A program made the position numbers and the translations under genes. A DNA stretch of 64,000 nt from Ornithinimicrobium cerasi (lineage in GTDB: Bacteria; Actinomycetota; Actinomycetes; Actinomycetales; Dermatophilaceae). The stretch spans positions 62,001-126,000 of the forward strand of contig NZ_QZMN01000003.1 in NCBI RefSeq assembly GCF_003702705.1, read 5' to 3'. Below, piece after piece: positions 1 to 64,000 of the stretch (its first letter is position 1; each line of letters opens with the position of its first letter). Below the pieces are notes generated by a model, which made no database searches, was not told where the DNA came from, and saw only the letters and a list, made by a program, of their open reading frames with translations.

Positions 1-1
1 C

Positions 2-592
2 GGCGTCGCGGTCGTGCTGCGCTTCCTCACCCGCCCGCCGCTCGCGGGGGTGCGGGAGCGCCCGTGGACGCGCAGCCGCCGGTTCCTCGGGCCGCTCGGG
101 CTGGTCGGCGGCTTCGTCAACGCGACCGGGGGCGGCGGGTGGGGGCCCGTCGTCACCTCCACCCTGCTCAGCACCGGTCCGACCACGCCGCGCCGCGTCA
201 TCGGGTCGGTGTCCGCGTCGGAGTTCGTCGTCACCGTGTGCGCCAGCGTCGGGTTCCTCCTCGGGCTCGGCCTGTCCGGGCTGCACCTGGGGACGATCGT
301 GGCGCTGATGGCCGGGGGGGTCCTCGCGGCCCCGGTGGCGGCGACCCTGGCCGGCCGCCTGCCGGCCCAGGTCCTGGGCGTGGCCGTCGGGTCGATGATC
401 CTCAACCTCAACCTCGGCCCGGTCCTCGACGTCCTGGGCGTCCCGGGTACGCCGTCCACCGTCGCCCGGGCCGTCGTGCTGACGGCCACCGTGCTCCTGG
501 TCGTCGGCGTCGCGGCGAGGCGCGTGCTGCGGAGGGGTCGCGAGGCTGAGGCCTCCCGTCCGGGCGACCCCGTCGGCGTGGCTGCCCCGTGA
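2..592 (+). CDS. TauE/SafE family sulfite exporter-like permease, C-terminal part
   Basis: Integral membrane permease of the TauE/SafE family, whose members move sulfite or organosulfur anions across the membrane. The reading frame is open at the window edge, so the N-terminal half is missing. A Gly-rich loop (GGFVNATGGGGWGP, near residue 37 of the visible part) is the family's repeated motif at the start of the second half. Long hydrophobic segments follow. The stop overlaps the next start by 4 bp (GTGA), so it is co-transcribed with the sirohydrochlorin chelatase. That context suggests sulfate/sulfite assimilation. Family call is firm; substrate is inferred. Confidence 0.8.
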   Translation, partial: GVAVVLRFLTRPPLAGVRERPWTRSRRFLGPLGLVGGFVNATGGGGWGPVVTSTLLSTGPTTPRRVIGSVSASEFVVTVCASVGFLLGLGLSGLHLGTIVALMAGGVLAAPVAATLAGRLPAQVLGVAVGSMILNLNLGPVLDVLGVPGTPSTVARAVVLTATVLLVVGVAARRVLRRGREAEASRPGDPVGVAAP

Positions 593-1293
593 GCCGCCGT
601 CCGCTCGTCGTCGCGGCCCACGGCACCGCGAGCGGGGAGGGCAGGAAGGTCGTGGAGGGGTGCGCCGCGGCGGCCGCGGCCGAGCTGGGGGTCGCCCACG
701 CCGTCGGCTACGTCGACGTCTGCGGGCCGACGCTGGAGGAGGTCCTCGCGTCCGAGGGGTCGGCCGGGGCTGGTCCGGTCGTCGTCCCCTACTTCCTCGC
801 CTCGGGCTACCACGTGCGCCAGGACGTCCCGGGCGCCGTCGCCGAGGTCGCCGGCGCCCTCGTGACGCCCGCCCTGGGCGTCGAGCCGGAGGTGGTGGAC
901 GCGCTCGCGGACCGGGTGCTCGAGGTCCTGCCCGACGCCGACGGCGTGGTCGTCACCGCGGCGGGGTCGAGCGTGGACAGCGCCCGCGCCGAGGTGGCCC
1001 TGGTCGCGGACCTGCTGGGGGAGCGCCTCGGGGTGCCGACGCGGACGGCATACCTCTCGGGTCCCGGTCCACGGCCGGCGTCGGAGGTGAGCAGCCTGCG
1101 CGAGGTGGGCTGCCACCGGGTCGCGCTCGCCGCGCACCTGCTCGCGCCCGGTCACTTCCTCGACCGCGCCCACGCCGCCGCCCTCGACCTGGGGCGCGTC
1201 GCCACCGGCCCCCTCGGGACCCACCCCGCCCTCGCCGCCCTCGTCGTGCGGCGCTACCGGGAGGCGCTGGACCGACCGTCGCCGCTGTCGTGA
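589..1293 (+). CDS. Sirohydrochlorin chelatase (CbiX/SirB family)
   Basis: Predicted cytoplasmic chelatase of 234 aa that inserts Fe2+ (siroheme) or Co2+ (cobalamin) into sirohydrochlorin. It has two related half-domains: the first opens with VVAAHGT (His11, a metal/catalytic residue) and the second contains LAAHLLAPGHF with paired histidines. The GTG start overlaps the upstream permease stop. Neighbouring TauE suggests iron insertion for sulfite reductase siroheme rather than cobalamin synthesis, but the metal cannot be decided from sequence. The last codons and stop lie in the left arm of a palindromic repeat. Confidence 0.85.
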   Translation: MSRRPLVVAAHGTASGEGRKVVEGCAAAAAAELGVAHAVGYVDVCGPTLEEVLASEGSAGAGPVVVPYFLASGYHVRQDVPGAVAEVAGALVTPALGVEPEVVDALADRVLEVLPDADGVVVTAAGSSVDSARAEVALVADLLGERLGVPTRTAYLSGPGPRPASEVSSLREVGCHRVALAAHLLAPGHFLDRAHAAALDLGRVATGPLGTHPALAALVVRRYREALDRPSPLS

Positions 1294-1331
1294 CACCACG
1301 AACGCCCTGGCGACGCCTGCGGCACGACAGC
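1284..1331. repeat. Palindromic intergenic repeat, copy A
   Basis: GCTGTCGTG (1284-1292) and its exact reverse complement CACGACAGC (1323-1331) are separated by 30 nt. A second element at 46496-46569 has the same inner 9-bp arms, the same 30-nt spacing, and CGCCCTGG at the same loop offset (1303-1310 here). The left arm includes the stop codon of the upstream gene. The element lies between convergent genes, so it could also act as a terminator, but there is no T-tract. Confidence 0.6.
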
Positions 1332-1354
1332 CGGGCACACCCGTGCCGGCGGGG

Positions 1355-2209
1355 TCACACCTCCCCGATCGTCACCTGCACCAGCTCCGCCTCCCCCGCG
1401 GCCGCGGCCCCGACCTCCTCCCACGTCCGGGGCAGCGCCACCTGGGGCCGGGTGCGGCCGCGCAGCGACCAGGGGCAGATCGTCGTCTTCGCGCCGTTGT
1501 TCTGGCTCCAGTCCAGGAACACCTTGCCGGGCCGCAGCGCCTTCGTCATCCGCGCGGTCACCAGCCCGGGGTGCTCCGTCTCGAGCTGCTCGGCCAGCGC
1601 CCTGGCGACCGTGCTCACCTCGTCCGAGGTCCGCGTCCCCTCGAGCTCGCCGTAGAGCTGCATCCCCTTCGAGCCGCTGGTCACCGGACGGGTGGGCAGG
1701 CCGACGGCCTCGAGCCGCTCGCGCACCATCAGCGCGACGACGGCGCACTCGTGCAGCCCCGCGCCGGGTCCCGGGTCGAGGTCGACGACCATCCGGTCGG
1801 GAGGGAGCGGGGTGCCGTCCCCGCCGACGCGCCACTGCGGCACGTGCAGCTCCAGGCTGCCCAGGTTGACGAGGTAGACCAGCGCCGCGAGGTCCGTCAC
1901 CAGGGGGAAGGTGAGCGTGTCGCGGCCGCGCGAGGAGCCGGGCGTCGGCACCGTCACCCGCGGCAGCCAGTCCGGTGCGCCCGGGGGCAGGTTCTTCTCG
2001 AAGAAGTGGTCCTTCTCGACGCCCTCCGGCCACCGGATCCTCGTCACCGGTCGGTCCGCCAGCTCGGGCAGGATCTGGTCCGCGTGGGTGACGTAGTAGG
2101 TCAGGACCTCGCCCTTGGTCGTCCCCGTCGCCGGGTAGAGGACCTTGTCCAGGTTGCTCACGTGCAGCGTGCGGCCCGCGACGCTCACGGCGGTGCGGCT
2201 GCTGGTCAC
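1355..2209 (-). CDS. LigD-type NHEJ polymerase/primase domain protein
   Basis: Stand-alone polymerase domain of the bacterial LigD family (archaeo-eukaryotic primase fold), 284 aa. Family members fill gaps with NTPs or dNTPs at double-strand breaks during non-homologous end joining with Ku and an ATP-dependent ligase. The N-terminus has the family motif SNLDKVLYP (residues 18-26); the metal-binding DLD pair lies at residues 143-145 (VVDLDPGPG). GTG at 2209 overlaps the ligase stop by 4 bp, fixing gene order as ligase then polymerase. In many bacteria these domains are fused with a phosphoesterase in one LigD. Here they are separate and no phosphoesterase is visible. Confidence 0.88.
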   Translation of the reverse strand: MTSSRTAVSVAGRTLHVSNLDKVLYPATGTTKGEVLTYYVTHADQILPELADRPVTRIRWPEGVEKDHFFEKNLPPGAPDWLPRVTVPTPGSSRGRDTLTFPLVTDLAALVYLVNLGSLELHVPQWRVGGDGTPLPPDRMVVDLDPGPGAGLHECAVVALMVRERLEAVGLPTRPVTSGSKGMQLYGELEGTRTSDEVSTVARALAEQLETEHPGLVTARMTKALRPGKVFLDWSQNNGAKTTICPWSLRGRTRPQVALPRTWEEVGAAAAGEAELVQVTIGEV

Positions 2210-3189
2210 GACAGCTCCAGGAGGTCCAGCGGCGTGAGGTCGCCCCGCACTCCCTGGTAGCTCGGCTGCCGCAGGCGCCCCTCGCCGGGCGTGATGCCGA
2301 GGGAGGCGACGTCGATGACGACGCGCGGCTCGAGCCAGGTGGACCCGGCCGCCTCGGGCCGCGGGATGTCCGCGGTGAACGGGTATGCCGCGCGCGGCAC
2401 CTCGGCCAGCACCGCCGCCAGGGCCTCGCCCGCCCGTCCGGCCAGGCCGCTGCCCACCCGGCCCACGTAGGTCAGCCGGAACCGGCCCGCGTCGTCGCGC
2501 AACGGCATACCCTCCTCGTCGGTGCCGGGGAGGCCGACGTGCACGGCCCCGAGCCGGCTCGCGGTGCCCGTCTGCGGGCGCCACCCCCCGACCACGACGC
2601 TCATCGTGTCGCGGTGGGGGAACTTGAGCCAGTCGGAGGAGCGCACCCCCTCGGCGTAGGCGGAGCTCCTCCGCTTGCTGACCACGCCCTCGAGGCCCTG
2701 CTCGGCGGTCGCGGCCAGCAGCTGGGCGCCGTCGTCGAAGACCGGCGAGACCTGGGTACGAGGCACCTCCCGCAGCAGGTCCTCCAGGGCGGCGCGGCGC
2801 GCGGACCAGGGCAGGGTGGTGAGCGGCATACCGTCGAGGCGGAGCAGGTCGAAAGCGACGTAGGTGGCTGGCGCGGTGCGCGCGAGGTGGGCGGCCGCGG
2901 CCGCGGAGGCGGTGTGCACCCGCTCGACCACCCGGCCGAAGGAGGGCCGCCCACCGACCATGGTGACGGCCTCCCCGTCGAGCAGGAGATCGTCGGCGAC
3001 CGCGCCGAGCCCGGCGAGCTCGGGGAAGGCCGCGGCGATGTCGCGTCCGCCGCGGGTGAGCAGCCGGAGCCTCCCGTCGCCGACGTCCGCCAGCAGCCGG
3101 ATCCCGTCCCACTTGATCTCGTGCGCCCACGCCGGACCGCGCGGCGGACCGGTCCGAGGATCGCCGGGGGTGGCGAGCATGGGGCGCAT
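2206..3189 (-). CDS. ATP-dependent DNA ligase (LigD ligase-type, NHEJ)
   Basis: ATP-dependent ligase of 327 aa that would seal breaks in the Ku-dependent end-joining pathway. The nucleotidyl-acceptor motif is EIKWDGIR with Lys26. Further ligase motifs are LLDGEAV and EGVVSKRRSSAY, followed by an OB-fold (TYVGRVGSGL). ATG at 3189 is chosen because the protein begins MRPMLATP and a purine-rich stretch precedes it. The gene is divergent from ku with only 18 bp between start codons, and it is followed by the polymerase-domain gene with overlapping stop/start. Size matches ligase-only LigC/LigD-like enzymes. Confidence 0.9.
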   Translation of the reverse strand: MRPMLATPGDPRTGPPRGPAWAHEIKWDGIRLLADVGDGRLRLLTRGGRDIAAAFPELAGLGAVADDLLLDGEAVTMVGGRPSFGRVVERVHTASAAAAAHLARTAPATYVAFDLLRLDGMPLTTLPWSARRAALEDLLREVPRTQVSPVFDDGAQLLAATAEQGLEGVVSKRRSSAYAEGVRSSDWLKFPHRDTMSVVVGGWRPQTGTASRLGAVHVGLPGTDEEGMPLRDDAGRFRLTYVGRVGSGLAGRAGEALAAVLAEVPRAAYPFTADIPRPEAAGSTWLEPRVVIDVASLGITPGEGRLRQPSYQGVRGDLTPLDLLELS

Positions 3190-3207
3190 GGGTCCATCCT
3201 GATAGGC
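3190..3207. promoter_or_regulatory. 18-bp divergent gap between NHEJ ligase and ku starts
   Basis: Only 18 bp separate ATG 3189 (minus strand) from GTG 3208 (plus strand). Any promoter for either gene must therefore lie inside the other gene's 5' end, or the two must share overlapping promoter sequence. No convincing Shine-Dalgarno site precedes ku, which suggests a leaderless or near-leaderless start. Mutually exclusive or coupled firing is an inference. Confidence 0.5.
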
Positions 3208-4170
3208 GTGAGAGCGATCTGGAAGGGCGCCGTCAGCTTCGGCCTCGTCAACGTGCCCGTGCGGCTGTACTCCGCGACCGAGAACCACGACCTGAGCTTC
3301 CACCAGGTCAGACGCAGCGACGGGAGCCGCATCAAGTACAAGCGCGTCGCCCAGGCGGACGGGGAGGAGGTTCCCTACAAGGAGATCGCCAAGGCCTACG
3401 AGACCGAGGACGGCAAGACGGTCATCCTCACCGACGAGGACATGGCCTCGCTCCCGAGCCGGTCCAGCAAGGAGATCGCCGTCGAGAGCTTCGTGCCGAT
3501 CGACCAGATCGACCCGATCCTCTACGACAAGGCCTACTACATCGAGCCGGACGCGATGGGCGCGAAGGCGTACGGGCTGCTCCGCGAGGCGCTGCGCGAG
3601 TCGGAGCGGGTGGCGGTGGTCACCGTGTCGCTGCGCAGCCGGATGACGATGGCGGTGCTGCGCGTCGTGGAGGGCGTCATCGTCCTGCAGACCCTGCTGT
3701 GGCCCGACGAGGTCCGCGACTCCGCGCGCCTGGACCACCTGGACGACGTCAGCGAGCCGAAGAAGGCCGAGATCGCGATGGCCCGGATGCTCGTCGAGTC
3801 GATGGCCGGGGACTTCGAACCCGCCGGGCACGTCGACGACTTCAAGGAGGCCGTCGAGGCGCTGGTGCGGCAGAAGATCGAGGGCGGTGACGTCACCGAG
3901 AGCCCGGACCGCGAGGAGGAGGCCGACTCCGGCGAGGTCGTGGACCTGCTCGCGGCGCTGCAGCGCTCGGTCGACCGCGCGAAGAAGGGACGGGGCGAGG
4001 CGGCGGCGCCGTCCCAGGACGACGCGGACGAGCCGGAGGAGCCGGAGGAGAAGCCGGCCCCGAAGCGGACGGCGGCGAGGAAGACCGCGGCCAAGACGGC
4101 GCCGGCACGCAAGACCGCGACCAAGCGCACGTCCGCGACGAAGAAGGCGGCCGAGAAGAAGGCCGGCTGA
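3208..4170 (+). CDS. ku: Ku DNA-end-binding protein (NHEJ)
   Basis: Bacterial Ku homologue, 320 aa, a ring-shaped homodimer that binds double-strand break ends and recruits the LigD-type enzymes encoded on the other strand. It begins VRAIWKGAVSFGLVNVPVRLY, the canonical Ku N-terminus, which fixes GTG 3208 as start. The core beta-barrel extends to about residue 250. It is followed by an acidic stretch and then a long Lys/Ala/Thr-rich tail from about residue 280 (repeats of the KTAAKTA/KRTSATK type). Basic tails of this type in bacterial Ku bind DNA and aid threading; here the tail resembles a histone-H1-like extension. Confidence 0.95.
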   Translation: MRAIWKGAVSFGLVNVPVRLYSATENHDLSFHQVRRSDGSRIKYKRVAQADGEEVPYKEIAKAYETEDGKTVILTDEDMASLPSRSSKEIAVESFVPIDQIDPILYDKAYYIEPDAMGAKAYGLLREALRESERVAVVTVSLRSRMTMAVLRVVEGVIVLQTLLWPDEVRDSARLDHLDDVSEPKKAEIAMARMLVESMAGDFEPAGHVDDFKEAVEALVRQKIEGGDVTESPDREEEADSGEVVDLLAALQRSVDRAKKGRGEAAAPSQDDADEPEEPEEKPAPKRTAARKTAAKTAPARKTATKRTSATKKAAEKKAG

Positions 4171-4201
4171 GCGGGGCGCGGCCGGGGCGGGTGCCCCGCT
4201 C
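4169..4201. terminator. Bidirectional hairpin between ku and lipoprotein gene
   Basis: GAGCGGGGC (4169-4177) is the exact reverse complement of GCCCCGCTC (4193-4201). The hairpin sits between the convergent ends of ku and the lipoprotein gene, where a shared terminator is expected. There is no clear T-run. Confidence 0.5.
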
Positions 4202-4213
4202 GCCGGGCCGGCC

Positions 4214-4864
4214 TCAGGGAGCCGTGGTGGCCGACCCGCCGTCCATGTCCGCGATCGCCTGGGACGGGGTGCAGCCCACGGCCTGGTCAAGGTTGCGGGC
4301 CGCCGTGGTCAGCGCCGAGCGCAGGTCCTCGGTCGTCTCGTCGTCGACCACCCCGAGGGCCTCGCCGACCAGCGAGTAGGGCACCTGCTGGCTGCGGTTC
4401 TCCGCGCCGGGTTCGGTGCAGCTGGTGAGGCCGGTGACCAGGCCGGGGGAGATGAAGGACAGGCCGAGGTAGTCGGGTCCGGGCTCGACGCCGTCGGCCG
4501 CCTCGGCGCGCTGCCGCGCCTGCTCCCGCGCCTCCTCGCCGAGGAGGATCGAGAGCCGGATCACAGGCTCCTGCTCGCCGGCCCCGCCGGTCAGCACCTC
4601 GCAGACCCAGCTGTCCTCGTCGTCCTGGACGATCCGCTCGCGCGGGGTCACCGCGGTGCCGCCGGCCGCCGCCGCGGTCGCCGAGGGGCTGACGTACTGG
4701 CACAGCCACCCGTTGACCCCGGCACCACCCTCCAGCCCGTCGTCGCTCGTCACGGCCGCGTCCTGCGTCGCCGACGGGGTCCCGGTCGCCGGGTCCTCGG
4801 AGGTGCAGGAGGCGAGGGTGAGGGCCAGGGCGGCCGTGAGCGGGAGGAGGAGGGGCGCGCGCAT
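4214..4864 (-). CDS. Putative lipoprotein, unknown function
   Basis: Predicted secreted lipoprotein of 216 aa. The N-terminal signal peptide (MRAPLLLPLTAALALTLASC) ends in a lipobox with the acylated cysteine at residue 20, followed by a Thr/Ser/Ala-rich linker. The mature domain contains four further cysteines (in WLCQY, WVCEV, TSCTE and VGCTP), which could form disulfides outside the cell. I do not recognise the domain. ATG 4864 gives a well-formed signal sequence. It is convergent with ku and divergent from clpC, so its promoter region (4865-5089) is shared with the stress-responsive clpC. Confidence 0.75.
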   Translation of the reverse strand: MRAPLLLPLTAALALTLASCTSEDPATGTPSATQDAAVTSDDGLEGGAGVNGWLCQYVSPSATAAAAGGTAVTPRERIVQDDEDSWVCEVLTGGAGEQEPVIRLSILLGEEAREQARQRAEAADGVEPGPDYLGLSFISPGLVTGLTSCTEPGAENRSQQVPYSLVGEALGVVDDETTEDLRSALTTAARNLDQAVGCTPSQAIADMDGGSATTAP

Positions 4865-4919
4865 GGGCGCACATGCTAGGCGGTGCCGCTGGGCGCCGGC
4901 CCCGGGGAGAGGCGCACGA

Positions 4920-4936
4920 TTTCGCCTGGGGCGAAC
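4920..4936. promoter_or_regulatory. ClgR-type operator upstream of clpC
   Basis: Palindrome TTTCGC-CTGGG-GCGAAC. Read on the minus strand it is GTTCGC-N5-GCG, matching the box described for the actinobacterial regulator ClgR, which activates clp protease genes. It lies about 40 bp upstream of a plausible -35/-10 pair for clpC. No clgR gene is in the window. Confidence 0.65.
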
Positions 4937-4974
4937 ACGGCATACCTGCGGAACACGATCGGCGGACGGACGCG

Positions 4975-5001
4975 TTGAGGCAGGCAGACGCAACGTAGAG
5001 T
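4975..5001 (+). promoter_or_regulatory. Candidate clpC promoter
   Basis: TTGAGG (4975-4980) and TAGAGT (4996-5001) are separated by 15 bp, slightly short for a housekeeping promoter. They are downstream of the ClgR-like box and about 90 bp before the clpC start, leaving a leader of roughly 80 nt. Confidence 0.35.
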
Positions 5002-5089
5002 GGAAGCACGCCCGCGACGGGTGGTTGGCCCACCGACCGCGTGCCACGACCGGCTGCACCGTCAGCTGCGACAGTAGGGAGTGTGAGGC

Positions 5090-7648
5090 ATGTTCGAACG
5101 GTTCACCGACCGCGCCAGGCGGGTGGTGGTGCTCGCGCAGGAGGAGGCGCGACTGCTCAACCACAACTACATCGGGACCGAGCACCTGCTGCTGGGTCTG
5201 ATCCACGAGGGTGAGGGCGTCGCCGCCAAGGCGCTCGAGTCCCTCGGCATCTCCCTCGACGCCGTGCGCCAGCAGGTGCAGGAGATCATCGGCCAGGGTC
5301 AGCAGAGCCCGACCGGGCACATCCCCTTCACGCCCCGGGCCAAGAAGGTGCTCGAGCTCTCGCTCCGCGAGGGCCTTCAGCTGGGGCACAACTACATCGG
5401 GACCGAGCACCTGCTGCTCGGCCTGATCCGCGAGGGCGAGGGCGTCGCCGCCCAGGTGCTCGTCAAGCTCGGCGCCGACCTCAACCGCGTCCGCCAGCAG
5501 GTCATCCAGCTCCTCTCCGGCTACCAGGGCAAGGAGACCGCCGCCGCCGGCGTCGGCCCCTCCGGGGGCGCCGAGGGCCAGCAGGCCGGCTCGCTCGTGC
5601 TCGACCAGTTCGGCCGCAACCTGACGCAGGCCGCGCGCGAGGGCAAGCTCGACCCGGTCATCGGGCGCACCGCCGAGATCGAGCGGGTCATGCAGATCCT
5701 GTCCCGCCGCACCAAGAACAACCCGGTGCTGATCGGCGAGCCCGGCGTCGGCAAGACCGCCGTCGTCGAGGGCCTGGCCCAGGACATCGTCCGCGGCGAG
5801 GTTCCCGAGACGCTCAAGGACAAGCAGCTGTACACCCTCGACCTCGGCGCGCTCGTGGCCGGCAGCCGCTACCGCGGCGACTTCGAGGAGCGGCTGAAGA
5901 AGGTCCTCAAGGAGATCCGCACCCGCGGCGACATCATCCTGTTCATCGACGAGATCCACACCCTCGTCGGGGCCGGTGCCGCGGAGGGGGCCATCGACGC
6001 GGCGAGCATCCTCAAGCCGATGCTGGCCCGTGGCGAGCTGCAGACGATCGGCGCGACGACGCTCGACGAGTACCGCAAGCACATCGAGAAGGACGCCGCG
6101 CTGGAGCGCCGCTTCCAGCCGATCCAGGTGGCCGAGCCCACGCTCAAGCACGCCATCGAGATCCTCAAGGGTCTGCGCGACCGCTACGAGGCGCACCACC
6201 GGGTCTCGATCACCGACGGGGCGCTCGTCGCCGCGGCGAGCATGGCCGACCGCTACATCAACGACCGCTTCCTCCCGGACAAGGCGATCGACCTCATCGA
6301 CGAGGCGGGCGCGCGGCTGCGCATCCGCCGGATGACGGCCCCGCCGGACCTGCGCGAGTTCGACGACAAGATCGCCCACGCCAAGAGGGAGAAGGAGTCC
6401 GCGATCGACGCGCAGGACTTCGAGAAGGCGGCCCGGCTGCGCGACGAGGAGCACAAGCTCACCCAGGCGCGCGCCGAGCGGGAGAAGGAGTGGAAGAACG
6501 GTGACCTCGACGTCGTCTCCGAGGTCGACGAGGAGCTGATCGCCGAGGTCCTCGCCGCAGCCACCGGCATCCCGGTCTTCAAGCTCACCGAGGAGGAGTC
6601 GAGCCGGCTGCTCCACATGGAGGACGAGCTGCACAAGCGGATCATCGGCATGAACGACGCCATCAAGGCGTTGTCGCAGGCCATCCGCCGCACCCGTGCC
6701 GGCCTGAAGGACCCGCGCCGCCCCGGTGGCTCGTTCATCTTCGCCGGGCCCACCGGTGTCGGCAAGACCGAGCTCGCCAAGGCGCTCGCGGAGTTCCTCT
6801 TCGGCGACGAGGACGCTCTCATCACGCTGGACATGTCCGAGTACTCCGAGAAGCACACCGTCTCGCGGATGTTCGGCTCGCCCCCCGGGTACGTCGGCTA
6901 CGAGGAGGGCGGCCAGCTCACCGAGAAGGTGCGCCGCAAGCCGTTCTCCGTCGTGCTCTTCGACGAGGTGGAGAAGGCGCACCCGGACATCTTCAACAGC
7001 CTGCTGCAGATCCTGGAGGACGGTCGGCTGACCGACAGCCAGGGCCGGGTGGTCGACTTCAAGAACACCGTCATCATCATGACGACCAACCTCGGCACCC
7101 GCGACATCGCCAAGGGCGTCTCGCTCGGCTTCTCGGCCGGACCGGACACCCAGAGCAGCTACGACCGGATGAAGAACAAGGTCATCGACGAGCTCAAGCA
7201 GCACTTCCGGCCCGAGTTCCTCAACCGCGTCGACGACACGATCGTCTTCCCGCAGCTGACGCAGGCCGAGATCGTCCAGATCGTGGACCTCATGGTCGCC
7301 CGCCTCGACGAGCGTCTCAAGGACAAGGACATGGCGATCGAGCTGACCTCGGCCGCCAAGGACCTCCTGGCCAAGCGCGGCTACGACCCCGTCCTGGGCG
7401 CCCGGCCGCTGCGCCGTGCGATCCAGCGCGAGATCGAGGACCAGCTGTCCGAGAAGATCCTCTTCGGCGAGATCGGCCCCGGCCAGATCGTCGTCGTGGA
7501 CGTCGAGGACACCAAGGGCGACGGCCGCACCGGCGACCTGGTCTTCACCTTCGCCGGGTCGGACAAGCCGATCGAGGTGCCGGACACCCTGCCGGTCGAG
7601 GCAGCCGCCGCGGCGTCCGGCGAGGAGCCCGGCTCGCAGGCCGGCTGA
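5090..7648 (+). CDS. clpC: ClpC AAA+ unfoldase, ATPase subunit of Clp protease
   Basis: Hexameric HSP100 unfoldase of 852 aa that feeds proteins to ClpP and is usually essential in actinobacteria. Order: Clp_N repeats (residues 1-150, each with [13 protein letters not shown]), AAA+ D1 with Walker A GEPGVGKT near residue 216, a UVR-type coiled middle segment near residues 420-460, AAA+ D2 with Walker A GPTGVGKT near residue 553, and a C-terminal D2-small domain. The start has a good ribosome site (AGGGAG) and the family N-terminus [12 protein letters not shown] ClgR-type palindrome lies upstream and a strong hairpin follows the gene. Confidence 0.98.
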
Positions 7649-7679
7649 GCGCCGACGGCGGAGACAACGAGCACGGCCC

Positions 7680-7715
7680 GGACGGGGCGCACCGCGAACG
7701 CGGGGCGCCCCGTCC
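7680..7715 (+). terminator. Hairpin after clpC
   Basis: GGACGGGGCGC (7680-7690) pairs perfectly with GCGCCCCGTCC (7705-7715) around a 14-nt loop, 31 bp after the clpC stop and before the next promoter. It has no T-run but is the best terminator candidate here. Confidence 0.6.
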
Positions 7716-7783
7716 GCGCGTGCGGACGGGGCCGGACCGTCCCGGGCGCGACCCGCCTGGTCCGCGGCCACCCGGGTCGCGGC

Positions 7784-7789
7784 TAGGGT
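7784..7789 (+). promoter_or_regulatory. -10 box, leaderless start of first FemX gene
   Basis: TAGGGT ends 7 nt before ATG 7797; the spacing puts transcription start at the start codon. Confidence 0.5.
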
Positions 7790-7796
7790 GGCCGCC

Positions 7797-8846
7797 ATGA
7801 CGCTGCGCGACGCCGACCCCGACGAGCTGGCCCGCTGGGACGACCTGGTGTGGGCCGCCCCCGGCGGGGTCGACCTCATGCAGCTCGCGCCCTACGCCGA
7901 GGTCAAGTCGGCCTCCTGGGGCCACCGTCAGATGGTGCACGAGCTCGCCGGGTTCCCCGACCTGCCGGTCCTCTACCTCGTCAAGAAGGTGCCCCCCTTC
8001 GGGCAGCTCTGGTACGCGCCGATGGGTCCGCGCGTCACCGACCCCGACCACCTGCGGGCGGTCTGCGAGGACCTGCGGTCCTCCGGCGCGTTCGCGGTGA
8101 TCATGGAGCCCGCCATCCCCGCGGAGGGCCCGCAGACGCGCCAGGAGCTGCTGGCCACCACGCCGGGGCTCGAGGACTTCATCTACCTCCAGCAGGGCAA
8201 CCACACCGTCTTCATCGACCTCACCCCCGGCGAGGAGGAGCTGCTCGCCTCCTTCCGGCAGCGAGCGCGCCGCTCCATCCGCAAGGCCGGGGACGCCGTC
8301 GTCGAGCACCGCACCGACGACGACGCCATCGAGGCGTTCTGGACGCTCTACGCGCCGACCGTCGAGCGGGCCGGCCTCCCGCTGCGGCCCAAGGACTACT
8401 ACCTCAAGGCATGGCGGCTCTACCGCGACCTGGGGCAGGGGCACGTCATCCTGGCGTCCTCCTCGGAGGAGGTCGCCGACCCGGAGGCGGGCGCCTACAT
8501 CTGGCAGCACCGCGACCACGGCTACTACCGCGACGGGGGGTCGGTGCGGACGCCGGCGGCCAACGGGCTGCAGTACCGCGTCCAGTGGGAGGCGATGCGC
8601 TGGTGCAAGGAGCGCGGCGCCACCACCTACGACCTCTTCGGTATGCCGCCGAGCTGGCTCCTGGAGGACACCACGCACCAGCTGCACGGGCTCGTGCAGT
8701 TCAAGACCGCGTTCGGGGCCGAGGTCAGCGACACCGTGGGGACCGTGCGCCTGGTGCTGGACCCGCGGCGCACGGCGGCCTGGGACCAGCTGGGCCTGCG
8801 CGTCTACAGCCGGCTCACGCGGGGGAGGAACCCGCTCTTCTACTGA
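7797..8846 (+). CDS. FemX/FemAB-family peptidoglycan aminoacyltransferase, paralogue 1
   Basis: Member of the Fem family (tandem GNAT-like folds), 349 aa. These enzymes use aminoacyl-tRNA to add residues to the lipid II stem peptide, building the interpeptide bridge at the cytoplasmic face of the membrane. Visible family features are the GQLWYAPMGPR loop, the QRARRSIRKAGDA basic segment that binds tRNA, and the C-terminal YDLFGMPP block. ATG 7797 follows a TAGGGT -10 by 7 nt, indicating leaderless transcription. It is the first of three adjacent paralogues; the middle one is on the opposite strand. The amino acid added cannot be read from sequence. Confidence 0.88.
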   Translation: MTLRDADPDELARWDDLVWAAPGGVDLMQLAPYAEVKSASWGHRQMVHELAGFPDLPVLYLVKKVPPFGQLWYAPMGPRVTDPDHLRAVCEDLRSSGAFAVIMEPAIPAEGPQTRQELLATTPGLEDFIYLQQGNHTVFIDLTPGEEELLASFRQRARRSIRKAGDAVVEHRTDDDAIEAFWTLYAPTVERAGLPLRPKDYYLKAWRLYRDLGQGHVILASSSEEVADPEAGAYIWQHRDHGYYRDGGSVRTPAANGLQYRVQWEAMRWCKERGATTYDLFGMPPSWLLEDTTHQLHGLVQFKTAFGAEVSDTVGTVRLVLDPRRTAAWDQLGLRVYSRLTRGRNPLFY

Positions 8847-8870
8847 CCGACGCCACGTGCTCAGAAGTCC

Positions 8871-9965
8871 TCAGAAGAAGGCGTCGCCCGGCTCCCGACG
8901 CTGAACGCGGGTGACGACGCGCTGCCCGATCCGCCGCCACACGGCATACCTGCGGGGACGCAGCACGATGTCCCAGGCCCCGACCCAGTCGGTGACCTCC
9001 TTGCTGAACCCGCGCTTGAAGATCCCCAGCCCGTGGCGCAGGTCGTCCTTGTCGTCGAGCCGGGTCGAGTGCGGGGTGCCGACGAGGTCGTAGGTGCGGG
9101 CGCCGCGCTCGATCGCCCACCGCATCCCCTCGTACTGGAGGAGCTGGCTGGCGCCCGGCACCGGGCGCTCGCGCAGGCTGGCGCCCTCCTTGTAGGCCGC
9201 GACCTCGCCGATCACGGTGACCAGCGCCCACGCGACCATCTCTCCGTCGACGCGCGCCACGACCGGCTGCGCGACCCCGCCACGCACCATCGTGCGCCAC
9301 GACTCCACGAAGTAGTCCCTGCCCCGGACCCCGAGGCCCTGGTCGCGCACCACGGCCTGCCAGATCGTCCACATCTGCTCGTAGGTCTCCTCGCTGTCGG
9401 GTGCGCGCTCGACCACGACACCGTCGCGCAGCGCCCGGCGCACCATGTTGCGGGTCTTGGAGGGGTATGCCGCGAGCAACTCCTCCTCCGACCCCGGCAG
9501 GGCGAAGATCACCGTGGAGGAGTGCGGCTGGACGGGGTCGGTGCGGACCAGACCCATCGTCTCCAGCGCGGCCAGCGCCTCGGGCGTCTCGCGGATCTCG
9601 GGCTCGATGCGCACGAACAGGACGCCCTCCTCGCGGGCCGCCTCACGCAGCTGGTCGACGAGCGGGCGCAGGGCCTCGACGTCGTCCACGCACGGACCCT
9701 TGGGCAGGTACCAGACCGTCCCGAAGCCCGGCGCCCGCTTGCTGTGGATCGTCATCGCGACACCCTCGGCGCCCTCGGCGCCCTCGGCGCCGTCGGCGCC
9801 CCCGCCCACCCGGCCCGCGGACACGGCATACCTGGGTGTCCACCGCGCCATCCGCTTGACCTGGCCCAGCGCGTGACTCTGGTAGACGTTCCCCCCGTTC
9901 GGGGTCGCCGCGATGCGGGCGTCCCACTCGGCCGCGGACGGGGAGCTGAGGAACGTCAGGGGCAT
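8871..9965 (-). CDS. FemX/FemAB-family peptidoglycan aminoacyltransferase, paralogue 2
   Basis: Fem-family ligase of 364 aa, convergent with paralogue 1 and divergent from paralogue 3. It shows the same layout: a WYLPKGP loop near residue 95, the PSKTRNMVRRALRDG basic helix, and the C-terminal YDLVGTPHSTR block. An insertion with GAEGAEGAEG repeats near residues 58-70 is unusual and probably a flexible loop. ATG 9965 is chosen over GTG 9974 because TAAGGT lies 7 nt before it, fitting a leaderless start. Three paralogues imply a bridge of more than one residue or more than one acceptor step. Confidence 0.88.
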   Translation of the reverse strand: MPLTFLSSPSAAEWDARIAATPNGGNVYQSHALGQVKRMARWTPRYAVSAGRVGGGADGAEGAEGAEGVAMTIHSKRAPGFGTVWYLPKGPCVDDVEALRPLVDQLREAAREEGVLFVRIEPEIRETPEALAALETMGLVRTDPVQPHSSTVIFALPGSEEELLAAYPSKTRNMVRRALRDGVVVERAPDSEETYEQMWTIWQAVVRDQGLGVRGRDYFVESWRTMVRGGVAQPVVARVDGEMVAWALVTVIGEVAAYKEGASLRERPVPGASQLLQYEGMRWAIERGARTYDLVGTPHSTRLDDKDDLRHGLGIFKRGFSKEVTDWVGAWDIVLRPRRYAVWRRIGQRVVTRVQRREPGDAFF

Positions 9966-9972
9966 GGGCGCC

Positions 9973-9978
9973 ACCTTA
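9973..9978 (-). promoter_or_regulatory. -10 box, leaderless start of second FemX gene
   Basis: TAAGGT on the minus strand ends 7 nt before ATG 9965. It is 9 bp from the -10 of the divergent third FemX gene, so the two promoters overlap. Confidence 0.45.
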
Positions 9979-9986
9979 GTGCCGGG

Positions 9987-9992
9987 TAGCGT
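9987..9992 (+). promoter_or_regulatory. -10 box, leaderless start of third FemX gene
   Basis: TAGCGT ends 7 nt before GTG 10000, divergent from the TAAGGT box at 9973-9978. Confidence 0.5.
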
Positions 9993-9999
9993 AGGGGCC

Positions 10000-11100
10000 G
10001 TGCCTGTCCTCGACCTGACCGACGCCGCCGCCGTCGACCGCTACTCCACGTTCGTGCAGTCCCACCCGCACCGGGCGCTGACCCAGGACCTCCGCTGGGG
10101 GATCGTCAAGGACGACTGGGGCCAGGAGGCGGTCTACGTCGAGGAGGACGGCGAGATCGTCGCCGCGATGACCGTGCTGGTGCGACGCCTCCCGGGCGGC
10201 TTCTCGGTGCTCTACGCGCCCCGCGGGCCGCTGGTCGACTGGGACGACAGGGCGATGGTGCTGCGGGTGCTGGCCGAGGCGGACCCGCTCGTGCGCAGGT
10301 ACCGCGCGATCATGCTGCGGATCGACCCGGAGGTGCGCTTCGACGCCGGGCTGGACTCCTGGCTGCGCGCCCAGCAGGGGTGGGTGGTCAAGAACGTCGG
10401 GGCGGGCAAGGACGATCTCGTCCAGCCGCGCTACACCATGGTCGTCCACCTCCGGGGCGAGGACGGGCAGCCGCTCGACGAGGAGGCGCTGCTGAAGAAG
10501 TACGACGGCGGCGCCCGCAACCGGGTGCGCAGCGGGAAGAAGAAGGGGCTCTACAGCGTCTCGGGGGAGAGCGACGAGGACCTGCGCACCTTCCACGAGA
10601 TCTACAGCTACATGGCGCGGCGCAACGAGATCACCGCCCGTGAGCTGCCCTACTTCCACCGCCTGCGCGAGGCGTTCGGCCCGCGGATGCGCGTCCAGCA
10701 CGTGCGGCACGAGGAGGACACCCTCGCCTCGTCGGTCACCGTCGACTACTACGGCAAGCTCTACTACCTCTACGCCGGCTCCAACGACGTGAAGCGCAAC
10801 CTCGGCCCCAACCAGGTGATGAACCACGACCTCATGGTGTGGGGCCTGGAGAACGGCGCCGAGTCCTACGACATGGGCGGCGTCTTCGCCCTGGACAGCT
10901 CCGACGGCCTGTACGTCTTCAAGCGGGCCTTCTGCAAGGCGGACGGCGTCACCGAGCTCATCGGCGAGGTCGACATCGTCCACAACCGGGCGATGTATGC
11001 CGTGCTGGCCCGGCTCCTCCCGCGCGTCCAGCGCGGTCGCCGGGCCGTCGCGGCCGGCGTCTCGCAGGCGCGCAAGCGACTCCGGGACCGGCGCGGCTGA
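10000..11100 (+). CDS. FemX/FemAB-family peptidoglycan aminoacyltransferase, paralogue 3
   Basis: Third Fem-family ligase, 366 aa, divergent from paralogue 2. Features are the YAPRGPLVDW loop near residue 73, a basic segment (GGARNRVRSGKKKGLY) around residues 168-183, and the C-terminal YDMGGVF block. A central block (PNQVMNHDLMVWGLENGAESYDM, split by the alignment core) is the acceptor-binding C-terminal half of the family. GTG 10000 follows TAGCGT by 7 nt. It is closer to classic FemX/MurM in its KY-D-G-G-ARN segment than the other two. It ends 21 bp before convergent mutY. Confidence 0.88.
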   Translation: MPVLDLTDAAAVDRYSTFVQSHPHRALTQDLRWGIVKDDWGQEAVYVEEDGEIVAAMTVLVRRLPGGFSVLYAPRGPLVDWDDRAMVLRVLAEADPLVRRYRAIMLRIDPEVRFDAGLDSWLRAQQGWVVKNVGAGKDDLVQPRYTMVVHLRGEDGQPLDEEALLKKYDGGARNRVRSGKKKGLYSVSGESDEDLRTFHEIYSYMARRNEITARELPYFHRLREAFGPRMRVQHVRHEEDTLASSVTVDYYGKLYYLYAGSNDVKRNLGPNQVMNHDLMVWGLENGAESYDMGGVFALDSSDGLYVFKRAFCKADGVTELIGEVDIVHNRAMYAVLARLLPRVQRGRRAVAAGVSQARKRLRDRRG

Positions 11101-11121
11101 GGCAGGACGGGCGGGGTGGTC

Positions 11122-12000
11122 TCAGGCCGGCAGCCGGTAGCGGTCGCCCGCGAGCGGTTCCACCAGCCCGTCGGCGACGAGCGCGTCGAGGCACCGGTCG
11201 CGCTGGCCCTCGTCCGGCCACACCGCCCGCAGGCGGGCGCCGTCGACCGGCCCGTCCGCGTCGCGGAGCAGCTGGACCATGCGACCGCGGCACTGCCGGT
11301 CCGTGCCCTCCCACGCCTGTCCCCGGCGTGGGGGTCCCTGGTGGGCGGGCGACCCGGCCAGCCGCCAGGCGCACCGGTCGGCGACCGGGCAGGCCGGGCA
11401 GCGGGGCGCGCGCGCGGTGCACACCAGCGCGCCGAGCTCCATGACCGCGACGTTCCAGGTCGCGGCCTCGGCGTCGTCCTCGGGGAGCAACGAGGTGGCG
11501 AGGTCCACCTCGGCACGGGTGAGCGAGGGTGCGGGCAGGGCGGTCCCGGTGACGGCGCGGGCGTGCACCCGTCGCACGTTGGTGTCGACGACCGTCGCGC
11601 GTGCGCCGAAGGCGAAGGCCGCCACCGCCGCCGCCGTGTACTCACCGATGCCGGGCAGGGTGCGCAGCGTCGCCTCGTCCTCGGGCACCCGGCCGCCGTG
11701 GAGGTCGCGGATCGCGACGGCGGCCGCGTGCAGCCGCAGCGCCCGTCGGGGGTAGCCGAGGCGTCCCCACTCCCGCACGGCCTCCCCGGGTGACGCGTCG
11801 GCCAGGCGGGAAGGGGTGGGCCACAACGTCATCCACCGCTCCCAGACCGGGAGCACCCGGACGACCGGGGTCTGCTGGAGCATGACCTCGGAGACCAGCA
11901 CCTCCCACGGCGAGCGCTGCGGGCGGCGCCAGGGGAGGTCGCGCCGGCTGGCGGCATACCACTCCAGGACGGGGGTGTGCAGCAGCTCGGGTGCGGGCAC
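11122..12000 (-). CDS. mutY: A/G-specific adenine glycosylase MutY
   Basis: Base-excision repair glycosylase of 292 aa that removes adenine mispaired with 8-oxoguanine. It contains the helix-hairpin-helix (LPGIGEYTAAA), the catalytic Asp region (VVDTNVRRV) and the iron-sulfur cluster motif C-x6-C-x2-C-x5-C (CTARAPRCPACPVADRC). MLQQT in the N-terminal domain is the family signature. The C-terminal NUDIX-like 8-oxoG domain seems short or absent compared with E. coli MutY (350 aa). GTG 12000 overlaps the disA stop by one base, so it is translationally coupled to disA. Confidence 0.92.
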   Translation of the reverse strand: MPAPELLHTPVLEWYAASRRDLPWRRPQRSPWEVLVSEVMLQQTPVVRVLPVWERWMTLWPTPSRLADASPGEAVREWGRLGYPRRALRLHAAAVAIRDLHGGRVPEDEATLRTLPGIGEYTAAAVAAFAFGARATVVDTNVRRVHARAVTGTALPAPSLTRAEVDLATSLLPEDDAEAATWNVAVMELGALVCTARAPRCPACPVADRCAWRLAGSPAHQGPPRRGQAWEGTDRQCRGRMVQLLRDADGPVDGARLRAVWPDEGQRDRCLDALVADGLVEPLAGDRYRLPA

Positions 12001-13082
12001 TAGGAGTAGCGCTCCAGGATCGAGGCCTCGGCGAGGCGGGAGAGCCCCTCGCGCACGGCCCGCGCCCGGGCCTCGCCGACCCCGTCGACCTCCATCAGGT
12101 CGTCCAGCCCCGCGGAGAGGAGGGCCTGGAAGCTGCCGAAGTGGTCGACGAGACGGTCGACGATCGCTCCCGGGAGGCGGGGGATGCGGTGCAGGAGCCG
12201 GTAGCCGGAGGGGCTGAGGCTGTGGTGGTCCATGCCGTCGCCGATGATCGTGATGCCCATGCACCGCGCCACCGCCGGGAGGTCGAGGAGCTCGGCGCTG
12301 TCCAGGTCCGCGAGGGCCTCCAGCACCGCGGCGGGGTCGTAGGAGCTGTCGCCGTCCGAGGCGTAGTCACGGATGACCAGCTCGCGGTCGCGACCGATGC
12401 CGCCGGTCAGCTCCTCCAGCTGGAGACCGACGAGGCGGCCGTCGACGCCGAGCTCGACGACGTACTGCTCGATCTCGGCGCTGATGCGTCGCACCATCTC
12501 CAGGCGCTGGAGCACCGAGGCGACCTCGCGGATGGTGACGAGGTCCTCGATCTCGAGGGCCGACAGGTTGTTGGTGACCTCGTCGAGGCGGGCGCGGTAG
12601 CGCTCGAGCGTCTGCAACGCCTGGTTGGCCTGGGCCAGGATCTGGGCCCGGGCCTCGAGGACGTGCCGCAGGCCCCCGACGTAGAGCGCGACGATGGACA
12701 TCGACTGGCTCACCGAGATGACCGGCATGCGCGTCTGCTTGGCGACCCGCTCGGCGGTCCGGTGCCGGGTGCCGCTCTCGCGCGTCTCGATGGAGGGGTC
12801 GGGGACCAGCTGGGTGGCGGCGCGCAGGATGTGGGTCCCCTCGCGGTTCAGGATGATGGCGCCGTCCATCTTGGCCAGCTCGCGCAGCCGGGTGGCCGAG
12901 AAGTCGACGTCGAGCTGGAAGCCGCCGCTGCTGATCGACTCGACCGTCCGGTCGCTGCCGAGCACGATGAGCGCGCCGGTGCCCCCGCGCAGGATGCGCT
13001 CGAGCCCGTCCCGCAGGTCGGTCCCGGGCGCGACCGCGGCGAGCGTGGCACGCAGGATGTCCTCGTCGGTGCGCTCTGCCAC
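12000..13082 (-). CDS. disA: DNA integrity scanning diadenylate cyclase DisA
   Basis: Octameric DNA-binding diadenylate cyclase of 360 aa that makes c-di-AMP from two ATP and pauses at branched DNA. The DAC domain carries DGA (residues 73-75) and RHR (106-108), the ATP-binding/catalytic motifs; a coiled linker and C-terminal helix-hairpin-helix (EVDGVGEARARAV) follow. GTG 13082 gives the usual family length and has AGGAGG upstream; an in-frame ATG at 13130 would add 16 residues. It lies between radA and mutY, a typical repair context. Its product is the probable ligand of the riboswitch at 52.4 kb. Confidence 0.95.
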   Translation of the reverse strand: MAERTDEDILRATLAAVAPGTDLRDGLERILRGGTGALIVLGSDRTVESISSGGFQLDVDFSATRLRELAKMDGAIILNREGTHILRAATQLVPDPSIETRESGTRHRTAERVAKQTRMPVISVSQSMSIVALYVGGLRHVLEARAQILAQANQALQTLERYRARLDEVTNNLSALEIEDLVTIREVASVLQRLEMVRRISAEIEQYVVELGVDGRLVGLQLEELTGGIGRDRELVIRDYASDGDSSYDPAAVLEALADLDSAELLDLPAVARCMGITIIGDGMDHHSLSPSGYRLLHRIPRLPGAIVDRLVDHFGSFQALLSAGLDDLMEVDGVGEARARAVREGLSRLAEASILERYS

Positions 13083-13232
13083 GGTGTCCTCGCCCTCCTG
13101 GTCCGTGGACGCCGGGCGCAGGGGTCCCATCCACTCCTGCGCGCCGCGTCCCTGCACGGATAGTAGGTGCACAGGACGTTCACCACGTCATGGGCGCTCG
13201 ACTCTTTACAGCATCGTGACCTGCGGAGCCGC

Positions 13233-14639
13233 TCAGTCGGCGAGCAGGGCCTCCGGCCGCGCGCCCGCCCGGGCGGCGGTGAGGACCAGCGCCACCGCGT
13301 CCGCGAGGGTCGCGACCTCGTGGACGCGCATGCCGGCCGGGGGGGCACCCTCGGTGAGCGACCCGGCCGGGACCACCGCCTCGGTGAAACCGATCCGCGC
13401 CGCCTCGGTGAGCCGCCGCGGCAGCCCGGTGACCGGTCGGAGGTCGCCGGCGAGACCGACCTCGCCGAGGGCGACGGTGCCCGTCGGGAGGGGGAGGTCG
13501 AGCAGCGCCGAGGTCAGCGCGAGGGCCAGGCCGAGGTCGGCGGCGGGCTCGCCGAGCCGGACGCCGCCCACCGTCGCGGCGTAGCAGTCGTGCCTGCTCA
13601 GGGGGACGCCGGCCCGCTGTCCGAGGACCGCGAGCACCATGGCCAGCCGGGACGGGTCGAGACCGCTCGTCGTGCGCCGGGGCGAGCCCGCGGCGGCCTC
13701 GCTGACCAGCGCCTGCAGCTCCGCGACGAGCGGGCGCCGCCCCTCCAGCGTGACGGTGACGCAGGTGCCCGGCACCGGACGGTCGCGGCTGGTGAGGAAC
13801 AGGCCGCTGGGGTCGGGCAGGCCGACGATCCCCGCGTCGCCGAGGTCGAAGCAGCCGACCTCGTCGGTCGGACCGAACCGGTTCTTGACCGCGCGCACGA
13901 GACGCAGCCGTGAGTGGCGCTCGCCCTCGAACTGGACGACGACGTCGACCAGGTGCTCCAGGACGCGAGGCCCGGCGATCGAGCCGTCCTTGGTGACGTG
14001 CCCGATGAGCACGGCGGCGGTGCCCCGGCGCTTCGCGGACTGGATGAGGGCGGAGGCCACCTCTCGGACCTGGCCGACGTTGCCCGGAGCGCCGTCCACG
14101 TCCGCCGAGGCGATCGTCTGGACGCTGTCGACGATCACCAGCGCCGGGTCGACCAGCTCGATCTGCCCGAGCACGGTGGCGAGGTCGGTCTCCGCCGCGA
14201 GGAAGAGGGTGTCGGCGACGGCGCCGATCCGCTCGGCCCGCAGCTTGACCTGCGCCGCCGACTCCTCGCCGGAGACGTAGAGGACCGAGGACCCCGCCCG
14301 CGCCGCCCGCGCCGCCACGTCGAGCGCCAGGGTCGACTTGCCGATCCCCGGCTCCCCCGCCATCAGCACGACGGCACCGGGCACGATCCCGCCGCCGAGC
14401 ACCCGGTCGAACTCCCCGACGCCCGTCGGTCGTGCCCGCGCCGTCTGGGCGTCGACGTCGGCGATCGGCACCGCGGGACGCGCCGGCTGCACGGCGGTCG
14501 TCCGCGCGGCCGCGGGGGCACCCGCCTCCGCGACGGTGCCCCACGCCTGGCACTCCCCGCACCGGCCGACCCACTTCACCGCGGTCCAGCCGCACTCGCC
14601 GCACCGGTAGGTCGGCCTGTTCGCTGCTCTGCTCGCCAC
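13233..14639 (-). CDS. radA: DNA repair protein RadA (Sms)
   Basis: RecA-like branch-migration helicase acting in recombination, 468 aa. Order: C4 zinc finger (CGECGW...CGECQAW, residues 13-30), RecA-type ATPase with Walker [10 protein letters not shown], the RadA-specific KNRFG motif, and a C-terminal Lon-like domain. GTG 14639 sits 7 nt after a TACTCT -10 and matches the usual [13 protein letters not shown] start. The promoter hexamer overlaps a GCATAC copy of the dispersed motif. In Bacillus, RadA regulates DisA, so adjacency to disA fits a functional pair. Confidence 0.96.
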
Positions 14640-14646
14640 GTGCCCG

Positions 14647-14652
14647 AGAGTA
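14647..14652 (-). promoter_or_regulatory. -10 box of radA, overlapping a GCATAC motif
   Basis: On the minus strand TACTCT ends 7 nt before GTG 14639, fitting leaderless transcription. It is embedded in GGCATACTCT, so the dispersed octamer variant supplies part of the promoter. Confidence 0.5.
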
Positions 14653-14750
14653 TGCCGCGCCACCGACACTCCCGCGGTCGGCGCGGTGGGCAACCCCACC
14701 CGCCCGTGAGGGGCCGTCGCACGTGCGGCGGTGGCGCGCGGCGGCCGCGC

Positions 14751-15593
14751 TCAGCCGGCGGTCGTGCGGCGACCGGCCGTGGCCGGGTGGACCAGGAGCG
14801 GCAGCAGCTCCCGCCCAGCGGGTCCGACCGGCACCGCGCCGCCCGCGGCACCAGCCGGGCCGGCCCGGGCGGCGGCGAGCGCGTCCGCGGCGGCGAGGTG
14901 GTCGGCGCAGAGGCGGGCGAGCACGGCATACGCCTGTGCCCCGACCAGCGCGACGAGCTCGGCGCGCAGGGAGACGTAGACGGGGTCCGCCCCGGTGTGA
15001 GCGGCGGGCTCGTTGGTGCAGTACCAGTCGAGGTCGTGCCCGCCGGGGCCCCAGGCGCGGCGGTCGTACTCGGTGAGCGTGACCTCCAGGTAGGACGTGC
15101 CGTCGGGCTGGTCGACCTCGCGGTAGGCGCGGCGCACGGGCAGCTGCCAGCAGACGTCGGGCTTCGTCGTCAGCGGCGCCACCCCGTCGGCGACGGCCCG
15201 CTGGTGCAGCGCGCAGCCCGGCCCGGCCGGGAATCCCGGACGGTTGAGCAGGATGCACGCCCCGTCGAGGACCCGGGTGGCCACCCCGCCGTCCTCGTCG
15301 TCCACCGTCCACCCCTCCGCGAGCCCGGGGTCTCGCAGCTCCCACTCGTCAGGACCCAGCGTCGCGACCACGGCCGAGACCCGGGCGAGGTCGTCGGCGT
15401 CGGTGAGGTGCGCGCCCAGGGTGCAGCACCCGGCGTCCGGCTCGTCCGCGTCGATCCCGGGGCAGCCGTCGAGGAAGAGGCAGCGCCACCGCGAGGTCAG
15501 CCAGGTGAGGTCGACCCGCAGCCGCTGACCGGGCTCGGCGGGGTCCGTGAACTCCGCCCAGGCGCGGGCGGCGTCGAGCGGGGTCGCAGCCAC
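14751..15593 (-). CDS. Cysteine-rich protein of unknown function, possibly metal-binding
   Basis: Predicted cytoplasmic protein of 280 aa. An N-terminal cluster ([10 protein letters not shown]...GCCTLGAHL, residues about 38-63) and later cysteines (GACILL, GCALHQ, VCWQL, YCTNE, RLCADH) suggest metal or iron-sulfur ligation, loosely like YkgJ-type cysteine clusters. I do not recognise the family with certainty. GTG 15593 lies 6 nt after TACGCT on the minus strand, so it is probably leaderless. It is divergent from ppx with 30 bp between starts and not overlapping with radA downstream. Confidence 0.65.
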
Positions 15594-15599
15594 GGCGCC

Positions 15600-15605
15600 A
15601 GCGTA
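15600..15605 (-). promoter_or_regulatory. -10 box, Cys-rich protein gene
   Basis: TACGCT on the minus strand ends 6 nt before GTG 15593; leaderless arrangement. Confidence 0.45.
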
Positions 15606-15623
15606 GGTGGGATACTGGCGGAT

Positions 15624-16565
15624 ATGCGCCTGGGTGTCATCGACGTCGGTTCCAACACGGTGCACCTCCTCGTCGTCGACGCCTACCACCCGGGTGCGCA
15701 CCCCATGCCCGACTACTCCCACAGCACCGTCCTGCGCCTCGCCGAGCAGCTCACCCCGGCCGGCGACATCTCGCCCCGGGGCGCCGACCGGCTCTCCCGC
15801 GTCATCACCTCCTGCGTGGAGGTGGCCGAGGAGAGGGGGGTCAGTCAGCTCATGGGCTTCGCCACCAGCGCCATCCGCGAGGCCGGCAACACCGAGGCGG
15901 TCCTCAGCCAGGTGAAGGAGGCCTCCGGCGTCGACCTGGAGGTCCTCGACGGGGACGACGAGGCCCGCGTGACCTTCCTCGCCGCCCGCCGCTGGTTCGG
16001 GTGGTCGGCCGGGCGGCTGCTGCTCATGGACGTCGGGGGCGGCTCGCTGGAGCTGGCCGCCGGCCTCGACGAGCTGCCGGACGTGGCCGTCTCGCTGCCG
16101 CTGGGGGCCGGCCGGCTGACCCGTGAGCTGGACGGCGACCCGCCGGGCAGCCGGGGGGTCAAGGAGCTGCGCAAGCGGGTACGGGCGGAGATCGCGACCG
16201 TGCAGCCGCGCCTGGCCCGGGGTGGCGAGCGCGACCTCGCCGTCGGCACGAGCAAGACGATCCGCTCCCTGGCCCGGGCCTGCGGGGCCGCCCCGCGCGC
16301 CGAGGGCCCCTACGTGCGCCGCACGCTCACCCACGCCGACCTCAGCGCCCTCGTCCAGCGGCTCGCGACGATGCCCGCGGCCGAGCGGGCCGCGCTCCCC
16401 GGTGTCTCGGCGGGCCGCGCACCCCAGCTCCTCGCCGGCGCGGTCGTCGTCGAGGCCGCCATGGACCTCTTCGGGGTCGGGTCGCTCGCGGTCTGCCCGT
16501 GGGCGCTCCGCGAGGGCCTCATCCTCCGCTTCCTCGACGCCATGACAGGGCGGGACCAGCCATGA
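15624..16565 (+). CDS. ppx: Ppx/GppA family exopolyphosphatase
   Basis: Actin-fold phosphatase of 313 aa that releases phosphate from polyphosphate or hydrolyses pppGpp. Signature blocks: [13 protein letters not shown] (phosphate 1 loop), [19 protein letters not shown] (phosphate 2 loop) and [10 protein letters not shown]. The length matches short actinobacterial Ppx1/Ppx2 proteins lacking the C-terminal HD domain. ATG 15624 follows a GATACT hexamer by 7 nt. Its stop overlaps the next start (ATGA). Polyphosphate versus pppGpp preference cannot be decided from sequence. Confidence 0.92.
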
Positions 16566-17383
16566 CCTCCGCGCACATCCCCGTCCACCTCTCCTCCTCC
16601 TCCGTCTACCCCGAGAACGCCGCGTACGCCTTCGACCTGGCGCAGCGGCTCGGTTACGACGGCGTGGAGATCATGGTGTGGACGGACCCGGTCACCCAGG
16701 AGGCCGGGGCGCTGCGCGCGCTCGCGGACCTGCACGAGATCACGATCGGCGCCATCCACGCGCCCACCCTGCTCCTCGCGCAGCGGCTCTGGGGCTGGGA
16801 GCCCTGGGGCAAGATCGAGCGGGCGCTCGACCTCGCGGGCGAGGTGGGGGCGCAGTGCGTGGTCGTGCACCCGCCGTTCCGGTGGCAGCGGGGGTATGCC
16901 GAGGGTTTCGTCGAGGGGGTGGCGGACCGGCAGGCGCGCTGGGGCATCGACATCGCCGTCGAGAACATGTTCCCCTGGCGCTCCGGCGTGAACGCCATGC
17001 AGGCCTACCTCCCGGGCCCGGACCCCCGCGACTTCCCCTACGGGGCTGTCACGCTCGACATCTCGCACGCCGCGACCGCGGGGATGGACCCGGTGCAGAT
17101 GGCCCAGGATCTCGGCGAGCGCGTGCGTCACCTCCACCTCGGTGACTCCTTCGGCTCCTTCAAGGACGAGCACCTGGTGCCCGGGCGCGGGTCGCAGCGG
17201 TGCGACGAGGTGCTGCGGCACTACGCCGACCACGCCTTCAGCGGGATCGTCAGCGTCGAGGTGGGCACCCGGCGGATGAGGACCCCCGCCCGGGAGCTGG
17301 CGCTCGCCGAGTCGCTCGCCTTCGCGCGCACGCACCTGGGCCAGCACGATCTTCCGGGCGCGACGCTCGAGCCCACCCGCTGA
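16562..17383 (+). CDS. Sugar phosphate isomerase/epimerase-like TIM-barrel protein
   Basis: Xylose-isomerase-like/AP-endonuclease 2 TIM barrel, 273 aa, probably a metal-dependent isomerase, epimerase or dehydratase. Likely metal ligands are Glu in GVEIMVW, His in IGAIHAPT and CVVVHPPF, Glu in AVENMF, Asp/His in LDISHAAT, His in HLHLGDS, and Glu in VSVEVG. Translationally coupled to ppx by ATGA overlap, a pairing common in actinobacteria near proline genes. The substrate is unknown. Confidence 0.8.
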
Positions 17384-17416
17384 CCGCCGCCGCCCGGGCG
17401 CGCGCACCCCAGGACG

Positions 17417-17422
17417 TAGCCT
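17417..17422 (+). promoter_or_regulatory. -10 box, proline dehydrogenase gene
   Basis: TAGCCT ends 7 nt before ATG 17430; leaderless arrangement. Confidence 0.5.
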
Positions 17423-17429
17423 GTTCCCC

Positions 17430-18395
17430 ATGGACCTCGCCGACCTCACCCCCGCCCTGCTCCTGCGGCAGACGATCCTGGGCCTGAGCCGCAACGACCA
17501 GCTGCGCGACGCCATCGAGCGGGCCCCGATCAGCCGCGACGTGGTCCACCGTTTCGTCGGCGGGGTCAGCGCCCAGGACGTCCTGCGGGTCGCCTCGGAG
17601 CTCGTCGACACCCACCGCTCGGCGACCATCGACTACCTCGGGGAGGACACGGTGGACCCGGCGATGGCGACCTCCACCCGGGACGCCTACGTCGAGCTGC
17701 TCCGGGTCCTCTCCGAGGCCGGCCTCACCCACGACGGCACGGTCGAGGTCAGCCTCAAGCTCAGCGCCCTCGGGCAGGCCCTGGGCCGCGACGGCAACAC
17801 CATCGCGCTCGAGAACGCCCGGGTCATCTGCCAGGCCGCCGCCAACGCCGGCACCACGGTGACCCTGGACATGGAGGACCACACCACCACCGACAAGACG
17901 CTGTGGGTGCTCCACGAGCTGCGCCAGGACTGGCCCTGGGTGGGCGCGGTCCTGCAGAGCTACCTCTACCGGACCGAGCAGGACTGCCGGGACCTCGCGG
18001 GTGCGGGGTCGCGGGTGCGCCTGTGCAAGGGCACCTACAAGGAGCCCGAGAGCGTGGCGTTCCAGAGCAAGGCGGACGTCGACCTCTCCTACGTGCGCTG
18101 TCTGAAGATCCTGCTGGAGGGGGAGGGCTACCCGATGGTCGCCACCCACGACCCGCGCCTGGTGGAGATCACGAGCGTGCTGGCCGAGAAGGCGCGGCGC
18201 GACCCCGACACCTTCGAGTTCCAGATGCTCCTCGGCATCCGTCCCGAGGAGCAGCTGCGGCTGGCTGCCACCGGCGCCCGGATGCGCGTCTACGTCCCCT
18301 ACGGCGACGAGTGGTACGGCTACCTCATGCGCCGCATGGCCGAGCGCCCGGCCAACCTCGGGTTCTTCCTCCGCGGCCTCGCGACCAAGGGCTGA
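17430..18395 (+). CDS. Proline dehydrogenase (PutB type)
   Basis: FAD-dependent TIM-barrel enzyme of 321 aa that oxidises L-proline to delta-1-pyrroline-5-carboxylate at the membrane, passing electrons to quinone. Family motifs include VSLKLSALG, VTLDMEDH, VGAVLQSYLYRT, RLCKGTYKEP and VATHDPRL, plus the C-terminal YVPYG(D)EWYGYLMRRMAERPAN block with the conserved Arg pair for the substrate carboxylate. It is the single-domain form; no P5C dehydrogenase is adjacent. The next gene, proC, catalyses the reverse direction in biosynthesis, 13 bp downstream. Confidence 0.95.
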   Translation: MDLADLTPALLLRQTILGLSRNDQLRDAIERAPISRDVVHRFVGGVSAQDVLRVASELVDTHRSATIDYLGEDTVDPAMATSTRDAYVELLRVLSEAGLTHDGTVEVSLKLSALGQALGRDGNTIALENARVICQAAANAGTTVTLDMEDHTTTDKTLWVLHELRQDWPWVGAVLQSYLYRTEQDCRDLAGAGSRVRLCKGTYKEPESVAFQSKADVDLSYVRCLKILLEGEGYPMVATHDPRLVEITSVLAEKARRDPDTFEFQMLLGIRPEEQLRLAATGARMRVYVPYGDEWYGYLMRRMAERPANLGFFLRGLATKG

Positions 18396-18408
18396 GGTGG
18401 AGGAGGGT

Positions 18409-19212
18409 ATGTCGATCGCCGTCCTGGGTGCAGGGGTGATGGGCAGCACGCTGCTGGCCGCCCTGGTCCGCTCCGGTCACGACCCGGGGGACCTCGTCGT
18501 GAGCGACAGGTCCTCCGGCCGGGCGGAGCAGGTCGCCGCCGAGCACGGGACGCGGGCCGCCGCGTCGACGGCGGCGGTCGAGACGGCCGACGTGGTGGTG
18601 CTCGCGGTCAAGCCGCAGGACATGGCGGCGCTGATCGAGGAGATCCACGACCACGTCCGCCCGCACGCGCTGGTCGTCTCCATCGCCGCCGCGATCAGCA
18701 CCGACTACCTCGAGCGCAGGCTGCCCGAGGGCACCTCGGTGGTGCGGGCGATGCCCAACACCCCGGCCCTGGTGGACCAGGGCATGTCCGGCATGAGCGC
18801 CGGCCGGCACTGCACCCCCGAGCAGCTGGACCAGGCCCGCGCGCTGCTGGAGAGCGTGGGCCGGGTCATCGTGCTCGACGAGTCGCACCAGGACGCGGTC
18901 ACCGCGATCAGCGGCAGCGGGCCCGCCTACATCTTCTACGTCGTCGAGGCGATGATCGAGGCCGGCGTGCTCCTGGGCCTGCCCCGGGACACCGCCACCG
19001 AGCTCGTCGTGCAGACCCTCTACGGCGCCGCGACGATGATCCGCGAGACCGGCACGCACCCCACGGTCCTGCGCGAGCAGGTGTCCAGTCCGGGTGGCAC
19101 GAGCGTCGCGGCGCTGCGAGCCTTGGAGGACCACAAGGTGCGCGCGGCGTTCCTCACCGCGATGGAGGCGGCCGCGCGCAGGTCCCGGGAACTGTCGCCG
19201 CCGGCGGGCTGA
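18409..19212 (+). CDS. proC: Pyrroline-5-carboxylate reductase ProC
   Basis: NADPH-dependent reductase of 267 aa, the last step of proline biosynthesis. It shows the Rossmann start AVLGAGVMGSTLL, the VVLAVKPQD and RAMPNTPALV motifs, and the C-terminal ISGSGPAYIFYVVEAM...SPGGTSVAAL block. ATG 18409 has a strong GGAGGAGG ribosome site overlapping the end of the short intergenic gap after proline dehydrogenase. Co-transcription with the catabolic enzyme could create a proline/P5C cycle that moves reducing power from NADPH to quinone. Confidence 0.96.
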   Translation: MSIAVLGAGVMGSTLLAALVRSGHDPGDLVVSDRSSGRAEQVAAEHGTRAAASTAAVETADVVVLAVKPQDMAALIEEIHDHVRPHALVVSIAAAISTDYLERRLPEGTSVVRAMPNTPALVDQGMSGMSAGRHCTPEQLDQARALLESVGRVIVLDESHQDAVTAISGSGPAYIFYVVEAMIEAGVLLGLPRDTATELVVQTLYGAATMIRETGTHPTVLREQVSSPGGTSVAALRALEDHKVRAAFLTAMEAAARRSRELSPPAG

Positions 19213-19277
19213 GCCCGGTCCTCCCAGCGCGCCCGAGGGCTACGCAACACCTCTGAGGCGTGTGACAGAGTATGGCC

Positions 19278-19817
19278 ATGAGCGAGATTCGTGTGCGCGT
19301 CCTCGACGAGGACGAGTGGCCCACCTACCGGGACGTCCGGCTCCGTGCGCTGCGCGAGTCTCCCGAAGCGTTCGTGGCGTCCGCCGAGGAGGAGGCATCC
19401 TTCGACGACGAGGTGTGGCGCTCCCGCATGGAACGCTCCCGCCGGCTCCTCGCCGAGGACGACGGGGAGGTCGTGGGCGTGGTCAGCGTGGGAACCGGGC
19501 ACCGCACCAGCATCCCGGGGGCCGGTGAGCTCTTCGGGCTCTGGGTCGACCCGCCGCGCCGGGGCACGGGGGTGGCCCGCAAGCTCATGGAGGAGGCGGC
19601 CGCCGTCGGACGGGACGTCGGCCTGCGTCAGCTCGTCTACTGGGTGGGCACCGACAACGGTCGTGCGGTGGCGTTCGCCTCGAGCTTCGGCTTCCGGCCG
19701 ACCGACGACCGCCGGCCGATGCGGATCCACGGGGTGGACGAGGACGGCGCGGAGTCCGAGGAGCTGATGATGGTCTACCCGCTCGGCGACCACGGGGGCG
19801 TCCCGACCTCCCTCTGA
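19278..19817 (+). CDS. GNAT family N-acetyltransferase
   Basis: GCN5-related acetyltransferase of about 179 aa using acetyl-CoA on an unknown amine. The acetyl-CoA loop is seen as LWVDPPRRGTGVARKLMEEA (motif A, residues about 85-104), followed by motif B (VYWVGTDNGRAVAFASSFGF). ATG 19278 is preferred because CAGAGT lies 6 nt before it; ATG 19272 is also in frame. The gene is followed by an HDAC-like deacetylase 53 bp downstream, so an acetylation/deacetylation pair is possible, as in acuA/acuC of Bacillus. Confidence 0.85.
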   Translation: MSEIRVRVLDEDEWPTYRDVRLRALRESPEAFVASAEEEASFDDEVWRSRMERSRRLLAEDDGEVVGVVSVGTGHRTSIPGAGELFGLWVDPPRRGTGVARKLMEEAAAVGRDVGLRQLVYWVGTDNGRAVAFASSFGFRPTDDRRPMRIHGVDEDGAESEELMMVYPLGDHGGVPTSL

Positions 19818-19858
19818 GCGACGTCGGAGGGCCGGGCGGCCGCTCCGCGGCGGTGGAC

Positions 19859-19864
19859 TACCGT
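19859..19864 (+). promoter_or_regulatory. -10 box, HDAC-like gene
   Basis: TACCGT ends 6 nt before ATG 19871; leaderless arrangement. Confidence 0.45.
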
Positions 19865-19870
19865 GAGGCC

Positions 19871-21061
19871 ATGACCGGTTCCTGGGTGATGTGGGACGAC
19901 CGCTGCACCACGTACGACTTCGGGCCCGGCCACCCGATGCACCCGAGCCGGCTCGACCTGACCTACCGGCTCTCCCGGTCCCTGGGCCTCCTCGACCACG
20001 ACGACGTCACGGTGGCCTCCTTCCCGGTGGCGACCGACGAGCAGCTCCTCACCGTCCACACCCCCGAGCTGGTCGCCGCGGTTCGGGCCGCCTCGCTCGA
20101 CCCGCGCGGAGCCACCGGCCGCCACGGTGTCGGGACGGACGACACCCCCGCCTTCGCCGGGATGCACGAGGCCTCCGCCCTGGCGGTGGGCGCGACGGTC
20201 ACCGCCTGCGAGGCGGTGTGGGACGGGCGGGCGCGGCACGCCGTCAACATCGCCGGCGGCCTGCACCACGCGATGCCCGACGCCGCCAGCGGGTTCTGCG
20301 TCTACAACGACATCAGCGTCGGCATCCGACGGCTGCTCGAGCTGGGGGCCCGGCGGGTGGCCTACATCGACCTCGACGTCCACCACGGCGACGGGGTGGA
20401 GCGTTCGTTCTGGGACGACGAGCGCGTCCTGACGGTCTCCGTCCACGAGACCGGGCGGGCGCTCTTCCCCGGCACCGGCTTCCCGGCCGACACCGGCGGC
20501 CCGCGGGCCCGGGACAGCGCGGTCAACGTCGCCCTGCCTCCCGGCACCGGTGACGAGGGCTGGCTGCGGGCCTTCGCCGCCGTCGTGCCCGCCGTCGTGC
20601 GAGCCTTCCGCCCCGACGTCATCGTCAGCCAGCACGGCTGCGACTCCCACTTCTCCGACCCCCTCGCCCACCTGGCGGTGTCGACCGACGCGATCGCGGT
20701 CTCGCAGGGCTGGGTGCGCGACCTGGCCCTGTCCAGCACCGCCCAGGGTCGCTGGGTCGCTCTCGGGGGTGGCGGGTACGAGCTGGTCGGCGTCGTGCCG
20801 CGCGCCTGGACCCACCTCGTCGGCGTCGTGACGGGGCGGCCGGTCGACGTGACCACGGTCGTGCCCGAGGAGTGGCGCCGTCACGTGGAGCAGACCTACG
20901 GGCGCACGCCCCCCACGGCCATGGGCGACCGCGACGGCCGGCCGATCCGCTACGGCGAGTGGTCCGAGGGTTACCACCCCGAGGACCCGGTCGACTCGGC
21001 GATCATGGCGACCCGTCGGGCGGTCTTCCCCGGCTGGGGGCTCGACCCCTACTTCGACTGA
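19871..21061 (+). CDS. Histone-deacetylase superfamily / AcuC-like acetoin utilization protein
   Basis: Zn-dependent deacetylase of 396 aa in the arginase/deacetylase fold. Diagnostic residues are GGLHHAMPDAASGFCVYND (His-His pair, residues about 135), YIDLDVHHGDGV (Asp and His zinc ligands), SVHETG, and a late GGGGYEL. These match AcuC, which deacetylates acetyl-CoA synthetase in Bacillus. The upstream GNAT could be its antagonist. TACCGT precedes the start by 6 nt, suggesting its own promoter. Actual substrate (protein lysine, polyamine or small molecule) is unknown. Confidence 0.9.
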   Translation: MTGSWVMWDDRCTTYDFGPGHPMHPSRLDLTYRLSRSLGLLDHDDVTVASFPVATDEQLLTVHTPELVAAVRAASLDPRGATGRHGVGTDDTPAFAGMHEASALAVGATVTACEAVWDGRARHAVNIAGGLHHAMPDAASGFCVYNDISVGIRRLLELGARRVAYIDLDVHHGDGVERSFWDDERVLTVSVHETGRALFPGTGFPADTGGPRARDSAVNVALPPGTGDEGWLRAFAAVVPAVVRAFRPDVIVSQHGCDSHFSDPLAHLAVSTDAIAVSQGWVRDLALSSTAQGRWVALGGGGYELVGVVPRAWTHLVGVVTGRPVDVTTVVPEEWRRHVEQTYGRTPPTAMGDRDGRPIRYGEWSEGYHPEDPVDSAIMATRRAVFPGWGLDPYFD

Positions 21062-21308
21062 GCCCGCCCCTCCGCGGCCCTGACCGGCCCGCCCGGGCGC
21101 GCCACATGGCATACCCCTCTGTCGCCCCCGCACCACGCTCCCCTCGCGTCGCGTCTGTCCCAGTCGGCGTGTCGCGCTGGACAAATCTCCCGTCACGACT
21201 TTCGCAACGACCACTTCTGCCCCTAGTGTTGGCCCGACACCCAGATACGTGGCGGCGGTCCGGAGGGGAAGCCGAGCCCGCAGCCACCCAGAAGAGACGA
21301 GACGTCCT

Positions 21309-21509
21309 ATGGCAGAAGAGCGCCAGCTCGGCGAGATGACGTTCATGACGGTGGCCGAGGTGGCCGCGGTGATGCGCGTATCGAAGATGACCGTGTACCG
21401 GCTGGTGCACTCGGGCGAGCTCCCTGCAGTCCGGGTCGGACGTTCCTTCCGGGTCCCGGAGAAGGCCGTCCACGCCTACCTCCAGGAGTCCTACCACGGG
21501 ACCGCCTGA
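21309..21509 (+). CDS. Small HTH DNA-binding protein (excisionase/MerR-type, BldC-like family)
   Basis: Single winged-helix domain of 66 aa with the pattern MTVAEVAAVMRVSKMTVYRLVHSGELPAVRVGRSFRVPE, a helix-turn-helix widely conserved in actinobacteria beside the bS22 gene. Streptomyces has a close relative listed as a BldD target, so a developmental or housekeeping regulatory role is plausible. ATG 21309 is set by the first Met before the conserved core. The 247 bp upstream (21062-21308) hold one copy of the dispersed octamer and a TAGTGT hexamer but no recognised operator. Confidence 0.85.
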   Translation: MAEERQLGEMTFMTVAEVAAVMRVSKMTVYRLVHSGELPAVRVGRSFRVPEKAVHAYLQESYHGTA

Positions 21510-21670
21510 GGCGGACGCTGCGAGGCCGCACCGCAGCGCGTGGGTTTGGGGCCGCCGCCGCGGGCACGGTAGTCTGGCGCGATCCGTCGTGCGTGGAAGA
21601 CGTGGCAGCGAAGGCCGCGCCCTGCGCGACACGCTGGCATGACCCTGACCGACGAGAAGAAGGACAGCCG

Positions 21671-21769
21671 ATGGGCTCTGTGATCAAGAAGCGCCGCAAG
21701 CGGATGGCGAAGAAGAAGCACCGCAAGCTGCTGCGCAAGACGCGTCACCAGCGTCGCAACAAGAAGTGA
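21671..21769 (+). CDS. Small ribosomal protein bS22 (AURKAIP1/COX24-like)
   Basis: Very short basic protein of 32 aa, beginning MGSVIKKRRKRMAKKKHRK and ending RRNKK, nearly all Lys/Arg. It matches bS22 of mycobacterial ribosomes, a small-subunit protein bound near the decoding centre and found in actinobacteria. It is easily missed by gene finders. The start follows a purine-rich stretch (GAAGGACAG), and a strong terminator hairpin follows 26 bp after the stop. Adjacency to the small HTH gene is conserved in other actinobacteria. Confidence 0.92.
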   Translation: MGSVIKKRRKRMAKKKHRKLLRKTRHQRRNKK

Positions 21770-21795
21770 CCGGCTGACGCCGCACCGAACGTCCG

Positions 21796-21826
21796 GAGGG
21801 CGCCACCCCACAGGGGTGGTGCCCTC
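21796..21826 (+). terminator. Terminator after bS22 gene
   Basis: A 14-bp stem (21796-21809 with 21813-21826, one G-T wobble) around the triloop ACA is followed by a pyrimidine run TCTCGTCCC. This is a strong intrinsic-type terminator. Confidence 0.8.
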
Positions 21827-21878
21827 TCTCGTCCCGTGCCCCCCTCCGGTCCCGGGGTGCGGTGGCAGGATCGGGCGT

Positions 21879-22172
21879 ATGACGTGGTGGCGCCGCACCC
21901 CTGTGCGCGTGGTGATCTGGTCGCGCGCCGGGTGCCACCTGTGCGCGGAGATGGAGGCCACCGTGCGCGCCGTGGCCGGGTCGCGCCGGACGCCGCCGGT
22001 CGAGGTGGTGGTGCGCGACCTGGACGAGGCCGGCCGGGACGACCCCGGGCTCCTGGCGCGACTGTCGACCCTCGTCCCCGTGCTGGAGGTGGACGGGGTG
22101 CAGGTCGCCCGATGGAGCGTCGAGGAGGCCACCGTGCGCGCGGCCCTGCGCGGCCGCCCGCCCCCTGGGTAG
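21879..22172 (+). CDS. Glutaredoxin-like thiol protein (DUF836 type)
   Basis: Thioredoxin-fold protein of 97 aa with the redox motif CHLC (in RAGCHLCAEME, residues about 19-22). The cis-Pro region is LVPVLEVDG. Such DUF836/glutaredoxin-like proteins reduce disulfides in the cytoplasm, possibly with mycothiol. ATG 21879 sits 7 nt after a CAGGAT hexamer, hinting at a leaderless start after the bS22 terminator. It precedes the redox regulator rex by about 150 bp. Confidence 0.8.
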   Translation: MTWWRRTPVRVVIWSRAGCHLCAEMEATVRAVAGSRRTPPVEVVVRDLDEAGRDDPGLLARLSTLVPVLEVDGVQVARWSVEEATVRAALRGRPPPG

Positions 22173-22210
22173 CTGTGACCGGACGGTAGAGCGCCCGACC
22201 GGTCGGCGTT

Positions 22211-22240
22211 TTGGTTCCGGGGCGGGTTCGCCCCTAGAGT
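22211..22240 (+). promoter_or_regulatory. Promoter of the rex-hem operon
   Basis: TTGGTT (22211-22216) and TAGAGT (22235-22240) are separated by 18 bp. The predicted start near 22247 puts an inverted repeat (22251-22297) at the 5' end of the transcript. Confidence 0.5.
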
Positions 22241-22250
22241 GAAGGGGTCC

Positions 22251-22297
22251 GTGCCGACCATGTGCGTAGGTCTGATATAAGGCCCCACGGTCGGCAC
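22251..22297 (+). promoter_or_regulatory. Structured 5' leader of rex-hem operon
   Basis: GTGCCGACC (22251-22259) pairs perfectly with GGTCGGCAC (22289-22297), enclosing a 29-nt loop that includes unusually AT-rich TCTGATATAA. It begins within a few bases of the predicted transcription start and lies 26 bp before the rex start. It does not match a riboswitch class I can name. Confidence 0.5.
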
Positions 22298-22323
22298 TTC
22301 CACCCGAGAGGAGCCGGTGCGCC

Positions 22324-22995
22324 GTGATGGCCGAGTCCCCCCGACGCGGAGTGCCCGAGGCCACCGTCGGACGGCTCCCCGGCTACCTGCGAGCCCTCAC
22401 CGGGCTCGCGGAACGCGGACGGTCGTCGGTCTCCAGCGACGAGCTCGCCGAGCTCACCGGGGTGCGCGGCGCACAGGTCCGCAAGGACCTCTCCAGCCTC
22501 GGCTCGCACGGCGTCCGCGGGGTCGGCTACGACGTGACGCGCCTCTCCGACCAGATCGCCGCCGAGCTGGGGCTGCTCGAGGAGCGACCGGTCGTCATCG
22601 TCGGCATCGGCAACCTGGGCCGCGCGCTGGCGTCCTACTCGGGCCTGGCCACCCGCGGCTTCCGGGTCGCGGCGCTGCTGGACGTCGACCCCGAGGTCGT
22701 CGGCACCGAGGTGGACGGCCTGGTGGTTGGCCCTCTCGGTGACCTCGGCGCGCTCGCCGAGCTCCTCTCGCCCGTCGCCGTCGGCGTGATCGCCACCCCG
22801 GGCGCGGCCGCCCAGGACGTCGCCGACCTGCTCGTGGAGCACGGGGTCCGCTCGATCCTCACCTTCGCGCCCGTCGTGCTGCGGCTCCCGGACGCGGTGC
22901 ACGTCCGCGCCGTCGACCTCGCCTCCGAGCTGCAGATCCTCGCCTTCCACGAGCACCAGCGCGAGCTCGCCGGTGCGGGGGAGGACGTGGGATGA
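22324..22995 (+). CDS. rex: Redox-sensing transcriptional repressor Rex
   Basis: Homodimeric repressor of 223 aa that senses the NADH/NAD+ ratio. The N-terminal winged helix carries the recognition region SDELAELTGVRGAQVRKDLSSLG (split around residues 38-60). The Rossmann domain has VVIVGIGNLGRAL and a C-terminal domain-swapping helix. GTG 22324 is 10 nt after GAGAGGAG; ATG 22327 is a possible alternative. As first gene of a hem operon it is placed as in Streptomyces, coupling heme supply to respiratory redox state. No clear Rex operator (TTGTGAAN4TTCACAA-like) was found upstream. Confidence 0.95.
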   Translation: MMAESPRRGVPEATVGRLPGYLRALTGLAERGRSSVSSDELAELTGVRGAQVRKDLSSLGSHGVRGVGYDVTRLSDQIAAELGLLEERPVVIVGIGNLGRALASYSGLATRGFRVAALLDVDPEVVGTEVDGLVVGPLGDLGALAELLSPVAVGVIATPGAAAQDVADLLVEHGVRSILTFAPVVLRLPDAVHVRAVDLASELQILAFHEHQRELAGAGEDVG

Positions 22996-24326
22996 GCGTC
23001 CTCGTCGTCGGCCTGAGCCACCGCTCCGCCCCCATGGAGCTGCTCGAGCGGGCCGCGCTGGGGGACGAGGGCGCCCGCGACCTCGCCGGTCGCGTGCAGG
23101 AGGCGGGCCACGTCGACGAGTCGCTGGTCCTCTCGACCTGCAACCGGCTCGAGGTCGTCGTCGACGCGAGCACCTTCCACGGTGCGCTCAGCGAGATCGG
23201 CGAGGTGATGTGCGCGGTCACCGGGCTCACCCGCGACGAGCTGACCCCCCACCTCTACGTCCACTACGACGAGCGCGCGGTCTCCCACCTCTTCTCCGTG
23301 GCCTGCGGGCTGGAGTCGATGGCGGTGGGGGAGAGCCAGATCCTGGGTCAGCTGCGCGCGGCGCTCTCCGAGGGCCAGCGCGACGGACGGGTCGGCCCCG
23401 CCCTCAACCCCCTGCTCCAGCAGGCCCTGCGCGTCGGCAAGCGCGCGCACGCCGAGACCTCGATCGACCACGTCTCGCGCTCCCTCGTCGGGACCGGCCT
23501 GGACCGCGCGGCCACGGTGCTGCCCGACCTGCGGCAGGCCCGCGTCGTCGTGGTCGGCGCCGGCGCGATGTCCGGCCTCGCCGTCGCGACCCTCGTCCGG
23601 GAGGGCGTCGTCGACGTCACCGTCGTCAACCGCACCCGCGGGCGCGCCGACCGTCTCGCCGCACGGCACGACGTGCGCGCGGCGGACTGGGTCGAGCTCG
23701 ACCGGCTGGTCGGCTCCGCGGACCTCGTCCTCACCTGCACGGGGGCCGTGGGGCACGTCGTCGACGCCGGCTGGCTGGCCCGGGCCCGTTCCGAGCAGGG
23801 CCGCTCCGGCGCCCCCCTCGTGCTGCTCGACCTCGCCCTGCCCCGCGACGTCGCCCCGGACGTGACCTCGCTGCGCGGCGTGCACCTGTGGGGGCTGGCC
23901 GACCTGCAGGAGGTGCTCGGCGCGTCCCCGACCGCCGACCTCGACGCCCCCGTGGCCGCGGTGCGCGACCTGGTCACCGGCGAGGTCGCGGTCTACCTCA
24001 CCGAGCAGCGCTCGGCCCAGCTCGGACCCACCCTGGCCGCCCTGCGCGTCCAGGCCGGTCGCGTCGTGGACGCCGAGATGGCCCGGCTCGACCAGCGACT
24101 TCCGCACCTGCCCGAGGACGAGCGCGCCCAGGTCCGTCAGACGCTGCAGCGGGTCGTCGACAAGCTGATCCACACGCCGACGGTGCGCGCCAAGCAGCTG
24201 CAGGCCGACCGGGACAACCTGCCCGGTGACTACGGCCAGGCGCTGCGGGAGCTGTTCGACCTCGACCCCCACGAGGTCGCCGTCGTCTCCACGCCGCCCC
24301 CCTCCGGCCCGGGAGGTATGCCGTGA
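22992..24326 (+). CDS. hemA: Glutamyl-tRNA reductase HemA
   Basis: First committed enzyme of C5-pathway tetrapyrrole synthesis, 444 aa, reducing glutamyl-tRNA(Glu) to glutamate-1-semialdehyde with NADPH. The catalytic cysteine is Cys50 in VLSTCNRLE. The GESQILGQ motif and the NADPH-binding segment (VVVVGAGAMSGLA) follow, then the dimerisation helix. ATG 22992 overlaps the rex stop (ATGA) and its own stop overlaps hemC (GTGA), so the cluster is a tightly coupled operon. Confidence 0.97.
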   Translation: MSVLVVGLSHRSAPMELLERAALGDEGARDLAGRVQEAGHVDESLVLSTCNRLEVVVDASTFHGALSEIGEVMCAVTGLTRDELTPHLYVHYDERAVSHLFSVACGLESMAVGESQILGQLRAALSEGQRDGRVGPALNPLLQQALRVGKRAHAETSIDHVSRSLVGTGLDRAATVLPDLRQARVVVVGAGAMSGLAVATLVREGVVDVTVVNRTRGRADRLAARHDVRAADWVELDRLVGSADLVLTCTGAVGHVVDAGWLARARSEQGRSGAPLVLLDLALPRDVAPDVTSLRGVHLWGLADLQEVLGASPTADLDAPVAAVRDLVTGEVAVYLTEQRSAQLGPTLAALRVQAGRVVDAEMARLDQRLPHLPEDERAQVRQTLQRVVDKLIHTPTVRAKQLQADRDNLPGDYGQALRELFDLDPHEVAVVSTPPPSGPGGMP

Positions 24327-25252
24327 CCGGCACCGCCGCACCCCGCCCCCTGCGGCTCGGCACCCGGGCCAGCGCGCTGGCCACCAGCCAGTCCGGCTGG
24401 GTCGCCGACCGGCTGCGGGCCGCGGGCCACGAGGTCGAGCTCGTGCACGTGCGGACCGAGGGCGACGTCTCGCGGGCCAGCCTCACCGAGATCGGCGGCA
24501 CCGGGGTGTTCGCCTCCGCGTTGCGGGACGCCTTGCGCCGCAACGAGATCGACCTGGCGGTGCACTCGCTCAAGGACCTGCCCACCGCCCCCGAACCGGG
24601 GCTGGTCGTGGCGGCGGTGCCCGAGCGCGAGGATCCTCGCGACGTCGTCGTGGCCCGGGACGGCCTCACCCTCGCCGACCTGCCGGCCGGTGCCGTGGTC
24701 GGCACCGGGTCGCCTCGCCGGGCCGCCCAGCTCGCCGAGCTCCGTCCCGACCTCACCGTCCGGGACATCCGCGGCAACGTGGACACCCGCATCGGTTACG
24801 TCCGCGCCGGCCAGCTCGACGCGGTCGTCCTGGCCCGGGCCGGCCTGGCCCGCCTCGACCGCCTCGACGACGCCACCGACGTCCTGCCGCTCGACGCCAT
24901 GCTCCCCGCCCCGGGGCAGGGCGCGCTGGCCGTGGAGTGCCGGGACGACGACGCGGCGCTGCGGACCGCACTGGCCGACGCGCTCGAGCACCCCCCCACC
25001 CGGGCCGCCGTCGACGCCGAGCGCGCCGTCCTCGCGGCTCTCGGGGCCGGCTGCACGGCACCGGTCGCGGCCCTCGCCGAGCCGGTGGACCCGCCGGCGC
25101 TCTCCCTCACCGTCTTCGTGGCGCTCGGGCCCGTGCCCCTGCGCCACGTCACGACCGGGTTCGACCCGGTCGGGCTCGGGCACAGCGCAGCCGAGCACCT
25201 GCTGTCACGTCTCGACCCCGTCGACACGGGGTCTCACACCACCGGAGCATGA
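24323..25252 (+). CDS. hemC: Hydroxymethylbilane synthase HemC
   Basis: Porphobilinogen deaminase of 309 aa that polymerises four porphobilinogens to hydroxymethylbilane. The dipyrromethane cofactor cysteine is in LGAGCTAPVAA. Other hallmarks are LGTRASALATSQ at the N-terminus, HSLKDLPT, and the arginine-rich GTGSPRRAAQL segment. Overlaps hemA (GTGA) and hemD (ATGA). Confidence 0.97.
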   Translation: MTGTAAPRPLRLGTRASALATSQSGWVADRLRAAGHEVELVHVRTEGDVSRASLTEIGGTGVFASALRDALRRNEIDLAVHSLKDLPTAPEPGLVVAAVPEREDPRDVVVARDGLTLADLPAGAVVGTGSPRRAAQLAELRPDLTVRDIRGNVDTRIGYVRAGQLDAVVLARAGLARLDRLDDATDVLPLDAMLPAPGQGALAVECRDDDAALRTALADALEHPPTRAAVDAERAVLAALGAGCTAPVAALAEPVDPPALSLTVFVALGPVPLRHVTTGFDPVGLGHSAAEHLLSRLDPVDTGSHTTGA

Positions 25253-26919
25253 CCATGAGCACCGACGCCGCCGCACTCCCCACCGCCTCCCTGCCCGAGC
25301 AGGCCGATGCCGCGAGGGTGGCGTTCGTCGGTGCCGGCCCGGGTGACCCCGGACTCCTCACGGTCCGGGCCCGCGACTATCTCGCCGCGGCCGACGTCGT
25401 GGTGCTGGACACCCTCCACCGGTCCGAGCAGCTCGCGCCCTGGGTGCGCGAGGACGCCGAGTTCGTGCTGGCCGCGCCCCAGGTCGCGGGGGGGAAGGCG
25501 CTGAGCGAGACGGCCCGGGCCAAGCTGCTCGTCCGCACGGCCAGCCGCTTCCCGGCCCCGTCCCACCTCGTGGTCCGGCTGATGGACGGCGACCCGAGCG
25601 CGTTCAGCGGGCTCGCCGCGGAAGCGCTCGCCTGCCGGCACGCGGGCGTGCCGTTCGAGATCGTCCCGGGTGTGAGCACGGCCTGGTCCGTGCCCGTCTA
25701 CGCCGGGGTGCCGCTGAGCGCTCACGAGGGGAGCGGGGAGCTGCACATGGTCACCGCCGGCGACCCGAGCGTGGACTGGGGCCTGTCGGTGCGCGAGGAC
25801 ATCACGGTCGTGGTGCTGGGATGCGGGGCGGACCTGGAACGGGCGCTGCGCGGCCTCGCGGAGGCGGGCCGGCCGGGTACCAGCCCCGTGGCGCTGACCG
25901 AGCACGGCACCACCGTCACCCAGCACACCAGCGTGCAGACCCTCGACGAGGCGATCATCGCCCTGGCCGCGGGCACCTCCGACTGCCCCGAGGCCTCCGT
26001 CGCGGTCGTCGGGCCGCAGGTCGAGCTGCGTGCCGAGCTCAGCTGGTACGAGACCAAGCCGCTGTTCGGCTGGTCCGTCCTCGTGCCGCGCACCAAGGAC
26101 CAGGCCGGCCCGATGACCGAGCGCATCGCCGCCTACGGCGCCACCTCCTCGGTGGTGCCGACGATCAGCGTCGAGCCGCCGCGCACCCCGCAGCAGATGG
26201 ACCGCGCCATCAAGGGCATGGTGACCGGCCGCTACGAGTGGATCGGGTTCACCTCGGTCAACGCGGTCAGGGCCGTCCGGGAGAAGTTCGAGGCCCTCGG
26301 CCTCGACGCCCGCGCCTTCGCCGGCCTGAAGATCGCCGCCGTGGGCGGCGTCACCGCGCAGGCGCTGCGCGACTGGGGCCTGACACCCGACCTCGTGCCC
26401 GGCGGCGAGCAGTCCGCGGTGGGCCTGCTGCAGGACTGGCCGCCCTACGACGACCTGCTCGACCCGATCAACCGGGTCTTCCTGCCGCGCGCCGACATCG
26501 CGACCGACACGCTGATCGCCGGCCTGCAGGAGATGGGCTGGGAGGTCGACGACGTGACCGCCTACCGCACCGTCCGGGCCGCCCCGCCAGCCGCTCCGGT
26601 GCGCGAGGCGATCAAGAGCGGCGCTTTCGACGCCGTCTGCTTCACCAGCTCCTCGACGGTGCGCAACCTCGTCGGCATCGCCGGCAAGCCGAGCCCGAGC
26701 ACCGTCGTGGCCTGCATCGGACCGGCCACCGCCCGGACCGCCGAGGAGCACGGCCTGCGCGTGGACGTCGTCGCGCCCGAGCCGAGCGGCGAGGCGCTCG
26801 TCGACGCCCTCGCCTCTCACGCCCGCGTGCTCGCCGCGCGGGCCCAGGCGGAGGACGAGCCTGTCCTGCGACCCAGCCAGCGCCGCACCCCGGTGCGTCG
26901 CAACCGCACCAAGCGGTGA
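25249..26919 (+). CDS. hemD: HemD fusion: SUMT-like methyltransferase domain + uroporphyrinogen-III synthase
   Basis: Two-domain protein of 556 aa. Residues about 20-265 resemble uroporphyrinogen-III methyltransferase ([28 protein letters not shown]). The usual GGDPFVFGRG motif is altered to DGDPSAFSG, so methylation activity is doubtful. Residues about 275-530 are uroporphyrinogen-III synthase, which closes hydroxymethylbilane with ring D inversion ([32 protein letters not shown]). A basic tail follows. Start chosen at ATG 25249 from the ATGA overlap with hemC; ATG 25255 is also possible. Degenerate methyltransferase domains are common in actinobacterial HemD. Confidence 0.93.
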
Positions 26920-27956
26920 GCGCCCCGGACGACCCCGGCCGCCGCGCCGGCCGGGTCGGCACCGCATACCCGTTCCCGCACGAGCGGCCCCGGCGACTGC
27001 GGGGCACGGCCGCGCTGCGCCGGCTCGTGGCGCAGACCCGCCTCGACCCCGCCGACCTCGTGCTCCCCGTGTTCGTGCGGGACGGCATCGACGCACCGCA
27101 GCCGGTGAGCTCGATGCCGGGCGTGCTGCAGCACACGCCCGACAGCCTGGTGGCCGCGGCCCGGGAGGCCGTCGACCTCGGCGTCGGCGGGCTGATGGTC
27201 TTCGGGGTGCCGCGCGAGCAGGACAAGGACGCCGCCGGGTCGTGCGGTCTGCGTCCGGACGGCGTGCTCAACGCGGCACTGCGTCGGTTGCGGGACGAGC
27301 TCGGCGACGACACCGTCCTGATGAGCGACCTGTGCCTCGACGAGTTCACCGACCACGGCCACTGCGGCGTGCTCGACGGGCGGGGGCGGGTCGACAACGA
27401 CGCCACCCTCGAGGTGTATGCGGAGATGGCCGTCGCCCAGGCCCGCGCCGGTGCGCACGTGGTCGGGCCCAGCGGGATGATGGACGGCCAGGTCCGCGTG
27501 GTGCGGGAGGCGCTGGACGGCGCCGGTCACCAGGACGTGGCCGTGCTCGCCTACACCGCGAAGTACGCGTCGGCGGCCTACGGCCCGTTCCGTGAGGCGG
27601 TGGCCTCCACGCTGCGCGGCGACCGCAAGGCCTACCAGCAGGACCCGGCCAACCGCACCGAGAGCCTGCGCGAGCTGCGGCTGGACCTGGAGGAGGGGGC
27701 CGACCTGGTGATGGTCAAGCCCGCGCTGCCCTACCTCGACGTGCTCTCCGACGTGGCGGCCGCGGCGGACGTGCCGGTCGCGGCCTACCAGGTGAGCGGG
27801 GAGTACGCCATGATCGAGGCTGCGGCCGCGCAGGGCTGGGTGGACCGGGACCGGATGGTGCTGGAGACCCTCACCTCGATCCGGCGGGCCGGAGCACAGG
27901 TGGTGCTGACCTACTACGCGACCCACGTCGCCCGGCTGCTGGGAGGCCCCTGTTGA
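26916..27956 (+). CDS. hemB: Delta-aminolevulinic acid dehydratase HemB
   Basis: Porphobilinogen synthase of 346 aa condensing two 5-aminolevulinates. Active-site lysines lie in [11 protein letters not shown] and [11 protein letters not shown]. The metal-binding loop is [15 protein letters not shown], with two cysteines and no third, as in Mg-type or mixed enzymes, so full Zn-type triple-Cys coordination is not present. GTG overlaps the hemD stop; its stop overlaps a TTG start for the MarR gene. Confidence 0.96.
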
Positions 27957-28450
27957 GCGATGCACCGCACGGGCCCGGCACGCGCTGGCTCGAGGAGGAG
28001 GAGCAGCACGCCTGGCGGGCGATCCTGCGCGCCGGACACCTGGTGCGGGTCGGCATGGAGGAGGCCCTGGGCGCGCACGACGTGAGCTTCGGGGAGTACG
28101 AGCTGCTCTCGATGCTGTCCGAGGCGCCGGGCCGGAGGATGCGGATGGCTGCCCTGGCCGATCTCATCGTCCAGTCGCGCAGCCGGGTGAGCCACACCGC
28201 CAGCCGGCTGGAGCGCCGGGGCTGGGTGCGTCGGGCGCCGGCGCCGCAGGACGGGCGCGGCGTCATGCTCCTGCTCACCGACGAGGGCCGTGGTGTGCTC
28301 GAGAAGCTGGCCCCGGTGCACGTCGAGAGCGTCCGCCGCGGTCTGCTCGACCACCTCAGCCGTGAGGAGCTGGTGGCCTACGGCGAGGTGATGAGCCGGG
28401 TGGTGCGCGCCACCCGGGCCAGCAGCGAGCAGGCCAGCGACGCCGTCTGA
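27953..28450 (+). CDS. MarR family transcriptional regulator within the heme cluster
   Basis: Winged-helix repressor of 165 aa typical of MarR ([37 protein letters not shown] is its HTH-wing region, residues about 65-100). TTG 27953 overlaps the hemB stop (TTGA), placing it in the hem operon between hemB and hemL. It could control heme genes, heme efflux or an unrelated regulon; no ligand is evident. The Asp-Gly-Arg of the wing tip (PQDGRG) is intact. Confidence 0.85.
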
Positions 28451-28453
28451 CCT

Positions 28454-28493
28454 CGCCCGACGGCGCCCGACGGCTCCCGACGGTGCCCGACGG
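28454..28493. repeat. Four tandem 10-bp repeats between marR and hemL
   Basis: Four consecutive copies of CGCCCGACGG with minor changes (third copy CTCCCGACGG, fourth TGCCCGACGG) fill most of the spacer after the MarR stop. They end just before the hemL promoter hexamer CAGGGT (28509-28514). Confidence 0.8.
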
Positions 28494-28520
28494 CGCCGGT
28501 GGCCGTGGCAGGGTTGGGGC

Positions 28521-29855
28521 ATGACCAGCCCCCTCACCGACCCTCCCGTGCCGTCCGCCGCCGACGCGCCGCACTCGGCCGCCCTGCTCGAGCGGGCCAG
28601 GAGGGTGATCCCCGGCGGGGTGAACTCCCCGGTGCGGGCGTTCCGGTCCGTGGGCGGGACGCCGCGGTTCATGGTGCGCGGCCTGGGCCCGTGGCTGTGG
28701 GACGCCGACGGCGAGAGGTACGTCGACCTCGTCTGCTCGTGGGGGCCGATGATCCTGGGCCACGGCGACGCGGACGTGCTGCGCGCGGTCGCCGAGGCGG
28801 CCGCCTCCGGCTTCTCCTTCGGGATGCCGACCGAGCGTGAGGTGCTGCTCGCGGAGGAGCTCGTGTCCCGCGTGGGGCCGGTCGAGCAGGTGCGGCTCGT
28901 CAGCTCGGGGACGGAGGCGACGATGAGCGCCATCCGCCTGGCGCGCGGGTTCACCGGGCGCTCGGTGGTCGTCAAGTTCGCCGGCTGCTACCACGGCCAC
29001 GTGGACGCGCTGCTCGCGTCCGCCGGGTCGGGGGTGGCGACCTTCGGCCTGCCCGACTCGCCGGGTGTCCCGGCGAGCGCGGCGGGGGAGACGATCGTGC
29101 TGCCCTACAACGACCTCGCGGCGCTGGAGGCGGTGTTCGCCGAGCGCGGTGACCAGATCGCGGCCGTGATCACCGAGGCGGCGGCGGGCAACATGGGGGT
29201 GGTGCCGCCCGCACCCGGTTTCACCGACGGCCTGCGGCGCGTCACCGCACGCCACGGGGCGCTGCTGGTCAGCGACGAGGTGATGACGGGGTTCCGGTGC
29301 TCGCCGTCGGGGTGGCTGGGGCTCGAGGGGGTGCCCGGGAGCGGGGCCCCGGACCTGTTCACCTTCGGCAAGGTGATGGGCGGGGGGTTCCCGGCGGCGG
29401 CCTTCGGCGGCCGCGCCGACGTCATGGCGATGCTCGCGCCGGAGGGGCCGGTCTACCAGGCGGGCACCCTGTCCGGGAACCCGGTCGCCGCAGCCGCGGG
29501 GCTGACGACGCTGCAGAAGTGCACCGACGAGGTGTACGCCCGCCTCGGGACCGTGGCGGCCACGCTGGCCGGTGCCGTCGAGGAGTCCTTCACGCGCCAC
29601 GGCATACCGCACCGGGTGCAGTGGGCCGGCTCGATGTTCAGCGTGTTCTTCCGCGAGGGGGAGGTGGTGGACTACGACGACGCGAGGGACCAGGACGTCG
29701 AGCGCTTCGGGCGGTTCTTCCACGCGATGCTGCGCCGTGGTGTCCACCTGCCGCCGAGCTGCTTCGAGTCGTGGTTCGTCTCGGTCGCCCACGACGACGA
29801 GGCCCTCGAGCACGCCGTGCGTGCGATCGCCGGGAGCGCCGCCGAGATCGCCTGA
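28521..29855 (+). CDS. hemL: Glutamate-1-semialdehyde 2,1-aminomutase HemL
   Basis: PLP-dependent aminotransferase-fold enzyme of 444 aa converting glutamate-1-semialdehyde to 5-aminolevulinate, the step after HemA. The PLP lysine is in [18 protein letters not shown]. The N-terminal [11 protein letters not shown] and the gating loop region [18 protein letters not shown] are diagnostic. It is separated from the MarR gene by 70 bp with 10-bp repeats and has CAGGGT 6 nt before ATG 28521. It may therefore have its own leaderless promoter as well as operon read-through. Confidence 0.97.
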
Positions 29856-29926
29856 GCCCGGTGGCGCGTCGTGCCGGACCGCGACTGGTCAGGAGGCGCT
29901 CAGCCTCGCGTGGGAGAATCACGCGC

Positions 29927-30682
29927 ATGTCCCAGCACGCCGGTGAGGCCGACGTCGCGCGCGCGTCCGAGAGCCCGCGCGCGGACGCCGACGCCCCGGC
30001 GCCGCGCACCCTGCACGACGGCAACCCCGTCACCCTGGTCCACGTCGTGCGGCACGGCGAGGTCCACAACCCGCAGCGGATCCTGTACGGCCGCCTCCCC
30101 GGCTACTCCCTCTCCGAGCTCGGGGGACGGATGGCGCAGGCCGCTGCCGAGGCCCTGGCCGACCGGGACGTCGTCCACGTCGTCTCCTCCCCCCTCGACC
30201 GTGCTCGGCAGACGGCCGCGCCGATCGCCGCCGCCCACGGTCTGCCCGTCGGGACCGACGAGCGGCTGACCGAGTCCACCAACCGGTTCGAGGGGCTCAC
30301 CCCGGGCCGTGGAGCCGGTGCCTTCTGGCGGCCCGAGCACTGGCCCTCCTACGTCAACCCCCTCACCCCGTCATGGGGTGAGCCCTACTCGCAGATCGCC
30401 GCCCGCATGCAGGCCGCCCTCGCGAGCGCCCGGGAGGCGGCCAGCGGTCACGAGGCCGTCCTGGTCAGCCACCAGCTGCCGATCTGGACGCTGCGCCGCT
30501 CGCTCGAGGGTCGCCGGCTCTGGCACCACCCCCGTCGGCGCCGGTGCACCCTCGCCTCGGTCACCAGCGTGCTCTTCCACGGCAGCCACCCCGTCCGGGT
30601 CACCTACACCGAGCCGGCCGCGCACCTGCTGGCCGGTGCCCTCGACGTCACCGGCGTCTCGACCGAGCGGATCGAGGGGTGA
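29927..30682 (+). CDS. Histidine phosphatase (phosphoglycerate mutase-like)
   Basis: Branch-1 histidine phosphatase of 251 aa. The catalytic motif is VVRHGEVHN with His43; second-site residues include HVVSSPLDRARQTA and the late VLVSHQLPIWTLR. It sits directly before resA (GTGA overlap), a conserved position between heme and cytochrome c maturation genes in actinobacteria. Its substrate is unknown; a phosphoglycerate mutase role is unlikely for this subfamily. Confidence 0.88.
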   Translation: MSQHAGEADVARASESPRADADAPAPRTLHDGNPVTLVHVVRHGEVHNPQRILYGRLPGYSLSELGGRMAQAAAEALADRDVVHVVSSPLDRARQTAAPIAAAHGLPVGTDERLTESTNRFEGLTPGRGAGAFWRPEHWPSYVNPLTPSWGEPYSQIAARMQAALASAREAASGHEAVLVSHQLPIWTLRRSLEGRRLWHHPRRRRCTLASVTSVLFHGSHPVRVTYTEPAAHLLAGALDVTGVSTERIEG

Positions 30683-31284
30683 GCGTGCCCGTCCGGGTCC
30701 TCGCCGCCGCCGCCCTGGCCACCCTCCTCCTCGCCGGGTGCTCCGACGGCGGCACGAGCATCAACGACCAGATGCGCCAGGGTGACCAGAAGGGCTACGT
30801 CGCCGGTGACGGCACGATCGAGGCCCTGGCCCCGGAGCAGCGCGACACCACCATCAGCCTCGCGGGCACCACCCTGGAGGAGGACCCCTGGAGCTCCGCC
30901 GACCACGCCGGCGAGGTGGTCGTGGTCAACGTCTGGGGCTCCTGGTGCGGTCCTTGCGTCGCCGAGGCGCCCGACCTCGAGCAGGTCGCCACCGACCTGC
31001 AGGAGGCCGGCGAGCCCGTGCAGTTCGTCGGGGTCAACGTCCGGGACACGGTCGCCAACGCGCTCGCCTTCCAGAAGGTGCACGAGGTGCCCTACCCCTC
31101 CCTCCAGGACGACGGCGGCCGCACCCTGTCCCAGCTGCAGGGCCTGGCCACCGCTCGGCCCACGACGATGGTCCTCGACGGCCAGGGCCGGCTGGCCGCC
31201 CGCGTCAACGGGCAGGTCGACGCCAGCACCCTGCGCGGCCTCGTCGACGACGTCCTCGCCGACGAGCCCGGGGCCGCCGGGTGA
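30679..31284 (+). CDS. resA: ResA/TlpA-type thiol-disulfide reductase, lipoprotein
   Basis: Membrane-anchored thioredoxin-fold protein of 201 aa that keeps the CXXCH cysteines of apocytochrome c reduced outside the cell. The signal sequence ends in lipobox LLAGC with acylated Cys21. The redox motif is WCGPC (residues 89-93), followed by the cis-Pro region ARPTTMVLD. GTG 30679 overlaps the phosphatase stop and the gene overlaps ccdA. It receives electrons from CcdA. Confidence 0.93.
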   Translation: MSVPVRVLAAAALATLLLAGCSDGGTSINDQMRQGDQKGYVAGDGTIEALAPEQRDTTISLAGTTLEEDPWSSADHAGEVVVVNVWGSWCGPCVAEAPDLEQVATDLQEAGEPVQFVGVNVRDTVANALAFQKVHEVPYPSLQDDGGRTLSQLQGLATARPTTMVLDGQGRLAARVNGQVDASTLRGLVDDVLADEPGAAG

Positions 31285-32015
31285 ACCAGCTCGTCCTCGA
31301 CGGCCCGCTCCTGCTCGCCGCCGCCGTCGCCGCGCTCGCCGGGCTGGTCAGCTTCGCCTCGCCCTGCGTGCTCCCGCTCGTGCCGGGCTTCCTCGGCTAC
31401 GTCGGCGGTATGACGTCAGCCGGGTCCTCCTCCCGCGCCCGCCTCGTCCTGGGGTCGGGGCTGTTCGTCGCCGGGTTCACCGCCGTGTTCCTGGCCATGA
31501 GCGTCGTCATCTCCGGCCTCGGCCTGGCGCTCACCGAGCACCAGGGCACCCTGCTGCGGGTCGCCGGGCTCGTGGTCCTCGCGCTGGGGGTCTTCATGCT
31601 CGTGCAGCCGACCGCGTCGTGGCAGGTGCGCTGGCGGCCCGCCGCCGGGCTGGCCGGCGCCCCGCTGCTGGGCGTCGCCTTCGGCCTCGGCTTCAGCGCC
31701 TGCACCGGCCCCGCGCTCGTGGCCATCCAGACCCTGGGCACCTCGATCCTGCCGGGGCAGGACCAGGTGGGGCGGGCGCTCGTGCTCGGCACCGCCTACT
31801 CCCTCGGGCTGGGCGTCCCCTTCCTGCTCATCGCCGCCGGGCTCGGCTGGGTCAGCCGCGCCTCCCGCCTGGTCCGCGACCACTACGTCACCGTGCAGCG
31901 GGTCGGCGGTGCGCTGCTGGTGGCCCTCGGCCTGCTCATGGTCAGCGGGGTGTGGGCCGGTCTGACCGCCTGGGTCCAGGCCAGCCTCGTCAGCGGCTTC
32001 GAGACGGTGCTGTGA
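31281..32015 (+). CDS. ccdA: CcdA-type thiol reductant transporter for cytochrome c maturation
   Basis: Polytopic membrane protein of 244 aa, about six TM segments, moving electrons from cytoplasmic thioredoxin to ResA. The conserved cysteines are in SFASPCVLPLVPG (first TM) and LGFSACTGPAL (fourth TM). GTG overlaps resA and the stop overlaps resB by one base (TGATG). The length is that of the short DsbD/CcdA core. Confidence 0.94.
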   Translation: MNQLVLDGPLLLAAAVAALAGLVSFASPCVLPLVPGFLGYVGGMTSAGSSSRARLVLGSGLFVAGFTAVFLAMSVVISGLGLALTEHQGTLLRVAGLVVLALGVFMLVQPTASWQVRWRPAAGLAGAPLLGVAFGLGFSACTGPALVAIQTLGTSILPGQDQVGRALVLGTAYSLGLGVPFLLIAAGLGWVSRASRLVRDHYVTVQRVGGALLVALGLLMVSGVWAGLTAWVQASLVSGFETVL

Positions 32016-33724
32016 TGTCCGCCCGCCTGCCCACCGACGAGCAGCGGATCGAGCCCGCCTACCCCAAGGACCGCACGACGATCGGCGGCCCCCGCCTCGG
32101 CCTCGTCGGCTGGGTGCGCTGGACGTGGCGCCAGCTCACGAGCATGCGCACCGCGCTGTTCCTGCTCCTGCTCCTGGCCCTCGCGGCGATCCCCGGGTCG
32201 ATCTTCCCGCAGCGCGGCGTGGACGCGGCCCGCGTGCGCAGCTACGCCGAGGACAACCCTGACCTCGCGCCGTGGCTGGACCGGCTGGGGATGTTCGACG
32301 TCTACGCCTCGCCGTGGTTCGCCTCCATCTACCTCCTGCTCATGGTCAGCCTGGTGGGCTGCATCATCCCCCGCACGCGGCAGCACGTGGAGGCGATCCG
32401 CGCCCAGCCTCCCCGCACCCCCCGGCGGCTCGAGCGCCTGCCGGTGCATCGCCATACCCGCCTCGACGCGACGCCGCAGGACACCCTCGCGGCCGCCCGC
32501 GCCACCCTCGCCGGGCGCCGCTTCCGGCTGCGCCCCGAGGAGGACGGCGCCCTGGTCGTGGCCGCGGAGAAGGGTTACCTCAAGGAGAGCGGCAACATCC
32601 TCTTCCACGTGGCGATCCTCGGTGTCATCGTCTCGGTGGGCGCCGGGCACCTGCTCGGGTGGCGCGGGGAGATCATCGTCAAGGAGGGGGAGACCTTCAC
32701 CAGCGGCGCGGGCAGCTTCGACACGCTGCGCCTCGGCCCCCTCGTCGACGAGCGTGACATCCCGGTGTTCTCCCTGCGCCTGGACGACCTCGACGTGCAG
32801 TTCGAGAGCGAGGCGCAGGGCGCGCAGTTCGGGCAGCCGCGCGTCTTCCGCGGGATCGCCACGATCCAGCGCGGCGACGGGCCGGCGCTCGGTGACGAGT
32901 TCGCGGTCAACCAGCCGCTGCAGGTCGACTCCACCTCGATCTACCTCCTCGGCAACGGCTACGCCCCCGTGGTCACCGTGCGCGACGGGGCCGGCGAGAT
33001 CGTCTTCCAGGACGCGGTGACCTTCCTGCCGCAGGACAACACCTACTCCTCCTCCGGGGCGGTCAAGGTCACCGGGACCGAGCCCAACCTGGGCTTCGTC
33101 GGCGGTTTCTTCCCGACCTTCGCCGCCGACCCGGTGCTGGGCATGACCTCCTCCTTCCCCGACCTCGTCGACCCGGCGCTCGTCCTGACCGCGTTCGAGG
33201 GCGACCTGTTCCCGGAGGGGCGCCCGCAGTCGGTCTTCTCGATCGAGACCGAGGGCCTGGAGCAGCTCATGCAGGACGAGGACCCCGACACCCCCTTCAG
33301 CGTCGCCCTGCGCCCCGGGCAGTCGGTCGAGCTGCCGGGCGGTCGCGGCTCCATCGAGATGGAGTCGGTCATCCGCTGGGGCGGGCTGCTCGTGCGTCAC
33401 GACCCCGGCCGCCTGCCCGCGCTCGTCTTCTCCGGGCTCGCCCTGGCGGGGCTGGTCCTCATGCTGGGGGTGCGGCGGCGCCGCGTCTTCGTGCGCGTCG
33501 ATCCCGGGTATTCCGTGCCGCCGGCGGGAGCGGGCGGCACCCCCGCAGGTGGGGACGGGGCACCCGGGGAGGCGCGGCATACTGGGATCACCGTCGCCGG
33601 GCTGGCGAAGGGGACCGACCCCGGGATGGACGAGCTGGTCGAGGAGATCCTCGCGCAGGTCGCCGTCGCCGTCGGGGACCCGCACGCCACCGGAGCCGAC
33701 ACGACAGAGAAGGACAGGCTATGA
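32015..33724 (+). CDS. resB: ResB-like cytochrome c biogenesis protein (Ccs1)
   Basis: System II heme lyase component, 569 aa, forming a complex with CcsA/ResC to export heme and attach it to cytochrome c. Three TM segments cluster in the first 220 residues (near MRTALFLLLLLAL, FASIYLLLMVSL and ILFHVAILGVIVSVGAGHLLGW). A large extracytoplasmic domain follows (about 220-465), then a final TM (LVFSGLALAGLVLMLGV) and a Gly/Pro-rich cytoplasmic tail. It overlaps both neighbours, consistent with a stoichiometric complex. Confidence 0.95.
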   Translation: MSARLPTDEQRIEPAYPKDRTTIGGPRLGLVGWVRWTWRQLTSMRTALFLLLLLALAAIPGSIFPQRGVDAARVRSYAEDNPDLAPWLDRLGMFDVYASPWFASIYLLLMVSLVGCIIPRTRQHVEAIRAQPPRTPRRLERLPVHRHTRLDATPQDTLAAARATLAGRRFRLRPEEDGALVVAAEKGYLKESGNILFHVAILGVIVSVGAGHLLGWRGEIIVKEGETFTSGAGSFDTLRLGPLVDERDIPVFSLRLDDLDVQFESEAQGAQFGQPRVFRGIATIQRGDGPALGDEFAVNQPLQVDSTSIYLLGNGYAPVVTVRDGAGEIVFQDAVTFLPQDNTYSSSGAVKVTGTEPNLGFVGGFFPTFAADPVLGMTSSFPDLVDPALVLTAFEGDLFPEGRPQSVFSIETEGLEQLMQDEDPDTPFSVALRPGQSVELPGGRGSIEMESVIRWGGLLVRHDPGRLPALVFSGLALAGLVLMLGVRRRRVFVRVDPGYSVPPAGAGGTPAGGDGAPGEARHTGITVAGLAKGTDPGMDELVEEILAQVAVAVGDPHATGADTTEKDRL

Positions 33725-34743
33725 CCGACCCCACCCTGGCGCTCGCCTCGGACTACGCGGTGTGGACCGCGATCGTCGTGCTGGCGCTCGCCCTGCTGGC
33801 CTTCTGCGTGCACCTGGCCGTCACCGGCTCGGCGCGGGAGCGGCGCGCCGACAGGCTGGTCCGCGAGCGGGAGCGGGTGGGGGCCGCCGTCGGCGGTGCC
33901 GACCCCGCAGACCGCGCCGGGGCCGACGACGTGCTCGGGGACCACGGGCGCGCCCACCCCACCCGGGAGGCGGACGCCCGGACCGGCACCCCCTCGCGCC
34001 GGTGGGGGGTGGTCGGTCTGCAGCTGACCTGGCTGGCGACGTTCGCGGTGCTAGGCGGCACGGTGCTGCGGGCCCTCTCGGTCTCGCGCGCACCGCTGGG
34101 CAACATGTACGAGTTCGCGCTCGGCACCGTCAGCTTCGCCCTCGTCATCTACTCCGTCTGGGCGCTGCGCAAGGACCGCCTGTGGCTGGGGGCGTTCGTC
34201 GTCGGGCCGGCCCTGGTCATCCTGGGCGCAGCGAAGCTGTCGTGGTACACCGAGGCCTCGCAGCTGATGCCGGCGCTCGACAACATCTGGCTCGTCATCC
34301 ACGTGACGATCGCCGTGCTGGCGACGGCGCTGTTCGTCATCGGTGCGGCGCTGGCGGTCGCCTACCTGCTGCGGGACCGGGCCGAGCGCCGCGGTGAGGT
34401 GAGCGGCTGGCTGTCCGCGCTGCCCCGCGCCACCGCCCTGGAGCGGATGACCTACGGGATGCACATCGTGGCGTTCCCGCTGTGGACGTTCACGGTCATC
34501 GCCGGCGCGATCTGGGCGGAGCAGGCGTGGGGGCGCTACTGGGGCTGGGACCCGAAGGAGACGTGGAGCTTCGTCATCTGGGTGGTCTACGCCGCCTACC
34601 TGCACGCGCGGGCGACCACCGGGTGGTCCACCCGGCAGGCGACCTGGGTGGCGCTCGTCGGCTTCGTCTGCCTGATCCTCAACTACACGGCGGTCAACCT
34701 GCTGATGACCGGCCTGCACAGCTACTCGGGGGTGAGCACGTGA
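33721..34743 (+). CDS. CcsA/CcsB-type cytochrome c heme-export protein (ResC)
   Basis: Heme-handling partner of ResB, 340 aa, about eight TM segments. The heme-binding signature is WGRYWGWDPKETWSF (residues about 270-284). Conserved external histidines appear in VIHVTIAV and GMHIVAF, and a late LHSYSG supplies the final one. ATGA overlap with resB, GTGA overlap with the next gene. A hydrophilic insertion between TM1 and TM2 (residues about 40-95) is long for the family and rich in Arg/Asp. Confidence 0.95.
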   Translation: MTDPTLALASDYAVWTAIVVLALALLAFCVHLAVTGSARERRADRLVRERERVGAAVGGADPADRAGADDVLGDHGRAHPTREADARTGTPSRRWGVVGLQLTWLATFAVLGGTVLRALSVSRAPLGNMYEFALGTVSFALVIYSVWALRKDRLWLGAFVVGPALVILGAAKLSWYTEASQLMPALDNIWLVIHVTIAVLATALFVIGAALAVAYLLRDRAERRGEVSGWLSALPRATALERMTYGMHIVAFPLWTFTVIAGAIWAEQAWGRYWGWDPKETWSFVIWVVYAAYLHARATTGWSTRQATWVALVGFVCLILNYTAVNLLMTGLHSYSGVST

Positions 34744-35015
34744 TCGCGTTCCGCTACACCGTCATGCGGCTGATGATCTTCGGCGGCTTCCTCGCGCTGC
34801 TCTCCCTGCTGCGGGTGCCGATGATCTGGGCGGCCGTGGGCGCCGCCCTGCTGTCGATGGTGGTGTCCTACTTCCTGCTGGCCCGCGACCGCGAGGCCAT
34901 CGCCGCCGGGATCGAGCGCCGGGTGGAGGACCGCATCGCCCGCCGCCGCGCCCAGGTCGACGCCGGGCGGACCGCCGAGGAGGACGAGGACGCCGAGATC
35001 GACGGCCGCGCCTGA
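34740..35015 (+). CDS. DUF4229 small membrane protein
   Basis: Small protein of 91 aa with two TM segments (LMIFGGFLALLSLL and IWAAVGAALLSMVVSYFLL), then a charged cytoplasmic helix with ARDREAIAAGIERRVEDRIARRRAQ. It matches the DUF4229 family often found beside ccsA in actinobacteria. Overlap with ccsA suggests a role in cytochrome c maturation or its assembly, but no function is known. Confidence 0.82.
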   Translation: MIAFRYTVMRLMIFGGFLALLSLLRVPMIWAAVGAALLSMVVSYFLLARDREAIAAGIERRVEDRIARRRAQVDAGRTAEEDEDAEIDGRA

Positions 35016-35063
35016 CCGGCGCACGTGCAGCGATCCCTCACGCCCGCGCCCGCAGGCCTCGGC

Positions 35064-35963
35064 TCAGAGGATCCCGGGCACCCCGAGGACGGGGGAGAGC
35101 GCGAGCCCGAGGCTCAGCGCCACGGCAAACCCCAGCTGCAGGACCCCCGTGCGGGCGAGCGCGGGGAGCAGCTCGCGGCCGTAGGTCTCACCGCGGACGA
35201 TCCGCAGCGGCCGGAGCGCGAGGGGTGCCGCGAGCAGGGCGAGCAGCGCGCTCGGGTGGGCGAGGGCGGCGACGAGCACCATGACGAAGGCGCCCACGAC
35301 CAGCCCGGTGTAGAGCTGACGGGTCCGCCCGAACCCCAGCCGCACCGCCAGCGTCCGCTTGTCCACGGCCCGGTCGCTCTCGAGGTCGCGCAGGTTGTTG
35401 GTGACGAGGATCGCGCACGGGAGGAGGCCGCAGGCGACGGCGCCCGCGACCGTCGCCAGGTCGATCCGGTGCGCCTGGGTCCACGTCGTCCCGAGGACGG
35501 CGACGAGCCCGAAGAAGACGAAGACCATCACCTCGCCGAGGCCCCGGTAGCCGTAGGGGTTCTTCCCCCCCGTGTAGTGCCACGCGGCCCAGAGGGCGGC
35601 GAGACCGACGATGAGCAGCAGCCAGGTCTCGGCCAGCGCCACGAGCGCCAGGCCGGCGACCGAGGCACCGAAGAAGCAGGTGAACGCCGCCGTCCGCACG
35701 TTGGCGGGGTCGGCCAGCCGCTGCCCGACGAGGCGTACCGGCCCGACGCGGTCCTCGTCGGTGCCGCGGATCCCGTCGGAGTAGTCGTTGGCGTAGTTGA
35801 CGCCCACCTGGAAGCCGAGGGCGACGATCAGGGCGAGGAGGGCGAGGGCGAGGTCGGCGCCGCCCAGGGCGTGGGCGGAGGCGGTGCCGACCAGGACGGG
35901 GGCGACGGCGGCCGGGAGCGTGCGGGGTCGCGCTCCCTCGATCCACTGGGCGAGGGTTGCCAA
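35064..35963 (-). CDS. menA: 1,4-dihydroxy-2-naphthoate polyprenyltransferase MenA
   Basis: UbiA-family membrane enzyme of 299 aa that prenylates DHNA to demethylmenaquinone. Mg-prenyl-PP motifs are NYANDYSDGIRGTD and NNLRDLESDRAVDKRT (Asp-rich loops); about eight TM segments. The start is TTG at 35963, supported by GAAGGA 8 nt upstream. It is convergent with the cytochrome c operon and heads a menaquinone region with menE, menB and menC. Confidence 0.95.
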   Translation of the reverse strand: MATLAQWIEGARPRTLPAAVAPVLVGTASAHALGGADLALALLALIVALGFQVGVNYANDYSDGIRGTDEDRVGPVRLVGQRLADPANVRTAAFTCFFGASVAGLALVALAETWLLLIVGLAALWAAWHYTGGKNPYGYRGLGEVMVFVFFGLVAVLGTTWTQAHRIDLATVAGAVACGLLPCAILVTNNLRDLESDRAVDKRTLAVRLGFGRTRQLYTGLVVGAFVMVLVAALAHPSALLALLAAPLALRPLRIVRGETYGRELLPALARTGVLQLGFAVALSLGLALSPVLGVPGIL

Positions 35964-35973
35964 TCGGTGTCCT

Positions 35974-36249
35974 TCACAGACCCTTGAGGAAGTCCGGGTC
36001 GTCGTCGGGCCCGAGCGGTCCGCGGGGCGGTCCGCCCCGTCGCCGCCCGTTGAGGATCAGGTCGAGGATGCCGTTCGGCCGCCCGGCGATCAGCCACACC
36101 GCCCCGCCCACGAGGGGGAAGAGCAGGATCATGACGATCCACAGCGGCTTGGGCAGCCCGCGGACCTCGTGCTCGTCGGTCTGGACCGCGTCCACGACGC
36201 AGTAGATCGTGAAGGCGAGCACCGCGACGGCGGCGATCACACGGGGCAC
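35974..36249 (-). CDS. PLD nuclease N-terminal-type small membrane protein
   Basis: Protein of 91 aa with two TM segments (VIAAVAVLAFTIYCVVDAV and LWIVMILLFPLVGGAVWLIAG) and a GRP-rich cytoplasmic tail. This is the PLDc_N fold (phospholipase D-nuclease N-terminal) without any nuclease domain. GTG 36249 is chosen because AGGAGG (36258-36263) is 8 nt upstream; the longer frame from GTG 36258 would overlap that site. Found between menA and menE; function unknown. Confidence 0.78.
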   Translation of the reverse strand: MPRVIAAVAVLAFTIYCVVDAVQTDEHEVRGLPKPLWIVMILLFPLVGGAVWLIAGRPNGILDLILNGRRRGGPPRGPLGPDDDPDFLKGL

Positions 36250-36282
36250 GGGACGCACCTCCTGCGGCGGGGACTGAACGTC

Positions 36283-37395
36283 CTATTCTGCCACCGCTTC
36301 CGGGGCGCCATCGACAGCGGCGCCCGCCAGGAGGGACCGGGCGCCCGACCGGTCCGGTTTTCCCGAGGGCAGGAGGGGTATGCCGTCGCGCCAGAGGACC
36401 TGCCGAGGCAGGGCGTGCGGGGGCAGGGTGCCGGCGAGGGCGGCGCGCAGGCCGTCCGGGGAGGGTGCCGACGTCCCGGCCCGGACGAGGAGCGCGGCGA
36501 CGCGCTGACCCCACTCGGGGTCCGGCAGTCCGACGACCAGCGCGTCGTGCACCTCCGGGAGGCGGCGCAGCGCGGTCTCGACGTCCCGCGGCTCGACCTT
36601 GTGGCCGCCGGTGACGATGACGTCGTCGAGGCGCCCGAGGACGGTGAGGCGACCGTCGCGCCATACCCCCCGGTCGTCGGTGCGGAACCACCGCGTCCCG
36701 TCGGCGTCGGTGACGAAGCGCTCCGGCGTGAGGTCGGGGCGACCGGCGTACCCGGCCGCCACCACGGGCCCGCCGAGGGAGATCCGGCCGTCGGTGGTGC
36801 CCACGTGGACCCGGACGCCGGGCAGCGGCACCCCGTCGTAGACGCAGCCGCCGCAGGTCTCGCTCATGCCGTAGGTGGTGACCACCCGCACGCCGGCCTC
36901 GCGGGCACGGGCGAGCAGGGCGGGGTCGGCGGCCGCGCCGCCGAGGAGGACCGTGACCCGGCGCAGGGCCTGCGTCCCCTCGGGGTCGTCGAGGAGACGG
37001 ACGAGCTGGGTGGGCACCAGGGAGGTCAGGCGCGGACCGTCGCCCGGCCCGAGCTCCGCCACGGCGGCGGCGAAGAGGGCGGGGCGGAACGGCATACCCG
37101 GGTCGAGCGCGACGGGCTCGGTGCCGGCGAGGACGGAGCGGGCGAGCACCTGCAGGCCTGCGACGTGGTGGGTCGGCAGGGCGAGCACCCAGCGACCGTG
37201 GCCGCCCACCACCCGGGCGGTCGCCTCGCCCGAGGCGCGGAGGGCGGGGCCGGGCAGACGCACGCGCTTGGGCGTGCCGGAGGACCCGGAGGTCTCGACG
37301 ACGACGGCGTCCGGGCCGTCCCCGTCGAGGACGGAGCGCAGGAGCGGCGCGAGGTCGGCCCAGGTGGCACCGGCGGGGACGGGGTGGTCGGTCAC
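36283..37395 (-). CDS. menE: o-Succinylbenzoate-CoA ligase MenE
   Basis: Acyl-adenylate-forming enzyme of 370 aa activating o-succinylbenzoate for menaquinone synthesis. The P-loop is TSGSSGTPKRV (residues about 35-45); later motifs are TYGMSETCGG, YAGRPDLT, WFRTDDRG and the C-terminal LPSGKPDR lysine. It is shorter than the 450-500 aa enzymes of Firmicutes because the N-terminal subdomain is reduced, as in other actinobacterial MenE. GTG overlaps the stop of the upstream lipoprotein gene. Confidence 0.92.
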   Translation of the reverse strand: MTDHPVPAGATWADLAPLLRSVLDGDGPDAVVVETSGSSGTPKRVRLPGPALRASGEATARVVGGHGRWVLALPTHHVAGLQVLARSVLAGTEPVALDPGMPFRPALFAAAVAELGPGDGPRLTSLVPTQLVRLLDDPEGTQALRRVTVLLGGAAADPALLARAREAGVRVVTTYGMSETCGGCVYDGVPLPGVRVHVGTTDGRISLGGPVVAAGYAGRPDLTPERFVTDADGTRWFRTDDRGVWRDGRLTVLGRLDDVIVTGGHKVEPRDVETALRRLPEVHDALVVGLPDPEWGQRVAALLVRAGTSAPSPDGLRAALAGTLPPHALPRQVLWRDGIPLLPSGKPDRSGARSLLAGAAVDGAPEAVAE

Positions 37396-38045
37396 CGCTC
37401 CGCGGGCTGGAAGGACCTGTCGAGGTCGACGTACCACGTGCCGTCGATCCGCGTCAGGGTGATGACCTCCTCGCCGAGCGCGTCCTGGAACAGCTCGGAG
37501 AGGTTGTCCTTGTCGACGGTGGCGGTGTCGCCGTCGACCTCGGCGCCGCTGATCTGCATGGCCTCGAGGATCGCGATCTGCTCCTCGGAGTCCAGCCCCT
37601 GCGCCTCCACGTCGGCCGACATGGCCGCGGGCAGGATCTGCCGGCACTGCTCGAGGTCGGTCTCGACCTCCACCATGGGGGTCTCGGGGTCGGTGAAGGA
37701 GATGAGGAGGTCGCACGCCTCCGGCTCGGCCAGGACGGAGGCGACGAAGAACTCCTTGGCGACGTCCGCCGCGGCCTGCCCGTCCGCGCCGCCCTCGACG
37801 TCCCCGGGGGCGGTGCTGGTGACGGCGGCGTCGTCGGCGGGCGGGGCGGCCGTCTCGGTGGTCGAGGCGCTGTCGCTCGTCGCGGCGGTGTCGGCGGGCG
37901 GGGCGGCCGGCTCGGTTGTCCCGGTCGCGGCGTCGGCGTCGGAGGTGGCCGTGGCGGTCGGGGCCTCGACGACCTCGCCCCCGTCGTCGCAGGCGGTCAG
38001 CAGCAGCACCGGCACAGCCAGCGTGGCGGCGAGGGCGCGTCGCAT
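37392..38045 (-). CDS. Putative lipoprotein, Ala/Thr/Pro-rich linker
   Basis: Predicted secreted lipoprotein of 217 aa. The signal peptide MRRALAATLAVPVLLLTAC gives acylated Cys19. A low-complexity linker contains two copies of AAPPAD from a direct DNA repeat (near 37833 and 37894). The C-terminal domain, about residues 95-215, has DLLISFTDPET and a terminal DGTWYVDLDRSF, reminiscent of NTF2/DUF4878-like lipoprotein domains; I am not sure of the family. Its stop overlaps menE (GTGA). AAGGA precedes the ATG. Confidence 0.7.
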   Translation of the reverse strand: MRRALAATLAVPVLLLTACDDGGEVVEAPTATATSDADAATGTTEPAAPPADTAATSDSASTTETAAPPADDAAVTSTAPGDVEGGADGQAAADVAKEFFVASVLAEPEACDLLISFTDPETPMVEVETDLEQCRQILPAAMSADVEAQGLDSEEQIAILEAMQISGAEVDGDTATVDKDNLSELFQDALGEEVITLTRIDGTWYVDLDRSFQPAER

Positions 38046-38210
38046 GAGATGAGGTCCTTCCCCGGGCGGATCAGTCGTGGACGAACAGTCAGTGTCGCAC
38101 GCGGGGCAGCGGGGCCCCCACCGGAGCGCGTCGTGCCCGGCCGCTGGCGACGCGTCCACCGGCGCCGGCGCGTCGAGCCGGCACGAGCAGCGCGTCGTCC
38201 CGCCGACGGG

Positions 38211-39146
38211 TCAGAAGTACCAGGGGAAGGGGCTCCAGTCGGGGTCGCGCTTCTCCAGGAACGCCTCCTTGCCCTCGACGGCCTCGTCGGTCATGTAGGC
38301 CAGCCGGGTCGCCTCCCCGGCGAACACCTGCTGCCCCATCAGCCCGTCGTCGGTGAGGTTGAACGCGAACTTCAGCATCCGCTGGGCCGTCGGGCTCTTG
38401 CCGAGGATCTCGCGGGCGACCTGCACCGACTCGGTCTCCAGCTCGGCGTGCTCGGCGACGATGTTGACCGCGCCCATCCGCTGCATGGTCTCCGCGTCGT
38501 AGGCGCGGCCGAGGAAGAAGATCTCCCGCGCGACCTTCTGCCCCACCTGCTTGGCGAGGTAGGCCGAGCCGTAGCCCGCGTCGAAGGACCCCACGTCGGC
38601 GTCGGTCTGCTTGAACCGCGCGTGCTCCCGCGAGGCGATCGTCAGGTCGCACACCACGTGGAGGCTGTGCCCGCCCCCGGCCGCCCAGCCGCTCACGACC
38701 GCGACGACGACCTTCGGCATGGTGCGGATCAGCCGCTGGACCTCGAGGATGTGCAGCCGTCCGCCCTCGGCCCTGACCCGAGCAGGGTCGACGGTGTCCA
38801 CCGTCTCGCCCGCGGCGTACTGGTAGCCGCTCCGCCCCCGGATGCGCTGGTCGCCGCCGGAGCAGAACGCCCAGCCGCCGTCCTTGGGCGAGGGGCCGTT
38901 GCCGGTGAGCAGCACGACGCCGACGTCCGGGGTCTGGCGCGCGTGGTCGAGCGTGCGGTAGAGCTCGTCGACGGTGTGCGGCCGGAAGGCGTTGCGCACC
39001 TCGGGCCGGTCGAACGCGATCCGCACGCACCCCAGCTCGACGTGCCGGTGGTAGGTGATGTCGACGAGGTCCGCGAACCCCTCGACCTCCCGCCACTGCG
39101 TCGGGTCGAAAGGGTCGTTCGCCGCGGACGCGGTCTGCTCGCTCAC
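38211..39146 (-). CDS. menB: 1,4-dihydroxy-2-naphthoyl-CoA synthase MenB
   Basis: Crotonase-fold enzyme of 311 aa forming the naphthoate ring from o-succinylbenzoyl-CoA. Family motifs: FCSGGDQRIRG (oxyanion loop), VSGWAAGGGHSLHVVCDL, and DADVGSFDAGYGSAYLA with the catalytic Asp/Ser/Tyr set. The C-terminal helix ends DPDWSPFPWYF as in other actinobacterial MenB. GTG 39146 lies 6 nt after a TAGTCT -10, so it has its own leaderless promoter. A copy of the dispersed octamer is 9 bp upstream of that hexamer. Confidence 0.97.
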   Translation of the reverse strand: MSEQTASAANDPFDPTQWREVEGFADLVDITYHRHVELGCVRIAFDRPEVRNAFRPHTVDELYRTLDHARQTPDVGVVLLTGNGPSPKDGGWAFCSGGDQRIRGRSGYQYAAGETVDTVDPARVRAEGGRLHILEVQRLIRTMPKVVVAVVSGWAAGGGHSLHVVCDLTIASREHARFKQTDADVGSFDAGYGSAYLAKQVGQKVAREIFFLGRAYDAETMQRMGAVNIVAEHAELETESVQVAREILGKSPTAQRMLKFAFNLTDDGLMGQQVFAGEATRLAYMTDEAVEGKEAFLEKRDPDWSPFPWYF

Positions 39147-39152
39147 CCGGTC

Positions 39153-39158
39153 AGACTA
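39153..39158 (-). promoter_or_regulatory. -10 box of menB
   Basis: TAGTCT on the minus strand ends 6 nt before GTG 39146; leaderless arrangement. Confidence 0.5.
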
Positions 39159-39175
39159 GGGGAGCGGGTATGCCG

Positions 39176-39595
39176 TCAGCTGTCGCGGCTGGACAGCACG
39201 CAGAACTCGTTGCCCTCGGGGTCGGCGAGCACCGTCCAGGTCACCTGCTCGGGGTCCTGGCCGACGTCGACCCTGGTCGCGCCGAGGTCGAGCAGGCGCT
39301 GGATCTCGGCGTCGCGGTCCTGCGAGGAGTGCGGGGCGAGGTCGATGTGCAGGCGGTTCTTGAGGGTCTTGCCCTCCGGGACGGGGACGAAGACGAGGCC
39401 CTGTCCACGCCTCATCCACGTCTCGAGGTCCCTCACCGGTCCCTCCTCGTGCTCCTCCAGCGCGTGCCGCGGTACCGCGACCGCCTCCTCCGCGGTGTCG
39501 TGGACGACGACCCAGTCCAGGGCCTCCGCCCACCAGCGGGCCTGCGCCTGGGCGTCCCGGCAGTCGACGACGATCGTGTACCACTTCAGTGCCAT
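39176..39595 (-). CDS. VOC/glyoxalase-like superfamily protein
   Basis: Single-domain vicinal oxygen chelate fold protein, 139 aa, with two beta-alpha-beta-beta-beta repeats (WYTIVVDCRDAQAQARWWAEAL and HIDLAPHSSQDRDAEIQRLLDLGATRV). The C-terminal DPEGNEFCVL is the usual end motif with the metal-binding Glu. Actinobacterial members bind small molecules or antibiotics; the substrate is unknown. Its stop lies 2 bp downstream of the octamer copy at 39167. Confidence 0.85.
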   Translation of the reverse strand: MALKWYTIVVDCRDAQAQARWWAEALDWVVVHDTAEEAVAVPRHALEEHEEGPVRDLETWMRRGQGLVFVPVPEGKTLKNRLHIDLAPHSSQDRDAEIQRLLDLGATRVDVGQDPEQVTWTVLADPEGNEFCVLSSRDS

Positions 39596-39734
39596 GACGC
39601 CCACCATGCCGCAGCCGCGCCCGCGCCGCACCCGGCCGGGACGTCGTCGCGGACAGCAGCGGTCCGCGACCCCCACGACCACCCCCCCAGCCCCGGGCCC
39701 GCGGCCGCCCCCGCGACCGGTGCACGGGGCGGCA

Positions 39735-39740
39735 TACCCT
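39735..39740 (+). promoter_or_regulatory. -10 box of menC, overlapping a GGCATACC motif
   Basis: TACCCT ends 6 nt before ATG 39747. It is part of GGCATACCCT, so the dispersed octamer (39731-39738) contributes the first four bases of the -10 hexamer. Confidence 0.5.
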
Positions 39741-39746
39741 CGGGCC

Positions 39747-40754
39747 ATGCCGGCGATCCCCACCCCCGACGAGCTGCTCGACGCCGCGCACGTCGTCACG
39801 CTGCCGATGCGCGTGCGCTTCCGCGGTGTCACCGAGCGGGAGGTGGTCCTCCTCCGCGGCCCTGCGGGGTGGGCCGAGTGGGCGCCGTTCCCCGAGTACG
39901 CCGACGCCGACGCCGCCCGCTGGCTGGCCGCCGCCGTGGAGCTCGGGTGGGGGGACGTCCCTCCGCCCGTCCGCCCGGACGTCGGCGTCAACGCCACCGT
40001 GCCTGCCGTGGCGGCCGCTCAGGTGGAGGGGGTGCTGGCGCGCTTCGACGGGTGCCGCACCGCCAAGGTCAAGGTCGCCGAACCCGGGCAGTCGCTCGCC
40101 GACGACGTCGCCCGCGTCGTCGAGGTCCGGCGGCTCATGGGGCCCGGCGCGCGGGTCCGCGTCGACGCCAACGGCGCCTGGACGGTGACCGAGGCGGTCA
40201 CCGCCTTGACCGCCCTGGACCGCTCGGACCTGGAGTACGCCGAGCAGCCCTGCGCCTCGGTCGAGGAGCTCGGGGCCCTGCGCGTCGCCCTCGCCCGCGC
40301 CGGGGTCGACGTCCCCGTGGCCGCCGACGAGTCGATCCGCCGGGCCGAGGACCCGCTGCGGGTGGCCCGGGAGAACGCGGCGGACCTCGTCGTGGTCAAG
40401 GTCGCACCGCTGGGCGGCGTGGCCCGGGCCCTGGAGGTCGTCGAGGCCTGCGGCCTGCCGGCCGTCGTCTCCTCCGCGCTCGACACCTCCGTGTGCCTCG
40501 CCGCCGGGGTCCGCCTCGCGGCGGCCCTCCCGACCCTTGAGCACGACTGCGGTCTGGGCACCGCCGCCCTCCTCGCCGCCGACGTCGTGGCGGACCCCCT
40601 GCTGCCGCGGGCCGGGCGGCTGACGGTGGACCGGGCCGACGCGGCCCGGGACGCGGTCGACCCCGCCCGCCTCGCGGCATACCGGACCGGCGCGGAGCGC
40701 GAGACCTGGTGGCGCGACCGTCTGTCCCGGGCCGCGGCCCGCCTCCGCGACTGA
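39747..40754 (+). CDS. menC: o-Succinylbenzoate synthase MenC
   Basis: Enolase-superfamily dehydratase of 335 aa converting SHCHC to o-succinylbenzoate. The catalytic Lys pair is TAKVKVAE; metal ligands are in RVDANGAW (Asp), LEYAEQP (Glu) and VAADESI (Asp), with VVKVAPLGG giving the second lysine. It is on the plus strand, opposite the other men genes, with its own TACCCT -10. GlnR-like boxes of amt start 4 bp after its stop. Confidence 0.94.
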   Translation: MPAIPTPDELLDAAHVVTLPMRVRFRGVTEREVVLLRGPAGWAEWAPFPEYADADAARWLAAAVELGWGDVPPPVRPDVGVNATVPAVAAAQVEGVLARFDGCRTAKVKVAEPGQSLADDVARVVEVRRLMGPGARVRVDANGAWTVTEAVTALTALDRSDLEYAEQPCASVEELGALRVALARAGVDVPVAADESIRRAEDPLRVARENAADLVVVKVAPLGGVARALEVVEACGLPAVVSSALDTSVCLAAGVRLAAALPTLEHDCGLGTAALLAADVVADPLLPRAGRLTVDRADAARDAVDPARLAAYRTGAERETWWRDRLSRAAARLRD

Positions 40755-40757
40755 GGT

Positions 40758-40816
40758 TTTACCTCCCCGAAACACGGGCAACCAAGACGTAACACGAGCA
40801 CGCGCGCTCCCGAAAC
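40758..40816 (+). promoter_or_regulatory. GlnR-type nitrogen-control boxes upstream of amt
   Basis: TTTAC-N6-GAAAC (40758-40773) is followed by GCAAC-N6-GTAAC (40778-40793), and another GAAAC lies at 40812-40816. These match the actinobacterial GlnR pattern gTnAC-N6-GaAAC arranged as adjacent a/b sites. They lie about 95-150 bp before the ammonium transporter start. Confidence 0.65.
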
Positions 40817-40907
40817 ATGCCTGCCCTTGACTGGGCGGACAGCGGCCCCCCGCCCCCGACGACGTGACGCGGGGAGGCCGTCCCACTCACAACAAGGAGG
40901 CAGACAG

Positions 40908-42179
<1,272 letters not shown>

Positions 42180-42246
42180 GCCCAGACCGTCCCGTCGGCC
42201 GGCCGCTCCGGGACGGCGGCCGGCACCGGGACCCGGCTCGAGCACG

Positions 42247-42280
42247 GCGGGGCACCCTCCAGGACGGGAGGGTGCCCCGC
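42247..42280 (+). terminator. Terminator after amt
   Basis: Perfect 14-bp stem (42247-42260 with 42267-42280) around the loop AGGACG, followed by TCTCGTG, 67 bp after the amt stop. Confidence 0.8.
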
Positions 42281-42379
42281 TCTCGTGCGCCCGCCCGGTC
42301 GCGACCGGCGGGTCGGCGTGGATGGTCCGACCAGTCCGCACGGACGGTCCGGCGGCTCGGGACGGACAGGTCGGTGCTG

Positions 42380-42844
42380 TCAGGCCTCGAGCAGCTCCTG
42401 CAGCAGGCGGCGCAGCTCGGCGCGGTCGGCGGGGGAGAGCGCGGAGACGGCTGCGTCCGCCGCGGCGCGCCTGCGGTCGCGGACGCGCCCGACGGTATGC
42501 CGTCCCTCCGGCGTGAGCGCGAGCAGCACCGCCCGGCGGTCGGTCGGGTCGGGGGAGCGGGACAGCAGCCCCGCTGCCTCGAGGGCGTCGGCGACCTCGG
42601 TGGCCGAGCGGGGGGCGATGCCGAGGTGGTCGGCGAGGTGGGAGACGCGGACCCCGCCGCCGTCGTCGTCGGCATCCTCGGCCATCCGACGGGACAGCCG
42701 GGCGAGCGCCAGCAGCGCCCGCTCCTGGTGCGGCGAGAGCGCGTGCCCGGCCGCCTCCTGCAGGCCCAGCGACCGCCAGCGGCGGGCGAGGCGCAGGAGC
42801 AGGTCCACCTCGGTGGCGTCGGGGGGAGGTGACGAGGACGTCAT
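42380..42844 (-). CDS. MarR family regulator, divergent from ABC transporter
   Basis: Winged-helix repressor of 154 aa (HTH segment HLADHLGIAPRSATEVADALEAAGLLSRSPDPTDRRA). It is divergent from an ABC exporter gene with 114 bp between them, the usual layout for a MarR repressor controlling its neighbour. ATG 42844 follows TATGCT by 6 nt on the minus strand (leaderless). The region contains GAGG-TAG-CCTC (42875-42885), a candidate half-palindromic operator. Confidence 0.88.
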   Translation of the reverse strand: MTSSSPPPDATEVDLLLRLARRWRSLGLQEAAGHALSPHQERALLALARLSRRMAEDADDDGGGVRVSHLADHLGIAPRSATEVADALEAAGLLSRSPDPTDRRAVLLALTPEGRHTVGRVRDRRRAAADAAVSALSPADRAELRRLLQELLEA

Positions 42845-42850
42845 ACCCCG

Positions 42851-42885
42851 AGCATAGCGAGGCGAGGAAATAAAGAGGTAGCCTC
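42851..42885. promoter_or_regulatory. Divergent marR/ABC control region
   Basis: TATGCT (minus strand, 42851-42856) is 6 nt before the MarR ATG. An AT-rich GAAATAAAGA stretch and the small palindrome GAGG-TAG-CCTC (42875-42885) sit where a MarR dimer could block both genes. Operator identity is inferred from position. Confidence 0.4.
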
Positions 42886-42958
42886 CGTAGTTGACCAGGG
42901 TGCACCGACTTCCCTCGCCGGCCACGACGACCGGCTCCACCGACGAAAGGAGAAGCGC

Positions 42959-44881
42959 ATGAACGACTTCTCTTCCCTCGCCTCCGGGCACGGGCTGGGC
43001 GACCGCGGCGGACGCGGCGACCGCGGTCCCGGCTCCGGTTCCCGCCGCGACCCCCGCGACCAGGCCCAGCTCCGGGCCCACCCGGTCAGCGGCCGACGCG
43101 TCCTGGCCCTCTTCGCCCCGCACCGCTGGCCGGTCGCCGTGGTGCTCACCCTCATCGTCACCAGCTCGGCGCTCGGGCTGGCCAGCCCCTTCCTCGTCAA
43201 GGAGATCGTGGACGTCGCGATCCCCGAGCAGGACGTGCGGCTGCTCCTGATCCTCGTCGGCGTGATGGTCGGGGTGGCCGTCGTCACCGCCGTGCTCGGC
43301 GTCGTCCAGACCTGGATCAGCACGACGGTCGGGCAGCGGATCATGCACCGGCTGCGGACCGACCTGTTCACCCACGTGCAGCGCCAGCCGCTGAGCTTCT
43401 TCACCCGCACGCGCTCGGGCGAGGTGCAGTCACGGCTCACGCACGACGTCTCGGGGCTCCAGGGGGTCGTCACCTCGACCGCCACCTCGCTGGCGGGCAA
43501 CGTCGCCACCGTGGTCGGCACCCTCGTCGCGATGCTCGCGCTGAGCCCGACCCTGGCGGTGCTCTCGCTCGTGGTCATCCCGCCCGCCGTTCTCGTCACG
43601 CGCTCGGTCGCCCGGCTGCGGCGCGACGCGACCGACAAGCGGCAGAAGGCGCTCGCCTCGCTGCACGGCCAGGTGGAGGAGTCGCTGTCCGTCAGCGGCG
43701 CCCGGCTGAGCAAGACGCTCGGGGCGGGGGAGCAGCTCGCCCAGCGCTTCGCCGGGTCGAGCTCCGGGCTGCTGGACCTCGAGGTCGCCGCCCAGATCGC
43801 CGGGCGGTGGCGCACCGCCACGATGGGCATCGTCTTCGCCGTGGTCCCGGCCGCGCTCTACCTCGTCGCCGGCCTGCCCGTGACCGGCGCCGGGATCTCG
43901 ATCGGGACGCTCGTCGCCTTCACCGCGCTGCAGGCCGGGATCTTCCGGCCGGTGATGGGGCTGCTGTCGCTCGGCGTGCAGGTGACGGCCTCGATGGCGC
44001 TGTTCAGCCGCATCTTCGAGTACCTCGACCTCCCGCTCGACGTCGCCGAGCCGACCCCCGACCGGGCCCGCCACCTCGACCCGGCCACCGCCCGCGGCGA
44101 GCTGCGGCTCGAGGGCGTCAGCTACACCTACGACGCGGACGCCGACGACGCGCACGCGGCGCTCACCGACGTCGACCTCGTCATCCCCGCCGGCGCCACC
44201 GTCGCGCTGGTCGGCCGGACCGGGTCGGGCAAGAGCACCCTCGCGTCCCTGCTCACCCGCCTCGACGACCCGACGAGCGGTCGCGTGACCCTCGACGGCG
44301 TCGACCTGCGCGACCTGCCCTCCGCCGAGCGCGCCGCCGTGATGGGCGTGGTCTCCCAGGAGACCTACCTCCTGCACGCGACCGTCCGCGAGAACCTGCG
44401 GTTCGCCAACCCCGACGCCACCGACGAGCAGCTCGAGCAGGCCGCGCGCGACGCGCAGGTCCACGAGCTCATCGCCTCGCTGCCGCAGGGCTACGACACC
44501 GTGGTCGGCGCCCGCGGCCACCGGTTCTCCGGCGGGGAGCAGCAGCGCCTGGCGCTGGCCCGCACGCTGCTGCGCGACCCGCAGGTGCTCGTCCTGGACG
44601 AGGCGACGAGCGCGCTCGACACCCGCACCGAGGCCGCCGTCCAGACCGCCCTGGCCCGGGTGGGCCGGGGTCGGACGGTCGTGATGATCGCCCACCGGCT
44701 CTCCACGGTGCGAGACGCCGACCTGGTCGTCGTGCTCGACGGGGGCAGGGTCGTCGAGCAGGGGACCCACGAGGATCTCCTCGAGCTCGGGGGCAGGTAT
44801 GCCGCGCTCGTCGCCGCGGGGGTCCGCGACGGGTCCTCCGGGGCCCGCGCGGACGACGGGCCGATGACGCTCGCCGCCTGA
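42959..44881 (+). CDS. ABC exporter, fused membrane and ATPase domains
   Basis: Type IV ABC half-transporter of 640 aa: a Gly/Arg-rich N-terminus (1-45), six TM segments (about 50-340), then an ATPase domain with Walker A VGRTGSGKST, Q-loop SQETYLL, signature FSGGEQQR, Walker B VLVLDEAT and H-loop AHRLS. It would act as a homodimer exporting a drug, lipid or peptide. ATG 42959 has AAAGGAGAAG upstream. Divergence from a MarR gene suggests an inducible efflux pump. A dispersed octamer copy lies inside its last codons and another just after the stop. Confidence 0.93.
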   Translation: MNDFSSLASGHGLGDRGGRGDRGPGSGSRRDPRDQAQLRAHPVSGRRVLALFAPHRWPVAVVLTLIVTSSALGLASPFLVKEIVDVAIPEQDVRLLLILVGVMVGVAVVTAVLGVVQTWISTTVGQRIMHRLRTDLFTHVQRQPLSFFTRTRSGEVQSRLTHDVSGLQGVVTSTATSLAGNVATVVGTLVAMLALSPTLAVLSLVVIPPAVLVTRSVARLRRDATDKRQKALASLHGQVEESLSVSGARLSKTLGAGEQLAQRFAGSSSGLLDLEVAAQIAGRWRTATMGIVFAVVPAALYLVAGLPVTGAGISIGTLVAFTALQAGIFRPVMGLLSLGVQVTASMALFSRIFEYLDLPLDVAEPTPDRARHLDPATARGELRLEGVSYTYDADADDAHAALTDVDLVIPAGATVALVGRTGSGKSTLASLLTRLDDPTSGRVTLDGVDLRDLPSAERAAVMGVVSQETYLLHATVRENLRFANPDATDEQLEQAARDAQVHELIASLPQGYDTVVGARGHRFSGGEQQRLALARTLLRDPQVLVLDEATSALDTRTEAAVQTALARVGRGRTVVMIAHRLSTVRDADLVVVLDGGRVVEQGTHEDLLELGGRYAALVAAGVRDGSSGARADDGPMTLAA

Positions 44882-44904
44882 GCGGCATACCCGTCAGGAA
44901 CGCG

Positions 44905-44934
44905 TTAGGCGCGCCCGCCGCCGGGCGATATCCT
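44905..44934 (+). promoter_or_regulatory. Promoter of cold-shock gene
   Basis: TTAGGC (44905-44910) and TATCCT (44929-44934) are 18 bp apart, giving a leader of about 37 nt before GTG 44978. Confidence 0.45.
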
Positions 44935-44977
44935 CGGGAGACCCCGATCCACCCCCGACCATCTCAAGAGGTGCCCC

Positions 44978-45379
44978 GTGCCCACCGGCAAGGTCAGGTT
45001 CTACGACGAGGACAAGGGCTTCGGCTTCCTGTCCAGCGACGAGGGACAGGATGTCTTCGTCCCCCGCTCCGCGCTGCCCGAGGGTGTCGAGGTGCTCAAG
45101 CGCGGCGCCCGTGTGGAGTTCGACATCGTGGCCGGCAAGCGGGGCGACCAGGCGCTGCACGTGCGGCTGCTCGAGCCGGCGCCGACGGTGACCCGCGGGC
45201 TGACGCTGCGTGACCGCAAGCCGGCCGAGGAGATGGTGCCCGTCATCGAGGACCTCATCACCCTGCTCGACCAGACGTCCAACTCCCTCCGCCGGGGTCA
45301 CTACCCCGACCGCACCCACGGCTCCGCGATGGCCAAGGCGCTGCGTGCGGTCGCCGACCAGTTCGAGGCGGGCACCTGA
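44978..45379 (+). CDS. Cold-shock domain protein with C-terminal extension
   Basis: Protein of 133 aa. The N-terminal cold-shock domain (residues 1-67, GKVRFYDEDKGFGFLSSDEGQDVFVPRSAL) binds single-stranded RNA/DNA through the RNP motifs; the second motif is VFVPRS rather than VFVHFS. An extra C-terminal helical region (about 70-133) is absent from the 67-aa CspA class but known in actinobacterial Csp fusions. The next gene (DUF3027) starts 2 bp after its stop, a conserved pair. Confidence 0.92.
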   Translation: MPTGKVRFYDEDKGFGFLSSDEGQDVFVPRSALPEGVEVLKRGARVEFDIVAGKRGDQALHVRLLEPAPTVTRGLTLRDRKPAEEMVPVIEDLITLLDQTSNSLRRGHYPDRTHGSAMAKALRAVADQFEAGT

Positions 45380-45381
45380 CC

Positions 45382-46128
45382 GTGGCTGCGACCAGGCCCG
45401 ACGTCGTCCTCACCTCCGCCGTGGAGGTGGCGAGGGCCGCCGCGGAGGAGATCGCCGAGCCGGGCACGGTGGGCGAGCACCTCGGCGTCGTCATGGAGGG
45501 CGACCGGGTGGCGACGCACTCGTTCGGCTGCACCGCGACGGCATACCCCGGGTGGCACTGGGCGGTGACCCTCTCGCGCGTCCCCCGCGCGCGCAAGGCG
45601 ACGATCAGCGAGGTGCACCTGCTCCCGTCCGAGGGCGCGCTCCTGTCCCCCGAGTGGGTCCCGTATGCCGAGCGGCTCGCCCCGGGCGACATCGGCGCCG
45701 GTGACCTGACGCCCTACGTCGAGGAGGACCCTCGGCTCGAGGCCGGCTGGGAGGCGACCGGTGAGGAGGACGTCGACCAGGTCGCGATCTGGGAGCTGGG
45801 TCTGGGACGCGAGCGCGTGCTGTCGGCGGAGGGCCGCGAGGCGGCGGCGACCCGTTGGCAGGAGGGTGAGCACGGTCCGGAGAGCGAGGTGGCCCGCAAG
45901 GCCCCGAGACCCTGCGGGACCTGCGGCTTCTTCCTGCCGATGGCGGGCGCGCTGCGCTCGGTCTTCGGGGTCTGCGCCAACGAGTGGTCGCCCGCCGACG
46001 GGTCGGTGGTGTCCCTGCGGTTCGGCTGCGGCGCGCACAGCGAGGTCGACGTGGAGCGGCGCGAGCCCGAGCGCATCGACCCGCCGGTGCTCGACGACGA
46101 GAGCGAGATCGAGTTCGTCGACCGCTGA
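45382..46128 (+). CDS. DUF3027 protein with cysteine motif
   Basis: Conserved actinobacterial protein of 248 aa, paired with the cold-shock gene with only 2 bp between them. The N-terminal domain contains DRVATHSFGCTATAYPGWHWAVTLSR (split here by the dispersed octamer, encoding TAYP). The C-terminal CGTCGFFLP...GVCANEW...FGCGAHSE supplies four cysteines that could bind zinc. No function is known; co-occurrence with the Csp suggests RNA- or stress-related work. Confidence 0.85.
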   Translation: MAATRPDVVLTSAVEVARAAAEEIAEPGTVGEHLGVVMEGDRVATHSFGCTATAYPGWHWAVTLSRVPRARKATISEVHLLPSEGALLSPEWVPYAERLAPGDIGAGDLTPYVEEDPRLEAGWEATGEEDVDQVAIWELGLGRERVLSAEGREAAATRWQEGEHGPESEVARKAPRPCGTCGFFLPMAGALRSVFGVCANEWSPADGSVVSLRFGCGAHSEVDVERREPERIDPPVLDDESEIEFVDR

Positions 46129-46194
46129 CGGGCTCCGGGACGGACGGGGCTCAGGCGGTGGAAGTGCCGAGCGGGTGCGGCCTCGGGGGCGACG

Positions 46195-46473
46195 TCAGGC
46201 CGTGGCGGCGTTGCCGCGCCCCCGACGGAGGTAGACGTAGCCGACCACCCCGAGGGCGATGCCGGCGACCGGCACCCAGAACCACCAGTCCCGCTCACCG
46301 CTGCGCCACGCGGGGACCAGGGCCAGGACGAGCAGGACGAGCGCCCACGCCAGGGTGCCCCACCGCACCAGGGTGATCGTGCGCAGCGGAACGGCGGGAG
46401 GGACGATCTGCGCGGCGTCGGAGGCGGGGTCTGCGGGGGTCCTGCCGTCGTCGGGGCTCGAGGCGTGGCTCAC
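46195..46473 (-). CDS. DUF2530 small membrane protein
   Basis: Protein of 92 aa with two TM segments (LVRWGTLAWALVLLVLALVPA and WWFWVPVAGIALGVVGYVYL) and a basic end, matching DUF2530. GTG 46473 follows TACCGT by 7 nt on the minus strand; GTG 46482 would overlap that hexamer. Convergent with the DUF3027 gene and divergent from a MarR gene, with a long palindrome between. Confidence 0.82.
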   Translation of the reverse strand: MSHASSPDDGRTPADPASDAAQIVPPAVPLRTITLVRWGTLAWALVLLVLALVPAWRSGERDWWFWVPVAGIALGVVGYVYLRRGRGNAATA

Positions 46474-46480
46474 GAGGCTC

Positions 46481-46486
46481 ACGGTA
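46481..46486 (-). promoter_or_regulatory. -10 box of DUF2530 gene
   Basis: TACCGT on the minus strand ends 7 nt before GTG 46473; leaderless arrangement. Confidence 0.45.
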
Positions 46487-46495
46487 GCGCCGTCC

Positions 46496-46569
46496 ATGAC
46501 TGTGCGCGGCTGTCGTGCCACAGTCGTCGCCCTGGTGTTGCCGGTGACACGACAGCCGCGCACAGTCAT
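46496..46569. repeat. Palindromic intergenic repeat, copy B (22-bp perfect arms)
   Basis: Arms 46496-46517 and 46548-46569 are exact reverse complements over 22 bp, around a 30-nt loop. The inner arm GCTGTCGTG/CACGACAGC, the 30-nt spacing and the loop core CGCCCTGG (46528-46535) match copy A at 1284-1331. It lies between divergent genes, so it is not placed as a terminator. Confidence 0.85.
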
Positions 46570-46627
46570 CAGGGCCGGGCCCCAGGTCCGCGCCCCCGGT
46601 CCGCCGCTTCGACAGGTCGTTGCGTTG

Positions 46628-46643
46628 GCTAATGAGATAAACT
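46628..46643 (+). promoter_or_regulatory. Candidate MarR operator/promoter
   Basis: An AT-rich segment with TGAG-ATAAA-CTCA inverted repeat overlaps TAAACT (46638-46643), a -10-like hexamer 8 nt before GTG 46652. The repeat would let the encoded MarR autoregulate the marR-MFS pair. Confidence 0.4.
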
Positions 46644-46651
46644 CACCATCC

Positions 46652-47083
46652 GTGCCCGCCTCCGACCCCGACGACATCGCCTCCCTCGCCCACGCCGTCC
46701 GCATCTCCTGCATGCGGGTGGCGCGGCGGGTGCGTTTCGACGCCGACAACACCGTGGCGCCGCACCTGTTCAGCGTGCTCGCGCGCCTCGCCGAGGAGCC
46801 GCGCACGGTCGGGGAGCTCGCCTGCATCGAGAAGGTCAGCGCCCCGAGCATGAGCCGCGCCGTCGCCCAGCTCGTCGAGCCAGGCCTCGTCGAGCGGCAC
46901 TCCGACGAGCACGACGGCCGCCTGGTCCGCCTCTCCCTCACCGACGCCGGCCGCGAGGTCGTCCGGACCGAGCGGGCCCGGCGCGACGCGTGGATGACCG
47001 AGCGGCTCGAGGGGCTCAGCGCCGAGGAGCGCGACGTGCTCCGCCGGGCGACCGCGATCCTGGAGTCGGTGGTCGACCTGTGA
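46652..47083 (+). CDS. MarR family regulator, operon with MFS transporter
   Basis: Winged-helix regulator of 143 aa (TVGELACIEKVSAPSMSRAVAQLVEPGLVERHSDEHDGR is the HTH and wing). Its stop overlaps the MFS start (GTGA), so regulator and exporter are co-transcribed. The start has AT-rich DNA with an inverted repeat just upstream, a likely autoregulatory site. Confidence 0.9.
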   Translation: MPASDPDDIASLAHAVRISCMRVARRVRFDADNTVAPHLFSVLARLAEEPRTVGELACIEKVSAPSMSRAVAQLVEPGLVERHSDEHDGRLVRLSLTDAGREVVRTERARRDAWMTERLEGLSAEERDVLRRATAILESVVDL

Positions 47084-48375
47084 GCGCGATGTTCAGCGCT
47101 CTCTCGGTGCGCAACTACCGCATCTACGCCACCGGGGCCATCGTCTCCAACACCGGCACCTGGATGGGCCGGGTCGCCCAGGACTGGGTGGTCCTGACCG
47201 AGCTCACGGACAACTCCGCCTCGGCCCTGGGCATCGTCACCGGGCTGCAGTTCCTCCCGATCCTCCTGCTCACGCCGGTCGCCGGCGCGCTCAGCGACGC
47301 GCTCCCCAAGCGCAAGGTGATGCTCGTCAGCCAGGCGACGATGGCGATCCTCGCCCTCGTCATGGGCATCTGGGTGCTGACCGGCTCGATGGAGCTGTGG
47401 CACATGTACCTCCTCGCCTTCCTCTCCGGCGCCGCCTCCGCCTTCGACGCCCCCGCGCGCCAGTCCTTCGTCTCCGAGATGGTCCCGCCCGAGAAGCTCA
47501 CCAACGCGGTCGGCCTCAACAGCGCGTCCTTCCACTCCGGCCGCCTCATCGGCCCCGCCACCGCCGGTCTCCTCATCGCCGCGTTCGGCACGGGGCCCAC
47601 GCTGGTCATCAACGCCCTCACGTTCGTGGCGGTCATCGTCGCCCTGCTCCTCCTCGACGTGAGCGCGCTCGCTCCCGGTCCCGACCGCACCGGCAAGGGC
47701 CGCGCCCGGGTGCGCGAGGGCATCGCCTACGTCCGTCGCAGACCGGACCTGATCCTCATCATGGTCATCGCCTTCATGCACGGCACCTTCGGCATGAACT
47801 TCCAGATCACCAACGCCCTCATGGCCACCGAGGTCTACGGCAAGGGCGTCACGGAGTATGGCGTCACCGGCTCGGTCATGGCGATCGGCTCCCTGGCCGG
47901 CGCGCTGCTCGCCGCCCGTCGCGACCGGCCGCGGTGGCGCCTGCTGCTCGGCTCGCTCGCGCTGTTCTCCTTCTTCACCCTGTTCCTGGCGCTGGCCCCC
48001 ACGTTCACCCTCTACACGGTGCTCCTCGTGCCCACCGGCCTCACCGCCCTGACGGTCATGGTCAGCGCCAACGCCATGGTCCAGCTCTCCGTCGACCAGG
48101 CGGTCCGGGGCCGGGTGATGGCCCTCTACATGGCCGTCTTCTTCGGCGGCACCCCGTTGGGGTCGCCGTTCATCGGCTGGGTCGGGGAGACCTTCGGCGC
48201 CCGCTGGACCATCCTCATCGCCACCCTCGCGTGCGGGCTGACCGCGGTGGTCGCGACCGTCTACGTCATGCGCTCCGACAACATCCGGCTGCGCCTGCGC
48301 GCCAGCTGGGCGCGCCCGCTCGCCCTCGAGCGCGGTCTCGCACTCACCGAACCCCTGCCCGAGAAGGTGACCTGA
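47080..48375 (+). CDS. MFS transporter (enterobactin/drug exporter-like, DHA3 type)
   Basis: Major facilitator of 431 aa with twelve TM segments. Characteristic parts are the start FSALSVRNYRIYATGAIVSNTGTWM, the loop SDALPKRKVML (motif A), AFDAPARQSFVSEMV, and GRVMALYMAVFFGGTPLGSP in the second half. These match the EntS/DHA3-like export group found with MarR regulators. The substrate is not evident. Confidence 0.88.
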   Translation: MSAMFSALSVRNYRIYATGAIVSNTGTWMGRVAQDWVVLTELTDNSASALGIVTGLQFLPILLLTPVAGALSDALPKRKVMLVSQATMAILALVMGIWVLTGSMELWHMYLLAFLSGAASAFDAPARQSFVSEMVPPEKLTNAVGLNSASFHSGRLIGPATAGLLIAAFGTGPTLVINALTFVAVIVALLLLDVSALAPGPDRTGKGRARVREGIAYVRRRPDLILIMVIAFMHGTFGMNFQITNALMATEVYGKGVTEYGVTGSVMAIGSLAGALLAARRDRPRWRLLLGSLALFSFFTLFLALAPTFTLYTVLLVPTGLTALTVMVSANAMVQLSVDQAVRGRVMALYMAVFFGGTPLGSPFIGWVGETFGARWTILIATLACGLTAVVATVYVMRSDNIRLRLRASWARPLALERGLALTEPLPEKVT

Positions 48376-48376
48376 C

Positions 48377-48472
48377 CTGAACGCCCACACCCGCCGCGTC
48401 GTCGTGCTCCTCGCGCTCGCCGCGCTGATCCTCGTCCCCCTCCTCGCCGCCGTCGGCGGCGCCCTCCGCTGA
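48377..48472 (+). CDS. Candidate 31-aa single-TM protein with CTG start
   Basis: Small open frame from a CTG at 48377, 1 bp after the MFS stop: N-A-H-T-R-R then a hydrophobic helix (VVVLLALAALILVPLLAAVGG) and a short basic end (ALR). AAGGTGA lies 8 nt before the CTG, and the stop is 11 bp before the next ATG. Positive residues before a single helix fit a small membrane protein. The non-ATG start lowers confidence; a GTG inside the helix is the only other start. Confidence 0.35.
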   Translation: MNAHTRRVVVLLALAALILVPLLAAVGGALR

Positions 48473-48483
48473 AGAGAGCCCGT

Positions 48484-50316
48484 ATGTCGTTCACGACCCG
48501 TCCCACCCTGACCGGAACCGTCGGCATGGTGTCCACCACGCACTGGCTGGCCTCCCAGTCGGCCATGCGGATGCTCGAGCTGGGCGGGAACGCCGCCGAC
48601 GGCGCCGTCGCCGCCGGCCTCGTGCTGCAGGTCGTCGAGCCGCACCTCAACGGACCGGGTGGTGACCTGCCGCTGATCGTCGCCTCCGCCGACGACCCGA
48701 CGCCCCGGGTGCTCTGCGGCCAGGGCCCCGCCCCGGCCGGCGCCACGCCCGAGCACTTCGCCTCCGTCGGCCTGGACCGCGTGCCCGGCTCCGGACCGCT
48801 CGCGACGGCCGTCCCCGGCGCCTTCGACGCGTGGATGGTGCTGCTGCGCGACCGCGGCACGATGAGCGCACGCACCGTCGCCGAGCCGGCCCTGCACTAC
48901 GCCCGCCACGGCCACCCCGTCCTCGAGCGCGTCTGCCGGACGATCGAGACGGTCCGTGACCTCTTCACCGAGTCGTGGCCCACCTCGGCCGACCAGTGGC
49001 TGCCCGGAGGGGTGGTCCCGACCCCCGGGAGCCTGGTCACCAACATCGCGTGGGCGGACACCCTCGAGCGGCTCCTGGCCGAGGAGGACGCGGCCGGGGG
49101 GAGTCGGGAGCAGGGCCTCGAGGCCGTGCGCCGCGCCTGGTCGCAGGGGTTCGTCGCCGAGGCCGTGGACGCGTTCGTGCGGCAGCCGTCCCGGCACTCC
49201 GGCGGGCAGGTGCTCCCTGGCGTCCTCACCGCCCAGGACATGGCCGGCTTCGAGGCGACGTGGGAGGACGCGGTCACCCTCGACTGGCACGGGCACACGA
49301 TCGCCAAGACCGGGCCCTGGGGGCAGGGCCCGGCGCTGCTGCAGGTCCTGCAGATGGTCGACGCCGCGGGCGCCACCGACCTCGACACCGCGGACGGGGT
49401 GCACACCCTCGTCGAGGCGTGGAAGCTGGCGATGGCGGACCGCGAGGCCTGGCTCGGCGACAGTGCCGACGTCCCCCTCGGGGACCTTCTCGACCCCGGG
49501 TATGCCGCGCAGCGCGCCTCGCTCATCGGCCCGGACGCCAGCCTGGAGCTGCGCCCCGGGTCCCCGGGCGGCCGCCCGCCCCGGATCGCCGCCCAGGCCC
49601 GGCTCGTCGAGGGCGCCCCGGACGTCGACGCGAGCGTCGGAGAGCCGACCGTGCAGCGCGAGTCGGCGTCCCCCGGCGCACGGCCCGCCCCGCCCGCCGA
49701 CCCCCAGGTGGCTGCCGACGGGGAGACCCGCGGCGACACCTGCCACGTCGACGTCGTCGACCGCTGGGGCATGCTCGTGTCCGCCACGCCGAGCGGCGGC
49801 TGGCTGCAGTCCTCGCCGTTCATCCCCGAGGTGGGCCTGGCGCTCGGGAGCCGTCTGCAGATGGCGTGGCTCGAGCAGGGCCTGCCCAGCTCGCTCGTCC
49901 CCGGACGGCGACCGCGGACCACCCTCACGCCCACGCTCGTGCTGCGCGACGGCATACCCGTCCTCGCCTGCGGCAGCCCCGGCGGTGACCAGCAGGACCA
50001 GTGGCAGAGCGTCTTCCTCCTGCGCCACCTCGTCGGCGGGCTGTCCCTGCAGGAGGCCATCGACGCGCCGCAGCTGCACACCACGAGCTTCCCCGGCAGC
50101 TTCCACCCCCGCGCGACCGAGCCCGGCGTCGTCGTCGTCGAGTCGCGCCTCGACCCGGCGGTCACCGAGAAGCTGCGCCGTCGTGGCCACCGGGTCGTCG
50201 AGGAAGGCCCCTGGTCCCTCGGCCGGATGTGCGCGGTCGCCCGCGACCCGCGCACCGGCATCGTGTCCGCCGGCGCCAACCCCCGGGGGATGCAGGGCTA
50301 CGCCGTCGGACGTTGA
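48484..50316 (+). CDS. Gamma-glutamyltransferase family Ntn-hydrolase
   Basis: Self-processing Ntn-hydrolase of 610 aa related to gamma-glutamyltranspeptidase. The predicted autocatalytic nucleophile is Thr419 in GETRGDTCHVDVVD, preceding the small subunit; GGLS...PQLHTTSF and SPGGDQQDQ resemble the substrate loops. No N-terminal signal peptide is seen, so it may be cytoplasmic, unlike typical GGTs. Actinobacterial homologues act on gamma-glutamyl or acyl-amide substrates; the substrate is unknown. Two octamer copies lie in the gene. Confidence 0.88.
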   Translation: MSFTTRPTLTGTVGMVSTTHWLASQSAMRMLELGGNAADGAVAAGLVLQVVEPHLNGPGGDLPLIVASADDPTPRVLCGQGPAPAGATPEHFASVGLDRVPGSGPLATAVPGAFDAWMVLLRDRGTMSARTVAEPALHYARHGHPVLERVCRTIETVRDLFTESWPTSADQWLPGGVVPTPGSLVTNIAWADTLERLLAEEDAAGGSREQGLEAVRRAWSQGFVAEAVDAFVRQPSRHSGGQVLPGVLTAQDMAGFEATWEDAVTLDWHGHTIAKTGPWGQGPALLQVLQMVDAAGATDLDTADGVHTLVEAWKLAMADREAWLGDSADVPLGDLLDPGYAAQRASLIGPDASLELRPGSPGGRPPRIAAQARLVEGAPDVDASVGEPTVQRESASPGARPAPPADPQVAADGETRGDTCHVDVVDRWGMLVSATPSGGWLQSSPFIPEVGLALGSRLQMAWLEQGLPSSLVPGRRPRTTLTPTLVLRDGIPVLACGSPGGDQQDQWQSVFLLRHLVGGLSLQEAIDAPQLHTTSFPGSFHPRATEPGVVVVESRLDPAVTEKLRRRGHRVVEEGPWSLGRMCAVARDPRTGIVSAGANPRGMQGYAVGR

Positions 50317-50367
50317 CCCCTCGCATCGCCTAGCGTGGTGCAGCAGACCCCCCGACCAGGAGAACCC

Positions 50368-50754
50368 GTGGCATCCCCCAACCTCGCCAAGCTGGCGCTG
50401 AAGTACGGCCCGATCGTCTACACCCTCGCCCAGAAGTACGGGCCGCAGGTGGTCGAGCAGGTCCTGCGGCAGCGCGACCCCGCCCAGAAGTTCGTGTCCA
50501 CCCAGCGCGAGCGGGGCACCGCACGCAAGCAGGCGCTCGCGCACGCCGAGTCCGTCGTCGACGGCGCCGTCCAGCAGGTGTTCCACGGCGGCCAGGCCTA
50601 CTGGGTCGTGTTCTCGCGCAACGAGCCCGTGGGGACCCATCCGCACACCACGGTCCCCTACGACTCGCTGCTGCTCAACGCCGACCCGGCGCGGCGGGTG
50701 AGCCCGGGGGAGCTGCGGCGCACCGTCCACCTGCCCCGCCGACCGAGGCGATGA
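50368..50754 (+). CDS. Conserved hypothetical protein
   Basis: Protein of 128 aa, basic at the C-terminus. It starts VASPNLAKLALKYGPIVYTLAQKYGPQVVEQVLRQ with two KYGP repeats. No catalytic motif or membrane segment is apparent; the C-terminal half has HGGQAYWVVFSRNEPVGTHP. GTG 50368 has a GGAG site 7 nt upstream. The stop overlaps pdxH (ATGA), so it is co-transcribed with it. I do not recognise the family. Confidence 0.72.
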   Translation: MASPNLAKLALKYGPIVYTLAQKYGPQVVEQVLRQRDPAQKFVSTQRERGTARKQALAHAESVVDGAVQQVFHGGQAYWVVFSRNEPVGTHPHTTVPYDSLLLNADPARRVSPGELRRTVHLPRRPRR

Positions 50755-51434
50755 GGATGGAGCACCTGCGGGTCGACTACGCCGGCGACGGGCTCGCCGA
50801 GGAACGCTGCCCCGCCGCACCCCTGGAGATCGTGCGGGAGTGGGTCGCGACCGCCGTCTCGCGCCACGCCGAGCACGGTGACGTGCCCGAGCCGACCGCC
50901 TTCGCGGTCGCGACGGTCGACGCCGACGGGCTGCCCGACGTGCGGACGGTGCTGATGCGCGGCCTCGACGAGCGGGGGCCGGCGTTCTACACCAACACCG
51001 ACTCCGCCAAGGGGCGTCAGCTGCGCGACAACCCCGCGGTGGCCGCGACCCTGACCTGGGCCGGGCTGCACCGGGCGGTCCGTTTCCGTGGGCTGGCGGA
51101 GCCGCTGGCCGCCGAGGAGGTCCGCGCCTACTTCGTGAGCCGGCCCTGGGCCTCGCGCATCGGCGCGCACGCCTCCGCCCAGTCGCACCCGGTGAGCGAC
51201 CGGGAGAGCCTGGAGAGGGCATACCAGGAGTGCGCGGAGCGCTTCCCGGACACCGGCAGCCCGGACGACGTCCCGGTGCCCGCGGACTGGGGCGGCTACC
51301 GCATCGTCGTCGACCGCGTCGAGCTGTGGGCCGGGCGGCGTTCGCGGCTGCACGACCGGATCGTCTGGGAGCGCGTCGGTGCCGGGGGGATGGACGACCC
51401 GGCGGCCTGGCGACGGGTGCGTCTCGCGCCGTAG
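50751..51434 (+). CDS. pdxH: Pyridoxamine 5'-phosphate oxidase PdxH
   Basis: FMN-dependent split-barrel oxidase of 227 aa that makes pyridoxal 5'-phosphate from PNP or PMP. Family blocks: MRGLDERGPAFYTNTDSAKGRQL (FMN binding), AAEEVRAYFVSRPWASRIGAHASAQSHPV, and the C-terminal RLHDRIVWER. ATG 50751 overlaps the upstream stop; ATG 50757 is a second option. The PLP made would serve hemL and others. Confidence 0.94.
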   Translation: MRMEHLRVDYAGDGLAEERCPAAPLEIVREWVATAVSRHAEHGDVPEPTAFAVATVDADGLPDVRTVLMRGLDERGPAFYTNTDSAKGRQLRDNPAVAATLTWAGLHRAVRFRGLAEPLAAEEVRAYFVSRPWASRIGAHASAQSHPVSDRESLERAYQECAERFPDTGSPDDVPVPADWGGYRIVVDRVELWAGRRSRLHDRIVWERVGAGGMDDPAAWRRVRLAP

Positions 51435-51473
51435 CCGTCGTCCGGCGACGGCGGCGGGAGCGGGACCGCCTCG

Positions 51474-51479
51474 TAGGAT
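51474..51479 (+). promoter_or_regulatory. -10 box of DtxR-family gene
   Basis: TAGGAT ends 7 nt before GTG 51487; leaderless arrangement. Confidence 0.5.
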
Positions 51480-51486
51480 GAGGCTC

Positions 51487-52179
51487 GTGAGCGAGCTGAT
51501 CGACACCACCGAGATGTACCTCAAGACCATCCTCGAGCTCGAGGAGGACGGGGTCGTCCCGATGCGTGCGCGGATCGCGGAGCGGCTGGCCCAGTCCGGG
51601 CCGACGGTCTCCCAGACCGTGGCCAGGATGGAGCGGGACGGGCTGCTCGGGCTGGCGCCCGACCGCCACCTGCTGCTCACCGACGCCGGACGCCTCGCCG
51701 CCGTGCGCGTCATGCGCAAGCACCGCCTCGCCGAGCGCCTGCTCACCGACGTCATCGGGCTGGACCCGGCCTACGTCCACGAGGAGGCCTGCCGCTGGGA
51801 GCACGTCATGAGCGAGCAGGTGGAGACGCGCATCCTCGGTCTGCTCGCCGACCCGACCACCTCGCCCTACGGCAACCCGGTGCCCGGCCTGGAGGAGCTG
51901 GGGCACGCCGCGGCACCCCCCGCCTCGGGGCGCCCCAGCAGCGAGCTCGCCGTGGGGGAGGAGCCGGTCGAGGCGACGGTGACGCGGCTGGGTGAGCCGG
52001 TGCAGGTGGATCCGGAGGTACTGGGTCTGCTCCTGGACTCGGGTGTCCGGCCGGGGGCGCGGGTGCGGGTGTGGGGCGAGCGCGAACGGACGATCGTCGA
52101 GTCGGTCGACGGTGAGGCCGTCTCGCTCCCGGCGGACGTGGCGGCTCACATCTTCTGCGCAGTGCCCGGCGAGGGCTGA
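51487..52179 (+). CDS. ideR: IdeR/DtxR-type metal-dependent regulator
   Basis: Iron- or manganese-dependent repressor of 230 aa. The winged helix (IAERLAQSGPTVSQTVARMERDGL), the dimer/metal domain with HEEACRWEHVMSE (Cys, Glu, His ligands as in DtxR) and DPTTSPYGNPVPG, and a C-terminal SH3-like domain (about 150-230) are all present. The N-terminus ELIDTTEMYLKTI is that of IdeR. GTG 51487 follows TAGGAT by 7 nt. Which metal it senses is inferred from close similarity to the Fe-type subfamily. Confidence 0.9.
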   Translation: MSELIDTTEMYLKTILELEEDGVVPMRARIAERLAQSGPTVSQTVARMERDGLLGLAPDRHLLLTDAGRLAAVRVMRKHRLAERLLTDVIGLDPAYVHEEACRWEHVMSEQVETRILGLLADPTTSPYGNPVPGLEELGHAAAPPASGRPSSELAVGEEPVEATVTRLGEPVQVDPEVLGLLLDSGVRPGARVRVWGERERTIVESVDGEAVSLPADVAAHIFCAVPGEG

Positions 52180-52371
52180 GGACATTCCGCCGCACGTGTG
52201 AGATGGGTCACGGCCACCCTGGGAGTTCGGTCAAGAGGCGCGCATCGCCGCAGGTGGGGCGACCGCGGCAGGAGGGGTGCCGGTTCGAGTTGTCCACAGC
52301 TGCCGGAGCGGGTATGACGCGGGCGGCGCCCGGTGTGTACGGTAGCGAGTGCTCCTCTCCCCTGGAGGAGA
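52180..52371 (+). other. Upstream part of the long intergenic region before the NlpC/P60 gene
   Basis: The 377-bp gap 52180-52556 has no gene. This first part contains a -10-like TACGGT (52338-52343) and a small hairpin (CTCCTC 52352-52357 with GAGGAG 52365-52370). Transcription probably begins near 52350 and runs into the riboswitch. Nothing else is recognised before it. Confidence 0.5.
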
Positions 52372-52545
52372 CCCCAGCGCGTCACGCCGAGTCCTGTCTG
52401 CGCGCCCGGGGACGTGACCGACCTACCGCAGACAGGTGCGGGGGACCCAAAACCCGGAGCAGCGATGCTCCTCGGGGCTAACGGCCGGCGCCCACCGGAC
52501 CGGGGGTTCTCCATCCCAGCCCGACAGCTGACCCCGCAGGCACCC
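52372..52545 (+). ncRNA. c-di-AMP riboswitch (ydaO-yuaA class)
   Basis: The leader carries the class hallmarks. CCTGTCTGCG (52393-52402) pairs with CGCAGACAGG (52427-52436). GCGGGGGACCCAA follows at 52438, with GCGGGG (52438-52443) matching CCCCGC at 52532-52537. The hairpin GGAGCA-GCGA-TGCTCC is at 52456-52471, then GGGGCTAA, and finally AGCCCGACAGCTGACCCCGC (52518-52537), the conserved 3' block. In actinobacteria this class controls cell-wall hydrolases such as Rpf and NlpC/P60, which is the gene downstream. disA, the c-di-AMP synthase, is at 12-13 kb. Boundaries are approximate. Confidence 0.85.
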
Positions 52546-52556
52546 TTGGAGGACAC

Positions 52557-53414
52557 GTGACCCATCGCCACTCTGCCCGGCACCGTGCGCCGGGACGCAT
52601 CAGCACGGCCGGCGCAGCCCTGACCCGCACCGCAGCCGTCGCCGCGACCTCGACCGGCCTCATCGCCGGCGCCTCCGCCGTCGCGAGCGCGACGCCGGCC
52701 CCGAACGAGTCGGCACCTGGCCTCGCCAACGGCTCCCAGGCCCTGCTCGAGGTCGTCGAGAACGTCGTCGCCGCCGAGCGTCCTGCCGTGGCCGCCAAGG
52801 CCCCGGCGACGGTCGACGCGGCCGTCGCCTTCGGCACCACCGGCTTCACCGGCGCCGCCCGTCAGGTCGAGCAGTTCGAGGCCGCGGTCGAGAACCGCGA
52901 GCCGGCGGCCGCCAGCCGCACCCAGGTGCGCGGGGAGGCCCCCGCCGCGGCGACCACCCCGGCCGCGCCCGCCGCCCAGGCCGCCCCGGCCCCCGCACCG
53001 GCACCGGCCCCCGCTCCCGCGCCGGCGCCTGCTCCCGCTCCCGCTCCCGCACCGGCCCCGGCCGCCGCGCCCGCACCCACCGGCGGGGTTCTCTCGGTCG
53101 CCGCCGCCTACACCGGCATCTACTACGTCTACGGCGGCGCCACGCCGTCCGGGTTCGACTGCTCCGGTTACACCCAGTGGGTGTTCCGGGAGGCGCTCGG
53201 CATCGAGCTGCCGCGCACGGCGGCCCAGCAGCAGGCCTACGCCACCCCGGTGAGCAACCCGCAGCCGGGCGACCTGATCTTCTACGGCTACCCGGCCTAC
53301 CACGTCGGGATCTACGCCGGCAACGGCATGATGTACGACTCCGGCAAGCCAGGCATCCCCAGCCAGCTGCGGGCCGTGTTCAGCGGCGTCTCGGGTTACG
53401 GCCGGGCCGGCTGA
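52557..53414 (+). CDS. Secreted NlpC/P60 peptidoglycan endopeptidase
   Basis: C40-family cell-wall hydrolase of 285 aa, cutting D-gamma-Glu to diamino-acid bonds in stem peptides. A signal-like N-terminus with ATSTGLIAGASAVASATPA is followed by a central spacer and a 30-residue Ala-Pro repeat linker (about 140-175). The NlpC/P60 domain has DCSGYTQWVF (catalytic Cys), YHVGIYAGNG (His) and PGDLIFY. GTG 52557 is 4 nt after GGAGG. The c-di-AMP riboswitch in its leader indicates repression or activation by c-di-AMP. Confidence 0.95.
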   Translation: MTHRHSARHRAPGRISTAGAALTRTAAVAATSTGLIAGASAVASATPAPNESAPGLANGSQALLEVVENVVAAERPAVAAKAPATVDAAVAFGTTGFTGAARQVEQFEAAVENREPAAASRTQVRGEAPAAATTPAAPAAQAAPAPAPAPAPAPAPAPAPAPAPAPAPAAAPAPTGGVLSVAAAYTGIYYVYGGATPSGFDCSGYTQWVFREALGIELPRTAAQQQAYATPVSNPQPGDLIFYGYPAYHVGIYAGNGMMYDSGKPGIPSQLRAVFSGVSGYGRAG

Positions 53415-53435
53415 CCCGCAGACCCCCGTCCACGA

Positions 53436-53474
53436 CGAGGGGCCCCCACCGCTGCTGCGGTGCGGGGCCCCTCG
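53436..53474 (+). terminator. Terminator after NlpC/P60 gene
   Basis: CGAGGGGCCCC (53436-53446) pairs with GGGGCCCCTCG (53464-53474), with inner CACCGC/GCGGTG pairing and a TGCT loop. It lies 22 bp past the stop, between convergent genes. Confidence 0.75.
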
Positions 53475-53549
53475 TGGTCCGGTGTGCGGGCGCGCGGACG
53501 GCCGTGGGTCGCCGGTGCCCGGCCGTCCTGCGGACGCAGGCCGGGAGGC

Positions 53550-54629
53550 TCAGCCGTTGGCCGCCTCTGCCATCGCCTCGTCCGACTCGTCGTCGAACTC
53601 GCCCAGGATCTGCTCCAGGATGTCCTCCATCGACGTCATGCCGACGACGCGTCCCTGGTCGTCCCTCACCAGGGCCAGCTGGGCCCGCTGCTGACGCAGG
53701 CTCGAGACCGCGTCGATGAGCGGCATCGTCGCCTGCAGAGAGGCCACCGGCTGGAGGAACTCGGAGACGCCGCGGCGGTCTCCCGCCCCGTCGGCGCTGG
53801 CCAGGATGGCGTCCCGCACGTGCACGATGCCGCGGATCCGGCGCTGACCCGAGCGTCCGCTCGGCTCGACGACGAACAGCCGGGACCGCCCGCTCTCCCG
53901 GCTCACCTGCTCGACCTCGAGCGCGGTGGCGGTGCGGGGGATGGTCACCGCGGCGGTGGGCAGGAACATCACCGAGGAGACCGTCTCGGCCTCCAGCCGC
54001 AGGGCGCCGGTGAGGATCTGGTGGTCCGCGTCCTCGAGCACCCCGTGCTCGTGCGACTGCGCCAGCAGCAGCTGCAGGTCGGCCGGCGTCTGGGCGCTGC
54101 CCAGGGCGTCCACGGGGTCGACCCTGACCAGGCGCAGGAGCAGGTTCGCCAGCTCGTTCATGAGCCAGAGGACCGGGCGCACCACCCAGGTGAAGGCCCG
54201 GAAGGGCAGGGCGAGGAGCATCGCCGAGCTCTCGGGGTGGGAGATCGCCCACGACTTCGGCGCCATCTCCCCGACCACCATGTGCAGGAAGACGACGAGC
54301 GAGACCGCGAAGGCCACCGCGACGGCGTGCACCATCACGTCCGGGACGCCCAGCGCGCCGAACAGCGGCTCGACGAGGTAGGCGACGGCCGGCTTGGCCA
54401 GGGCGCCGAGGGCCAGGGTGCACAGGGTGATGCCCAGCTGGGCGCCGGCCAGCATCAGCGACAGCTCGCGGGAGGCGTCGACGGCGGCCCGGGCGGCGCG
54501 GCTGCCCGCCTCGGCGCGCTCCTCGAGGCGGTGACGCTTGGCGGCGACGATCGCGAACTCGGCGCCGACGAAGAACCCGTTGGCGATCAGCAGCACCAGG
54601 CTGACCAGGAGGGCGGTGGTCGTGCTCAC
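53550..54629 (-). CDS. CNNM/CorC-type transporter with CBS domains (paralogue 2)
   Basis: Membrane protein of 359 aa: DUF21/CNNM transmembrane domain (three to four TM, about 1-190) with GAEFAIVAAKRHRL, then a CBS pair (about 200-340) and an acidic tail. Homologues handle Mg2+ or Co2+ efflux. It lacks the C-terminal CorC/HlyC domain seen in its upstream paralogue. GTG 54629 overlaps that paralogue's stop, so the two are co-expressed and may form a heteromer. Confidence 0.88.
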   Translation of the reverse strand: MSTTTALLVSLVLLIANGFFVGAEFAIVAAKRHRLEERAEAGSRAARAAVDASRELSLMLAGAQLGITLCTLALGALAKPAVAYLVEPLFGALGVPDVMVHAVAVAFAVSLVVFLHMVVGEMAPKSWAISHPESSAMLLALPFRAFTWVVRPVLWLMNELANLLLRLVRVDPVDALGSAQTPADLQLLLAQSHEHGVLEDADHQILTGALRLEAETVSSVMFLPTAAVTIPRTATALEVEQVSRESGRSRLFVVEPSGRSGQRRIRGIVHVRDAILASADGAGDRRGVSEFLQPVASLQATMPLIDAVSSLRQQRAQLALVRDDQGRVVGMTSMEDILEQILGEFDDESDEAMAEAANG

Positions 54630-56071
54630 CGGGCCACCTCCTTCTCGCGCTCGACCGAGGGGATGACCAGCATGACGTCGCTGGAGAGCATTTCACGCTC
54701 CTCCTCGCTGAGCTGGGCCCACTCGTCGGCGGGCCGGGTGACCACCGGGTGGACCGCGACCGTGTCGGGGACGAAGCGCTGGGTGGTCAGCACGTCGAGG
54801 CGGGTCTGGTGGACGTACTCGTCGCCCTCGCCGCTGCGGCTGGTCCAGCGCACGAGGACGCTGTCGCCCTCCTCGGCCGTGCGGCCCAGACGGTCGAGGA
54901 CGAGGCCGGAGAGGGTGTCGTAGTTCTCGTGCTCGGGCAGCTCGATCCCCGTCACCTGCGCTGCCTCGTCGATGCGCAACCGGGCGGAGAGGTCCCAGAT
55001 GCCGTCGCCGCGGGCCCGGCTCGTGGACTCCTCGTGGTCGTCCTCGTCCCAGATCTCACCGACGACCTCCTCGGCGACGTCCTCGAAGGTGACGATCCCG
55101 GCGAATCCGCCGTACTCGTCCACGACGACGGCGAGCTGCTGGTGCCGGGTCCGCAGCGCCTCCAGCACCTTGGGCAGCGGGAGGGACTCGGGCACGATCA
55201 GGGCGTCCGCGGTGAGGTCCCGCACCAGGGTCGTCGGGCGTTCCGTCGCCTCGACCTGCAGGAGGTCGTGCAGGCCGATGACGCCCACGATGTCGTCGAT
55301 GTCGCGGCCGATGACCGGGAAGCGGGCGTGACCGGTGTGCATCGCCTCGAGCACGCTGGCCGCGGTCTCGTCCGCCTGGATGGTGTGCACGGAGGTCCGG
55401 GGCGTCATGACCTCCTCCGCGACCCGGTCGCGGAAGGCCAGGCCCCGCTCGAGCAGCATCGACAGCTCCTCGTCCAGCGTCCCCCCACTGTGCGACTCGG
55501 CGATGATGCGGGTCAGCTCCTCCGGTGTCGCACCGTGCGGCAGCTCCTCGACCGGCTCGATGCCGACGGAGCGCAGCAGGGCGTTGGAGGCCATGTCGAA
55601 GAGCCGGATGACGGGTCCGAAGATCGTGAGGTAGACCAGCGTCGTGCGGGAGAGCGCGCGCGAGAGCGGGACGGGCTGGGCGATCGCCCAGTTCTTCGGC
55701 CCCAGCTCGCCGATGACCATCTGCAGCACGGTGGAGAAGACGAGGGTGCCGATCGAGAACAGCGAGATCAGGGCGGCCCGCGCGAGCCAGCCGCTGTCGC
55801 CGTACTCCTCGGTCAGCCCGCGGACGAGGAGCTCCTCGCCGAGGTAACCGACCAGCAGGGCGGTGACGGTGATCCCGAACTGGGCGCCCGACAGCGTGAA
55901 CGAGAGGCGGGAGGTGATCTTCAGGGCGCGCCTCGCGGGGGCGTCACCCTGGTCGGCGAGCTGGCGCAGCCGCCCGCGATCGACGCTGACGTAGGCGAAC
56001 TCCTGCGCCACGAAGTAACCGGTCATGATCGTCAGGAGGACGATGACCACGACCCCGGTGGTGATCAGCAC
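54626..56071 (-). CDS. CNNM/CorC-type transporter, full length (paralogue 1)
   Basis: Membrane protein of 481 aa with the complete CNNM layout: DUF21 TM domain (about 1-180, YFVAQEFAYVSVDRGRLRQL), CBS pair (about 205-330, AEEVMTPRTSVHTI...VVDEYGGFAGIVTFEDVAEEVVGEI), and a CorC/HlyC domain (about 345-430). It probably moves Mg2+ or another divalent cation. GTG 56071 sits directly under a hairpin whose loop carries the only Shine-Dalgarno-like sequence, suggesting translational control. Confidence 0.9.
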   Translation of the reverse strand: MLITTGVVVIVLLTIMTGYFVAQEFAYVSVDRGRLRQLADQGDAPARRALKITSRLSFTLSGAQFGITVTALLVGYLGEELLVRGLTEEYGDSGWLARAALISLFSIGTLVFSTVLQMVIGELGPKNWAIAQPVPLSRALSRTTLVYLTIFGPVIRLFDMASNALLRSVGIEPVEELPHGATPEELTRIIAESHSGGTLDEELSMLLERGLAFRDRVAEEVMTPRTSVHTIQADETAASVLEAMHTGHARFPVIGRDIDDIVGVIGLHDLLQVEATERPTTLVRDLTADALIVPESLPLPKVLEALRTRHQQLAVVVDEYGGFAGIVTFEDVAEEVVGEIWDEDDHEESTSRARGDGIWDLSARLRIDEAAQVTGIELPEHENYDTLSGLVLDRLGRTAEEGDSVLVRWTSRSGEGDEYVHQTRLDVLTTQRFVPDTVAVHPVVTRPADEWAQLSEEEREMLSSDVMLVIPSVEREKEVAR

Positions 56072-56115
56072 GAGGTGCCCCCAGCACCTCGGGGGAGCCG
56101 GGCACTGCCCGGCTC
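56072..56115 (-). promoter_or_regulatory. Two hairpins in the leader of the CNNM operon
   Basis: GAGGTGC (56072-56078) pairs with GCACCTC (56084-56090) across a 5-nt loop that, on the minus strand, reads TGGGG and is the likely ribosome site 8 nt before GTG 56071. A second stem GAGCCGGGC (56095-56103) pairs with GCCCGGCTC (56107-56115). It does not match the M-box or other riboswitch consensus I know. Confidence 0.55.
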
Positions 56116-56175
56116 GGGACTGTCAGGTGGTGAGTCGGTACTGGCAGACGTCATCCACCAAGTGTACGGCGGAGA

Positions 56176-56181
56176 TACGCT
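56176..56181 (+). promoter_or_regulatory. -10 box of fluoride-channel operon
   Basis: TACGCT ends 7 nt before GTG 56189; leaderless arrangement. Confidence 0.45.
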
Positions 56182-56188
56182 CGCGCCC

Positions 56189-56605
56189 GTGCCCTCGTCC
56201 ACAGCGCCCGCGCACCGGTGGCACGCCAGCCGCCCGCGGACCCTCCTCGCCGTCGGGCTGGGGGGCGCGGCGGGTGCCGTGCTGCGCTGGGTGCTCGAGC
56301 TGGCGCTGCCCACGGACGCATGGCCCTGGGCGACGCTGCTCGCCAACGTGCTGGGCAGCGCTGCGCTCGCGGTCCTGGTCGTGCACGACGACCGCCACGC
56401 GCACCCGCGCTGGCTGCGACCCGGAGTGGGGACGGGCCTGCTCGGCGGCTTCACCACCTTCTCCGCCTACGCCGTGCAGGTCGCCGTCCTGGACGGCACC
56501 GACCCCCGCCTGGCGCTCCTCTACCTCGTGACGACGCCGGTGCTGTGCGTCCTCGGTGCGGTGGTCGCGGGCGGGGTGGCGCTGCGGGTGGACGGACGCC
56601 GGTGA
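56189..56605 (+). CDS. crcB: Fluoride exporter Fluc/CrcB, subunit A
   Basis: Small fluoride channel subunit of 138 aa with four TM segments. Signature residues are GGAAGAVLRW, TLLANVLGS and GLLGGFTTFSAYAVQV (Phe-box and Na site). Actinobacteria often have two crcB genes forming a heterodimer; the partner overlaps by 4 bp. GTG 56189 follows TACGCT by 7 nt. No fluoride riboswitch is visible upstream. Confidence 0.93.
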   Translation: MPSSTAPAHRWHASRPRTLLAVGLGGAAGAVLRWVLELALPTDAWPWATLLANVLGSAALAVLVVHDDRHAHPRWLRPGVGTGLLGGFTTFSAYAVQVAVLDGTDPRLALLYLVTTPVLCVLGAVVAGGVALRVDGRR

Positions 56606-56961
56606 CGGGTCTGCCGTGGGGCGCGGCCCTGCTCGTCGTCGCTGTGGGCGGCGCGCTCGGCGCGGTGCTGCGCCACCTGCTCTCCATGCCGCCCCTGGGA
56701 CCCTTCCGCGGCGTGCTGCTCGTCAACGTGCTCGGCTCGGCGGCCCTCGGTGCGCTGGTGGCGGGGGCCGACCGGCTCCCGACGACGGCGGTGCTGCTGC
56801 TCGGGACCGGGCTCTGCGGGGCGATGACCACCTGGAGCACCCTCGCGGTGCAGACGTGGGAGCTGGGACGGCGCGACGCGGTGAGGGCGGCGGCATACCT
56901 GCTGGTCACGCTGGTGCTGGGGGTCGCCGCGGCGGTGCTCACCCTGCGCCTCCTCTCCTGA
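56602..56961 (+). CDS. crcB: Fluoride exporter Fluc/CrcB, subunit B
   Basis: Second fluoride channel subunit of 119 aa, four TM segments, with GGALGAVLRHLL, LLVNVLGSAAL and GLCGAMTTWSTLAVQTW. The Phe-box phenylalanine of subunit A (TTFS) is Trp here (TTWS), consistent with an asymmetric heterodimer. GTG 56602 overlaps subunit A. A small hairpin (CCGTGT-GACCG-ACACGG, 56971-56987) follows. Confidence 0.92.
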   Translation: MTGLPWGAALLVVAVGGALGAVLRHLLSMPPLGPFRGVLLVNVLGSAALGALVAGADRLPTTAVLLLGTGLCGAMTTWSTLAVQTWELGRRDAVRAAAYLLVTLVLGVAAAVLTLRLLS

Positions 56962-56970
56962 GCGATGCCG

Positions 56971-56987
56971 CCGTGTGACCGACACGG
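56971..56987 (+). terminator. Weak hairpin after fluoride-channel genes
   Basis: CCGTGT (56971-56976) and ACACGG (56982-56987) form a 6-bp stem with loop GACCG, 9 bp past the stop. A larger alternative palindrome uses 56978-56984 with 57007-57013. Confidence 0.4.
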
Positions 56988-57077
56988 CTGCGCGACGTCC
57001 CTGGTCTGTCGGTGCACTCTCCTACGGTGGTGCGTGAGAACGCGGGAGGTTCCCGACGAGGCGGAAGGAGGGGAGCG

Positions 57078-58346
57078 ATGGTGCGGTTCCTGCACACGGC
57101 GGACTGGCAGATCGGGATGACGCGGCGCTACCTCACGGCCGAGGCCCAGGCACGGTTCTCCGCCGCCCGGGTCGACGTCGTGCACCGCATCGGTCGGCTC
57201 GCGCGCCAGCAGGACTGCGCGTTCGTGCTCGTGTGCGGCGACGTCTTCGAGCACGACCAGCTCACCCCGCAGACCGTGCGTCGCACGCTCGAGGCGCTGA
57301 GGACAGTCGAGGTCCCCGTCTACCTGCTCCCCGGCAACCACGACCACCTGGGCCCCATGTCCGTGTGGTCGACCCCGCTGATGGCCGAGGAGCTGCCCGA
57401 CCACGTCCACGTGCTCGACCGGCCCGGGGTCCATGCGGTCGCGCCGGGGGTCGAGCTGGTGGCTGTGCCCTGGCACGGGAAGCACCCGCAGTCCGACCTC
57501 GTGGCTCCCGTCCTCGCCGACATCGACGTCCCCCCGGCGGGCACGGTGCGGGTCCTGGCCGCCCACGGCCCGACCGACCTCCTCGACGCCGACGGGCGCC
57601 ACCGCGCTGCCATCCCCGTCGCACCCCTGCGCGAGGCGCTCTCGGCGGGGCGCCTGCACTACGTGGCGCTGGGCGACCGCCACTCGCGCACCGAGGTGGG
57701 TGACCCCGCCATCTGGTACGCGGGGGCGCCGGAGCCGACGGCGTGGCGCGAGGAACGACCGGGTGACGTGCTCGTCGTCGAGGTCGACACGTCTCCGGAG
57801 GCGGAGGCGCGCACCCAGGTGCGGGTCACTCCGCACCGCGTCGCGACGTGGTCGTTCCTGGCCCTCGACCGCCGTGTGGACTCCGAGTCCGACCTCGACG
57901 CTCTCGACTCCGAGCTGGGCGCGCTGCCCGACAAGGACCGGACCGTGGTGCGGCTGGGCCTGCGCGGCACCCTCGGCCTGGCCCAGCACGCGCGTCTGGA
58001 GGAGCTGCTCGGTCGGCACGAGGACCTCCTCGGCGCGCTCGACCGGCCGACGCGGCACAACGACGTCGTCCTCGCCGGCGACGACGACATCGTCGACCTG
58101 GGCCTGGGCGGGTTCCTCGCCACCGCGGTCGAGGACATCCGCGCGATGGCGGGTGGCGTGCCCGGCGACAGGTCCGCCCCCGCGGCGGGGACCACGGAGG
58201 AGGTCGAGCTCGAGGGGCGGCCCGGGGGCCCGGACGGGGCCGCCGTGCGTGGCGTCGCGTTCACCCCGGGTGAACCCGACGACGCGGTGAGCGCGCAGGA
58301 CGCGCTCACCCTGCTGTACCGGCTGGCCAGGGGCGGGTCGCGGTGA
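57078..58346 (+). CDS. SbcD/Mre11-like metallophosphoesterase (DNA repair exonuclease)
   Basis: Calcineurin-fold nuclease of 422 aa related to SbcD/YhaO. Metal motifs: HTADWQIGM (the usual second His of DxH is Gln), CGDVFEHDQL, PGNHDHLGP, VLAAHGPT and LGDRHSR (GDRH in place of GHxH). A C-terminal capping region follows. ATG 57078 has GGAAGGAGGGGAG upstream. It is coupled by GTGA to the SbcC-like ATPase and would form the nuclease half of an end-processing complex. Confidence 0.88.
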   Translation: MVRFLHTADWQIGMTRRYLTAEAQARFSAARVDVVHRIGRLARQQDCAFVLVCGDVFEHDQLTPQTVRRTLEALRTVEVPVYLLPGNHDHLGPMSVWSTPLMAEELPDHVHVLDRPGVHAVAPGVELVAVPWHGKHPQSDLVAPVLADIDVPPAGTVRVLAAHGPTDLLDADGRHRAAIPVAPLREALSAGRLHYVALGDRHSRTEVGDPAIWYAGAPEPTAWREERPGDVLVVEVDTSPEAEARTQVRVTPHRVATWSFLALDRRVDSESDLDALDSELGALPDKDRTVVRLGLRGTLGLAQHARLEELLGRHEDLLGALDRPTRHNDVVLAGDDDIVDLGLGGFLATAVEDIRAMAGGVPGDRSAPAAGTTEEVELEGRPGGPDGAAVRGVAFTPGEPDDAVSAQDALTLLYRLARGGSR

Positions 58347-61033
58347 GGCTGCACCGGCTGACCCTGCGCAACGTCAAGGGGGTCCGTGCACGGACCGTGG
58401 AGCTGCCCGATTCCGGGGTCGTCGTCCTGGAGGGTCCCAACGAGATCGGCAAGACGACCCTGCTCGAGGCCTTCGACGCGCTGCTGGCCTACAAGTCCAG
58501 CTCCCGCGCCGCCGACGTCCGGGCCCTGCAGCCCGTCGACCGCGACGAGGCGCCGGAGGTGGAGGCGGAGTTCACGGTGGGCGGCACCCGGGTGCGCTAC
58601 GCCAAGCGATGGTTGCGCCAGCCGTCCACCACCCTGCACGTCCTCGGTGCTCGTCCGCAGCAGCTGACCGGCGACCGGGCGCAGCAGCACGTCGACGCGC
58701 TCCTGGACACCCACCTCGACCGCACCCTCTTCGACGCGCTCCGCTACGCCCAGGCGGGGGACGGCTCGGTGGCGCCCCTCGTGTCCAGCACGGTCCTGAC
58801 CGCTGCCCTGGACGCCGCCGCGGGTGCGCGTCAGCACGCCGAGGGCTCCGAGGCCATCCTCGAGCGGGTGGATGCCGAGTACAGGCTCTACTTCACGGCA
58901 ACGGGCCGACCGACGGGCGACTACCGCGCTGCCATGGCCAGGCAGACCCAGGCCCAGGACGACGTGGCCGAGGCCCATCGCCGGGTCGAGGAGGGCAGCG
59001 AGCTGCTGCTGCGGCAGAGGCGTGCACGCGGGTGGGTCGCCCGCCGGCAGGCGGAGCTCGACGAGGCCCGCCGTGAGCTCGCGCTGGCCGAGCGGGCGGC
59101 CGTGGCGGTCCGGGAGGTCACCGCCAGGCACGAGGCTGCGCTCGAGGCGCTGGCCCAGGCGCAGGAGCTGCGTGCCGGCGCGGTCCGCGCGCTGGCGCAG
59201 CGCGAGCGGCTCGTCAGTGACGAGAGGACCCTGACGTCCTCCCTCGAGGTCGCGCGGCGGTCGCGGTCGGCGGACACGGAGCAGGCCGACCAGCTGCGGG
59301 CCGCCCTGCTGGCCGCGGAGGAGGACGCCGCACGCGCGGCCAGGGCCGTCGAGGACGCCGAGGCCGTCGAGGAGCTCGCGCGCGCCGATGCCGGCCACCT
59401 GGCGGACGTCCGGCAGCTCGCCGAGAGCGAGTCCCTGCTGCGCCGGGCCGGCCAGCTCGTCGAGGAGGTCCGTCACGCCCGGCAGCAGCTGCCCGCACAG
59501 CCGGTCCCCCGTGACGTCGCGCGACGCGTCCGACGGCTCCAGGACCGCCACGACGTCCTGGTCACCCAGCACACGGCCACGACGCCGGCCCTCGCGGTGG
59601 AGTCCCTGGGCGCGGACGTGCACGTCCGCGTCGCCGACGGTTCCGACCCGGTGGTGGTGGTGGCCGGCACCGCAGGGCGCATCGGCGTCAGTCACGACAC
59701 CACGGTGGAGGTCCCCGGCGGGGTGCGGATCCGGGTGCTCCTGCCCGAGGAGGCCCTGGGGCGGGTCTCCCAGATCGAGACGCTGCGCGACCAGCTCCAG
59801 CGCGAGCTGGAGGAGCTGGGTGCGGGCAGCGTCGAGGAGGTCGACGCCCTCGCGGACGACACCGAGTCCGCGCACGGCGCGCTCCGGGACGCCGTGCGCG
59901 ACGCCGAGGCCGTGCTCCGACCCTTCGGCTCGGCGCTGGCGGCGCAGGCCGCGAGCGGTGTGCTGCCGGCAGTCCTGCAGGAGAGGGTCGAACAGGTGCG
60001 TCGGCAGGTCCGCCAGCATGCCGACGCGCGCAGCGCCGAGGGTCCCCTGCCGACGGACGAGAGCGAGGCACGGGCCGTCGTCGAGTCTGCCGCCGTGGTG
60101 CTGAGGGCGGCCCGGGCGGAGCAGCGCAGGACCGGATCAGTGTTCGCGACGAGTCGGGAGGCGGTGACCGCGCTCACCCGACGGCTGGACCAGGCCGAGG
60201 GACGGATCGAGGCTGACTCGGCACGCCTGGGCACGCTGCAGGCCCAGCTCGCGGCGACGCGGGGCGAGGCGTCCGACGCGGAGCTCCGCGAGCGGCTGAC
60301 CGCGCACGAGGAGCGGTCCCTCGCCGCGGGGGAGGCCGTGCGTGCCGCGGCGCTGGCGGTGGCGGCCGCGGACGTCGACGAGGTGCTCACCACCCTGAGC
60401 CGGTCGCGCGCCCGGGCGGAGGTGGCCGTCAGGACCAGGGAGACCGCGCTCGCCGAGCTCAACGCCCTCAACGGCCAGGTGGAGATGGCGGCGGGGGAGG
60501 GGCGGCAGGAGCTCTACGACCTGGCGGTCGCCGTTCTCGACGACGCCGAGCGCGAGCTGCAGGCCATCGACCGGCGCGCCCGTGCGGCGCGGCACCTCCG
60601 GACCACCCTCACCGAGCACCGGGAGGCGGCCCACCGGCTGTACGTCCAGCCGTACACCAGGGCGGTGGAGGAGCTCGGTCGCTCCGTCTACGGATCGACG
60701 TTCGGCGTGACGGTCGACGAGGACCTGAGCCTGTCCGCCCGCACCCTCGACGGCGTGACGGTGCCCTACGCCGAGCTGTCCGGCGGGGCCAAGGAGCAGC
60801 TGGGGATCCTGGCCAGGCTGGCGGTGGCCCGGCTCGTCGACCCTGAGCACGGCTGTCCGGTGGTCATCGACGACGCGCTCGGCTACTCCGACCCGCAGCG
60901 CCTTCGCAGGATGGGCGAGGTCCTCGGCTCCGCGGCGGGCCGGGCCGGTGAGGTGCAGGTCATCCTGCTCACCTGCACCCCCGAGCGGTATGCCGCGATC
61001 CCCGACCTGCGGACGGTGCGCCTCACGGCCTGA
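58343..61033 (+). CDS. SbcC/YhaN-like SMC-type ATPase without a CxxC hook
   Basis: SMC-like ATPase of 896 aa. N-terminal Walker A is EGPNEIGKTTLLEAF (residues about 32-46); the C-terminal signature LSGGAKEQLGILARLA and Walker B CPVVIDDALGYSD lie near residues 812-855. Two coiled-coil arms (about 190-375 and 465-760) flank a beta-rich central segment (about 405-460: VHVRVADGSDPVVVVAGTAGRI, continuing TVEVPGGVRIRVLLP). No CxxC zinc hook is present; the only cysteines visible are in HGCPVV and LLTCTP. Paired with the SbcD-like nuclease, it resembles the YhaN-YhaO group more than classical SbcC. Confidence 0.88.
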   Translation: MRLHRLTLRNVKGVRARTVELPDSGVVVLEGPNEIGKTTLLEAFDALLAYKSSSRAADVRALQPVDRDEAPEVEAEFTVGGTRVRYAKRWLRQPSTTLHVLGARPQQLTGDRAQQHVDALLDTHLDRTLFDALRYAQAGDGSVAPLVSSTVLTAALDAAAGARQHAEGSEAILERVDAEYRLYFTATGRPTGDYRAAMARQTQAQDDVAEAHRRVEEGSELLLRQRRARGWVARRQAELDEARRELALAERAAVAVREVTARHEAALEALAQAQELRAGAVRALAQRERLVSDERTLTSSLEVARRSRSADTEQADQLRAALLAAEEDAARAARAVEDAEAVEELARADAGHLADVRQLAESESLLRRAGQLVEEVRHARQQLPAQPVPRDVARRVRRLQDRHDVLVTQHTATTPALAVESLGADVHVRVADGSDPVVVVAGTAGRIGVSHDTTVEVPGGVRIRVLLPEEALGRVSQIETLRDQLQRELEELGAGSVEEVDALADDTESAHGALRDAVRDAEAVLRPFGSALAAQAASGVLPAVLQERVEQVRRQVRQHADARSAEGPLPTDESEARAVVESAAVVLRAARAEQRRTGSVFATSREAVTALTRRLDQAEGRIEADSARLGTLQAQLAATRGEASDAELRERLTAHEERSLAAGEAVRAAALAVAAADVDEVLTTLSRSRARAEVAVRTRETALAELNALNGQVEMAAGEGRQELYDLAVAVLDDAERELQAIDRRARAARHLRTTLTEHREAAHRLYVQPYTRAVEELGRSVYGSTFGVTVDEDLSLSARTLDGVTVPYAELSGGAKEQLGILARLAVARLVDPEHGCPVVIDDALGYSDPQRLRRMGEVLGSAAGRAGEVQVILLTCTPERYAAIPDLRTVRLTA

Positions 61034-61062
61034 CCGGACCTCGTCCCGGGGCGTGGGGTGGG

Positions 61063-63165
61063 TCAGGCCCGCGCGTCTGCCAGCACGCGCCGGGTGCTGG
61101 ACCCAGGACGCAGGTCCAGCCGACGCAGCAGCTGGGCGTTCGCCGCCACCACGACCGTGGAGGCCGACATCAGGATGGCGCCGACGCTCATCGGGAGCAC
61201 GAAGCCGACCGGGGCGAGGACGCCGGCCGCGAGCGGGACGGCGGCGAGGTTGTAGCCCGCGGCCCACCACAGGTTCTGCCTCATCTTCCGGTAGCTGGCG
61301 CGGGACAGCTCCACGACGGAGAGCACGGAGCGGGGGTCCGAGCTGGCCAGGATCACCCCGGCCGAGGCGATGGCCACGTCCGTGCCCGCGCCGATGGCGA
61401 TGCCGACATCGGCCTGGGCCAGGGCTGGTGCGTCGTTCACGCCGTCCCCGACGAACGCGACCTTCAGGCCCTCCTCCTGGAGCTCCGCCACCTTGGCCGA
61501 CTTGTCCTCCGGTCGCACCCCGGCGAAGACGCGGTCGATGGCCAGCTCGCCGGCGACGGACTCCGCGACCGCCTGCGCGTCACCGGTGATCATCACGACC
61601 TGGATCCCCAGCGAGTGCAGCGCCTCGACGGCCTCGCGCGACTCCGACCTGATCTCGTCGGCCACGCGCAGGGCGCCCACAGTCCTGCCGTCGACGAGGA
61701 CGTGCAGGACGGTGGCCCCCTCCTCGTGCCACCGCCGGGACACGGGCAGCTCGTCGAGGCCGTGCTCCTCCAGCAGGTACGGACCGCCGACGCGCACCGT
61801 CCTGCCGGCCACCGAGGCCGTGACACCCACCGCTGGGGAGGAGGAGAAGTCTGAGGACGCGGGCACGGTCAGCTCCCTGGCGAGGGCAGCACCGACGACG
61901 GCCCGGGCGAGGGGGTGCTCGCTGTCCGCCTCTGCGGCCGCCGCGAGCGCCAGCACCTCGTCGACCTCGCGACCGTCGACGGGCCGGACGGCGGTGACGG
62001 TCGGCTCACCCCGGGTGAGGGTGCCGGTCTTGTCGAACAGCACCGCGTCAACCGTGCGCATGGTCTCCAGGGCGAGACGGTCCTTCACGAGGACGCCGCC
62101 GCGGGCGGCGCGCTCGGTCGCGATGGAGACGACGAGCGGGATCGCCAGCCCGAGGGCGTGCGGGCAGGCGATCACGAGCACGGTGACGGTGCGGACGACG
62201 GCCATGTCGGGCATACCGAGCACGGTCCACACGAGCGCCGTGACCGCTGCCGCCGAGAGGGCGAACCAGAAGAGCCACCCGGCCGCCCGGTCCGCGAGAC
62301 GCTGGGCCCGCGAGGACGACGCCTGCGCCTGTGCCACCAGCCGCTGGATGCCTGCCAGCGTGGTCTCCTCCCCGGTGGCGGTCACCTCGACGCGCAGACC
62401 GGAGTCGGTCGCCACCGTGCCGGCCACGACGGTGTCCCCCACCTCCCTGCGGACCGCCTTCGACTCGCCCGTGACCATGGCCTCGTCCATGCTCGCGCCG
62501 CCCTCGACGATCCGGCCGTCGGCCGGGACCGCCCCGCCCGGCCGCACGAGCACGACGTCACCCGTCCGCAGCTGCGAGGGCGGCACCCGGACGGTCCCCC
62601 CGTCCTCGACCCGCTCCGCCTCGTCGGGGAGCAGGGCGGCGAGCGAGTCGAGCGCCGAGGTGGTCCGGGCGAGGGACCGCATCTCGATCCAGTGCCCGAG
62701 CAGCATGATCACGATGAGCAGGACCAGCTCCCACCAGAAGTCCAGCTCGTGCGGCAGGAGCCCCAGGCTGGCGCCGGCGGAGGCGAGGAACGCGACGCTG
62801 ATCGCGAGGCCGATGAGCAGCATCATCCCCGGGCGACGCCCGCGCACCTCCGCCACCGCCCCGGTGAGGAACGGCCGGCCACCCCAGGCGAAGACGACGG
62901 TGCCCAGCACGGGGGAGATCCACCGGGTCCAGCCGGCGCCGGGCACCTCGTACCCGACCAGGTCGGCGAACATCGGGCTGAAGGCGACCACGGGGAGCGC
63001 CAGGACCAGCATGATCCAGAAGAGGCGTCTGAACTGCCCCACGTGGTCGCCGTGACCCTCGTGCCCGTGCTCGCCGTGGGCCTCGTGGTGCTGCCCGCGT
63101 GGTGACCCGTGTCCGTCGTGCGCTTCCGGCTCGGCCGTGTCCCGGTGGTGCTGGTGCTCGCTCAT
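61063..63165 (-). CDS. copB: Copper-translocating P1B-type ATPase (CopB-like)
   Basis: Metal-exporting P-type ATPase of 700 aa. The N-terminal 42 residues are rich in His (HQHH, HDGHG, HHEAHGEHGHEGHGDH), replacing CxxC domains. About eight TM segments follow; the metal site in TM6 is CPH (Cys334-Pro-His336) as in CopB/P1B-3 enzymes. The phosphorylated Asp378 is in DKTGT, and TGES and GDGVNDAPAL complete the set. A CsoR-type palindrome lies about 15 bp upstream, inside the end of the osmC gene. Confidence 0.95.
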   Translation of the reverse strand: MSEHQHHRDTAEPEAHDGHGSPRGQHHEAHGEHGHEGHGDHVGQFRRLFWIMLVLALPVVAFSPMFADLVGYEVPGAGWTRWISPVLGTVVFAWGGRPFLTGAVAEVRGRRPGMMLLIGLAISVAFLASAGASLGLLPHELDFWWELVLLIVIMLLGHWIEMRSLARTTSALDSLAALLPDEAERVEDGGTVRVPPSQLRTGDVVLVRPGGAVPADGRIVEGGASMDEAMVTGESKAVRREVGDTVVAGTVATDSGLRVEVTATGEETTLAGIQRLVAQAQASSSRAQRLADRAAGWLFWFALSAAAVTALVWTVLGMPDMAVVRTVTVLVIACPHALGLAIPLVVSIATERAARGGVLVKDRLALETMRTVDAVLFDKTGTLTRGEPTVTAVRPVDGREVDEVLALAAAAEADSEHPLARAVVGAALARELTVPASSDFSSSPAVGVTASVAGRTVRVGGPYLLEEHGLDELPVSRRWHEEGATVLHVLVDGRTVGALRVADEIRSESREAVEALHSLGIQVVMITGDAQAVAESVAGELAIDRVFAGVRPEDKSAKVAELQEEGLKVAFVGDGVNDAPALAQADVGIAIGAGTDVAIASAGVILASSDPRSVLSVVELSRASYRKMRQNLWWAAGYNLAAVPLAAGVLAPVGFVLPMSVGAILMSASTVVVAANAQLLRRLDLRPGSSTRRVLADARA

Positions 63166-63180
63166 GGGTGCGACAACGGC

Positions 63181-63197
63181 ATACCCCTAGGGGGTAT
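63181..63197. promoter_or_regulatory. CsoR-type copper operator upstream of copB
   Basis: ATACCCC-TAG-GGGGTAT, a palindrome with 7-bp arms, matches the GC-rich operators of CsoR copper sensors. It lies 16 bp before the copB start and overlaps the stop codon of the osmC gene (63187-63189). The left arm merges with a GGCATACC octamer (63178-63185). Confidence 0.65.
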
Positions 63198-63675
63198 TCC
63201 ATGAGTTCCTTCCCTCGACGATGGTGACCGCCTCGTGCTCCACCGGGAAGGTGACCGACGAGGCGATGAAGCACGCCTCTCCCGCCTCCTGGTGGAGCTG
63301 CACCATCAGGTCCACGTGCGTCGGGTCGGCCACCGTGACCCGGGGGCGGAGCAGGACGCGGGTGAAGCGTCCGCCGATCCCCTCCTGCTCCATCCAGCCC
63401 AGCGGCTCGTCCTCGTAGGCCGTGACCACGACGCCGTGCGTCACGGCGACGTGCAGCAGTGACAGCAGGTGGCACTCGCTGAGGGCGGCGAGCAGCAGCA
63501 CCTCCGGGTTCCAGCGCGTCGGGTCGCCGCGGAAGGCGCGGTCCGCCGACAGCTCGAGGTCCGGTCGGCCGTCGCTACGCGCCACGACGTCCCGCGAGTA
63601 CGCGCGGTACCCGGAGGTCCCGCTCCCTCTGCTGCCCGTCCAGGTGAGGGAGAGCGCGTACTGGTGCGTCGTCAT
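63187..63675 (-). CDS. OsmC family peroxiredoxin-like protein
   Basis: OsmC/Ohr-fold protein of 162 aa. The N-terminal peroxidatic cysteine is probably in LSECHLLSLLHVA (residue about 68), the second in GEACFIASSV. Such proteins reduce organic hydroperoxides. ATG 63675 follows CAGGGT by 6 nt on the minus strand. It is upstream of copB in the same direction with 21 bp between, so it may be partly co-expressed under copper or oxidative stress. Confidence 0.88.
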   Translation of the reverse strand: MTTHQYALSLTWTGSRGSGTSGYRAYSRDVVARSDGRPDLELSADRAFRGDPTRWNPEVLLLAALSECHLLSLLHVAVTHGVVVTAYEDEPLGWMEQEGIGGRFTRVLLRPRVTVADPTHVDLMVQLHQEAGEACFIASSVTFPVEHEAVTIVEGRNSWNTP

Positions 63676-63730
63676 ACCCCCACCCTGGCACTCACCCCGG
63701 TCCCGGGTCGCGCGTCCCGCCCGCGACGCC

Positions 63731-63736
63731 TACGGT
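63731..63736 (+). promoter_or_regulatory. -10 box of SRPBCC gene
   Basis: TACGGT ends 7 nt before ATG 63744; leaderless arrangement, divergent from osmC. Confidence 0.45.
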
Positions 63737-63743
63737 CGAGAGC

Positions 63744-64000
63744 ATGACCGAAGACAAGAGCATCACCGTCACCCGCACCATCGACGCGCCCTCAGCGGAG
63801 GTCTTCGACGTGCTGTCGCTGCCCGGCCGGCACGTCGAGCTCGACGGCTCCGGCTTCGTCCGCTCCGTCGACCACGGTGACCGGATCACCGCGACCGGCC
63901 AGGTGTTCACGATGAACATGACCGGCGACCACATGGGCGGGGACTACCAGACCGACAACCACGTCACGGGGTATGACGCGAACCGTCTCCTCGCGTGGCG
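63744..64000 (+). CDS. SRPBCC (START/Bet v1-like) family protein, N-terminal part
   Basis: First 85 residues of a ligand-binding helix-grip protein; the frame is open at the window end. It begins TEDKSITVTRTIDAPSAEVFDVLSLPGRH, the typical polyketide-cyclase/AHSA1-type strand and helix. ATG 63744 follows TACGGT by 7 nt. The ligand is unknown and the C-terminal half lies outside the window. Confidence 0.8.
   Translation, partial: MTEDKSITVTRTIDAPSAEVFDVLSLPGRHVELDGSGFVRSVDHGDRITATGQVFTMNMTGDHMGGDYQTDNHVTGYDANRLLAW

Follow-up and report, generated by a model that had tools for sequence, protein, structure and literature searches.

A highly abundant octamer with differing spellings among relatives of Ornithinimicrobium cerasi is a candidate DNA uptake sequence

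The octamer GGCATACC is found in the genome of Ornithinimicrobium cerasi far above chance, and its abundance is not local to the 64-kb stretch of DNA in which it was noticed (the window). The fuller form of the word is R-CGGCATACC. Since GGCATACC differs from its complement GGTATGCC, the word is not palindromic. We propose that the word probably serves natural transformation as an uptake sequence. A resemblance to uptake sequences had been suggested in the original prediction, which was made from the window. By inference, this reading is now supported by the abundance of the word throughout the genome and the family, the existence of dialects in sister genera, the lack of polarity in the relative G011, the conservation of the word at orthologous positions, its absence from a prophage, and the near-universal presence of comEC and T2SSF.

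The window has a G+C content of 73.9%. An exact count yielded 30 copies of GGCATACC between positions 1047 and 63185, 19 on the plus and 11 on the minus strand, together with 37 occurrences of GCATAC and 27 of the 9-mer CGGCATACC. The earlier tallies of about 30 octamers with the same strand distribution, 37 GCATAC/GTATGC hits and 27 extended 9-mers were thus reproduced. The copies are located as follows.

1047..1054, plus strand, copy of GGCATACC (as in all lines below; exact count)
2382..2389, minus strand
2504..2511, plus strand
2825..2832, plus strand
4939..4946, plus strand
8640..8647, minus strand
8943..8950, plus strand, inside a FemAB-like gene
9464..9471, minus strand, inside a FemAB-like gene
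9825..9832, plus strand, inside a FemAB-like gene
11953..11960, plus strand
16893..16900, minus strand
21108..21115, plus strand, without C at -1 (one of three such copies)
24315..24322, minus strand
29601..29608, plus strand, phase 0 (GGC-ATA)
36377..36384, minus strand, outside the gene calls
37091..37098, plus strand
39167..39174, minus strand, between two predicted genes
39731..39738, plus strand
40676..40683, plus strand
42494..42501, minus strand
44796..44803, minus strand, close to where an ABC transporter gene ends
44884..44891, plus strand, directly past the ABC transporter gene
45540..45547, plus strand, inside a DUF3027 gene
49499..49506, minus strand, inside a gamma-glutamyltranspeptidase gene
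49951..49958, plus strand, same gamma-glutamyltranspeptidase gene, phase 0 (GGC-ATA)
51218..51225, plus strand, without C at -1 (one of three)
56892..56899, plus strand
60987..60994, minus strand, inside an AAA/SMC-like ATPase gene
62210..62217, plus strand, without C at -1 (one of three)
63178..63185, plus strand, between two predicted genes, with an imperfect inverted partner after it

The claim that the word lies far above chance was borne out. Dinucleotide shuffles of the window (n = 100) contained a mean of 0.66 and a maximum of 3 copies versus the 30 observed, and under a third-order Markov model GGCATACC is the top-ranked octamer of the window (30 versus 1.14). The comparison with octamers of the same composition was less uniform. 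The 2110 words found in the window with that composition or its complement add up to 7294 occurrences, a mean of about 3.5 versus 30, but two unrelated words of this group, TCGTCGAG with 47 and TCGACGAC with 46 occurrences, complements included, are commoner than GGCATACC. The word CGGCATAC, with 32 occurrences in the window, overlaps GGCATACC. As predicted, the copies lie in both orientations and in several reading frames. The ATA-Ile codons assigned to the copies at 29601 and 49951 were found as GGC-ATA-CC in phase 0 of roughly predicted genes, but the one assigned to 36377 falls outside the gene calls.

The abundance of the word extends to the whole genome and to much of the family, in agreement with the genome-wide signal postulated originally. 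The source genome contains 1127 copies (549 forward and 578 reverse) versus 18 of the reversed control word. Within the genus, 31 of 32 genomes carry 285 to 2180 copies, and G023 has only 38. Among 149 genomes of the family, 89 exceed the enrichment threshold, including members of Serinicoccus/Ornithinimicrobium, Knoellia, Intrasporangium and others; summed over these 89 genomes, the strands are balanced (34938 forward versus 35033 reverse). Two words were counted family-wide, and 47 of the 149 genomes pass for neither of them; some of these 47 use other words.

Other abundant words, namely CGGCGTAC, CGGCATCC, CCGCATCG and, for Janibacter, CCCCTTCG, are found in several of the genera poor in GGCATACC. 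With 1125 to 4185 copies, CGGCGTAC abounds in ten genomes from six genera (g3, g45, g46, g47, g62 and g69), which have 11 to 142 copies of GGCATACC. A switch is also seen within a single genus, where G121 has 11 copies of GGCATACC and 1463 of CGGCGTAC, and G147 has 1694 and 177, respectively. The word CGGCATCC occurs 139 times versus 14.5 in 140 kb of G079, and CCGCATCG 109 times versus 21.9 in 120 kb of G109. The Janibacter word CCCCTTCG, whose sequence shows no relation to those of the other dialect words and which is present on both strands, exceeds its reversed control in all seven Janibacter loci and in Marihabitans. Samples of Phycicoccus sensu stricto (6 loci), G174, G134, G094, G067, G110, G101 and G135 yielded no outstanding word; the genera of G134 and G135 display a mild to strong excess of CGGCGTAC. 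Repeats are present in G139. In a Streptomyces pool, some words (such as ATCCGCAA, 56 versus 2.8) are outliers under the Markov model but do not rank among the leading words when compared with shuffled codons. The word labels on the ComEC tree were assigned with a hard threshold from about 22 kb of each species at the most, so several Serinicoccus and Intrasporangium rows labelled "none" are probably false negatives. Serinicoccus sediminis (G018), with 1363 copies of GGCATACC, is labelled CGGCATCC on the tree.

Among 491 ordered comparisons of orthologous positions, 284 retain the aligned octamer unchanged, versus 22% for flanking octamers; the fourth base of the motif is less conserved than the flank mean (0.69 versus 0.79). 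Forms with one mismatch are in excess (476 versus 199), in large part owing to the two end positions (212 of the 476), with 264 versus 167 at the inner positions, where several forms are not in excess. This excess is not specific to uptake; Bakkali 2007 reports the same gradient for other abundant words. The density of the motif is 1.6 to 2.3 fold higher in intergenic DNA. Even spacing of the copies was looked for and not found; they are clustered (CV 1.26 versus 0.99). Close inverted pairs of the motif are not in excess, and a role as a terminator was rejected on this ground.

The comEC gene of the source genome is interrupted by a 40.3-kb prophage, in which, for this one prophage, no copy of GGCATACC was found versus 11.9 expected. 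Because of this interruption the source strain may not be competent at present. An intact comEA-comEC operon is found in the relative G011. The biggest motif-free stretch in 400 kb of G011 spans 25 kb with uvrB, rpsA, polA and the pyruvate kinase gene and is core DNA, not a mobile element, which may count against a bias towards genome-maintenance genes of the kind published for Neisseria uptake sequences. The second-largest desert of G011 contains two phage integrases.

None of the three competence and pilus genes tested follows the motif across the 149 genomes. ComEC (145 of 149) and T2SSF (146 of 149) do not track it because they are nearly universal. PilM, representing type IVa pili, was matched in five genomes only, and a link to these pili was therefore rejected; with PilM unmatched in the other 144, there is no reason to expect a minor pilin of the type IVa kind like ComP. 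We infer preferential uptake, a receptor, its place and the type of pilus. A component of the uptake machinery that binds DNA would prefer fragments bearing the tag; this candidate receptor is probably ComEA or belongs to a Tad/Flp-type pilus, as a pilin or a protein of its tip. The tagged DNA would be imported via ComEC, and recombination would then install the tag. As tagged fragments would be taken up more often, the tag would build up by molecular drive and mark DNA of the same kind. If the receptor changed, the tag would follow, giving rise to dialects. Several observations speak against the uptake reading: close inverted pairs are not in excess, the biggest desert of G011 contains uvrB and polA, the competence and pilus genes do not track the motif, 47 of the 149 genomes pass for neither word, comEC is interrupted in the source genome, CCCCTTCG is unrelated to the other words, the one-mismatch excess stems in large part from the end positions, and the fourth motif base is poorly conserved relative to the flanks.

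The most serious alternative, which we regard as unlikely, is that the word marks another chromosomal process, as the target of an orphan methylase or the site of a nucleoid-associated protein, and is kept by selection. Its abundance on both strands, intergenic enrichment, conservation and absence from the prophage would also fit this, the one-mismatch gradient does not speak for uptake in particular, and a changed protein specificity could produce dialects as well. Maintenance by selection for a chromosomal process may hold for HIP1 of cyanobacteria. The simplest explanation for the switch of the whole set within a genus is, however, biased uptake together with recombination. Further points against this alternative are the non-palindromic form of the word and the range of 285 to 2180 copies across 31 congeneric genomes, which suggests no obvious dose need.

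A recombination hotspot, named as an alternative in the original prediction, is quite improbable in the form of a Chi-like sequence read by RecBCD or another helicase-nuclease. In its favour, a RecC domain is present in 31 of the 32 genomes of the genus, and Chi has a density of this order in E. coli and is frequently missing from phages. In the survey of 149 genomes, however, RecC was unmatched (E 0.001) in 58 of the 89 motif-rich genomes, 50 of these 58 being at least 90% complete, and it is not associated with the motif (31/89 versus 29/60, Fisher p 0.13); a leading-strand bias is absent in G011. As a general explanation, RecBCD Chi was thus rejected. An FtsK-orienting (KOPS-like) or other chromosome-polarity motif was suggested by an apparent long run of plus-strand copies on contig C1, but it has a negligible probability and was rejected, since the DNA of C1 itself bears both strands, the run being a listing artefact, and G011 shows no flip of strand preference at dif (199 leading versus 170 lagging copies in 760 kb including locus L124, p 0.14; 105 versus 92 within 200 kb of dif). 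An origin by chance from codon usage or protein motifs, to which the favoured reading phases (antisense 1 and sense 2) would point, is hardly conceivable and was likewise rejected, because codon shuffling gave a mean of 0.88 and a maximum of 5 copies within the roughly predicted genes of the window (n = 300) versus 17 observed, and 11.5 versus 150 in 400 kb of G011, and the density is higher outside predicted genes.

As an uptake sequence, GGCATACC can be compared with known abundant words. HIP1 of cyanobacteria is a very abundant, intragenic octamer on both strands. The comparison with HIP1 drawn originally holds only loosely: these traits are shared, but HIP1 is a palindromic GCGATCGC-type word and GGCATACC is not a palindrome. 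Uptake sequences of Neisseria and Haemophilus show an excess of close inverted pairs, and the USS has AT-rich flanks. In the sections of Frye et al. 2013 (PMC3630211) used here, the DUS of Neisseriaceae is given 943 to 5918 copies per genome, with dialects of sister taxa that differ by few bases around a conserved core and some members that have none. The present word is likewise short and abundant, with variants in sister taxa and family members without it. It differs from DUS in its unrelated sequence, its monoderm high-G+C hosts, the 144 of 149 genomes without a PilM match and the lack of excess inverted pairs. With the USS of Pasteurellaceae, described in the relevant part of PMC5031613 as a core of about 9 bases with hundreds to thousands of copies and dialects within one family, it shares core length, copy number and dialects; the word itself is unrelated, AT-rich flanks are absent and inverted pairs are not in excess. 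Micrococcus luteus, for which Tad/Flp-pilus-dependent transformation is reported (PMC4322843), likewise belongs to the actinobacteria and carries comEA-comEC and T2SSF-type pilus genes, but the term "uptake sequence" is absent from the main text of that paper.

The portion of a 2016 review considered here (PMC5031613) names sequence-specific uptake for two families, Pasteurellaceae and Neisseriaceae, and our literature searches found no description of a DNA-uptake-sequence system in monoderm actinobacteria. We lean slightly towards a broader claim, that self-DNA tagging had a third, independent origin in monoderm actinobacteria with Tad/Flp-type pili, with the dialects CGGCATACC, CGGCGTAC, CGGCATCC, CCGCATCG and the unrelated CCCCTTCG of Janibacter, and that prophages inserting at a conserved site in comEC switch off the import channel. 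A dialect system across this family, if true, would give self-DNA tagging a third origin, this time in cells that lack an outer membrane and use another kind of pilus. Natural competence would then be predicted in many genera for which we know of no report of it. The word would also provide a handle for transforming these genera, and the dialect switches a new setting for tracing the receptor. Even if the uptake reading is wrong, a word that is present in up to thousands of copies and switches its spelling between sister genera needs explaining.

The original prediction had put about 30 copies of the octamer GGCATACC in the window, 19 on the plus strand and 11 on the minus strand, and these counts proved exact; shuffled sequences gave 0.66 copies. 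The extended unit CGGCATACC, claimed for 27 copies, was likewise found at 27 of the 30. Against a third-order Markov model, GGCATACC is the top octamer of the window (30 versus 1.14). Codon-preserving shuffling of predicted genes (300 trials) averaged 0.88 copies and never exceeded 5, compared with 17 observed, so that chance does not reproduce the signal; the gene calls were our own rough prediction, and 13 of the 30 copies lie outside them. The proposed genome-wide character of the signal was borne out by 549 forward and 578 reverse copies in the whole genome (G000), where the reversed control, the same word spelled backwards, occurs 18 times. Across 464 kb, 156 sites yield the consensus R-C-GGCATACC, with C at position -1 in 97% and A rare (5%) immediately after the octamer.

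The octamer is present in 285 to 2180 copies in 31 of the 32 genomes of the genus; the remaining one, G023, has just 38, and none in 36 kb of its DNA. Among the best 80 of the loci matched by ComEC of G011, a single-contig genus mate, Serinicoccus and Ornithinimicrobium are nearest, followed by Janibacter, Knoellia, Intrasporangium, Humibacillus, Phycicoccus and others, genera of the Dermatophilaceae in the GTDB sense. In a family sample of 149 genomes drawn from 53 genera, 89 exceed the threshold for GGCATACC-rich genomes (120 copies or more, and a count over three times that of the reversed control), and their strands are equally occupied (34938 versus 35033). Outside the family, each of 22 genomes of the same order contains at most 111 copies; this maximum, in G046, is a mild excess over its reversed control of 24.

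Conservation in relatives was also observed. Of 491 ordered comparisons, 284 preserve the octamer unchanged, versus 1965 of 8939 for flanking octamers; because the genomes paired are related and the pairs not independent, this indicates a direction and not a P value. For other octamers with three A/T the figure was 33% in the same comparison, which covered homologous stretches of six genus mates and the window, and eleven comEC loci, 50 further comparisons having been dropped for gaps. The exception is motif position 4 (conserved 0.69 versus a flank mean of 0.79). In 767 kb of G011, one-mismatch forms of CGGCATACC reach 476 where 199 are expected. The mismatch is at one of the two end positions in 212 of these, and inner mismatches amount to 264 versus 167. 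Bakkali 2007 (PMC1939737) ties a one-mismatch gradient to molecular drive, yet describes it for other abundant words as well.

Other words are abundant in relatives. The scan covered 40 to 140 kb from each of 16 motif-poor relatives, and at most 22 kb from each of 80 named loci. In the genome G079 the word is CGGCATCC (139 versus 14.5 expected; 92 versus 18 against codon shuffling) and in G109 it is CCGCATCG (109 versus 21.9). The same scan gave CGGCGTAC in G076 and G093, and its core GGCGTAC in G077. High whole-genome counts confirm CGGCGTAC, against reversed controls that range from 143 to 310: G076 has 2216 copies and G077 1359; three genomes from genus g62 have 3903, 2111 and 4185; a pair from g69 has 2618 and 2366, and a pair from g3 has 2529 and 1125. 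Other g69 and g3 genomes are lower (G155, 785; G033, 345; G135, 347). Within genus g47, G121 has 1463 CGGCGTAC and 11 GGCATACC, G147 has 177 and 1694, and G078 is intermediate (374 and 347). Fifteen genomes are CGGCGTAC-rich by threshold, two of them also GGCATACC-rich; enrichment in the one word is negatively correlated with that in the other (rho -0.47) among genomes that are related and not independent. Neither word passes the threshold in 47 of the 149 family genomes. A further word, CCCCTTCG (CCCCCTTCG), replaces CGGCATAC, occupies both strands and exceeds its reversed control in all eight of the following loci, which form a single group in the ComEC tree:
Janibacter: L154, L157, L160, L173, L175, L180, L204
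Marihabitans: L174
GGCATACC, CGGCATCC, CCGCATCG and CGGCGTAC differ stepwise around GC-T, and CCCCTTCG stands outside this series. No comparable word was among the top ones in the Phycicoccus and Streptomyces pools after codon shuffling. Several odd repeated 9-mers in the genome G139 (L101-L103; CTCCGCTAA, CCGCACCTA and neighbours) resemble a local repeat family.

The open-access literature searched contains neither GGCATACC nor GGTATGCC as a whole word, and searches for uptake sequences in Actinobacteria brought up no title that announces one, though reports may exist elsewhere; for six related words there were two papers, each with one of them, titled on a symbiont genome and on Ralstonia typing.

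A KOPS-like role is rejected because polarity is absent: in 760 kb of G011, 199 copies are leading and 170 are lagging (p 0.14), with 105 and 92, respectively, within 200 kb of dif. By pattern search, a single dif-like site was called in 31 of the 32 genus genomes and two in G009; dnaA reaches full score in 31, with a weak match only in G020. The recombination hotspot suggested originally, in its RecBCD Chi form, is compatible with the genus, where 31 of 32 genomes encode RecC, the Chi-reading subunit in E. coli. RecC is found, however, in just 31 of the 89 GGCATACC-rich family genomes versus 29 of the 60 others, and such a role is therefore not general. Less probably than an uptake sequence, the octamer may be a methylase target or a nucleoid-protein site.

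The favoured proposal, that GGCATACC is an uptake sequence for natural transformation, meets several objections. None of three competence or pilus genes discriminates between genomes: ComEC (145 of 149 family genomes) and T2SSF pilus or secretion domains (146) are nearly ubiquitous, and PilM of type IVa pili occurs in 5. Close inverted pairs are few and show no excess. Lastly, the longest GGCATACC-free stretch in 400 kb of G011 (25 kb, G011:C1:1805323-1830559, L050 and L051; 0.0008 expected) is too long to be likely by chance given the local density, and is core DNA (uvrB, rpsA, polA, pyruvate kinase); the second-longest (14.6 kb) holds two phage integrases, gene content in both resting on ten scanned proteins. 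Copies are clustered (CV of spacing 1.26 versus 0.99 for random) and 1.6 to 2.3 times denser outside predicted genes. Tad pili serve transformation in the actinobacterium Micrococcus luteus (PMC4322843).

With regard to DNA uptake, the comEA-comEC operon is intact in G011, and comEC of G000 is split, its halves being separated by 40 kb of contig C66 (at about 47.8-88.2 kb; L122, L222, L123), outside the window. The insert is a 40-kb prophage. PHROGs matches were obtained for six of eight proteins examined from it, a ninth being a comEC half. The one bordering comEC is an integrase; as it also resembles DNA invertases, it is probably a large serine integrase. The others are a DnaB-like helicase, a tail fibre protein, a weakly matched neck protein and two of unknown function. 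Within SAVSGSNVA, a conserved stretch, the break is at the Gly-Ser codons. The genomes G018 and G167 have a C-terminal comEC part that begins there too; that of G101 begins about four codons before this point. The 40.3-kb prophage contains no GGCATACC, where 11.9 copies are expected. Since the prophage splits comEC, the G000 strain may at present be unable to take up DNA, with its tags persisting.
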